Virus record (IMG/VR): IMGVR_UViG_3300023179_000348
Location: 1-31,069 of that record
Reading direction: 5' to 3' (one strand)
Source: a virus
DNA length: 31,069 bases
A model generated the notes under the pieces. The model did not search any database, was not told where the DNA came from, and was given only the letters and a program-made list of their open reading frames with translations. Positions 1-31,069 of this stretch are shown here, one piece after another. The number at the start of each line of letters is the position of its first letter. Position 1 is the stretch's first letter. The translations under genes and the position numbers were made by a program.

Positions 1-1580
1 CATAAATAGCTTTATCATTCGCAAGATCAATACTCATTGTTTCCCAATGAGCAGATTTTGTTCCCCAATTACGAGCATCATCACGCTTAAACTTAAAGAT
101 TTGAGAAGAATGTTTTGGATTCTTTGGAGCAACAGATGAATTACCAGAGCTAACTTGCTGAATACTAATTTTTTCATAATCAGAAAGTTTAAGATAATTC
201 TTATCTACAAGACCAAGTGATTTGTCAAATGTCGTTCTATCGGCATCAGTCTTAAATGTGATAACATACGCACCATCAATCTGATCGCCAAGCTGATTCC
301 AAAGGGTTGCTAATCTGAAGGTTACACCTTGCATAGAACCAGTATCATTAACTAAAATCTTGTGAGATTTCTCGCAAATAATTCTAGAATCTTCTGCTTC
401 TGAAACTAGCTTGGTGCTTCTACGAGATTTTTGATAAAACCTCACCACAACCTCACCAGCACAAACTTTGTCTATAATAGTTTTGCTGAACGAAATAATA
501 TGATCGTTAATAGTTTTACCATTCCATTGAATTTTATTATTCAAAGAGCTACGAACAATATAGCCTAAACTACCATAAGTTCCAAATACTTCTTGGTATA
601 AACACTTAACATCAAAGATGTTATCCGAAGCCTTGAATTGATTTGAGATTGATTCTGCAATCTCTTGTTTTACTTTCTTGAATTTAGCTCTGATAGCTTT
701 CTTGGTCTTGTCAGTATATTCAAGACTTTCACGACTTGCAGTAATATCTAGTTCGCCAAGATCAAAGTCTACTTCAAAACCTTGATTGCATAGACTCTCT
801 AGCTCATCGTCATTAAAATCTACATCGCTAGTATCAATACCATAGCCAACGCCCATAACTGCAACAGAGTTAGAACGACTATAATAATCGCCCTTCTCGC
901 TATAATAACGCCAGCTTTTACCTTCAAATACAGGTTTGCGATCATAAATCTTTGCTAGTTCATCTTTACTTGCACCTTTAATAATTGGCTTGTTCCTAAA
1001 GTGTTTGAATAAATTAATCGCAGTATTCAAAAAGGTTTGAGTATCATCTTCACGAATAGGCACAGAAATCATAACGCCAGAAGGTTCAGAAGATTTTTCC
1101 TCCTTGAGCTTTACGATCTTGCCGATTTTAGTCTCATCAATAAAAGCATTATAAGTGGTTTTCTTTCCAGCGTGATATGAAATTAAAACAAAGTTATCAC
1201 CATAACTGAATGGTGCAAACTTGCCAATGCCATAATAACCGATAGCAGAATTATTGTTACGCTTTGTGGATTCACCATAAAAACAATAAAGATTCTTAAT
1301 ATCATCAGCAGAAAGCCCATTACCAAAATCTCTGATAGTTAAAGTGGGGTCGAGCTTCGTAGGAAGTTTAACTTCAATAGAACGCTTGCTATTTGCTTCG
1401 ATATTAGCGTCTTGTGCATTACAAGCGATCTCACGCAAAACTGCGAGAGGCTTATTGGAATACAACTGATTACGAAGAATGTTAAAGATATAAGGAAGTC
1501 CAGATTGCTTGATTCCAAAACTTACAGACTCAAACTTATCAGACTCGACTACATTGATTGGTTGTTCGATTAATTTCATA
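1..1580 (-). CDS. rIIA: RIIA-like GHKL ATPase (3' end outside window)
   Basis: Open from ATG at 1580 to the window edge, about 526 residues visible with no stop. The N-terminal 130 residues carry a Bergerat (GHKL) ATP-binding fold: N-box with E50 and N54 (REIACNAQDA), G1 box DFGNG at 84-88, and G2 lid GYYGIGKFAPFSY at 114-126. The order and spacing match T4 RIIA, as does a later DITASRESLEYTD block near 278-290. RIIA is an early membrane-associated protein of T4-like phages involved in rapid lysis and exclusion phenotypes; its biochemical role is poorly defined. It is preceded by its own TTGACA-17-TAAATT promoter ending 6 nt before the ATG, with no Shine-Dalgarno. Identification rests on motif order recalled from T4, not on a search. 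Confidence 0.85.
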
Positions 1581-1586
1581 TATTGA

Positions 1587-1615
1587 ATTTAAATTGATTT
1601 TAAATTAGTGTCAAA
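1587..1615 (-). promoter_or_regulatory. Sigma70-type promoter of rIIA, leaderless arrangement
   Basis: On the minus strand: TTGACA (1615-1610), 17-nt spacer, TAAATT (1592-1587), then 6 nt and the ATG of rIIA at 1580. The expected start site falls on the A of ATG. Confidence 0.75.
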
Positions 1616-1622
1616 TTTTATT

Positions 1623-2738
1623 TTATTCGTAGCTATCTCTATCAATAGCAATCACATAAGGAAATCTTGGAACATCATCTGGAGTATAATTAAAGAATTT
1701 TATTGTAGCTTTTTTGCCTATAAGTTTATTTTTATCTTTCAGTAATTGAGTAAGATATTTAAAATCTCCTTTAATATTACTTTTAAATGTTTTGCCGTGT
1801 TTATTTTTGAACACCATAAATCCAGCGGTTCCCTTTCTATTGCCTTCTCCTTCTATAACTCCTTGAATTACAAATTCTTCATCCATAAACTCTTTTCTTT
1901 TAAGAAGATTTTTACTACGCTTATTTTCATATTCTTTATTTAACCTAACCATTTGTCCTTCATACCCTTGATCCATATACATTTCATAGGCTTCATCAAG
2001 TTCTTCTTGTTTATTTACTTTTAAAGTAGTTACCACTTTAATCTTTTTATATTGATTGCTCTTTTTAAGAGAATCCAATACTAATTCATATCTTTCATAA
2101 AAAGAATTATTTTGAGAAATCACTCCAATTTTAGGAGCATCATATACCCAATACTCAATAGTTTCTGCACTTTCTTCTAAATCTTCATCAGTAGGCTTAC
2201 TCTTTTTCACAAGAGAAACAATTTTATTAAAATCATTTGCTAACTTGTCACAATATAATTCTCCGTCAAGAATAGCATTGGGATAATCTTTAAAAAACTT
2301 TTCTAAATTTTCCCTAATATGTGGAGCAGAAAGAATTTTCTTTCCGTTACGAGAAAACATACCATCTTTAGTTGTGATACAACGAATCCCATCTAATTTA
2401 GGTTGAGAATATACAGGAAAACTAACATCATAATCGTCATATTTATGAGCAAGCATAGGCTCAAAATATTGTTTTTTATTAATATCTTTTATATCTTCAA
2501 AATAACCAGATTCAAGTTTCTGCTTACGCTTTGCCTCTGCCTCTTTGAGAGCTTGTTCTTCTGGAGTAGTAGCGTTTGCTCTGCCAGCATTTTTTACATC
2601 ACAATCTGTCCACTCATTAACAATCTTCTCGCCATCGGTATGACCAGAAATTGTGCGATATTGATTTCCTTTGACTTCAATAGTCCATTCTTGTATTTTG
2701 CCAGTTTTTGTCTTTTTGTAAATTGTAGGTAACTTCAT
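1623..2738 (-). CDS. ATP-dependent DNA ligase
   Basis: 371 aa. It seals nicks through a lysyl-AMP intermediate, serving phage replication and repair. Nucleotidyltransferase motifs are in order: motif I KLDGIR 114-119 (adenylated Lys114), Ia SRNGK 129-133, III DGE 158-160, IIIa YWVYDA 196-201, IV EGQMVRL 260-266 and V LLKRKEF 278-284. A C-terminal OB-like domain of about 85 residues follows. The first 80 residues form a small domain rich in aromatic and Lys residues that could be WGR-like; this is seen in some phage ligases and is a guess here. The length is typical of compact phage ligases. It has its own promoter at 2745-2773, lying in the end of the upstream AbrB-like gene. Confidence 0.93.
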   Translation of the reverse strand: MKLPTIYKKTKTGKIQEWTIEVKGNQYRTISGHTDGEKIVNEWTDCDVKNAGRANATTPEEQALKEAEAKRKQKLESGYFEDIKDINKKQYFEPMLAHKYDDYDVSFPVYSQPKLDGIRCITTKDGMFSRNGKKILSAPHIRENLEKFFKDYPNAILDGELYCDKLANDFNKIVSLVKKSKPTDEDLEESAETIEYWVYDAPKIGVISQNNSFYERYELVLDSLKKSNQYKKIKVVTTLKVNKQEELDEAYEMYMDQGYEGQMVRLNKEYENKRSKNLLKRKEFMDEEFVIQGVIEGEGNRKGTAGFMVFKNKHGKTFKSNIKGDFKYLTQLLKDKNKLIGKKATIKFFNYTPDDVPRFPYVIAIDRDSYE

Positions 2739-2744
2739 AGTCTC

Positions 2745-2773
2745 AGTTTATACTGGACTAGCCAACTTGTCAA
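2745..2773 (-). promoter_or_regulatory. Sigma70-type promoter of the DNA ligase
   Basis: TTGACA (2773-2768), 17-nt spacer, TAAACT (2750-2745), 6 nt, ATG 2738. The -35 lies over the last bases of the preceding coding sequence, so the ligase can be transcribed apart from the upstream genes. The -10 is weaker than TATAAT. Confidence 0.65.
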
Positions 2774-2958
2774 ATTTTGTTTTTTTTTGATTTAGAAGGA
2801 GTTGCAACTTTAAGCAAACTCCAAGTTCCATCTTTATTATCGTGCCAATCAATAGTATCACCGATTTTCCAACCCATCTTTTTTAAAAGAGAATTTGGCA
2901 ACTCTATATATTGATAGCCATTTTCCTCTTTTATTTCAAGAACATGAGGTTTTTTCAT
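2770..2958 (-). CDS. AbrB/MazE-type swapped-hairpin DNA-binding protein
   Basis: 62 aa. The pattern IELPNSLLKKMGWKIGDTI followed by a short acidic loop and WSLLKV is the SpoVT-AbrB signature: two strands, the turn with the GWKxGD element near residues 29-34, and a closing strand. Such proteins dimerise and bind DNA as transition-state regulators or antitoxins. No toxin partner is recognised next to it, so a stand-alone regulator is more likely. Its start overlaps the stop of the 220-aa gene upstream (ATGA, 2955-2958), implying coupled translation. The Lys-rich C-terminal tail (about 10 residues) could add non-specific DNA contact. Confidence 0.7.
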   Translation of the reverse strand: MKKPHVLEIKEENGYQYIELPNSLLKKMGWKIGDTIDWHDNKDGTWSLLKVATPSKSKKNKI

Positions 2959-3617
2959 CTTGGAGTTAAAACCTTAACAAGAAATCTCATTCCCCTCCAA
3001 TTAATCCATTCTAATGCTCTGATAAGTTTTGTAATAGACCTTTGAATCTTCCAGCTAATTTTCTCAACCGAGCGAACATAATAATTAAAATAAATCCTAT
3101 AAATTGGACAACGCATTTTTCTTTCGTGACTTGCGATCTCTAATTCTAATTTTATTTCGTTTTCAATTCTATCTTTACTAGGATATTTGGTATATTCTGG
3201 AAGAATAGTCAATTCTTTTACTTCTCCATTAACCACAACCGCTTTCCAATCTGGATAAAAATCTGTGCCATCAATATTATCACCATTTACAATGCAACCA
3301 AAAATAAAAGTGCCAGTATAATCATCACGAAACTTATCATACTTTTTATCAACAACAAATTTCTCCTTCCAAAAAGAAGAAGGTCTTGAGCCATAAAACT
3401 TTTTACTTTCTTTAACTTCATCCTCTGTTTTATCCTCATAATGACCTTCTGTTATTTCTTCATACAATTTGTTATCTTTTAAAATATAAGTAGAAAGACA
3501 ATTATCTTCAAGTTCTTTAGTTTGAAATTCCATATCACGCCAATTATGATTTAGGGTTCTTAATGTAGCGTCAAGAGGAAGCTCTTGTTCTACTCTTACA
3601 TAATTAAATAATCCCAT
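2955..3617 (-). CDS. Hypothetical phage protein, MGLFNYV-type N-terminus
   Basis: 220 aa, function unknown. It begins MGLFNYVRVEQELP, like a widespread group of phage early proteins that start MGxFDYI and carry a short acidic 'xLP' segment. The middle is acidic and aromatic (residues 60-130), and the C-terminal 50 residues are basic with several Arg/Trp (RSITKLIRALEWINWRG). No catalytic motif, signal peptide or membrane helix is recognised. It leads a two-gene unit with the AbrB-like protein (ATGA overlap). A textbook promoter (TTGACA-17-TAATAT) ends 6 nt before its ATG, which fixes the start. Confidence 0.8.
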   Translation of the reverse strand: MGLFNYVRVEQELPLDATLRTLNHNWRDMEFQTKELEDNCLSTYILKDNKLYEEITEGHYEDKTEDEVKESKKFYGSRPSSFWKEKFVVDKKYDKFRDDYTGTFIFGCIVNGDNIDGTDFYPDWKAVVVNGEVKELTILPEYTKYPSKDRIENEIKLELEIASHERKMRCPIYRIYFNYYVRSVEKISWKIQRSITKLIRALEWINWRGMRFLVKVLTPR

Positions 3618-3623
3618 ATAATT

Positions 3624-3652
3624 ATATTATAAATAGTTTCTTTGTTTGTCAA
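3624..3652 (-). promoter_or_regulatory. Sigma70-type promoter of the 220-aa gene
   Basis: TTGACA (3652-3647), 17 nt, TAATAT (3629-3624), 6 nt, ATG 3617. It lies within the last 26 bases of the upstream coding sequence. Confidence 0.75.
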
Positions 3653-3896
3653 TATTATTAAATTTTAAACATCCTTGGTGTTCAAATGTTAATAAGCCGT
3701 TTCTATGACTTTCTGGATTTGTGCAAACTCCCCAATCTGCTCCTAATTCGCCACGAAGCGGTATAAAATACCCGCATCCACAAGAACAATCTGGATAATC
3801 TATATTTGGTTTTTCCCATTTTTTTACATCTCCAAATGGGTCATAATCTTCTGATTTTCTTATCACAAGTTCTAATAATTTATCGTGTTCTGTCAT
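3627..3896 (-). CDS. Small cysteine-rich protein with CSCGCGYFIPL and DWGVC motifs
   Basis: 89 aa. The core reads CSCGCGYFIPLRG, then ADWGVCTNP, then GLLTFEHQGC at residues 38-77. The five cysteines and one His could bind a metal. Small bacterial proteins with the pattern CxxGCxxFxPLxGxLGxDWGVCTNPxSPRxGLLTFEHQGC are common; this is a phage copy of that family, which I recall from DUF3027-like proteins but cannot confirm. Function unknown. The start overlaps the stop of the 44-aa membrane peptide gene upstream, so it belongs to the UVDE operon. Confidence 0.8.
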   Translation of the reverse strand: MTEHDKLLELVIRKSEDYDPFGDVKKWEKPNIDYPDCSCGCGYFIPLRGELGADWGVCTNPESHRNGLLTFEHQGCLKFNNIDKQRNYL

Positions 3897-4014
3897 AAAA
3901 ATTATTTATTAAAATACAAATACCTAGCAAAATTGCAGTTTGTGTATTTCCTTTGATTATATTGTATATCATACCTACTGCTAAAATCAATTTAATTATT
4001 AAATTAATATTCAT
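3880..4014 (-). CDS. 44-aa membrane peptide
   Basis: Too short for routine calling but well supported by context. Its ATG (4014-4012) overlaps the TGA of the nuclease gene upstream (ATGA), and its TAA lies 17 nt inside the next gene. It fills the only gap in this operon. Two hydrophobic stretches (residues 3-20 and 27-39) are separated by KGNTQ, giving a possible two-helix hairpin. No function can be assigned. Small inner-membrane peptides are common in phage early regions. Confidence 0.6.
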   Translation of the reverse strand: MNINLIIKLILAVGMIYNIIKGNTQTAILLGICILINNFYDRTR

Positions 4015-4487
4015 AGTTGTTCTAGTTCAGATATTGATAAATTATAACAATCGGCTTTAAATGTCCAACCTAGATGAGATTTCTCATCTACATCACCTTT
4101 TTTACAAAATCTTGCTTCTTTAAAATAATCATTTTTCTTTTTCTTGCCAAGAATCCACGCTTTAGAAAAATGATCTATTACTCTTACAAAAACATAATAA
4201 TTACAATCTTGTTTTGTATTAAAATCTGAAACGCTACAATCATATTCTGGTTTAGGTTTTGAAGTGCAACGCTTTGTTTTTACTTCATATTTAATACCAT
4301 CTTTTTCTACATCAAAATCATAATTATCTGGTTCATTTGCTTTTAAATATTCTGCAACTAACATTTGACCAATGTAACCAGCAATATTACCTCCACCTTT
4401 TGTGATAGAATTATATAATCTGCCAAGACTTCTGGCTTTTTGTCTTGCCTTAACTAAAATTTCATCTGATATTTCTAATTCAATCAT
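4011..4487 (-). CDS. PD-(D/E)XK-like nuclease
   Basis: 158 aa. An N-terminal helical part includes GGGNIAGYIGQMLVAEYL (residues 31-48), whose Glu is typical of the first helix of this fold. It is followed by DFDVEKDGIKYEVKTKR near 57-73: an acidic residue, a strand and an E-V-K triad. That E-x-K motif with upstream Asp is the PD-(D/E)XK active-site pattern. A hydrophobic strand (YYVFVRVID, 97-105) and a Trp/Ile strand follow, as in the fold. The substrate is unknown; it could be repair, recombination or host DNA degradation. It overlaps UVDE upstream (4484-4487, ATGA), which favours a DNA-processing role. The assignment is to the fold, not a named enzyme. Confidence 0.65.
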   Translation of the reverse strand: MIELEISDEILVKARQKARSLGRLYNSITKGGGNIAGYIGQMLVAEYLKANEPDNYDFDVEKDGIKYEVKTKRCTSKPKPEYDCSVSDFNTKQDCNYYVFVRVIDHFSKAWILGKKKKNDYFKEARFCKKGDVDEKSHLGWTFKADCYNLSISELEQL

Positions 4488-5383
4488 AGCTTTGCAAAAG
4501 ATTGTTCTTTCATTTTTAATTCAAAATCAACATCTACATTGTGTCCGTATGTATCGGGCAAACGAGTAGCGTAATCTGCGTGTTTGCGTGGATTCTTATG
4601 TCCAACAATACTTTCTGAATAATGAAACAATGGAGTATGATTGCCCCAAGTAATTCGTGCTAGATGAAATGCTTGTTCCTCTGATAGATTATCTGGATGA
4701 CATTTGTGATGAAGATAATCAAAAGTAATAGGAATATTCGAAACAGAATGAAAGTGTCTCATAAGTTTCTTGATTGACCAACAAGTATCTTTATCGTCAT
4801 TTTCTATAACTAATCTAGATTTAACATCGTTGCTCAATCTATCAAAGTTACTCATAAACTTTTTTACTACATCGTTAAGATTACCTCTTGCATTATGTAT
4901 GTGCATATTCATAGGTGCATCATAATTAAGTGGACAACCAATTTGCGTCATAAACCAACCATAGTGATTTAATTCTTTGATTGTTTTATCTACTGCATTG
5001 TCGTTATCACTAGCAAGAACATTAAATTCGCTAGGATGACAAGAGATGCGAACATTAGTAGATTGAACTAACTTTTTGATATTATTAAATTGATCTACAA
5101 TTCTATTGTAGTCTGGTAAATCTTGTAATGTTACATTAGCTTTATCATAAGTAATAAGAGGAAATAGATCAGAAGAAAGCCTATATGTATGATTATGGTC
5201 TGCACAATATTTGATATAGTGATATGATGTAATCATATTGTTAAGTATTCTAGAGGAAAGAGAAGATAACGCTTCTTGTCTTGGTAGACTAGAAAATCTA
5301 CTATAAGTCATAGTATTAAACTTGATTGGTTCATCTCTTTCTGCAAGAGATAAGACAATACAACAAACACCTTTTCTGTTCAT
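4484..5383 (-). CDS. uvsE: UV damage endonuclease (UVDE/UvsE family)
   Basis: 299 aa, about the length of the catalytic core of UvsE. The family is a TIM-barrel metal enzyme that nicks DNA 5' to UV photoproducts and other lesions. Metal-site residues are seen in order: SCHPSEF with H116 and E119; MHIHN with H161/H163; IENDD with E194-D196; FDYLHH with D222, H225-H226; and HYSES from H254. The N-terminal strand is GVCCIVL (5-11), typical of the family. It heads an operon with the PD-(D/E)XK protein, the 44-aa membrane peptide and the cysteine-rich protein. Its promoter TTGACT-17-TAATAT ends 6 nt before the ATG, with GGTAGG immediately before the start. Confidence 0.93.
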   Translation of the reverse strand: MNRKGVCCIVLSLAERDEPIKFNTMTYSRFSSLPRQEALSSLSSRILNNMITSYHYIKYCADHNHTYRLSSDLFPLITYDKANVTLQDLPDYNRIVDQFNNIKKLVQSTNVRISCHPSEFNVLASDNDNAVDKTIKELNHYGWFMTQIGCPLNYDAPMNMHIHNARGNLNDVVKKFMSNFDRLSNDVKSRLVIENDDKDTCWSIKKLMRHFHSVSNIPITFDYLHHKCHPDNLSEEQAFHLARITWGNHTPLFHYSESIVGHKNPRKHADYATRLPDTYGHNVDVDFELKMKEQSFAKL

Positions 5384-5389
5384 CCTACC

Positions 5390-5418
5390 ATATTAAATTA
5401 ATATACAAGAATAGTCAA
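5390..5418 (-). promoter_or_regulatory. Sigma70-type promoter of UVDE
   Basis: TTGACT (5418-5413), 17 nt, TAATAT (5395-5390), 6 nt, ATG 5383. Confidence 0.72.
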
Positions 5419-5429
5419 GTAAAGATAAA

Positions 5430-5606
5430 TTATTTATAAATATATGTAGATGAGCCATTTTGTTTTTTTAATTCTTTTTTAATCAATGACTTATCTTTTT
5501 GATTTGTCCAATTTATACTATCATAGTTTTCTTTAAACCTGTCAGAGAAACAATTTCTTGGTCTGTCTCCTTTTCCAGCTTGCTTATTTGGCATTTTTTC
5601 GTTCAT
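5430..5606 (-). CDS. 58-aa phage GKGDxPR-type protein
   Basis: An uncalled small gene in a 378-nt gap. The protein contains MPNKQAGKGDRPRNCFSD followed by RFKENYDSINW. This matches a very common small phage protein with the pattern GKGDKPRPVxxxxYxENYDxIxW, of unknown function. The start is ATG 5606 or the in-frame ATG 5594; the latter gives the usual M-x-N-K-Q start. The 5' end of the gene is itself one copy of the degenerate 31-bp repeat that continues upstream. A TTGACG-17-TAAAAT promoter lies at 5666-5694, leaving a leader of about 55 nt, unlike the leaderless neighbours. Confidence 0.75.
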   Translation of the reverse strand: MNEKMPNKQAGKGDRPRNCFSDRFKENYDSINWTNQKDKSLIKKELKKQNGSSTYIYK

Positions 5607-5760
5607 ATTTGGGATTTTTCTGTTAGCAAATAGACTTATTTGGGATTTTTTTGTTCGTAAATAGGATTTTATTATAAAATTATATTTTCGTCAATAATAT
5701 ATTTGGCGTTTTTCTGTTAGCAAATTGATTTATTTGAAAAAAAATCATTCGTAAATTGTA
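5585..5760 (-). repeat. Degenerate tandem repeat, about 31-bp period
   Basis: Copies are anchored by TATTTGG (plus strand) at 5585, 5606, 5637 and 5700, and TATTTGA at 5731. Each is followed by a T-run and then TTAGCAAAT, TTCGTAAAT or similar, so most units can fold ATTTG against CAAAT. Spacings are 21, 31, 63 (two units) and 31. The first copy is the 5' end of the 58-aa gene, so the array looks like decayed tandem duplications of that end. The missing unit between 5637 and 5700 is where the promoter lies. Confidence 0.6.
5666..5694 (-). promoter_or_regulatory. Sigma70-type promoter within the repeat array
   Basis: TTGACG (5694-5689), 17 nt, TAAAAT (5671-5666). The -35 occupies the place of the TTCGTAAAT segment of a repeat unit. 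It would drive the 58-aa gene. Confidence 0.6.
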
Positions 5761-5761
5761 A

Positions 5762-5980
5762 TTAAATTAAAAATTTAAAAAGACTTTGCTCATCTTTTGA
5801 TAAATATTTTTCTTCTATCCAATGAGTATAGTCTAGATCACTATATATTTGATATCTTATTTGATAATCCCAGTTTAAATTTGCTTGTCTTATATTGATG
5901 ATTTCTCCATTTTCAATTTCATTCGACCATTTATTATAATAATAAACTTGATCTTTAATTTTAAAAATAAGCTTTTTCAT
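5762..5980 (-). CDS. Hypothetical protein, small beta-type
   Basis: 72 aa, unrecognised. The sequence is aromatic and alternating (KIKDQVYYYN, GEIINIR, YQIRYQIYS, THWIEEKYL), suggesting a small SH3-like barrel in which a 'DxVYY...GxI' strand pair is followed by an aromatic strand and a closing 'I.E.YL' strand. Such domains are frequent in tiny phage proteins that bind nucleic acid or partner proteins, but nothing specific shows here. It lies 6 nt after the nucleotidyltransferase gene 5987-6586 and is the last gene of that minus-strand unit. Confidence 0.65.
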   Translation of the reverse strand: MKKLIFKIKDQVYYYNKWSNEIENGEIINIRQANLNWDYQIRYQIYSDLDYTHWIEEKYLSKDEQSLFKFLI

Positions 5981-5986
5981 TTATTT

Positions 5987-6586
5987 TTAGATTACACAAT
6001 TAAAATAATATTTCATATCATGATCTTCGGATTTCTTTCTATAAATAATGCCAAAAATTTTTTGTTCTTTTAAATATTTTATATTTAAAATTTTTATTTT
6101 TTTTGATTGAAATTCAATATCCAAAGTTGGATTTTCAAATTTGGATAAGGCAAGATCTTTTGCATCTTTTGTTATTGGAATATATTTTGAATATTTATTT
6201 AATATATATGGATCATTATATTTTTTCTGCTTATATATTTGATTAATAATATTTTCTTTTTTTGTTAAATCTTCAACAAAAACTATATGCCCAAAATGAT
6301 TTTCATTTAGAGAAAAATCATACATTTTATCTGTAGAATTATTTGGAATTTTTGATTTCCTAAATTGATATTTTTTAGAAAAAAAAGAATTCCAAAAATC
6401 AAAATCTTTGCTATCTAAATAAAGATCAATGTCTTTATGGCATCTATAAATTTTTTTATAATATAAGGCTATAGCTAATCCGCCTCTTAAAATATAAAAT
6501 TTATTTGTTTGAATTATTTCGGTTAATATGTTTAATAAATCAATATTTTTTTGACATTTCGATTCGTCATTAATGAATAAGTTCAT
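5987..6586 (-). CDS. Nucleotidyltransferase-fold protein (AbiEii/lincosamide NTase-like)
   Basis: 199 aa. The fold signature is GGLAIALYY (35-43) followed by HKDIDLYLD (50-58), the GG/GS and DxD metal-binding pair (D52, D54) of Pol-beta-like nucleotidyltransferases of the AbiEii/MNT/LinB type. A downstream acidic strand (FGHIVFVEDL, about 104-113) could supply the third carboxylate. These enzymes transfer NMP to small molecules, tRNA or proteins. No partner antitoxin is recognised. It overlaps by 17 nt a second, different nucleotidyltransferase (6570-7100); having two in tandem is unusual. The target is unknown. Confidence 0.7.
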   Translation of the reverse strand: MNLFINDESKCQKNIDLLNILTEIIQTNKFYILRGGLAIALYYKKIYRCHKDIDLYLDSKDFDFWNSFFSKKYQFRKSKIPNNSTDKMYDFSLNENHFGHIVFVEDLTKKENIINQIYKQKKYNDPYILNKYSKYIPITKDAKDLALSKFENPTLDIEFQSKKIKILNIKYLKEQKIFGIIYRKKSEDHDMKYYFNCVI

Positions 6587-7100
6587 TTAATCTTTGCATC
6601 GCTATTTTATCATAATTATTCCAAATGCCATTTCTTGGATGTTTTATAATCTGATTCTCTTTATCGTTAATTTCATCTTCCATTTTCCAACCTAAATTTA
6701 ACATTTTATTTGTAGTTAATTTTCCATCGCATAATTTATAAAATTTTTTATTTAATATTAATTCCCACGCTTTATTTAAATCAAAAGTATGAAAAGATGG
6801 AAATGGAAAAAATCCATTTTTATCAAATCCAAAAAGATTACAAGATAAATCATAATAATAAGTCCTTGGACAATAATGAAATAACAATCCGTCTAGCCAA
6901 TCTTTCTGTTCTAAAAAATTAAGATTTACTTCTCCTTTACCTATGATATTTATAGTTCTCCTCATATTATTTTCTGAAAATGAATTATGAAAACCGTAAT
7001 CTACATCAGAAAATTTTTCTCCTCGAATTAAAAAATCTCTAACAAATCCTCCGCTTAAGAAACCATCTGTATTCAAAATTTTATATATAACTCTATGCAT
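6570..7100 (-). CDS. Nucleotidyltransferase-fold protein (poly(A)/CCA-polymerase head-like)
   Basis: 176 aa. FLSGGFVRDFLIRGEKFSDVDYGF near residues 14-37 has the GGxVRD...DxD arrangement (G17, D32, D34) of the class II poly(A) polymerase/CCA transferase head domain. The protein is far too short to include the neck and tail that select ATP/CTP and bind tRNA, so a full CCA-adding enzyme is unlikely. It overlaps the second nucleotidyltransferase by 17 nt and starts directly after the stop of the FMN-reductase gene. The role is unknown; RNA-end modification or a defence or counter-defence function are possibilities. Confidence 0.68.
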   Translation of the reverse strand: MHRVIYKILNTDGFLSGGFVRDFLIRGEKFSDVDYGFHNSFSENNMRRTINIIGKGEVNLNFLEQKDWLDGLLFHYCPRTYYYDLSCNLFGFDKNGFFPFPSFHTFDLNKAWELILNKKFYKLCDGKLTTNKMLNLGWKMEDEINDKENQIIKHPRNGIWNNYDKIAMQRLNELIH

Positions 7101-7715
7101 TTATTTTAACCAGATTGACGTAGGATTATATGTTTCTGTATCTAAATAATCCCAAACTTTCCATTCTTTTTTTCCTTTACAATATGAAATTATATTATAT
7201 AAAAATGCATGAAGATCTTCAATATGCCAAACATCATCAAGCAGTTTTTTACCAAGATATCTAGATTGATGTGCCACATGATCTGCGTAACTATAAGCAA
7301 AAGCAGAGAATGGAGGTAAAATACATCCCATTGAACAAAGTACGCCTTGCATCCTAGAGGCAACTTCTTTTCCTCCTACTGAATGCATAGTAACAATAAC
7401 TCCAGCTGGTTTACCAAGGAGATGTTTTTTACCTTCTATTTCTGTCATTTTTTCAAAAAGCTGTTGCATATTTGATCCCCAACTGTCCCAATATGTTCCT
7501 GTGCAAAAAATAAGAGCATCACTTTCTTTAATAATATGTCTAACTTTCGGCCAATAAAAATCTTTATGAAGATGTAAAATTTTTATTTTTATTGAATTAT
7601 CAATACGATTAATTTTTCTTTTAATCTTTTTTATTAAAGATCCTGTATTTCCACTTTTACCACCAATAGATCCATTAATAATTGTAAGCCTAAGTGGTTT
7701 TATTTGCGACTTCAT
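7101..7715 (-). CDS. NAD(P)H-dependent FMN reductase / flavodoxin-fold protein
   Basis: 204 aa. The N-terminal strand LTIINGSIGGKSGNTGSL (residues 10-27) has the GSxxxxSxT phosphate loop of the NADPH-dependent FMN reductase family. DALIFCTGTYWDSW, near residue 85, is the second flavin-contact loop ('P.Y' replaced by TGTYW). KPAGVIVTMHSVGG follows with the third loop. The fold reduces FMN or quinones with NAD(P)H in the cytoplasm. It is unusual as a phage gene; a redox partner for the RNR or thioredoxin system, or a stress role, is conceivable. It overlaps the upstream gene by 26 nt and the downstream ATG is adjacent, so it lies inside an operon. Confidence 0.85.
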   Translation of the reverse strand: MKSQIKPLRLTIINGSIGGKSGNTGSLIKKIKRKINRIDNSIKIKILHLHKDFYWPKVRHIIKESDALIFCTGTYWDSWGSNMQQLFEKMTEIEGKKHLLGKPAGVIVTMHSVGGKEVASRMQGVLCSMGCILPPFSAFAYSYADHVAHQSRYLGKKLLDDVWHIEDLHAFLYNIISYCKGKKEWKVWDYLDTETYNPTSIWLK

Positions 7716-7983
7716 TTACATGATTTTTTATTAAATTATATAATCTAATTTCTCCTGCGTTAGCTTTCCTTTGAACTTTAGAAAGATCATTAAATTTATA
7801 TTCTTTTAATTGATGATGTTTAAAATGATATACTGGTTTATTTGAAAAAAAATCATTAGTAAATCTAATGTATCTAAATGGCAGATCTTCTCCTTTAATC
7901 TTATAAAGCGTTCCCAATATTGGTTTTTCTTTTTCTTCTTCAAAAACGCCATCAATAAAATTTAAAATTTTTACCCAATTCAT
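7690..7983 (-). CDS. Hypothetical protein
   Basis: 97 aa, unrecognised. An N-terminal amphipathic segment (WVKILNFIDGVFEEEKEK) is followed by a beta-rich middle with GTLYKIKGEDLPFRYIRF and a basic, helical C-terminus. The GTLYKI...FRYIRF part could be a small barrel. It is linked on both sides by overlaps: a 4-nt ATGA junction with the 67-aa gene at 7980-7983, and 26 nt with the FMN reductase. It is translated as part of the unit and is likely real despite lacking a recognisable family. Confidence 0.65.
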   Translation of the reverse strand: MNWVKILNFIDGVFEEEKEKPILGTLYKIKGEDLPFRYIRFTNDFFSNKPVYHFKHHQLKEYKFNDLSKVQRKANAGEIRLYNLIKNHVNEVANKTT

Positions 7984-8183
7984 AAAACTCCAAATACTTT
8001 TAATAAAACAATAGAAGAAGCTGTTGCGCCTACTAAACTACTAATTGTTCTAATTATCTCTAATTTGTGGTTATGATGATCTACCCACATTTCAAATGGG
8101 TCTCTTAATTTTCCTTTTGCAAGTAATTTTTTCTTTTGTTTCTTGCTTAATTTTAAATTTGATATATCTTTTATTGTGATCAT
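7980..8183 (-). CDS. Small tail-anchored membrane protein
   Basis: 67 aa. A strongly basic N-terminal half (KLSKKQKKKLLAKGKL, residues 11-26) is followed by WVDHHNHKLE and one C-terminal hydrophobic helix (IRTISSLVGATASSIVLLKVFGVL, about 44-67). It is predicted to be a C-tail-anchored inner-membrane protein with a positively charged cytoplasmic part. Function unknown. It is coupled by ATGA overlaps both to the 57-aa gene upstream (8180-8183) and to the gene downstream (7980-7983). Confidence 0.7.
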   Translation of the reverse strand: MITIKDISNLKLSKKQKKKLLAKGKLRDPFEMWVDHHNHKLEIIRTISSLVGATASSIVLLKVFGVL

Positions 8184-8353
8184 TTATTTTTAGGGGTTAT
8201 GTATTTCCATATTTTTCCTTCTTTATCAAGATCTACGCTTAAAAGCATAACTTTTTGATATAATCTAAAACCTAAACCATTAAACCAAACCATCGTTGTG
8301 ATGCTAATTATATCACCAATATAATATAATAACAAAGACAAAAAGTACCTCAT
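8180..8353 (-). CDS. 57-aa phage membrane-associated protein (YYIGD / DLDKxGKIWK type)
   Basis: A small gene not normally called, in a 200-nt gap. ATG is at 8353 and TGA at 8182-8180 overlaps the next ATG. The protein starts with a hydrophobic stretch MRYFLSLLLYYIGDIIS, then YQKVMLLSVDLDKEGKIWKY. The pattern L-x-YYxGDxxS ... LYxxxMxxSxDLDxxGxIW matches a small protein I recall from many large phages, of unknown function. The tight ATGA junction and family resemblance make it very likely real. Confidence 0.75.
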   Translation of the reverse strand: MRYFLSLLLYYIGDIISITTMVWFNGLGFRLYQKVMLLSVDLDKEGKIWKYITPKNK

Positions 8354-8383
8354 ATAAAATTATATATAGAACTTTTAAAAAAT

Positions 8384-8593
8384 CTAATTAATAGGTATAA
8401 AATTAACTAGTGCTTCATCGCCATATACTTGAAAACTTGATAATTTATAGTTCTTTTTTTGAAGCATATTTTTTAATTCATTAATATATTCACTTTTCAT
8501 ATAAACTACAACGCTTTCGCCATCATGCATATCTACGCCATATTCATCGGCAAATTCAGAACAAATTGCAAGAGCTTCTGTTTGATTGCTCAT
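8384..8593 (-). CDS. Hypothetical protein
   Basis: 69 aa, unrecognised. Alternating helix and strand: ALAICSEFADEYGV, then SVVVYMKSEYINELKNMLQKK, then KLSSFQVYGDEALVNFIPI, as in a small alpha/beta ferredoxin-like domain. Its GTGTAATC motif sits 6 nt before the ATG (8600-8607), in the gap between this gene and the tRNA, so it may start its own leaderless transcript as well as being read through from purA and the tRNA. Confidence 0.65.
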   Translation of the reverse strand: MSNQTEALAICSEFADEYGVDMHDGESVVVYMKSEYINELKNMLQKKNYKLSSFQVYGDEALVNFIPIN

Positions 8594-8599
8594 AAATAT

Positions 8600-8607
8600 G
8601 ATTACAC
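8600..8607 (-). promoter_or_regulatory. GTGTAAWW motif (candidate late promoter), 69-aa gene
   Basis: GTGTAATC on minus, followed by 6 nt and ATG 8593. No TTGACA 17 nt upstream; that region is the tRNA 3' half. Confidence 0.45.
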
Positions 8608-8614
8608 CATTAAT

Positions 8615-8702
8615 TGGAACGAGTAGGATTCGAACCTACGGATGATATTAAACCATCGGAAGTTTAGTAAACTTCTGCTTTAGGCCACTCAGCCATCGTT
8701 CC
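8615..8702 (-). tRNA. tRNA-Ser, anticodon ACU
   Basis: A full cloverleaf on the minus strand. Acceptor GGAACGA pairs with TCGTTCC (7 bp); D arm GGCTGAGTGGCC; anticodon stem GAAGT/ACTTC around loop TTACTAA, giving anticodon ACU; long variable arm with GATG/CATC; T arm GTAGG-TTCGAAT-CCTAC. The long variable arm fits a serine tRNA and ACU reads AGU. The discriminator is A and no CCA is encoded, so the host CCA enzyme must complete it. It lies 2 nt after the purA stop and is probably co-transcribed with it. Bacterial AGY tRNAs normally have GCU; A34 is odd. Confidence 0.93.
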
Positions 8703-8704
8703 AG

Positions 8705-9700
8705 TTAAATATTTTCTTTATTTCCAGAAAATATAGTATCTATTTTACATTTATCTTTAATTGTTTCAAAAATAAATTTTTGCATTTCTTCCAAAGATTC
8801 AAACGCCATATAATCAAATCTTTGGGGATTAACTATAATTTTATATATACCAACTTTTTCTAAAATATCACATTTATTTAAAATTAATTTTGTTGTTCCA
8901 GATGTATTAATTGCATAAATTAAATGATCTATTCTTAACCAATTTGCAATTCTTGTTCTTCCAGTAGTAGTACCAAATTCATTTCCTGCTTCAATTAATT
9001 TACTTTCTTCTGGCATATTTATTAAAAAATCTGGAAATAAAGGATCTACCCCACTTTTTGTGTCATATATTTTTGCCACTCCAATTATGTCTCTAATAAG
9101 TTTAGGAGAAAATCCGAGAGAACAAGCTGAATATGGTAGTGTCTCGCTACTGGTGACATAAGGATAATTTCCATAATTAATATCTAACCAAAAACTTTGA
9201 GCACCTTCGCAAAGGATATTCCCATAAAGTTTACCATCCCAAATGTATTTTTTATCAATATAATCTATAGCTCTTTTACCTTTTCTTAGCATTTTATCAG
9301 AATAAGCTGGAGCTATGCCTTGTCCAGTAGTGCCTAATTTTCTTTGTAAATATAATTTATCATATATAATATGTCTCTGAGTAATTATATTTGCCGCGGG
9401 GCTTACTTTAATAAGAGAAGTATCAAATCCTTCTTTATTTAAATAATCAATTTCATCATAAAATTTATCTATATTAATTACGCAATTTGGGCCAATAATA
9501 CTTAGTTTATTTTGAAAAATGCCACATGGAATAATATGTGTTTTATATTTTTTATTTCCTAAATAAACCGTATGCCCTGCGTTTGGTCCACCATTCCAAC
9601 GACAAACAATATCATAATTTTTAGATATCGCATTACTTATCTTTCCTTTTCCTTCGTCTCCCCAAGATAAACCAAAAATAATATCAACCGCTTTGATCAT
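8705..9700 (-). CDS. purA: Adenylosuccinate synthetase (PurA), phage form
   Basis: 331 aa, about 100 shorter than cellular PurA (about 430). It couples GTP hydrolysis to condensation of IMP with aspartate. Seen: WGDEGKGK 13-20 including the catalytic Asp (D15, equivalent to E. coli Asp13); NAGHT with His43; TTGQGIAPAYSDK; EGAQSFWLD; YPYVTSSET; GTTTGRTRIANW; and LNKCDIL for guanine recognition. PurZ of 2-aminoadenine phages is related and similarly short but, as I recall, lacks the catalytic Asp; its retention here favours IMP as substrate. It overlaps the SEC-C-like gene by 17 nt. With the GMP-reductase-like gene at 23027 it would route GMP toward AMP, using host PurB for the last step. Confidence 0.92.
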   Translation of the reverse strand: MIKAVDIIFGLSWGDEGKGKISNAISKNYDIVCRWNGGPNAGHTVYLGNKKYKTHIIPCGIFQNKLSIIGPNCVINIDKFYDEIDYLNKEGFDTSLIKVSPAANIITQRHIIYDKLYLQRKLGTTGQGIAPAYSDKMLRKGKRAIDYIDKKYIWDGKLYGNILCEGAQSFWLDINYGNYPYVTSSETLPYSACSLGFSPKLIRDIIGVAKIYDTKSGVDPLFPDFLINMPEESKLIEAGNEFGTTTGRTRIANWLRIDHLIYAINTSGTTKLILNKCDILEKVGIYKIIVNPQRFDYMAFESLEEMQKFIFETIKDKCKIDTIFSGNKENI

Positions 9701-9932
9701 TATTTTGTTCTGTTTTTTGCGCTCTTAATTCGCTAATATGATTTTCAAGATTTTCTTTTGCTTTTGTACAAAAATTTTGTCCAGATTTGCCACAGCAATT
9801 TTTAAATTTTTTATTTTCAAAAGGACAAAAAGCATTTCTCCCAACTTTTGGTAAAACTCTTACGATTGGAGTAAATGGCGTGGCTCTAGCATAAGGGTTA
9901 TTGGGTAACGTAAATTTATTATTTTCTTCCAT
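9684..9932 (-). CDS. SEC-C-motif-like small protein (degenerate)
   Basis: 82 aa. Residues around 29-47 read VGRNAFCPFENKKFKNCCG. This aligns with the SEC-C zinc motif xRNxPCPCGSGKKxKxCC, but the usual CPCGSG is CPFENK, so one Cys and both Gly are lost; another Cys lies in QNFC. Zinc binding may be altered. The C-terminal 30 residues are helical (ENLENHISELRAQKTEQ). SEC-C domains occur in SecA and many small phage proteins as an accessory zinc finger. It is first in the purA-tRNA unit, with promoter TTTACT-17-TAGAAT ending 6 nt before the ATG. Confidence 0.78.
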   Translation of the reverse strand: MEENNKFTLPNNPYARATPFTPIVRVLPKVGRNAFCPFENKKFKNCCGKSGQNFCTKAKENLENHISELRAQKTEQNNDQSG

Positions 9933-9938
9933 TAAATG

Positions 9939-9967
9939 ATTCTATAATATATTTAAATAAAAGTAAA
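9939..9967 (-). promoter_or_regulatory. Sigma70-type promoter of the SEC-C/purA unit
   Basis: TTTACT (9967-9962), 17 nt, TAGAAT (9944-9939), 6 nt, ATG 9932. The -35 is weaker than in other cases. Confidence 0.55.
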
Positions 9968-9980
9968 GACAAAATGATAA

Positions 9981-9988
9981 GTGTAATT
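9981..9988 (+). promoter_or_regulatory. GTGTAAWW motif (candidate late promoter), 331-aa membrane gene
   Basis: GTGTAATT, 5 nt, ATG 9994. No good -35 upstream. Divergent from the purA-unit promoter at 9939-9967. Confidence 0.45.
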
Positions 9989-9993
9989 ATATT

Positions 9994-10989
9994 ATGTTTA
10001 AATATATTCTAGGATTTTCAGCTTTTGCTTTAGCTTCTTGTGCAGCTTTCTTTTCTGTTAAAGGAATAGCATTATTATTTGCTGCTAGTTTTTGGAGCGT
10101 AGCTATAATGGCGGGTACAATGGAGCTTGCAAAATTAGTCTCTGCAAGTTATCTTTATCGTTATTGGAAAGATATTAATCATATATTAAAAAAATATATG
10201 CTTTCGGCAGTTATATTATTAATGGGAATAACAAGCTTAGGCATATTTGGCTTTCTTTCAGACGCATTTCAAAGAAATTTTTCTCAGTATAGTTTAAATA
10301 TATCTAAAATTAATAGTCTTAAAAGTCAACAGGTTTTCTTCACTTCTCAAATAGATTTTAATAAAAATAAACTTAAAGATCTTATAGAACTTCAAAAAAC
10401 TTATCAAACTTCTTTAGATACAGCAGTAAAGCAAGATGTAACTACAACAAAAACGACTGGAGGTGGATTATTTTCATCAGCTAAAACAGAAAAAGTAACA
10501 GATCAAAAACTATTAGATAGTAAAAATAAAATAGTAGAAACTTCTCAGCAAAATATTAATAATTTATTTAATCAAATATCAACCGTAACGACAGATTTAC
10601 AAAATTTAGAAAAACAGGCATCTAACACATCTCAAGAAGTAATGACGCTAGAAAGTGATAATACTAAAGGAGAAATTGGAACATTTAAATTTGTAGCAGA
10701 AGCTTTCGGATTAAAAATCGAAACAGCAGTTCGAATATTTATTATATTAATTGTAATTGTATTTGATCCTTTAGCTGTATGTTTAGTTATTGCTTATAAT
10801 TCTTTAATAAAATCAAATAAAACTTCGCTAAATTCTGAACCTGTAATTATAGAGAAAACAATAGAAAAAGTTGTTGAAAAACCAATAGAAGTCTTTAAAA
10901 ATATATTTAAAGAATTTAAAAGAGGAACAAAGCGTGTTCATAATGAGCAACTTGCTGACCCTAATTTACCAGAAAATCAAAATAAATAA
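9994..10989 (+). CDS. Membrane protein with large coiled-coil loop
   Basis: 331 aa. Helices at about 4-24, 27-48, 68-91 and 244-268 flank a long polar, coiled-coil segment (about 100-235, with repeated Gln/Asn/Thr heptads). The C-terminal tail is charged (repeated EK and VEKPIE). A TMELAKLVSASYLYRYW motif (41-57) follows the second helix. This architecture, with 'MELAKLxxASxLYxYW', recurs in many marine and freshwater phages as a conserved membrane or virion-associated protein of unknown role; I rely on memory for that. It could sit in the host inner membrane with the coiled coil exposed. It is the only plus-strand gene among minus-strand neighbours and carries a GTGTAATT motif 5 nt before the start. 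Confidence 0.8.
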   Translation: MFKYILGFSAFALASCAAFFSVKGIALLFAASFWSVAIMAGTMELAKLVSASYLYRYWKDINHILKKYMLSAVILLMGITSLGIFGFLSDAFQRNFSQYSLNISKINSLKSQQVFFTSQIDFNKNKLKDLIELQKTYQTSLDTAVKQDVTTTKTTGGGLFSSAKTEKVTDQKLLDSKNKIVETSQQNINNLFNQISTVTTDLQNLEKQASNTSQEVMTLESDNTKGEIGTFKFVAEAFGLKIETAVRIFIILIVIVFDPLAVCLVIAYNSLIKSNKTSLNSEPVIIEKTIEKVVEKPIEVFKNIFKEFKRGTKRVHNEQLADPNLPENQNK

Positions 10990-11035
10990 TTAATTTTTTG
11001 ATTGCACCAAGTTGTTTTTGTTTTACATGCCATAT

Positions 11036-11662
11036 TTAATCGCAAGCAGACCCAACTAATGAATTTCCAGCATCTATCATTGATGCTAACCAACTACCTA
11101 GATCGCCAAAGTCGCCAGTATCTGTTGACCCTCCACCATCAGGACATTCATGCCCATAGCAATATTTATTTTTTTTAACTTTTACTTGATGTTCTATTCT
11201 AACTTTTATTTTTTCTGTTGCGTCTGGTCCATTATAAGTTTGACCAGTGCTTGTCCAAGTATATATCCATCTACCACTTTTAGTAACATCATTAATATTT
11301 GAATCATTAACTTTTTCGTCTGCTTCTGAAATTGAGCTTATAAGTGAACCTGATCCATTATTTGTATTTAAACAATCACATGAACTTCCTCCGCTTCCAC
11401 TACATCCTCCTTGCACAGCAAATGGACCTGTATAATTTGTTGAAACAATATGCTCATTTGAAGCTAAACTTGCCCCATCTGAAATAGCTAAAGATGGATT
11501 ATTTCTTTTAAAAGCCCAACTTCCTCCTCCAATGTTAATTGGTGGATTTGGAGTTGGATCATAGGTAGGCTGGGAAGGATCAATTGAGGAACTTCCTAAT
11601 TTAATTTTAGCTGTTCCATATTTATCTTTTTGCGTCCATCTTGTTGAACAGCTGCATCCCAT
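11036..11662 (-). CDS. Cysteine-rich protein A (paralogue of 14421-14948)
   Basis: 208 aa, no known family. It starts MGCSCSTRW, then a Pro/Gly/Ser-rich segment, an inner GCSGSGGSSCDCL (about 86-98), a WIYTWTSTG strand, then YCYGHECPDGGG near 168-179, ending SACD. The Cys spacing (CxC near the start, CxC in the middle, CxxxC near the end, single C at the terminus) repeats in the gene at 14421-14948. Cysteines could form disulfides on a particle surface or bind metal. It begins 4 nt after the end of the 565-aa tail-like gene and, unlike most genes here, has AAAAGGAC about 9 nt before ATG as a ribosome site, which suits an internal gene of a long mRNA. Confidence 0.75.
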   Translation of the reverse strand: MGCSCSTRWTQKDKYGTAKIKLGSSSIDPSQPTYDPTPNPPINIGGGSWAFKRNNPSLAISDGASLASNEHIVSTNYTGPFAVQGGCSGSGGSSCDCLNTNNGSGSLISSISEADEKVNDSNINDVTKSGRWIYTWTSTGQTYNGPDATEKIKVRIEHQVKVKKNKYCYGHECPDGGGSTDTGDFGDLGSWLASMIDAGNSLVGSACD

Positions 11663-11666
11663 AAAT

Positions 11667-13364
11667 TTATAGTCCTTTTAACCTTTTTATAAACTTCTGT
11701 AATTTTTTAAATTTTCTATTTTGTTTGATAATTTCTGGAGTATAGTTTTTAAGAAGCCAAGAATATACATTAAAATATTGATATTTTAGATCATTAAATG
11801 CGCTTGTTAAGGATAGATTTCTATTTAATCCCACGCCTCTTCCTATTTTTGAAAAATTTTCATCCTCATCAAGATAAGTAGGATGAGATGAAGAGCGATA
11901 GAATTTTGATGGAACATAAAATCTATTTGTTGATTCAAATGGATAAGCTGGATCGGATTCTCCAGTTGATGTAACTCCTGTTATATTTGTCTGAGTTAAA
12001 AATTTAGTTAATTTAGAATCAATAGGATCTAATGTCCCATATCCAGAATATAGTATATAAAATGGATGACTGCATCCTATATCTTTATTAAATTCTGTTG
12101 TAATATATTCAATTTGAAATACTGTATTTGCTGGTATAATTCCATCCCAAGTACCTTGATTAAAGCCTTTATTTCCTGTGTATAAATTATTATAAAATTT
12201 ATAAAATAAAGTTTGATTTATGGGAGTTGTTTGGCGTAGATGCTCCGTAGAGTCAATATTATATAATCTCCAAAATCCACTTTCTCCTGTATATCCAATT
12301 GCGTTTGAGACAGATTTATCTCCACTTCTTACATATCTAATTCCAGACTTAGGAAATTGATTTACTCCAGTATAATATTCTGCTCCCAAACTTAAACCTC
12401 TGTATATTACGCCAGAAACTCCTTTATAATAACTTGGAGCAGTAGAATCTTGTTTGACTAATGAATAAACAAAAGTATTCATAAGCCCACTTTTTAAACC
12501 ATGTGGAGATATATAACAAATTTTACTATTTACGCCATTTCCTGTACTTATAACCATTAATCCATTTAATTTTACGCCAGTTACATTTCGTATTGGAAAA
12601 TTCGCTAAAGCTGGTGAAATTTTTACTGGAACAGCATAACCATTATAAGTTGTTTGATCTACTGTTGTTGGATATGGTAAATAAAAAGATGAATAATTTT
12701 TTGTATCATATCCTTGAGTATTTGAAGAAGTCCAACCAACATAACTGCCATTAACTACTCTAAATATTTCTCCTGTTATATTTGCAAATCCAGTAGTTGT
12801 TTTAATTACTGTCGGACTATAAGTTGAATTATATTTCCGATAATAAAATCCAGATAATGTATTTGTATTACTTACTTGCGCTGGAAAAGAAACTCTAGAA
12901 AATCCTAAATTATTATTTATTCCTTGATGCAAAATTTCTTCTGAAAGTTTATCAACTTTAATATCAAATTTATTAAAAAAATCATTATCAACTAATCTTT
13001 CTTTATGGAATGGTAAATTATTATGATTTAATTGTCCGTATAATTTAATTTTAGATATAACTTCGGTATAATATCCATCTTGTTGAAATTGAATTTTAAA
13101 ATTATCATGCTCTAGAATTTGTGTATCATTCGAATCTTTAAAATTATTTAATTTTTTTAAAGAGAAAAATGGAAGATAATTCTTTAAAGATCCATCGTTT
13201 TGAATTGAAAGTTGATAATCTTGAATTACTTTATGAGTAGGAACTGAATATAAATTAAATGGAATAAAAGGGCTTGAGGACGATGTCACTTGTGGAATAT
13301 CTGAAGCTAATCCAAGCTTTCTTAGAACATCAATATCGTAATTATTGCCACTATTTATACTCAT
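11667..13364 (-). CDS. Large tail/particle-type protein, 565 aa
   Basis: No named family. The middle (about 150-450) is rich in Ser, Thr, Gly, Tyr and Asn in short beta-like runs (GVSGVIYRGLSLGAEYYTG and similar), with repeated TG dipeptides, typical of phage adsorption, baseplate or decoration proteins. The C-terminal 40 residues are basic and helical (FNVYSWLLKNYTPEIIKQN, then KxxKLQKFIKRLK). Composition resembles the 1050-aa gene at 27829. The upstream frame has a TAA seven codons before the ATG, so translation cannot run in from further 5'. A group I ribozyme core fills the sequence directly upstream in the same orientation. There is no clear Shine-Dalgarno. Confidence 0.75.
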   Translation of the reverse strand: MSINSGNNYDIDVLRKLGLASDIPQVTSSSSPFIPFNLYSVPTHKVIQDYQLSIQNDGSLKNYLPFFSLKKLNNFKDSNDTQILEHDNFKIQFQQDGYYTEVISKIKLYGQLNHNNLPFHKERLVDNDFFNKFDIKVDKLSEEILHQGINNNLGFSRVSFPAQVSNTNTLSGFYYRKYNSTYSPTVIKTTTGFANITGEIFRVVNGSYVGWTSSNTQGYDTKNYSSFYLPYPTTVDQTTYNGYAVPVKISPALANFPIRNVTGVKLNGLMVISTGNGVNSKICYISPHGLKSGLMNTFVYSLVKQDSTAPSYYKGVSGVIYRGLSLGAEYYTGVNQFPKSGIRYVRSGDKSVSNAIGYTGESGFWRLYNIDSTEHLRQTTPINQTLFYKFYNNLYTGNKGFNQGTWDGIIPANTVFQIEYITTEFNKDIGCSHPFYILYSGYGTLDPIDSKLTKFLTQTNITGVTSTGESDPAYPFESTNRFYVPSKFYRSSSHPTYLDEDENFSKIGRGVGLNRNLSLTSAFNDLKYQYFNVYSWLLKNYTPEIIKQNRKFKKLQKFIKRLKGL

Positions 13365-13384
13365 ATTTTTATAATTAAACTGTT

Positions 13385-13672
13385 AGCCTGTTTTTCCTCG
13401 CAACGACCCCGCCTATTACCGACGAGTTCACACGTAACAAGTTATACAACCAGTTTTTGTTATCGTTAAATTGTTTATATTTAACATCTTTATATCGCTA
13501 TAAAGTTCAGACTATATCTTCTTATTAAACTAATAAGATCGGGCGCTCGTGGGCAATTTTATTGTTGGTACTCAACTGCCTAGTCGTTACACCTTGCAAC
13601 CTATCTTTCCCAGTTGCCTTGGCTCGGTATTTTCTCTGTGAGAGTTCCACCGAATTCACCCAAAACGGCCAT
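13385..13672 (-). ncRNA. Group I intron-like ribozyme core, copy 1
   Basis: On minus, 5' to 3': P3 5' strand UUGGGUG (13663-13657), P4 UCGGU (13653-13649)/ACCGA (13628-13624), P5 CUCU/AGAG, Q-type ACCGAGCC (13628-13621), P6a GCAAC/GUUGC, R-type GGUGUAACGACUA (13593-13581), a P7.1-like insert, P3 3' strand CGCCCGA (13545-13539), P8 UCUUAUUA/UAAUAAGA, S-type AAGAUAUAGUC (13520-13510) and P9 CUUUAUA-GCGA-UAUAAAG (13505-13488), then P9.1. This is the full P3-P9 catalytic core of a group IA-type intron. There is no internal endonuclease ORF. P1 and the splice sites are not certain. It is followed on minus by the 565-aa gene. The 13614-13778 part of the overlapping plus ORF is a shadow of this RNA. 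Confidence 0.87.
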
Positions 13673-13756
13673 TGTATATTTTAAAAAGAACTATATATTA
13701 TTACAATATTTATTATTAAATGGGAATTTTACCATAAAAAGTTATTTCACACATAT

Positions 13757-13785
13757 ATTATATCGTGTAAATATTTATATGCCAA
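13757..13785 (-). promoter_or_regulatory. Possible sigma70-type promoter reading into ribozyme copy 1
   Basis: TTGGCA (13785-13780), 17 nt, TATAAT (13762-13757) on minus; predicted start near 13750. It overlaps the start codon of the divergent gene, so part of the match may be coincidence. An alternative TTGTAATA (13706-13699) resembles the late motif. Confidence 0.4.
13765..13772 (+). promoter_or_regulatory. GTGTAAWW motif (candidate late promoter), 193-aa structural gene
   Basis: GTGTAAAT, 6 nt, ATG 13779. It supports this internal start over the longer reading frame that runs back through the ribozyme. Confidence 0.5.
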
Positions 13786-14360
13786 ATATTCGACCTTTTA
13801 GAGATTATAGTGAACATGCTGTAATTAATATTTTTGCTTGTGATACAGTCGCAAATAAGGGAACTTTAGTTAAACCATTAAGAAGCTGGAAAGATAATGG
13901 TGGAACAGATTCATCTAAAGCTGGCCCATTAAAATTAAGTTCAACTTCTGTTGGAAAAAAATTTAAAACAACTTTAAATGATTTTTTTGTTCTTAATGGT
14001 TTAGTAACGCCAACTGTTAATTATAATGATACACCAAAACCAATTGGAATTTTATTGAAAGATGTAAAAGAAGTTGATGAAAATGGTGAGCCTTTAATTT
14101 TTAATCCTAGAAAAGTAGAAGAAATGGATGTAGTTATTAAAGATTATAATGCAGTCCCAATTTTAACTAAAGGATTAATAATTATAAATGATATTGATAC
14201 AACTAATTATGGCGGTGGTGGTGGTGATCCAGATGTTGGTGATGTTGCTTACGCTGGTGGAAATGGCAGAATTGCCACAGATGGATTAGTTGTTATTGGT
14301 ACATTCTTAAGTCCAAAAGATGAAAATGGATATTGTTTAGTAAATTTAAATATGGGTTAA
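13779..14360 (+). CDS. Probable structural protein, 193 aa
   Basis: The frame is open from 13614, but that part is antisense to the group I core and reads as non-protein sequence. ATG 13779 (MPNIRPFRDYSEHAVIN) is chosen because a GTGTAAAT motif lies 6 nt upstream. The protein is beta-type: a hydrophilic N-terminus, GILLKDVKEVDENGEPLIF, GLIIINDIDTTNYG, a GGGGGDPDVGD loop (about 142-152) and ATDGLVVIGTF near the end. Gly-rich loops, lack of catalytic motifs and a following strong terminator suit a highly expressed head-decoration or capsid-type protein; that is inference. It stands alone between convergent minus-strand units. Confidence 0.72.
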   Translation: MPNIRPFRDYSEHAVINIFACDTVANKGTLVKPLRSWKDNGGTDSSKAGPLKLSSTSVGKKFKTTLNDFFVLNGLVTPTVNYNDTPKPIGILLKDVKEVDENGEPLIFNPRKVEEMDVVIKDYNAVPILTKGLIIINDIDTTNYGGGGGDPDVGDVAYAGGNGRIATDGLVVIGTFLSPKDENGYCLVNLNMG

Positions 14361-14386
14361 TTAAATAAATTATTTTTTAAAATTTA

Positions 14387-14415
14387 TAAACCCGCTTCGG
14401 CGGGTTTATTTTTTT
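14387..14415 (+). terminator. Rho-independent terminator with UUCG loop
   Basis: TAAACCCGC-TTCG-GCGGGTTTA followed by T7. It is 26 nt after the stop of the 193-aa gene. On the opposite strand the stem is followed by mixed A/T, so termination should be mainly on plus. Confidence 0.93.
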
Positions 14416-14420
14416 ATTTA

Positions 14421-14948
14421 TTAATATGGAGTTTGACTTTCGCATTGATCTTTAAAATATTGAAGATCATCCCAATCATTGTCTCCCCAAGCTCCGGGGC
14501 ATTCTCTACCACATTGATGTTCTTTTACGTATGTTGTCTCATATATAGGCATAACATAATGTCTATAGCCTTTCCATTCTGCGTGACCTCTTACAATTCT
14601 ACCGGTTCTTCTGCTTCTCCAATAACCCGCGTAAGTTATACTGTAATCTCCGCCTACATCATTATCATCGTCTATGCGAGACCTATTAGATTGTGATCCT
14701 CCTGATGTATCCGCGCAATTACAAGATGTAGTTATATTGTCATCTCCTTCATACTCGCCCTTTACTTTACTATAAACGCCTATTGTTTTATCTTGTCCAT
14801 TAGTTGGAACTCCTACCGTATAAACCCAATACCACCCTTCATCGCTAGAAGGTTGACTTGGAACATATTCTTGAAAAACAAAAGATACTTTAAAAACAAG
14901 ATCTGTTTCTTTTATTTTATAAGTTGTTCTACATTTGCAGCATGACAT
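14421..14948 (-). CDS. Cysteine-rich protein B (paralogue of 11036-11662)
   Basis: 175 aa. It starts MSCCKCRTTY; TSCNCADTSGGSQ (about 73-85) is equivalent to SSCDCLNTNNGSG in protein A; HQCGRECPGAWGD (about 144-156) is equivalent to YCYGHECPDGGGS; and both have a single Cys near the end. Between these are aromatic strands (GYWRSRRTGRIVRGHAEW). The shared Cys skeleton with otherwise divergent sequence suggests old paralogues kept for their disulfide or metal framework. No signal peptide is seen, so a virion protein is more likely than an exported one. GTGTAATA lies 6 nt before the ATG, as in other candidate late genes. Confidence 0.75.
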   Translation of the reverse strand: MSCCKCRTTYKIKETDLVFKVSFVFQEYVPSQPSSDEGWYWVYTVGVPTNGQDKTIGVYSKVKGEYEGDDNITTSCNCADTSGGSQSNRSRIDDDNDVGGDYSITYAGYWRSRRTGRIVRGHAEWKGYRHYVMPIYETTYVKEHQCGRECPGAWGDNDWDDLQYFKDQCESQTPY

Positions 14949-14954
14949 ATTTTT

Positions 14955-14962
14955 TATTACAC
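14955..14962 (-). promoter_or_regulatory. GTGTAAWW motif (candidate late promoter), cysteine-rich B
   Basis: GTGTAATA on minus, 6 nt, ATG 14948. It is part of TATAGTGTAATA, which recurs exactly before the gene at 15941. Confidence 0.5.
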
Positions 14963-15003
14963 TATATTTAAAATTATTTTTTAATACATCCCATATTTAA
15001 TTC

Positions 15004-15336
15004 CTATTTTTTGTTAATTAAATATTGTTGAATTGTCTCAAAATTTCTATCAAGTTTTGCTTCAATTCGATCAAAATAAGCTTCAAAAGATTCTTTGGTA
15101 ACATATGTAGTACTGACTTTTAATGCTAAATCGGCTATTTCTTGTTGATGTTTTCTGCCTTCTAATTCAACTTCTTTTCTTAAAGCTATAAAATCACTAA
15201 ACGTTTTATCATTAAGATCTTTAATTAATCTCTCTTGACGATCAGATATAGAAAATACTCTAGTAAAAAGCCAACCTCCTAAAAAGGATAACGCGCCTAA
15301 TACTATATTAAATAATAGTGTGATGTCTAAGTTCAC
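15004..15336 (-). CDS. Membrane-anchored coiled-coil protein
   Basis: 110 aa with GTG start (15336-15334), chosen because GTGTAAAT lies 6 nt before it. One N-terminal helix (LLFNIVLGALSFLGGWLFTRVF, 7-28) is followed by a long charged helix rich in Glu/Lys/Arg and ending YVTKESFEAYFDRIEAKL. That layout, a membrane anchor plus coiled coil, fits phage spanin-like or holin-accessory proteins and is typical of small conserved phage proteins with a 'YVTKExFxxYxDRIExKLD' tail. No partner (outer spanin, endolysin) is recognised beside it, so the lysis role is only a possibility. Confidence 0.72.
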   Translation of the reverse strand: MNLDITLLFNIVLGALSFLGGWLFTRVFSISDRQERLIKDLNDKTFSDFIALRKEVELEGRKHQQEIADLALKVSTTYVTKESFEAYFDRIEAKLDRNFETIQQYLINKK

Positions 15337-15342
15337 GCTAAT

Positions 15343-15350
15343 ATTTACAC
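15343..15350 (-). promoter_or_regulatory. GTGTAAWW motif (candidate late promoter), coiled-coil membrane gene
   Basis: GTGTAAAT on minus, 6 nt, GTG start at 15336. Confidence 0.45.
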
Positions 15351-15366
15351 TTTTATTATAAATATT

Positions 15367-15702
15367 TTATCTATTTAATAACTTATTTAACCATATTTCT
15401 GCATCTTCCACAGAGTTGGTATTTATAGATCTAAAATTACCTAAATGACCAAATAAAAGATGACAATTTACACCATTACTTTTACTTTCGCATAATGTAA
15501 TTAAATTATTAGGATCTAATTCTAATTCTGGATTAGAATTAAATGGTTTGATGTGATGTACTTCTAAAGATTTATTTCCACCACAAGCCATACAGTTTGG
15601 TTGTTTTTCTAAATGTCGTCTTCTAATTTTAGACCATTCTGAAGATCTTCGCTCTCCAAATTCAGCTTTACCTTGAGCTATATCTTTTAAATGATTAATC
15701 AT
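15367..15702 (-). CDS. HNH endonuclease
   Basis: 111 aa. CMACGG (C37, C40), then LEVHHIKPF with H49-H50, NNLITLC with N66 and C71, and NCHLLFGH with C80, H81 and H86. This is a beta-beta-alpha metal HNH motif stabilised by a CxxC...C..C zinc site. The short basic N-terminus (RRSSEWSKIRRRHLEK) probably contacts DNA. Free-standing HNH enzymes in phages act in homing or in DNA packaging. No terminase is in view, and the nearest group I ribozyme lies about 1.7 kb away. The start overlaps the 80-aa gene (ATGA, 15699-15702). Confidence 0.9.
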   Translation of the reverse strand: MINHLKDIAQGKAEFGERRSSEWSKIRRRHLEKQPNCMACGGNKSLEVHHIKPFNSNPELELDPNNLITLCESKSNGVNCHLLFGHLGNFRSINTNSVEDAEIWLNKLLNR

Positions 15703-15941
15703 TTACTTTTCCAATTTTGATTAATACCTAATTTATTATTTTGATTTAAATTTACATCATTCTTGTCAATATTATTATAATCAATTTTTTTATTTAAATT
15801 ATATTCTTCTTGTGATATTTTAATGCTAGAAATAGTATTAATGGCATGTTTATGATGATTATTATTTAAATACTTAACGAAGGTATATATTATAATTCCA
15901 AATAACAAAATTTTAAAATATAACTTAGACTTATCATTCAT
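15699..15941 (-). CDS. Small membrane-anchored protein
   Basis: 80 aa. One N-terminal helix (LYFKILLFGIIIYTFVKYL, 7-25) is followed by a His-rich patch (NNHHKHA) and an Asn/Lys-rich tail. Orientation by positive residues is unclear. Function unknown. It is coupled to the HNH gene (ATGA) and starts 18 nt after NrdB. A GTGTAATA copy lies 11 nt before the ATG, longer spacing than at other starts. Confidence 0.65.
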   Translation of the reverse strand: MNDKSKLYFKILLFGIIIYTFVKYLNNNHHKHAINTISSIKISQEEYNLNKKIDYNNIDKNDVNLNQNNKLGINQNWKSK

Positions 15942-15952
15942 CTACTATCTTG

Positions 15953-15960
15953 TATTACAC
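15953..15960 (-). promoter_or_regulatory. GTGTAAWW motif before the 80-aa gene
   Basis: GTGTAATA on minus, within the same TATAGTGTAATA 12-mer found at 14955-14966; the ATG (15941) is 11 nt further on, so a short 5' leader is expected. Confidence 0.35.
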
Positions 15961-17024
15961 TATAATTTTAGATCATTGAAATCATTGTCCGAAATGTCAG
16001 TTTTTCTTGCTCCTATTTTATAAGTTGAAATTTCTGTTTCTTGAGGAGCAACTTGGACTTTGCTACTATCGAGATAACTATCTAACCATCCGGCTATAGG
16101 ATTAGCTTTTTCATTGAATATTTTTTTATAACCTAAAGATCTAAGTCTAGCATCACAAAGCCATTTCGCATATCCTCCAAGAACTTCTGCGTTAAGCCCA
16201 AGTAAAGAGCCTTTACTAAATAAATATTCTGCCCATTCTATTTCATTTTTAGCAGCTTGTTCATAAAAAGCATATACTTTATCTTCGCTTTTCTTCACTA
16301 TAGAAGTGAATCCTTCTTTATCTTCATCTCTTAAAATTTTTAATAAATTTTGAGTAATGGCAAAATGTTGAGCTTCATCTCTTTGAATAAATTTGATAAT
16401 TTTAGCATTACCTTCCATTTTACCACGATATCCAAAATAAAATGAACAGGCAAATGATACATAAAACACTAGTCCTTCCATTACATTAACAGAAAGAATA
16501 CAATCAAAGATTTTTTGTTTTGGATCTTTTTTCTCATCGTCACCAAGAATTTTATCAAAATTATTGCGGATCAATTCTGCTCTTGAAGTGATTTCTTTAT
16601 CCTCCATTATACTATCAAAAAATTTACTGGCATCTGGATGTACATTATTAAGTAAGTAAGAATAAGAATAGCTATGAATACCTTCAAATCTTTGCCAAGT
16701 ATTCATGCATATTTCAAGCTCTGGATTGCTAACGTAATCTTTTAATGAATGTATACTCCTAGAAAGCATAGAATCACCTAAAGTTTGAAATTTTAAATTC
16801 GTATCAAATACAAATCTCTCCTGACCTTCTAGATCTTTATAATCACTACGATCTTTATTTAAAGCAATTTCGTGAGGCCACCAAAAAAACTCTTCTTGTT
16901 TTTTAAAAAGTTCAAAAAATATTGGATACTTGAAACGATCATATCTTTGAAGATTTAAATCTTCTCCAAAAAATAATGGTTGTTTAGTATGATCTATATT
17001 TTTTAAATTTAAAACACTTTTCAT
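15960..17024 (-). CDS. nrdB: Ribonucleotide reductase class Ia, beta subunit
   Basis: 354 aa. It makes and holds the di-iron tyrosyl radical used by NrdA. Ligands and radical site are seen in order: LKFQTLGDS (Asp, E. coli D84), RFEGIHSYSYSY (Glu, His and the radical Tyr, E. coli E115, H118, Y122), LSVNVMEGLVFY (Glu, E204) and RDEAQH (Glu, His, E238/H241). The C-terminal tail STYKIGARKTDISDNDFNDL ends in the acidic-aliphatic peptide that docks to NrdA. It closely parallels E. coli NrdB, including NPIAGWLDSYLDSSKVQVAP. It starts 3 nt after the nrdA stop, so the pair is one transcript. Confidence 0.96.
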   Translation of the reverse strand: MKSVLNLKNIDHTKQPLFFGEDLNLQRYDRFKYPIFFELFKKQEEFFWWPHEIALNKDRSDYKDLEGQERFVFDTNLKFQTLGDSMLSRSIHSLKDYVSNPELEICMNTWQRFEGIHSYSYSYLLNNVHPDASKFFDSIMEDKEITSRAELIRNNFDKILGDDEKKDPKQKIFDCILSVNVMEGLVFYVSFACSFYFGYRGKMEGNAKIIKFIQRDEAQHFAITQNLLKILRDEDKEGFTSIVKKSEDKVYAFYEQAAKNEIEWAEYLFSKGSLLGLNAEVLGGYAKWLCDARLRSLGYKKIFNEKANPIAGWLDSYLDSSKVQVAPQETEISTYKIGARKTDISDNDFNDLKL

Positions 17025-17027
17025 GGA

Positions 17028-19283
17028 TTACAATTTACACGCACCAGAAGAACAATCCCTATCTTCTTTTTGATTCATAAGCTGTTCTTTATCGCCATCA
17101 TCTGTATTATTATAATATAAACTGATTAAGCCTAAAGAATAGGCGTGCATAATTTCTTTCATAACTTTTGCGTCTGGCAAAACATGGTTTTCATAGTGTG
17201 AATAATTATAGTATACATTAGTTGATATGGCCATGTCAATGTATTTTTGAATAATTGCATTTATTTTAAGCAAGCCAGAATTATCTTTTAAATCATAAGC
17301 TAATTCATAATTTTTTTCATATTTACCTATTCCCGGAACTAATACTGGAAGTTTACCCATTTTACTCATTTTATATGTTATAAGACTGCGAATTGGTTCT
17401 ACTCCATTAGTAGAAGATTGAATTACAGAACTGCTTTCACATGGCATGCAAGATGATAATGTTGAATGTCTTAAACCAAATTCTTTAATATCTTTTCTTA
17501 TTTTTTCCCAATCAAGAGATAATTTTCTTTTACATATTTCATCTATTTTATCTTTATATGTATCAATGGGCAGTATACCTTTAGAATATTTAGTATGATT
17601 AAATTTTTCGCATTTACCTTTTTCTTTTGCAAGATCTAAGCTTGATTTTAAAAGATAATATTGAAAATGTTCCATCCATTCATCTAATATTGGAAGGGTT
17701 TTATCGCAAGTATATTTTAATTCATTTTTAGCAAGATACGCAGCTAAATTTGTTATACCTATGCCAAGACTACGGCGTTTTTTAGCAAAATTTTCAGCAG
17801 CAATATTAAAATAATCTTGAATTTCAATAATTTCATCAAGAAATCTTACAATAAGATCGCAAGTTTTTTCAAGATCTTGCCAATTTTTAATCTCTAACAT
17901 ATTTACAGCCGAGAGAATACACATCCCAATTTCACCTTCTTTATCGTGATAATCATTTAATGGAATAGTAGGATGAATAACTTCAGTACAAAGGTTACTC
18001 ATAGTTACTTTATCTAACCATGCTCCATGATTATTCGCATGATCTACATTAAGAATATAAATCCTTCCTGTTTCAACTCGCTCTTTAATTATTAAAGAGA
18101 ATAATTTTCTTGCAGATATTTTTTTCTTAATTTTTATTTTTTTAGATTCACATTCTTTATATATTTTATCAAAGTCTTTTGTACCCCAAGCTTCATAAAG
18201 CTCTGGCACTTCGGCTGTATTAAATAAAGTGATATCTTCGTCTTTTAATACTCTATCATAGAATAGTTTACTCATTCCAATAGTATAATCAAGTTTGCGA
18301 ACTCTATTATCGTCTGTTCCAGCGTTATTTTTTAATACAACAATATCTTCAATTTCATAATGCCACCATTGAATATTGCAAGTAGCACTACCTCCTCTTA
18401 ATCCATTTTGTTGCCACGCTTTAACGCTACTTTCATATATTTTAAGAAATGGTATTAATCCAGTATGAACTACTTCTCCATTTTTTATAGGCGCACCGAT
18501 TGCTCTTATTTTAGAAACATCTATACCAATACCACATCTACTCGCGGTTGCCATGCTAACAGCAGTTGCACTAGCTGTAATACTATTACGAGAATCATCC
18601 ACTCCAATCAAACAACAACTTGCATAATTTTTACTTGGAGTTCTAACTCCTGCCATAACTGGCGTTGGAAGATTAATTTTATGTTTACTAATTGCGTCAT
18701 AGAATTTTCTTACATAATTCAATCTTGTTTCTTTTGGATAATTTATGAAAGCGTAAGCTGAAATCAAGACATAAGCAAACTGTGGTGTTTCGTATATTTT
18801 ACCAGTAACACGATCTTTAATTAGATATTTATCACAAAGTTGCTTTATACCAGCATATGTAAAATGATAATCTCTTTCATGATCAATAAATTCTCCCATT
18901 TTATTCAATTCATGTTCATCATATTTTTCTAAAATAATTGGATCATAAATTTTATTTTTTAAACCTTGATTAATAAATTCCAAAAGACGAGGAGCATGTT
19001 TTCCTTTCCATACATCTTTCCTTAATTGATAATTTAATAATCTTCCAGCTACATATTGATAATTTGGTTTTTCTATACAAATTAAATTTGCTGCAGATTC
19101 AATCAAAAGTTTATGTATTTCTTTTGTAGCTACACCATCATTAAAATTAATTTTTGCATTTATTTCAATGTCTGTTAAACTTACGTTAGATAAGTCTTTT
19201 ATCGACCAATTTATTACTTTATGAATTTTTTCTATATTAAATTTTTCTAATGAGCCATTTCTTTTTTTTACTTTTATATTCAT
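17028..19283 (-). CDS. nrdA: Ribonucleotide reductase class Ia, alpha subunit
   Basis: 751 aa from ATG 19283; the open frame reaches TTG 19295, but the four added residues match nothing and the ATG gives the usual start before KVKKRNGS. It reduces NDPs to dNDPs. The N-terminal ATP-cone (residues 1-90) is present, so dATP feedback may be kept, unlike many phage RNRs. Active-site cysteines are in SCCLIG, NLCTEV and MCILSAVN; the radical-path Tyr pair is in LYYNN; and the C-terminal shuttle pair CSSGACKL matches E. coli CESGACKI. Motif order matches E. coli NrdA throughout. It uses host thioredoxin/glutaredoxin unless one is encoded elsewhere. Confidence 0.96.
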   Translation of the reverse strand: MNIKVKKRNGSLEKFNIEKIHKVINWSIKDLSNVSLTDIEINAKINFNDGVATKEIHKLLIESAANLICIEKPNYQYVAGRLLNYQLRKDVWKGKHAPRLLEFINQGLKNKIYDPIILEKYDEHELNKMGEFIDHERDYHFTYAGIKQLCDKYLIKDRVTGKIYETPQFAYVLISAYAFINYPKETRLNYVRKFYDAISKHKINLPTPVMAGVRTPSKNYASCCLIGVDDSRNSITASATAVSMATASRCGIGIDVSKIRAIGAPIKNGEVVHTGLIPFLKIYESSVKAWQQNGLRGGSATCNIQWWHYEIEDIVVLKNNAGTDDNRVRKLDYTIGMSKLFYDRVLKDEDITLFNTAEVPELYEAWGTKDFDKIYKECESKKIKIKKKISARKLFSLIIKERVETGRIYILNVDHANNHGAWLDKVTMSNLCTEVIHPTIPLNDYHDKEGEIGMCILSAVNMLEIKNWQDLEKTCDLIVRFLDEIIEIQDYFNIAAENFAKKRRSLGIGITNLAAYLAKNELKYTCDKTLPILDEWMEHFQYYLLKSSLDLAKEKGKCEKFNHTKYSKGILPIDTYKDKIDEICKRKLSLDWEKIRKDIKEFGLRHSTLSSCMPCESSSVIQSSTNGVEPIRSLITYKMSKMGKLPVLVPGIGKYEKNYELAYDLKDNSGLLKINAIIQKYIDMAISTNVYYNYSHYENHVLPDAKVMKEIMHAYSLGLISLYYNNTDDGDKEQLMNQKEDRDCSSGACKL

Positions 19284-19307
19284 AAATCTAAACAACTTAG
19301 AACCTAA

Positions 19308-19315
19308 TATTACAT
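19308..19315 (-). promoter_or_regulatory. Possible GTGTAAWW-like motif before nrdA
   Basis: ATGTAATA on minus. The predicted start near 19301 gives an 18-nt leader, so this is not the leaderless layout; no good -35. Confidence 0.25.
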
Positions 19316-19368
19316 TGATTTTAACTTAAATAAAAGAAAAAATAAAAATGTTACAAACAATTGTCTTC

Positions 19369-19713
19369 TTAAGTCTTTTTTGGGTGTATCTTGCCTTTTC
19401 GTTTTTTAGACCAATCATCGTAATATTTCTTCTTTACAGGATCTTCACCACCATAAAGCTTTTTTCTTTTATCAGAAAGTTCTCTGCTTCTATCCCAAAG
19501 ATCTCCAATTGTACCTTTTTGTTTGCCTGTAAGTTCTGAAAATTGTCGCGCTGAAGATTCGGCGGTTAATTTATCTTGAGTGTTTAATTCTGGCACAGTA
19601 AAAATTCTATCCCATTTTATGCCATTCTCAAAATATTCATGAGTGTCATTTATACTTTGAATAATTTCTTTAATCTGTTTTGTTTTTGGATTTTGATATA
19701 AATATACTGGCAT
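19369..19713 (-). CDS. FmdB-like phage protein
   Basis: 114 aa. It begins MPVYLYQNPKTKQIKEI, then NDTHEYFENGIKWDRIFTVPEL. This is the start of the small T4-type protein annotated as FmdB-like or zinc-ribbon, but the CxxC pairs of a true zinc ribbon are absent here. The C-terminal half is a long basic helix (RELSDKRKKLYGGEDPVKKKYY). Function unknown. It starts 1 nt after the glycosyltransferase stop and lies upstream of nrdA in the same strand. Confidence 0.72.
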   Translation of the reverse strand: MPVYLYQNPKTKQIKEIIQSINDTHEYFENGIKWDRIFTVPELNTQDKLTAESSARQFSELTGKQKGTIGDLWDRSRELSDKRKKLYGGEDPVKKKYYDDWSKKRKGKIHPKKT

Positions 19714-19714
19714 A

Positions 19715-20806
19715 TCATGTTTTTAATATATTTAAAATATTATTCACAAATTTTTCAGCAGTAAATTCATTTTGAATTTTAAGTCCATTAACATTAATAG
19801 GATTAGATTCGACTCTTTTTATGGCTTGCTCGCATCCATTAATGAATTCATCATCATCAAAAATAAATATATTGCCTTGGTTAAAAGGTTGACCTTTATT
19901 AAAAAAAGCTCCATCATACGCTTCTATTTTAGAGGATGGATTTATTAAAACTGAATTATCTTTATTTGCCCATTCTTTATATGAATGTGCGTTAAGTATT
20001 ACTGCATGTTTACCAATTCCTACAGAATGAAATTCTGGTAATCCCCAACCTTCTCCACCGCTAACTCCAATTATAATATGTGCGCTATTTAAATAATCAT
20101 TATACATGCTATTTTTAGGCATAAATCCAAGAAAAGATATATTAAAATAATTTTTACCTTCAAGTATATCTAATATAAGTTTTTGATTATCTTCTTCTTT
20201 AAAAAATGGATTATATATTGAGCATTGAAGATGATAGTTTGGATTATTCCCAAACCTTTTAGCCCATGCTTGTATAACTTTTTTATGATTTTTTCTTTTT
20301 TCTAATTTGCCAACAAGATTAAAAACAATTCTATTGTCATCAAAATATTTTTTATCTATTCTTTTAAAATTATAATTATCAAAAGCTAATCCTAAATATT
20401 CTACATTATTACATCCAACTGATTTAAATGTATCAACAGTATACTTAGAAGAAAAGAAAACTTTATTTTGATTTTTTACTATATTTATTTCTTCGGCTGT
20501 AGGATTATCAAGTTCATAAAATGATAATAAATATCTTTTATCTGAAAGAGATTCAATAGATCCATTTAAATGCCATAATTTAAAACATGGATATTCTCTT
20601 TTTATTTTTGATAAAAACCCTGTGGATTTTTCTTGAATAAATTTTGCAAAATGCTCATCTATATCTTGAGATGATAAATCGATTCTATCCCCTATTGGGT
20701 AGAGGATAAAATCGTTTATATTTTTTCTATATAATTCTCTTAATATTAATGTCGAAACCTGTCCAAAACTTACGCTATTAACAGGTAAGTGAAAAGTTAA
20801 ACTCAT
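19715..20806 (-). CDS. GT-B glycosyltransferase (GT4-like)
   Basis: 363 aa. The C-terminal donor domain is clear: FNLVGKLEKRKNHKKVIQAW (162-181) begins the Rossmann half, and GVSGGEGWGLPEFHSVG (247-263) is the sugar-nucleotide loop with the conserved EGWGLPxxEA-type motif (here E258 then H). The N-terminal acceptor domain has VSFGQVSTL near 12-20. It transfers a sugar to an unknown acceptor such as cell-envelope glycan, virion protein or modified DNA base. No base-modification partner is seen. It overlaps the DUF736-like gene (ATGA, 20803-20806) and belongs to that promoter's transcript. Confidence 0.9.
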   Translation of the reverse strand: MSLTFHLPVNSVSFGQVSTLILRELYRKNINDFILYPIGDRIDLSSQDIDEHFAKFIQEKSTGFLSKIKREYPCFKLWHLNGSIESLSDKRYLLSFYELDNPTAEEINIVKNQNKVFFSSKYTVDTFKSVGCNNVEYLGLAFDNYNFKRIDKKYFDDNRIVFNLVGKLEKRKNHKKVIQAWAKRFGNNPNYHLQCSIYNPFFKEEDNQKLILDILEGKNYFNISFLGFMPKNSMYNDYLNSAHIIIGVSGGEGWGLPEFHSVGIGKHAVILNAHSYKEWANKDNSVLINPSSKIEAYDGAFFNKGQPFNQGNIFIFDDDEFINGCEQAIKRVESNPINVNGLKIQNEFTAEKFVNNILNILKT

Positions 20807-21123
20807 AGAATATCTTCATTATCGCTTTCCGTTTGAGAAACAACTTTAGATTTAACTTTTGGATTTTGAGGCTTTTCTACTTCTTGCTTTGCTTGAACGG
20901 CTCCGACTTCAAGTGGCTTAGATACGTATATTCTATAATCTGGAGCCTTGTCATTACTTTTATTTGTGTTTGCAAATACGACAACTTTGATTTCTTTTTC
21001 TAAACCAAGATCGTCTACTTTTACATACCCAGATAAGAATGACATGCCACTCTTACTTTTCTTCTTCCAAAGAGCTCCAAGCTCATCTTTTTTATTGTTG
21101 TTATTTTGTTGTGTATTATTCAT
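20803..21123 (-). CDS. DUF736-like small phage protein
   Basis: 106 aa from ATG 21123. A longer frame exists to 21159, but that start would lie inside the -35 of a good promoter (21131-21159) and is rejected. After an Asn/Gln-rich leader, GALWKKKSKSGMSFLSGYV (residues 17-35) and KVVVFANTNKSNDKAPDYRIYVSKP (46-70) match the beta-barrel DUF736-type pattern 'G..WK..S..G..YLSG' and 'KAPDYRVY'. The acidic tail (QTESDNEDIL) resembles the C-terminal tails of single-strand DNA-binding proteins, which may be functional. Role unknown. Confidence 0.78.
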   Translation of the reverse strand: MNNTQQNNNNKKDELGALWKKKSKSGMSFLSGYVKVDDLGLEKEIKVVVFANTNKSNDKAPDYRIYVSKPLEVGAVQAKQEVEKPQNPKVKSKVVSQTESDNEDIL

Positions 21124-21130
21124 AATATAT

Positions 21131-21159
21131 ATGATATCCTTTATATTAAATTTTGTCAA
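21131..21159 (-). promoter_or_regulatory. Sigma70-type promoter of the DUF736/glycosyltransferase unit
   Basis: TTGACA (21159-21154), 17 nt, TATCAT (21136-21131), 7 nt, ATG 21123. It lies in the 3' end of the sigma-factor gene. Confidence 0.72.
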
Positions 21160-21736
21160 ATGAAATTGTACTTGAAACTTTTTTATTTAAAAATTTTAAA
21201 GCTTTATTATGAATATTAATAACTGTTTGAGTACTTATATTCATTTTTTTACCTATTTTATTCCAAGGTTGATTTTTTGCGCAAGTAAAATATCTTAAAT
21301 TAAATATTTTTTTTATCCTAGAATCATTCATTTGATCTAATATATCGAAAATTAAATCTATCTTTTCTTTGTTTATCATTGAATTATCTATTTGTTTTGA
21401 TTGATTACTTTCTGTAAGATATTTTATGTTATCATTTTCCATAGAAATATCTTTGCTTTGTCTGTTAAAAGTATTCAAACAGTGATACCTCATTTGATTA
21501 TATAACCATGTTGAAAATTTTATTTTTTTATTTCTTTTAAAGGACAGGGCTGATTTATATACTACATAAATTTTTTCATTATTAAGATCTTCAAATGATA
21601 CTCCTATTTCATAACATGTTTTACAATATTTTTGCAAAGCTTTATTGCAAATTCCTTGATGACGATTATATAATTCTAATAAACTTTTTTCGCAATTAAG
21701 TTTTTTAATTTTTTGTATTAATTGTAAGTCTGTCAT
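21146..21736 (-). CDS. Phage RNA polymerase sigma factor (sigma70-type, short)
   Basis: 196 aa. The region-2-like segment spans about 15-95: ICNKALQKYC, VSFEDLNNEKIYVVYKSALSF and then KFSTWLYNQMRYHCLNTF, the F-x-T-W-x-x-x-x-R-Y pattern of region 2.3/2.4. The region-4 helix-turn-helix spans about 140-190: RIKKIFNLRYF, then PWNKIGKKMNISTQTVINIHNKALKFL. The size and split layout resemble T4 gp55, the late sigma factor. It is the best candidate to read the GTGTAAWW motif seen before structural genes. It overlaps the dNMP kinase by 32 nt, so it is co-expressed with early DNA metabolism genes before the late phase. Confidence 0.88.
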   Translation of the reverse strand: MTDLQLIQKIKKLNCEKSLLELYNRHQGICNKALQKYCKTCYEIGVSFEDLNNEKIYVVYKSALSFKRNKKIKFSTWLYNQMRYHCLNTFNRQSKDISMENDNIKYLTESNQSKQIDNSMINKEKIDLIFDILDQMNDSRIKKIFNLRYFTCAKNQPWNKIGKKMNISTQTVINIHNKALKFLNKKVSSTISFDKI

Positions 21737-22298
21737 ATATACTCCTTAAATTTTTCTGCATTAACTCGTATAAAAAATTTGTATCTTGACAAGTATCCCA
21801 ACATATTGAAAAATCTGCAACAGCTTTTAATTTATTATCATTTGATTTTTCTTCAATATTTGCAGGTGGCACTAAACTACCATCGTCAAGTTTTCTAGAT
21901 ATATGTATTAATATACCATCGTGAGATTTAAGCCAAGAATATTCATCATCTTTATATTCTATATATCTTATATCAGTTATAACTGGAACAATTTTTTGTT
22001 TAACTAATTCCTTGACTTTTGTATTTACTAAAGATGTCCAATATTTGCCTTCAGTTTGAACACGCCTGCATTTACCATATGAGACCATTAGAGGTCTTAT
22101 GAGTTCTTTATCTGCTCCATCGCATTTAAATAAATCAATATTAAATTTTTCTTTTACAAAAGGACCTAGCTCTTTTTTTAGATCATCTGCTAAAGCTATT
22201 CTCTCTGAATTTATTTTTCTTTCTTCTAGAAATTTTTTAAGTATCAAGTAAAATGTATCTTTACCTGATCTAGCTACTCCTGTTATACCTATAACCAT
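21705..22298 (-). CDS. Deoxynucleoside monophosphate kinase (T4 gp1-like)
   Basis: 197 aa. The P-loop is GITGVARSGKDT (4-15). Later features are YGKCRRVQTEGKYWTSL, with basic residues for the phosphate and lid, and PVITDIRYIEYKDDEYSWL (104-122), a Walker-B-like strand with a D-x-R pair, as in phage dNMP kinases. It converts dNMPs to dNDPs, linking dCMP deaminase/thymidylate output and salvaged nucleotides to dNTP synthesis. It is first gene of the unit with the sigma factor. The promoter TTGACA-17-TATGAT ends 6 nt before the ATG. Confidence 0.88.
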   Translation of the reverse strand: MVIGITGVARSGKDTFYLILKKFLEERKINSERIALADDLKKELGPFVKEKFNIDLFKCDGADKELIRPLMVSYGKCRRVQTEGKYWTSLVNTKVKELVKQKIVPVITDIRYIEYKDDEYSWLKSHDGILIHISRKLDDGSLVPPANIEEKSNDNKLKAVADFSICWDTCQDTNFLYELMQKNLRSIYDRLTINTKN

Positions 22299-22304
22299 GA
22301 TAGC

Positions 22305-22333
22305 ATCATACCAAAGATAAATATTATTGTCAA
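22305..22333 (-). promoter_or_regulatory. Sigma70-type promoter of dNMP kinase/sigma unit
   Basis: TTGACA (22333-22328), 17 nt, TATGAT (22310-22305), 6 nt, ATG 22298. Its -35 overlaps the -35 of the divergent promoter. Confidence 0.8.
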
Positions 22334-22355
22334 TATTTTTATATATAAATATAAT
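22327..22355 (+). promoter_or_regulatory. Divergent sigma70-type promoter of the 118-aa membrane gene
   Basis: TTGTCA (22327-22332), 17 nt, TATAAT (22350-22355), 5 nt, ATG 22361. The two -35 boxes share the near-palindrome TATTGTCAATA. Confidence 0.7.
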
Positions 22356-22360
22356 ATTAT

Positions 22361-22717
22361 ATGGTTTTTGATATCATATCTATATCTAGTATCTGTGCGT
22401 TCTGTATATTTTTATGGTTTAAAACTAATTTTTTTTATGAGTATATAAAACTATTTAAATTAAATAAATTAAATATATTTAATTCCTACGAAGAATTTAT
22501 AAAAAATACCTATACTTATTTTGCTACTTTTTTAGGTTTTAAAAGTAATTTTTTTTGCAAACTATTAAGTTGTCCAATGTGTTTGAATTTTTGGGTCGTA
22601 TTAGTTAATATGATTATATTTAAAATTTCTTTATACTATATTGGGCTAATATATATAATATCTTTAGGTGAATATATGTGTTTATCAATAATACTATCAA
22701 AATATGAAAATAGTTGA
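22361..22717 (+). CDS. Membrane protein with SCPMCLNFW motif (DUF1360-like)
   Basis: 118 aa. Three hydrophobic segments (about 3-19, 74-92 and 93-111) lie around LLSCPMCLNFWVVL (68-81). The C-P-x-C-x-x-FW motif at the edge of a membrane helix is the DUF1360 pattern, known in many bacterial and phage inner-membrane proteins of unknown function. The two Cys could be redox-active or bind metal. It is the first gene after a divergent promoter pair and overlaps the next gene by 14 nt. Confidence 0.72.
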   Translation: MVFDIISISSICAFCIFLWFKTNFFYEYIKLFKLNKLNIFNSYEEFIKNTYTYFATFLGFKSNFFCKLLSCPMCLNFWVVLVNMIIFKISLYYIGLIYIISLGEYMCLSIILSKYENS

Positions 22718-22991
22718 ATTTAAAAGCGTAGAAAATTTTATATCATTTCTTAAAACTAATATTGCTAATGAAAAAATAAAAGAATTAATACCGATCATAG
22801 ATCATTACCATGGAATTAGCCAAGGATGTGGATGTAAAAGAAATGAAAGAATAAATATTTTTAAAAGTTATTATGAAAATAAAATTTTAAATCTTTCATG
22901 CGATATAGTAAAAGAAATTAAATCTATTTTTCCAGCGGATACTATAATTTTTTATAAGTACGAATCAGAAGAAGTATTAAAACAATTTTAA
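22704..22991 (+). CDS. Small phage protein with GCGCKRNER motif
   Basis: 95 aa. HGISQGCGCKRNERINIFKSYYEN (36-59) is the hallmark: a Gly/Cys turn with basic residues followed by an amphipathic helix. I recall similar small proteins (SGCGCKKxxR...YE) from many large phages, all of unknown function; the Cys pair plus His could bind a metal. The rest is mixed helix and strand. It is translated with the 118-aa membrane gene (14-nt overlap); its stop falls at the -35 of the next promoter. Confidence 0.72.
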   Translation: MKIVEFKSVENFISFLKTNIANEKIKELIPIIDHYHGISQGCGCKRNERINIFKSYYENKILNLSCDIVKEIKSIFPADTIIFYKYESEEVLKQF

Positions 22992-23020
22992 TTGACATAT
23001 TTGTATAAATCGAATATGCT
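22992..23020 (+). promoter_or_regulatory. Sigma70-type promoter of the GMP-reductase-like gene
   Basis: TTGACA (22992-22997), 17 nt, TATGCT (23015-23020), 6 nt, ATG 23027. Confidence 0.78.
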
Positions 23021-23026
23021 TTAGAT

Positions 23027-24124
23027 ATGTTTAAAGAAGCTTTAGGATACGAAGATATTTCATTACTTCCAAATTTCTCAAATATTTCTTCCAGAAAAAA
23101 TGTTTGCACAATAACAAAAATTTCAAAATCTAAATATATAGATATACCAATTATACTTTCTCCAATGGATACAGTATCCTCTGTAAAAAGTTGCATAAAA
23201 ATTAATCAAATTGGAGGCGCTGGAGTCCTTCATCGCTTTATGTCAATCGAAGATCAAGTTTTAAAATCTAAAAAAATAAAAAATGAAAGTAATTTTTGCA
23301 TTAATGCAATTGGATTAAAAGATGCTAAAGAAAGAATCGAATCTTTATCTAAATATACTGATATATTCTTCCTAGATACCGCTAATGGTTTGTCTTCAAA
23401 TGTTGAGGATTTTTTAATTGAATATAAACAATCATCTCATTGGCAAGATGTAATTGTAGGAAATACTCTTACTAAAGAAAGCGTTTACAGATTAGCTAAT
23501 TTAAAAGCAGATGGTTTCAGACATTTAATTGGTCCCGGATCAATGTGTTTAACTCAAGTAAAAACTGGTATTGGATGTCCAAGCGTTACTGGATTATCTT
23601 ATGCTTGGAAAGCTGTTAGAAATTTTCAATTAGCGAATCTTGACTATTTTCGTCACGAAGACCCAAGAGAAGAAGATCGTCCAAGTATTTTAGCTGATGG
23701 TGGGATAAGATATCCAAAAGATCTAGCAAAAGCTATAGCTAGTGGTGCTGACGCTGTGATTTGTGGTAGAATTTTTGCTGGCTTAGCTGATATAGCTGAT
23801 GAAGAAAATATTATAGAACAAAATGGTAAAAGATATTTTAAATATAGAGGTATGGCAAGCAAAGATGTAGTCCAAGATTACGACCTATATGATGGATCAA
23901 AAAAGAATTTATTTGTAGAAGGTGATAATACTTTAATACCAATCATCGAAAATAAAACTATTGAAGATGTTGTATATGATTTTGTAAATGGTCTAAAAAG
24001 TTCTATGAGTTATTTAGGATTTTCTAACATTGAACAAATGCGTGGTGGTTTATGGACTGGCAAAATTAAAGCCGTTAGAGTTACTGCGAATAATTTATAC
24101 GAAGGATTTGCTCATGGAAAATGA
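23027..24124 (+). CDS. IMP dehydrogenase/GMP reductase family enzyme, GMP-reductase-like
   Basis: 365 aa TIM barrel without CBS domains, the length of GMP reductase (about 346). Seen: SPMDT (45-49), LDTANGLS (116-123) with the ANG signature of GMP reductases rather than the AHG of IMPDH, active-site loop GPGSMCLTQVKTGIGCPS (169-186) with catalytic C174 and T176, ADGG near 230, and EQNGKRYFKYRGMAS. The IMPDH flap Arg-Tyr pair is not found. The usual HK dyad lysine is Arg (LHRFMS), an oddity. As GMP reductase it turns GMP into IMP plus ammonia using NADPH, feeding the phage PurA. IMPDH cannot be excluded. It has a strong leaderless promoter. Confidence 0.83.
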   Translation: MFKEALGYEDISLLPNFSNISSRKNVCTITKISKSKYIDIPIILSPMDTVSSVKSCIKINQIGGAGVLHRFMSIEDQVLKSKKIKNESNFCINAIGLKDAKERIESLSKYTDIFFLDTANGLSSNVEDFLIEYKQSSHWQDVIVGNTLTKESVYRLANLKADGFRHLIGPGSMCLTQVKTGIGCPSVTGLSYAWKAVRNFQLANLDYFRHEDPREEDRPSILADGGIRYPKDLAKAIASGADAVICGRIFAGLADIADEENIIEQNGKRYFKYRGMASKDVVQDYDLYDGSKKNLFVEGDNTLIPIIENKTIEDVVYDFVNGLKSSMSYLGFSNIEQMRGGLWTGKIKAVRVTANNLYEGFAHGK

Positions 24125-24416
24125 TATAAAAATATACGAAATAATAAAATATATAATTATTATATTTATTGCGATATGGAGTATAAGTCCTGCTAAATCT
24201 CAAACTTGTTTAGAAAAAGGTATGGAATACCATATCCTTAATTCTCAAAAAAATTCAAATTTTCAACTTATAAAAATGTTAGAAAATGAAAAGCAATCTT
24301 TAACTGTAATGAAACCTAATGAATCAATAAAAAGATCAAGAATTCAAGCCGTTATAGGTGCAAAAGAACAAGAAAATTTTAGACTTCAAAGAAAGATAGA
24401 TTATTTAATAAAATGA
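24114..24416 (+). CDS. Small exported or membrane-anchored helical protein
   Basis: 100 aa from ATG 24114, overlapping the GMP-reductase-like gene by 11 nt; upstream in-frame starts lie deeper in that gene and are rejected. The hydrophobic segment IIKYIIIIFIAIWSISPAKSQTC (8-30) looks like a signal peptide or anchor with possible cleavage after AKS. The mature part is a charged helix with coiled-coil tendency (FQLIKMLENEKQS ... RLQRKIDYLIK). It could be an inner-spanin-like or periplasmic protein. No family is recognised. Confidence 0.65.
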   Translation: MENDIKIYEIIKYIIIIFIAIWSISPAKSQTCLEKGMEYHILNSQKNSNFQLIKMLENEKQSLTVMKPNESIKRSRIQAVIGAKEQENFRLQRKIDYLIK

Positions 24417-24417
24417 T

Positions 24418-25074
24418 ATGCAGGATTATTTAATAATATCTGATATTCATTTAGGTGATAAAGATTGTAGGGCGGATTTACTTTTAAAAGTTTTAAAAAA
24501 ATATAAAGCTAAAACAATTATAATTGCTGGTGATCTTTTTGATCACCATAACTTACATAGATTAAATAAAAGTCATTGGAAAGTTTTGTCTAAATTACGC
24601 AAACTTTCTAAAAAATGCAAGATAATTTATTTGATTGGCAATCATTGTTTTCTTAAAGCTGAATTCATGAGTATACTTCTTGGGTTTAATTGTAAAGATG
24701 AGCATGTTATAGAGTTAAAAAATCAAAAAATATTAGTAGTTCATGGTGATATATTTGATATATATTTTACAAAATATAAATATATTACTAATTTAATTAT
24801 AAAATTATATTATAAAGTTAGAGAATATACTCCATTTGCAGATGATTTTTTTAAATTTTTTAAAAATAAAACTAATGATTTTGTAGAAAAAAGTGGCGAC
24901 ATGAAAAAAAATGCTCTAAAATACATAGAGTTAAATGACTATGATAAAGTCATTTGCGGACATAGTCATATACCAGCTGAAGAAAATAAATATATAAATA
25001 TTGGAAGTTTTTGCGAAAAAGAATGTTCATTTGTTACAGTTAAAAAAGACGAAATAAAATTAAATTATTTATGA
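24418..25074 (+). CDS. Metallophosphoesterase (LpxH/calcineurin-like)
   Basis: 218 aa. Metal-site motifs are in order: SDIHLGD (D9, H11), AGDLFDHH (D39), IGNHCFL (74-79), VVHGD (108-111) and CGHSH (180-184). The order matches the UDP-2,3-diacylglucosamine hydrolase type, but GNHD/GNRD is replaced by GNHC, so the Asp that helps position the catalytic His is missing. The substrate is unknown; nucleotide, lipid or end-processing roles are possible. It starts 1 nt after the previous stop and overlaps dCMP deaminase (ATGA, 25071-25074), which favours nucleotide metabolism over LPS. Confidence 0.88.
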   Translation: MQDYLIISDIHLGDKDCRADLLLKVLKKYKAKTIIIAGDLFDHHNLHRLNKSHWKVLSKLRKLSKKCKIIYLIGNHCFLKAEFMSILLGFNCKDEHVIELKNQKILVVHGDIFDIYFTKYKYITNLIIKLYYKVREYTPFADDFFKFFKNKTNDFVEKSGDMKKNALKYIELNDYDKVICGHSHIPAEENKYINIGSFCEKECSFVTVKKDEIKLNYL

Positions 25075-25484
25075 GAATTTCATTTGAAGAGATGGCTATA
25101 AAAATTGCAAATGTAATAAAAGATCGATCTGAAGATCCATTTAAAAAAGTTGGTGCATGTATATTAAATGAAGAAGGTAGAATATTAAGCGTTGGTTATA
25201 ACGGTTTATTTCCAAAGCAAATTGTGCCTAATACTTTTTGGGAAGATAGAGATGAAAGAAGAAAATATATTATTCATGCAGAAATTAATGCATTAGCTTC
25301 TGTAACTAGATATGATAAACCTTATATACTTGCTTGTACATTATTGCCATGTTCATCATGCGCAATAAATATAGCGTCTTATGGTATTAAATACGTATAT
25401 TATATAGAAGAATATCATAAAGATAAACTTGCTTATGATATATTTGATTTTTATAAAATTTGTTTAAAAAAACTTACAATTTAA
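25071..25484 (+). CDS. dCMP deaminase
   Basis: 137 aa. It deaminates dCMP to dUMP, the precursor of dTMP. Zinc and catalytic motif HAE (69-71) and PCSSC (93-97) are intact. KKVGACILNEEGRILSVGYNGLF (26-47) holds the GYNG substrate loop, and VPNTFW...R is the usual insert. It is shorter than T4 Cd (193 aa), lacking much of the extra insertion, so dCTP/dTTP allostery is uncertain. It is translationally coupled to the metallophosphoesterase. Together with RNR and dNMP kinase it would raise the dTTP pool for an AT-rich genome. Confidence 0.93.
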   Translation: MRISFEEMAIKIANVIKDRSEDPFKKVGACILNEEGRILSVGYNGLFPKQIVPNTFWEDRDERRKYIIHAEINALASVTRYDKPYILACTLLPCSSCAINIASYGIKYVYYIEEYHKDKLAYDIFDFYKICLKKLTI

Positions 25485-25498
25485 ATATAATATATATT

Positions 25499-25672
25499 AT
25501 GTATGGAAAAGAACAAAAAACAATTATTAATCTTCTTGATCAATTAATACATAAATCATTATACGAAGATATACTTGAGCATGGTAAAGTAGAAGATGGA
25601 GATAGTTGGCAAGTACATAATTTAAAATTACTTAAATCTCTAATAGAGGATTATTTTAAAAATGAAAACTAA
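25499..25672 (+). CDS. 57-aa hypothetical protein
   Basis: ATG 25499 is preferred over a longer frame starting inside dCMP deaminase (25460), because a TATAAT sits 7 nt before it, though without a good -35. The peptide is all-helical: EQKTIINLLDQLIHKSLYEDILEHGKV, then DSWQVHNLKLLKSLIEDYF. No family is recognised. It overlaps the next small gene by 11 nt. Confidence 0.6.
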   Translation: MYGKEQKTIINLLDQLIHKSLYEDILEHGKVEDGDSWQVHNLKLLKSLIEDYFKNEN

Positions 25673-25817
25673 GAATAAATATTATGGAATATACTCTAAA
25701 AATGACAATTTTCTTTATGGCGTATTCCCATTGAATAAAGAAGGATATCAAAAAGCTAAAGAATATATATCTAAAATTGATAAAAATAAAAAAACATTTT
25801 ATATAAAAATAAAATAA
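25662..25817 (+). CDS. 51-aa basic hypothetical protein
   Basis: An uncalled small frame, ATG 25662 to TAA 25815-25817, overlapping the previous gene by 11 nt. The protein is Lys/Tyr-rich (MKTKNKYYGIYSKNDNFLYG, then NKEGYQKAKEYISKID), strand-strand-helix-strand in pattern. Position and overlap suggest it is translated with the 57-aa gene. Function unknown; the AT-rich codon use cannot exclude a chance frame. Confidence 0.5.
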   Translation: MKTKNKYYGIYSKNDNFLYGVFPLNKEGYQKAKEYISKIDKNKKTFYIKIK

Positions 25818-25831
25818 AACTTAAAAATTAA

Positions 25832-25839
25832 CTGTAATA
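25832..25839 (+). promoter_or_regulatory. GTGTAAWW-like motif before the 171-aa gene
   Basis: CTGTAATA, 6 nt, GTG 25846; the spacing equals that at other candidate late genes and supports the GTG start. Confidence 0.4.
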
Positions 25840-25845
25840 GTTAAT

Positions 25846-26361
25846 GTGAGGCTTTCAGAAAGAGATTTAGATTTTTTTTCTAAAAAATTAAATTTATCAC
25901 CAGAAAAAACTTTTCTTCTTATAGAAGATCCAGATTGTTTACCAGAGATTTTAAATAAAATAACAGAAGATGAAATTAATGGAATTGTTGATATAAGTTT
26001 TCCTGTATTTGCTGAATTAACAATTATAAAGTATAGTAAAGATTTTAAATGTTCGTTTAAAGAAAAAGAATATATTTCTGAAGCGGTTGGTTCTAAATTT
26101 TACGATCTTATTGAAACTCCATTACAAAATAAATATTTTTTTACATTAGAACAAAACGAAGACACTGCAAAATCAATTCTTGTATTTTTAGGATTTTTTT
26201 ATAAAAGTTTAGAAAAATTAAGAAGATCATATCCTTCAGAAAATATTTATTATAATATAGCTAAAAATGGTTTTGAAAATGCTGATAAAGATGAAATATC
26301 ATATCATCTTAAAGATTGGATTAAGATTTTAAGAAGAATTCAAAATGAAGTTTGGTTCTAA
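25846..26361 (+). CDS. Hypothetical helical protein, GTG start
   Basis: 171 aa. The only in-frame start after the upstream TAA is GTG 25846; the ATG two bases earlier is followed by a stop. The protein is acidic and helical: RDLDFFSKKLNL, FLLIEDPDCLPEILNKITEDE, SILVFLGFFYKSLEKLRRSY. No catalytic motif, signal or membrane helix is certain; the 113-124 segment is moderately hydrophobic. No family is recognised. It is followed by the antisense-strand structured RNA. Confidence 0.68.
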   Translation: MRLSERDLDFFSKKLNLSPEKTFLLIEDPDCLPEILNKITEDEINGIVDISFPVFAELTIIKYSKDFKCSFKEKEYISEAVGSKFYDLIETPLQNKYFFTLEQNEDTAKSILVFLGFFYKSLEKLRRSYPSENIYYNIAKNGFENADKDEISYHLKDWIKILRRIQNEVWF

Positions 26362-26394
26362 AATTGTATCTTAATTATTTAACTTTTCTTTGAT

Positions 26395-26690
26395 ATCCAA
26401 AAGGGCTTTACCTCCAGATTTAATATATCTGAAGTTGGGTATTATCAATCCAACTTTTCTTTTGACTCCAAATTTATCGTGATCTCAACGATAAACGGGC
26501 CATCGCACTTACGGATCAGAGGTAGCTTCGATCACTACATTCTGCGATGCCTATAGCTACATTCCCTTTAAAAGCCATATTATGTACAAGCAAAGGTTTT
26601 AATAGTTGTCAGCCCTCGGGACATTGCTATCTCAAGGATTGATAGTTGATTTTTTGACATCAACAAACTGCTCTAATTGGAAGCTATGTT
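26395..26690 (-). ncRNA. Structured RNA of unknown class with its own promoter
   Basis: A 380-nt gene gap, richer in G+C than the surroundings and full of complementary segments. Helices by eye (plus coordinates): 26396-26400/26677-26681 (terminal), 26400-26405/26564-26569, 26415-26419/26427-26431, 26432-26438/26450-26456, 26473-26480/26488-26495 (8 bp), 26501-26507/26543-26549, 26522-26525/26535-26538, 26607-26610/26620-26623 and 26627-26631/26641-26645. An alternative 26404-26409/26571-26576 competes with the second helix. The strand is set by TTGACA-17-TAAAAT at 26696-26724. It lacks group I P/Q/R/S elements, a tRNA-like domain and RNase P signatures. Class unknown; the 3' end is not defined. 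Confidence 0.72.
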
Positions 26691-26695
26691 AATAT

Positions 26696-26724
26696 ATTTT
26701 ATTTTCTTTATAAAATAATGTCAA
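26696..26724 (-). promoter_or_regulatory. Sigma70-type promoter of the structured RNA
   Basis: TTGACA (26724-26719), 17 nt, TAAAAT (26701-26696) on minus; predicted start near 26689. No coding sequence on minus follows for several hundred bases. Confidence 0.72.
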
Positions 26725-26742
26725 GTTTTTATAATATATTAA

Positions 26743-26943
26743 ATGATATTTTTAAAAACAAAACAGGCTTGGGGTAAATATGTTAAATTATCTAAAGAAT
26801 TCTATAATTTAAAGGAATTAAATATTAATCAAAAACCACAAGAATATCCATGTCTTGCAGAAAGATATCTTACGAAAGATATTAATGGCATTAGTTTAAA
26901 ATTTATTTTTGTTTATAAAAATGATATAAAAGATTTTAAATAA
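26743..26943 (+). CDS. 66-aa hypothetical protein
   Basis: Basic, mixed composition (TKQAWGKYVKLSKEFYNLKEL, then CLAERYLTKDINGISLKFIFVYKN). The last part may be a beta hairpin. Function unknown. TATAAT lies 7 nt before the ATG, with only a weak -35 (TTTATA). Its end overlaps the convergent gene 26936-27367 by 8 nt. Confidence 0.6.
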   Translation: MIFLKTKQAWGKYVKLSKEFYNLKELNINQKPQEYPCLAERYLTKDINGISLKFIFVYKNDIKDFK

Positions 26944-27367
26944 ATCTTACTTCAAGATTATCAGCTTTTTCTATGACAGACATCCCTTGTATATGTAGCC
27001 CTTGGCTTCTAGCAAAATTGCCAAAATTTTCCCAGTCTTCAGAAGATTTTCCAACAATATGTACTTTACCAAAAAAATCTTTTTCTTTTCTTTCCCATTC
27101 TTGTATTGCCTTATCATAAGATTTTATCGCCTCTACAATTTCAGGTTTAGCAAAAATATCTTCTATTAAGTTTTTATCTTCTTCGGATTCTTCATATCTA
27201 TTAGTTAAACCTTCAACAATTCTTTTATTACAACTACAGCTGGGATTAGTTTTAGCCGAAATAAGATCATCTAAAAGATTTGGAAATTTTTCTTGTAATG
27301 TTTTATAAGTTTCATCAACCTCAAGAAGAATGCGTAAATATTTCGATATTTTATTTAATGTATGCAT
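26936..27367 (-). CDS. Hypothetical phage protein with NPSCSCNKR motif
   Basis: 143 aa from ATG 27367. An ATG two codons earlier (27373) is possible, but TAATAT lies exactly 6 nt before 27367, the spacing used elsewhere. Residues 40-49 (NPSCSCNKRI) are a Cys/basic turn seen in small phage proteins of unknown role. The C-terminal half is helical then strand (KVHIVGKSSEDWENFGNFA, GLHIQGMSVIEKADNLEVRFI), suggesting a small alpha/beta domain. It is convergent with the 66-aa gene and divergent from the ribozyme/tail unit. Confidence 0.7.
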   Translation of the reverse strand: MHTLNKISKYLRILLEVDETYKTLQEKFPNLLDDLISAKTNPSCSCNKRIVEGLTNRYEESEEDKNLIEDIFAKPEIVEAIKSYDKAIQEWERKEKDFFGKVHIVGKSSEDWENFGNFARSQGLHIQGMSVIEKADNLEVRFI

Positions 27368-27433
27368 ATACATATATTATAAATATATTTAAAAAAAATC
27401 TATTTTTTTTTTAATCTCTAGGGTTTAAAACTT

Positions 27434-27441
27434 GTGTAAAT
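27434..27441 (+). promoter_or_regulatory. GTGTAAWW motif at the 5' edge of ribozyme copy 2
   Basis: GTGTAAAT. With the spacing used at other sites (N6 then +1), transcription would begin at G27448, only 7 nt before the P3 strand. Confidence 0.4.
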
Positions 27442-27803
27442 ATGTTTGCCTTCATCGGGTGAATTCGGTGAAAGTCCTATAGAATAAAAAATAGTTCTTT
27501 GAAATATATAGGATAACGCCGAGCCAAGTTTGCATCGCGACAAAAAGATGCAAAAAGGTGTAGAGACTAATTCTTGAGCTGTCGCAGCAATAAGAGAGAC
27601 ACGAGCGCCCGATTTTATTCTTCATAAGAATAAAAAAGACATAGTCCTATCTTTATAGTAATATAAAGTTCTTATATTAAAAAATAAGAAATAAAAATAA
27701 ATGAAGCATTTAGATCTGGTTTAGAAGAACCGCCAAAATATACGCTATAAAGAGGCAGTAGCCTTGGTTCGCTGTATATAAAGACGGTCATCTATCACGC
27801 CCG
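27442..27803 (+). ncRNA. Group I intron-like ribozyme core, copy 2
   Basis: In order: P3 5' UCGGGUG 27455-27461; P4 UCGGUG 27465-27470/CGCCGA 27517-27522; P5 UCCUAUA 27475-27481/UAUAGGA 27507-27513; P6a UUUGCAUC 27529-27536/GAUGCAAA 27547-27554; R GGUGUAGAGACUAA 27557-27570; a P7.1-like insert with CUG-UCG-CAG; P3 3' CGCCCGA 27606-27612; P8 UUAUUCUU/AAGAAUAA 27615-27633; S AAGACAUAGUCC; P9 CUUUAUA-GUAA-UAUAAAG 27651-27668; P9.1 UUCUUAU/AUAAGAA; further stems to about 27800. It shares 10-14-base identical core blocks with copy 1. A possible P1 pairs AGGGU (27420-27424) with GCCUU (27448-27452). No endonuclease ORF inside. It lies directly before the 1050-aa gene. Confidence 0.9.
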
Positions 27804-27816
27804 CCTTTTTGAAAGG
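27804..27816 (+). promoter_or_regulatory. Ribosome site AAAGG held in a small hairpin
   Basis: CCTTT (27804-27808) can pair with AAAGG (27812-27816), the only Shine-Dalgarno-like sequence before ATG 27829. Ribozyme folding or splicing could open it. Confidence 0.45.
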
Positions 27817-27828
27817 TAAACAAATTTT

Positions 27829-30800
27829 ATGAGTACAAAAAATATTAAATTTAATATTATTGCTAACGAAGCAAAGTTTAAGGACTTTGCTAATCCAGAA
27901 CTCGTATCTGAAAATTTAAAAAATTACCAACAAAATCCTCAACCTGTTAAAGGATATTCTAAAAAAACACAAGACTATAAAGATTCAATTGTATCAGAAA
28001 GAGAAAAAAATTACGATGGGAAATGGTATGAACAAGGCTGGGTTATAGATAATAAAAATAATTTTGTTATAGATTATTCGATTATTACTCCAATGAATTT
28101 TTCTTATAATGATAGATATTTTAGACCTATAAATGAATTACCATATTCAAGATCTGGATCAACTGGAGTATATTTTAATGAAATTTGGTCTGGTTATAAT
28201 AATGGTGACGTAAGACTTCCTTCTGGTTTACAAACAGGACTTCGTCTATGTGGTTTTATAGATGAAAGTTTTACTGGAACTTATACAGAAGTAATGCCAT
28301 ATAGAAATCTTTTTGAATTTTTTGATCATAAAGATAATCAAGTTGGTGACATGGGTAATAGGTGGTTTCACTCTGGAGAGGGTAGAGTTAAAGGAGAATT
28401 TATAGCTAAAAATAATGTATATTTTCTTTCTGGACTTGGCCCTCAAAATTTGTTTGATAAAAATACTGAATTTTTAATTTTTTCAAATCATATTAGAAAT
28501 AATGAAACAACTTCTGAAGGTAGACAACTTCCAGAACCTATAGCTTTTTATTGGTATCCAGAAAAACAAAATAAAACAAGATTTTCAATTTTCGTTCATA
28601 CAGGAAATTTAAATTTAATTAAAGTACCAGTTCAATATAAAGAAGATCCTACATTTAAACAAATTAGCGCAGGGAATCTTTATCAATATAAAAATTCTAA
28701 ATGGGGATTGGGCAATTATGCAGTTGAATTAACGGGTATATATCCAGAAACATTAAGAAAAACATTTTCCATAGCAAATACAGGTAATTCAGTTGTAGAA
28801 ATTTATTTTAGTCCAGAAGATTCAATTTTAAATTTAGATACGGTGAATAAACCATCTAAATCAGAATATATTTGGACAAATGAAAATATAAAAATTTATA
28901 AATCTGGCGAAAGTATATTAACAATCACTTTAGGCCCAAAATCAAATTTGAATTTTGATCTCTCAGTTATAACTACTGGATTATTTTCTTCTATAAATAC
29001 TAAAGTAACTAAAAATCTTGGATTTTATCAAATTACTGGAAAACAATTAGTTTCTGGATCTGCTTATAAAGCATTATATATACAAAATACTGTCCCAGTT
29101 AAAATTTCATCTCTTTCAAATAATACTAAGATTACAGCTGATGATTACTTCTTTAAGTCTTATATAAGCGGTTTATATAATCAATCTTTATTAGCCTATA
29201 GAAATACATCAACAAAAAATACTTTAATATTTACGACTGGTGGTTTAAATTTTGATACAAAATTCTTTGGTATAACATACTATAGCACTGGAAATAATTT
29301 GAATCAAACAGAAGTTGCTCAAGATTTAAATAGAAAAATTAAAAGATTAGATCAATTTTCTAATACTGGAGCTTTCAGTGGAATGAAAAAAATTTATCCA
29401 ATATTAAGTGGAGAATCATATTTATATGTAGATTCTAATGTAGATTGGATAGTTCTTGATTCAAATGAAAAAATATTCAGATGGTTAAGTGGTGTATCAG
29501 GATACTTCTCTTCTCCAAATTCATTTAATCCTACTACTGGAGCATTACAAGTAGATGTTCAAGTGGCTATAAAACCATATAATTTATTACCAATAAGCTT
29601 AAATGAAAATGGATCTAATTTTAATATTACATTTACAGGTAATAAATTAGGAATAATAAATAAAAGTTTTCCAAATAATTTTATATTAAATACAGCAAAT
29701 ACTGGATATATTAAAATGCCAATCGCATTAGAAAGAGGGAAATCTTATAGATTTTTACAAACAGATAGTACAGATATTGCTAATTTAGATTTTGGTTTTT
29801 CAAAATTGGAAGATAAAAAATATTTCAATTATGAAGTATATGAACCAGAATATAATAAAATAAATAATAAAAATTATAGATTAACGACTTTAACAATACC
29901 AAACGATCATACATCTCCACTTTTAGCATTTCGTGCTAACAAAAATTCGACTGAATGGACTGGATTTTTCTCTATTTATCTAAGTACTGGAATTTCTAAT
30001 ACTAAAAAAATTAATGATTTTAGTCAAACATATACTTCTTCTGGTGAATGGTTTGTATTTGGTTTTGAACCGAATATAAAAGACTTAGAACCCAAGCCCG
30101 GATTTTTACCATTTTTAGAAGTATATCCAAGTGGAAGTGCAAAAATAAATCCAATATTAAATAATTTAAAATTAAATAATTATAAAAATGGACCATATTT
30201 AAATACAACATTTTATTCTAATATTGAAAATGCAGTAGAAGTTTTAAATAATTACGAAGATAACTTAAGCAATCCATGCTATTCAATAAGTGGTAAAATA
30301 GATCAACAAAGAAGATGGTGGAGATTAAAAGTTAAAAATAAAGATGGCTCAACTACAACTGGATGTTATTCTAGCGAAGAATTCATAATGTTATCTTCTA
30401 AAGTTTATTCTCAAAAAAATCCACAAATTGATGTTATTCCCGGAGAAAGATATAATTTCGTTAGAACAGCTATGACTAATTTTGAAATAACAGGATTACA
30501 ACTTAGATTTTACAAACAATTAGGAAATCCATTTAATGGAACTGGATTTAATCCAAACTTAGTAACAGGAATTTCAACAAATGGTCAAATCTTGGATAAT
30601 TATATAAGAAAAACTCACGCAACAGATCCTAATCTATTAGCTAATTTATTTGGTGATACAAAAACTAAATATTTTGAATATATTACATTTACTATACCTA
30701 CTGGTTATAGCATTAAAAATACAGGCATTAATCTTATATCTTATGGCGTAAATTCTACTGGTTTTTTCAATAATCTTAATGGAAATGTTTTAATGCCATA

Positions 30801-30981
30801 TGAAAATTTAACTGGTACAAATTTAAATAATTCAGATTATCTTTTCACTACTATTCCAATATTTAGTGGAGATGTTAGCGTTAGATCTTCAGACACTTCT
30901 AGAGCAATAGATAAATATACATTTATATTATCTGGAAGCGGATCATATATTGATTCTATAGGGAGGTATACATCACCATGA
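27829..30981 (+). CDS. Very large tail/particle-type protein, 1050 aa
   Basis: No named family. After a polar N-terminus (about 1-60), the protein is a long run of beta-type sequence rich in Asn, Ser, Thr, Gly, Tyr and Phe, with at least 20 TG dipeptides, usually followed by a hydrophobic or aromatic residue (ELTGIYP, TTGGLNF, WTGFFSI, LTGTNLN). No enzyme motif, signal peptide or membrane helix is seen. Size and composition fit a tail fibre, baseplate or neck appendage. The C-terminus (SGSGSYIDSIGRYTSP) overlaps the next start. It shares composition and the upstream ribozyme with the 565-aa gene, so both may belong to the same adsorption apparatus; that is inference. Confidence 0.8.
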   Translation: MSTKNIKFNIIANEAKFKDFANPELVSENLKNYQQNPQPVKGYSKKTQDYKDSIVSEREKNYDGKWYEQGWVIDNKNNFVIDYSIITPMNFSYNDRYFRPINELPYSRSGSTGVYFNEIWSGYNNGDVRLPSGLQTGLRLCGFIDESFTGTYTEVMPYRNLFEFFDHKDNQVGDMGNRWFHSGEGRVKGEFIAKNNVYFLSGLGPQNLFDKNTEFLIFSNHIRNNETTSEGRQLPEPIAFYWYPEKQNKTRFSIFVHTGNLNLIKVPVQYKEDPTFKQISAGNLYQYKNSKWGLGNYAVELTGIYPETLRKTFSIANTGNSVVEIYFSPEDSILNLDTVNKPSKSEYIWTNENIKIYKSGESILTITLGPKSNLNFDLSVITTGLFSSINTKVTKNLGFYQITGKQLVSGSAYKALYIQNTVPVKISSLSNNTKITADDYFFKSYISGLYNQSLLAYRNTSTKNTLIFTTGGLNFDTKFFGITYYSTGNNLNQTEVAQDLNRKIKRLDQFSNTGAFSGMKKIYPILSGESYLYVDSNVDWIVLDSNEKIFRWLSGVSGYFSSPNSFNPTTGALQVDVQVAIKPYNLLPISLNENGSNFNITFTGNKLGIINKSFPNNFILNTANTGYIKMPIALERGKSYRFLQTDSTDIANLDFGFSKLEDKKYFNYEVYEPEYNKINNKNYRLTTLTIPNDHTSPLLAFRANKNSTEWTGFFSIYLSTGISNTKKINDFSQTYTSSGEWFVFGFEPNIKDLEPKPGFLPFLEVYPSGSAKINPILNNLKLNNYKNGPYLNTTFYSNIENAVEVLNNYEDNLSNPCYSISGKIDQQRRWWRLKVKNKDGSTTTGCYSSEEFIMLSSKVYSQKNPQIDVIPGERYNFVRTAMTNFEITGLQLRFYKQLGNPFNGTGFNPNLVTGISTNGQILDNYIRKTHATDPNLLANLFGDTKTKYFEYITFTIPTGYSIKNTGINLISYGVNSTGFFNNLNGNVLMPYENLTGTNLNNSDYLFTTIPIFSGDVSVRSSDTSRAIDKYTFILSGSGSYIDSIGRYTSP
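30962..30967 (+). promoter_or_regulatory. Strong Shine-Dalgarno for the last gene
   Basis: GGAGGT, 10 nt before ATG 30978, inside the end of the 1050-aa gene. It is the clearest ribosome site in the window and belongs to an internal gene of a polycistronic mRNA. Confidence 0.7.
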
Positions 30982-31069
30982 TTCAAAATTTAAATTTTTA
31001 TTCCATAGCATTATTAGACTTAAGTTTATTTATTCATCCTAATTGGTTAATTTACGCTCCTTTTACTAT
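30978..31069 (+). CDS. Start of next gene (partial)
   Basis: ATG 30978 overlaps the TGA of the 1050-aa gene (ATGA) and is preceded by GGAGGT. Thirty residues are visible, starting MIQNLNFYSIALLDLSLFI; hydrophobic and aromatic, with no family recognisable. Probably another particle protein by position. Confidence 0.65.
   Translation, partial: MIQNLNFYSIALLDLSLFIHPNWLIYAPFT

Follow-up and report, generated by a model that had tools for sequence, protein, structure and literature searches.

Leaderless transcripts as a reading of start-abutting promoters

Where does an mRNA begin, and how is it translated, when the promoter ends only a few nucleotides before the start codon? This question is raised by a 31,069-bp IMG/VR virus record (the window, i.e. 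the whole stretch of DNA analysed), in which sigma70-type promoters (TTGAC-16/17-TANNNT) lie directly upstream of several genes. Sigma70 promoters normally start transcription 6-7 nt after the -10 element. A sequence-only reading of the window had listed nine such promoters, with 6 nt between the -10 element and the ATG at rIIA, ligase, the 220-aa gene, UVDE, SEC-C, dNMP kinase and GMP reductase, 7 nt at the DUF736-like gene and 5 nt at the 118-aa gene, and all nine were found again at these distances when re-read from the sequence. A single position was corrected: the rIIA ATG had been put at 1580, but its A lies at 1579, and the 6-nt distance stays right. The promoters and the genes behind them are as follows.

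1586..1614, minus: rIIA promoter, TTGACA (1614-1609)-17-TAAATT (1591-1586)-6-ATG (1579)
3..1579, minus: rIIA-like gene, running off the left end of the window
2745..2773, minus: ligase promoter, TTGACA-17-TAAACT-6-ATG (2738)
1623..2738, minus: ATP-dependent DNA ligase (phrog_114, E 2e-77)
3624..3652, minus: promoter of the 220-aa gene, TTGACA-17-TAATAT-6-ATG (3617); alternative register TTGACA-15-TATAAT-8-ATG
5390..5418, minus: UVDE promoter, TTGACT-17-TAATAT-6-ATG (5383)
4484..5383, minus: UVDE-like gene (phrog_8420, E 9e-44); the name UVDE is that of the earlier reader, and the PHROG annotation is 'endonuclease'
9939..9967, minus: weak promoter of the SEC-C gene, TTTACT-17-TAGAAT-6-ATG (9932)
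21131..21159, minus: promoter of the DUF736-like gene, TTGACA-17-TATCAT-7-ATG (21123), within the end of the sigma gene
22305..22333, minus: dNMP kinase promoter, TTGACA-17-TATGAT-6-ATG (22298)
21705..22298, minus: dNMP kinase-like gene (weak match to Pfam DNMK/P-mevalo_kinase)
22327..22355, plus: promoter of the 118-aa gene, TTGTCA-17-TATAAT-5-ATG (22361)
22992..23020, plus: promoter of the GMP reductase-like gene, TTGACA-17-TATGCT-6-ATG (23027)
23027..24124, plus: IMP dehydrogenase/GMP reductase-like gene (PF00478, E 3e-65)

The description of these genes as lead genes holds for some of them, while the promoters of the ligase, 220-aa and DUF736 genes are located within the preceding gene or at its 3' end. 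The divergent promoters of the genes starting at 22298 (minus) and 22361 (plus) overlap and share a near-palindromic -35 (TTGACA/TTGTCA) at 22327-22333. One leadered exception was seen at 5607-5665: between TTGACG-17-TAAAAT and the ATG at 5606 lies a leader of about 58 nt, in which an AACA..AAAAATCCCAAATA unit is repeated. A good TTGACA-17-TAAAAT at 26695 (minus) is intergenic with no obvious gene behind it, and could give an antisense or small RNA product.

It was concluded that these promoters very probably serve leaderless mRNAs, or mRNAs with a leader of 1-3 nt. According to this mechanism, the RNA polymerase of the host, carrying its housekeeping sigma, would bind TTGAC-16/17-TANNNT and start about 7 nt after the -10 element, on the A of the start codon, and the resulting 5'-AUG would be loaded through a 70S or an IF2-dependent leaderless route.

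Distribution of promoter-to-start distances

In the window, 7 of the 44 starts called by the gene caller of this analysis have TTGAC-16/17-TANNNT ending 5-7 nt upstream (positional rate 5.3e-4, binomial P ~5e-16), and the same arrangement occurs at 0 of the 1034 ATGs outside the called starts. Counted from the promoter side, there are 11 such sites in the window; an ATG-opened reading frame follows within 40 nt in seven cases, always at 6 or 7 nt.

The sequence-only reading itself had named the absence of a genome-wide 6-nt peak as grounds for its rejection. The peak is present: the distance from the -10 element to the ATG was counted over seven related records (the window and the six relatives whose sequence was read, 811 kb), and the window and every one of the six relatives showed a sharp 6-nt mode. 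With spacers 16 and 17 taken together, an ORF-opening ATG was found 100 times at 6 nt and 27 times at 7 nt; spacer 16 gave 53 and 10 cases at these distances, and spacer 17 gave 47, 17 and 9 cases at 6, 7 and 8 nt. At 6 nt, 0-3 cases were obtained when the spacer was 15, 18 or 19 nt or the -35 word was scrambled, and 3-8 with the near-consensus -35 words TTGAA, TTGAT and TTTAC. Therefore, the spacer is 16 or 17 nt, and the constant 17 nt of the sequence-only reading describes the window examples but not the genomes at large. The exact pattern TTGAC-18-TANNNT-6-ATG had 72 matches in ten records, and its reversal had none.

A start-centred count, which makes no promoter assumption, was carried out on 450 lead genes. 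TANNNT ended 6 nt upstream of the start in 24% of them, as compared with roughly 6% elsewhere, and TTGAC exceeded 1% only at positions -34, -35 and -36. The frequency of TANNNT centred 10-12 nt before the start was above that of positional controls, as in bacterial leaderless genes of the TA-led kind. When the -35 was relaxed, 134 of 484 lead genes qualified, against 12-19 in controls shifted by 8 nt or more; the counts are not independent, because the seven genomes are related, and 86 distinct N-termini are represented among 135 sites. A T at position -1 was considered as an initiator signature and dropped, because its frequency in the abutting set (73%) is nearly equalled in internal genes (65%).

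Conservation of the distance in orthologs

Scans for rIIA and for GMP reductase returned 24 loci each, some of them on contigs as long as 172 kb. In each of the 24 rIIA relatives, TTGAC-17-TAWATT-6-ATG is retained, with the sequence further upstream differing. The ligase promoter stands at 6 nt in 6/6 orthologs, including one (G001) that starts with GTG at the same distance. The UVDE promoter is at 6 nt in five of six orthologs, and that of the 220-aa gene is 6 or 7 nt away, again in five of six. The GMP reductase genes of six genomes have six unlike promoters and differing N-terminal codons, and the distance is 6 or 7 nt in all six; where this gene lies inside an operon on other contigs, no promoter was seen. 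The SEC-C site, with its weak -35 (TTTACT), is kept in only one of the five orthologs found.

Some orthologs have lost the promoter. The DUF736 orthologs that have it show distances of 6-9 nt, and those in G002 and G003 lack it and carry AAGGAG; the dNMP kinase orthologs have the promoter at 7 nt or, in G006 and G003, no abutting promoter and a Shine-Dalgarno (SD) sequence instead (AAGGAG and GGAG being the words seen at these losses). It was thus confirmed that an ortholog either retains its abutting promoter or, in some cases of loss, shows an SD. Among ortholog pairs with an identity below 0.4 in the 35 nt upstream, the promoter distance agreed within 3 nt in 29 of 32 and within 1 nt in 22; in pairs above 0.6 it was identical in 85 of 88.

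A second promoter class

When words were counted by position upstream of lead genes, a second element emerged, GTGTAAT, which starts at -15 to -14 and whose distance to the start codon has its mode at 7-9 nt. No conserved upstream element or -35 was found in 64 aligned GTGTAAW sites, as in a phiYS40-like class with a single -10-like element. It is found upstream of conserved GTG starts as well, 7-8 nt away. Its occurrences in the window are listed below.

5991..5997, minus: GTGTAAT, 10 nt before ATG 5980
8601..8607, minus: GTGTAAT, 7 nt before ATG 8593; the G006 ortholog has a GTG start at equal distance
9981..9987, plus: GTGTAAT, 6 nt before ATG 9994
13765..13771, plus: GTGTAAA, 7 nt before ATG 13779
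14956..14962, minus: GTGTAAT, 7 nt before ATG 14948
15344..15350, minus: GTGTAAA, 7 nt before the GTG start 15336; orthologs in G002, G003, G004, G006 and G008 retain both GTG and 7 nt
15954..15960, minus: GTGTAAT, 12 nt before ATG 15941
17034..17040, minus: GTGTAAA, 9 nt before the nrdB ATG 17024; partly constrained by coding, because it lies inside the 3' end of nrdA
21146..21736, minus: phage sigma factor containing regions sigma2 and sigma4, a candidate for recognising GTGTAAT

Before several large or putative structural genes, the element stands 13-23 nt from the start, and SDs are common at distances of at least 17 nt. Altogether, 52 of the 484 lead genes have GTGTAAW at 6-10 nt, and 184 have a promoter of either type. 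The leaderless reading of the window was supported by the distance peak, the lack of SDs and the orthologs, but it had been drawn too narrowly; abutting placement is not confined to the sigma70-type, presumably early, set, because GTGTAAT promoters also lie 7-9 nt before starts. The early timing claimed for that set remains an assumption, as does exact leaderlessness, since leaders of 1-3 nt would fit too.

GTGTAAT is probably read by the phage sigma factor, and transcription from it would start on, or 1-2 nt before, the AUG or GUG; the class may be a late one. The sigma protein of the window matches sigma profiles and is represented by an ortholog in each of the six relatives read, and a PDB search with its structure model (pLDDT 74) ranked sigma factors at the top. 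Matches to the Pfam sigma model were obtained in 9 of 11 records, several of which have a second, longer sigma-like protein (G004 142061, G001 17842, G006 17335 and G008 19631); that of G004 is located about 2.5 kb ahead of the gene for the large terminase. No phage RNA polymerase was found among the larger proteins scanned with Pfam, a scan that was not exhaustive.

Further features of these genomes were observed. The window carries a tRNA-Ser with the anticodon ACT, unusual for bacteria, at 8614-8703, and at 8705-9700 an adenylosuccinate synthetase-like gene (phrog_1211), which is named PurZ and has WGDEGKGK as in PurA. Together with the GMP reductase-like gene (23027-24124), the latter possibly provides a GMP-to-AMP route suiting an AT-rich genome. 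The replicase encoded by phages of the clade is like bacterial DNA polymerase III alpha (L052:14244-16826), not like the T4 polymerase. In an 809-aa protein (L054:847-3276), PEP-CTERM and autotransporter repeats were weakly matched, which may point to the host; a host search in which genome contigs were scanned with the rIIA alignment and NrdA gave no match.

Shine-Dalgarno sequences and promoter distance

The sequence-only reading had also stated that genes with abutting promoters have no SD. This was borne out, and the presence of an SD was found to vary with promoter distance. An SD-like word accompanies 9 of 125 starts (7%) with a sigma70-type promoter at 5-7 nt and 11 of 27 (41%) with one at 17-40 nt; for GTGTAAW, the corresponding values are 3 of 41 (7%) when near and 19 of 32 (59%) when far. 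Over both promoter types, SD-like words range from 0-11% at abutting promoters to 41-59% at distances of at least 17 nt. The SD is thus largely missing in the abutting class and present in other classes of one and the same genome, which is the pattern of TA-led leaderless genes. Internal genes had been described as coupled by ATGA overlaps or provided with their own ribosome site; the coupling exists but is partial (157 of 1011 same-strand neighbours), and an SD-like word precedes 171 of 540.

Since SDs occur with distant promoters and in internal genes, the ribosomes used by these phages appear to read them, and it is the abutting promoters that would go without. SD-led initiation would then be kept for downstream operon genes and for genes with a promoter at least 17 nt away, and so leaderless starting would be chosen promoter by promoter. 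Phage homologues of S21 and IF1 were sought and none was found.

Alternative explanations

Compact packing could push promoters onto genes, in which case 6 nt would be a side effect and very short leaders would be translated by ordinary non-SD initiation. The genomes are indeed dense, the sites of several promoters extend into the 3' end of the preceding gene, and a leader of 1-3 nt remains compatible with the data. Packing, however, predicts a spread of distances, whereas the counts observed were near zero at 0-5 nt and had a mode one nucleotide wide; 100 kb of T4 has no such mode, and SDs appear once promoters sit at least 17 nt away. This explanation is therefore considered improbable. Less likely still is that the called start codons are wrong and that the true starts lie downstream, behind ordinary SD leaders. 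Start calling is error-prone in uncultured phages, but the N-terminal rIIA residues, counted from M1, do not vary among 14 relatives, GMP reductase N-termini vary in length with each start still at 6 or 7 nt, and GTG replaces ATG at the equal position in orthologs, the ligase of G001 among them.

Coincidence deserves mention because TANNNT is common in DNA of 28% GC, so that 6-nt distances are expected by chance, and TANNNT by itself is found at about 6% of the positions preceding lead genes. Once the -35 is included, the low positional rate and its P value in the window, the empty count at other ATGs, the lack of any reversed match in 10 records and the 0 cases at 6 nt for scrambled -35 words make chance a negligible candidate. 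Leaderless or nearly leaderless transcription thus stays the preferred reading.

Comparison with known systems

The Thermus phage phiYS40 is said, in work of Sevostyanova et al. from 2007, to have -35/-10 promoters and a second class in which one -10-like element stands alone. When it was scanned as a positive control, 8 of 33 sites stood at 6 nt. Its middle and late transcripts are reported to be leaderless (PMC3594737). The clade of the window resembles phiYS40 in the 6-nt peak, in being composed of large AT-rich phages and in the second, single-element promoter class, and the two have homologues of GMP reductase/IMPDH, dCMP deaminase, DnaB and dNMP kinase in common. It differs in that its second element is GTGTAAT, sigma-like genes are present and leaderless placement dominates the -35/-10 class. 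Common descent was rejected, as only metabolic and replication genes match and no structural-gene similarity was seen.

In bacteria, TANNNT about 12 nt upstream is an accepted sequence mark of leaderless genes (PMC3160421), and TA-led leaderless genes with a -10 motif are described from Deinococcus (PMC12340547). The clade is like these in that TANNNT stands some 12 nt upstream of starts more often than by chance and with no SD, and unlike them in that the genomes are those of AT-rich phages, the -35 is strong and most recognised promoters have the leaderless architecture.

Among phages, the PRM promoter of lambda cI abuts the AUG and gives a leaderless mRNA. Lambda has been named as the first leaderless case (PMC3160421). 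There, a single regulatory gene is concerned, whereas the clade would have a genome-wide programme.

T4-type late promoters consist of a -10-like element, TATAAATA, without a -35, and are read with the sigma factor gp55. The GTGTAAT class is similar in its -10-like element, the lack of a -35 and the phage sigma factor, but its motif differs, no TATAAATA peak was found in the clade, and T4 late elements mostly lie 14-29 nt before the ATG. The 100 kb of T4 scanned as a negative control had no 6-nt sites. Membership in the T4-like phages, suggested by rIIA and RNR, was rejected, since rIIA gave the only match to the 100 kb of T4 compared and the TATAAATA peak is missing. The SAR11 phage HTVC008M was considered as the nearest isolate and was also rejected; its architecture differs, because its sigma70-type sites peak at 11-12 nt, and the protein matches to the clade are mainly RNR, PhoH and a weak TerL, with no capsid or tail match. 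In HTVC008M, TATAAATA was seen exactly 5 nt before the ATG in five cases, an arrangement that would give leaderless late mRNAs there as well.

Occurrence beyond the clade and implications

A neutral IMG/VR sample was composed of loci fetched by 3- or 12-nt patterns, with perfect-consensus sites of the fetched kind excluded. It showed a sharp spike at 6-7 nt (27) and a broad hump at 20-40 nt (161), a proportion that is reversed in the clade (127 and about 46). Among the matches listed, the ATG opened a reading frame of at least 50 codons in 65% at 6 nt, as compared with 28% at 3 nt, 46% at 9 nt and 25% at 12 nt; at 30 nt the value was 73%, and 69 of these 102 cases had an SD-like word (background 22%). 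Among the contigs listed for the 6-nt pattern, a single one is close to the clade (at least 60% identity over 100 aa), and hence the 6-nt feature is wider than the clade, its dominance being particular to it.

Leaderless genes have been described in phages before, mostly as isolated examples or in a single Thermus phage; no description of leaderless expression in such a phage clade was found in the literature searched, the coverage of which was incomplete. On balance, we favour the view that leaderless starting is the default for operons in the whole clade, in both sigma classes, and that promoters firing at the start codon are general and have been overlooked in environmental phages.

The promoter-to-start distance allows leaderless expression to be read out from sequence alone, in many uncultured phages and for two promoter classes, and it can be used to correct start-codon calls in phage metagenomes. 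The internal contrast, with SDs accompanying only the far promoters, leads to a testable statement on how ribosomes are recruited during infection. The findings suggest that, in many environmental phages, the first genes of operons are expressed with the Shine-Dalgarno step bypassed.
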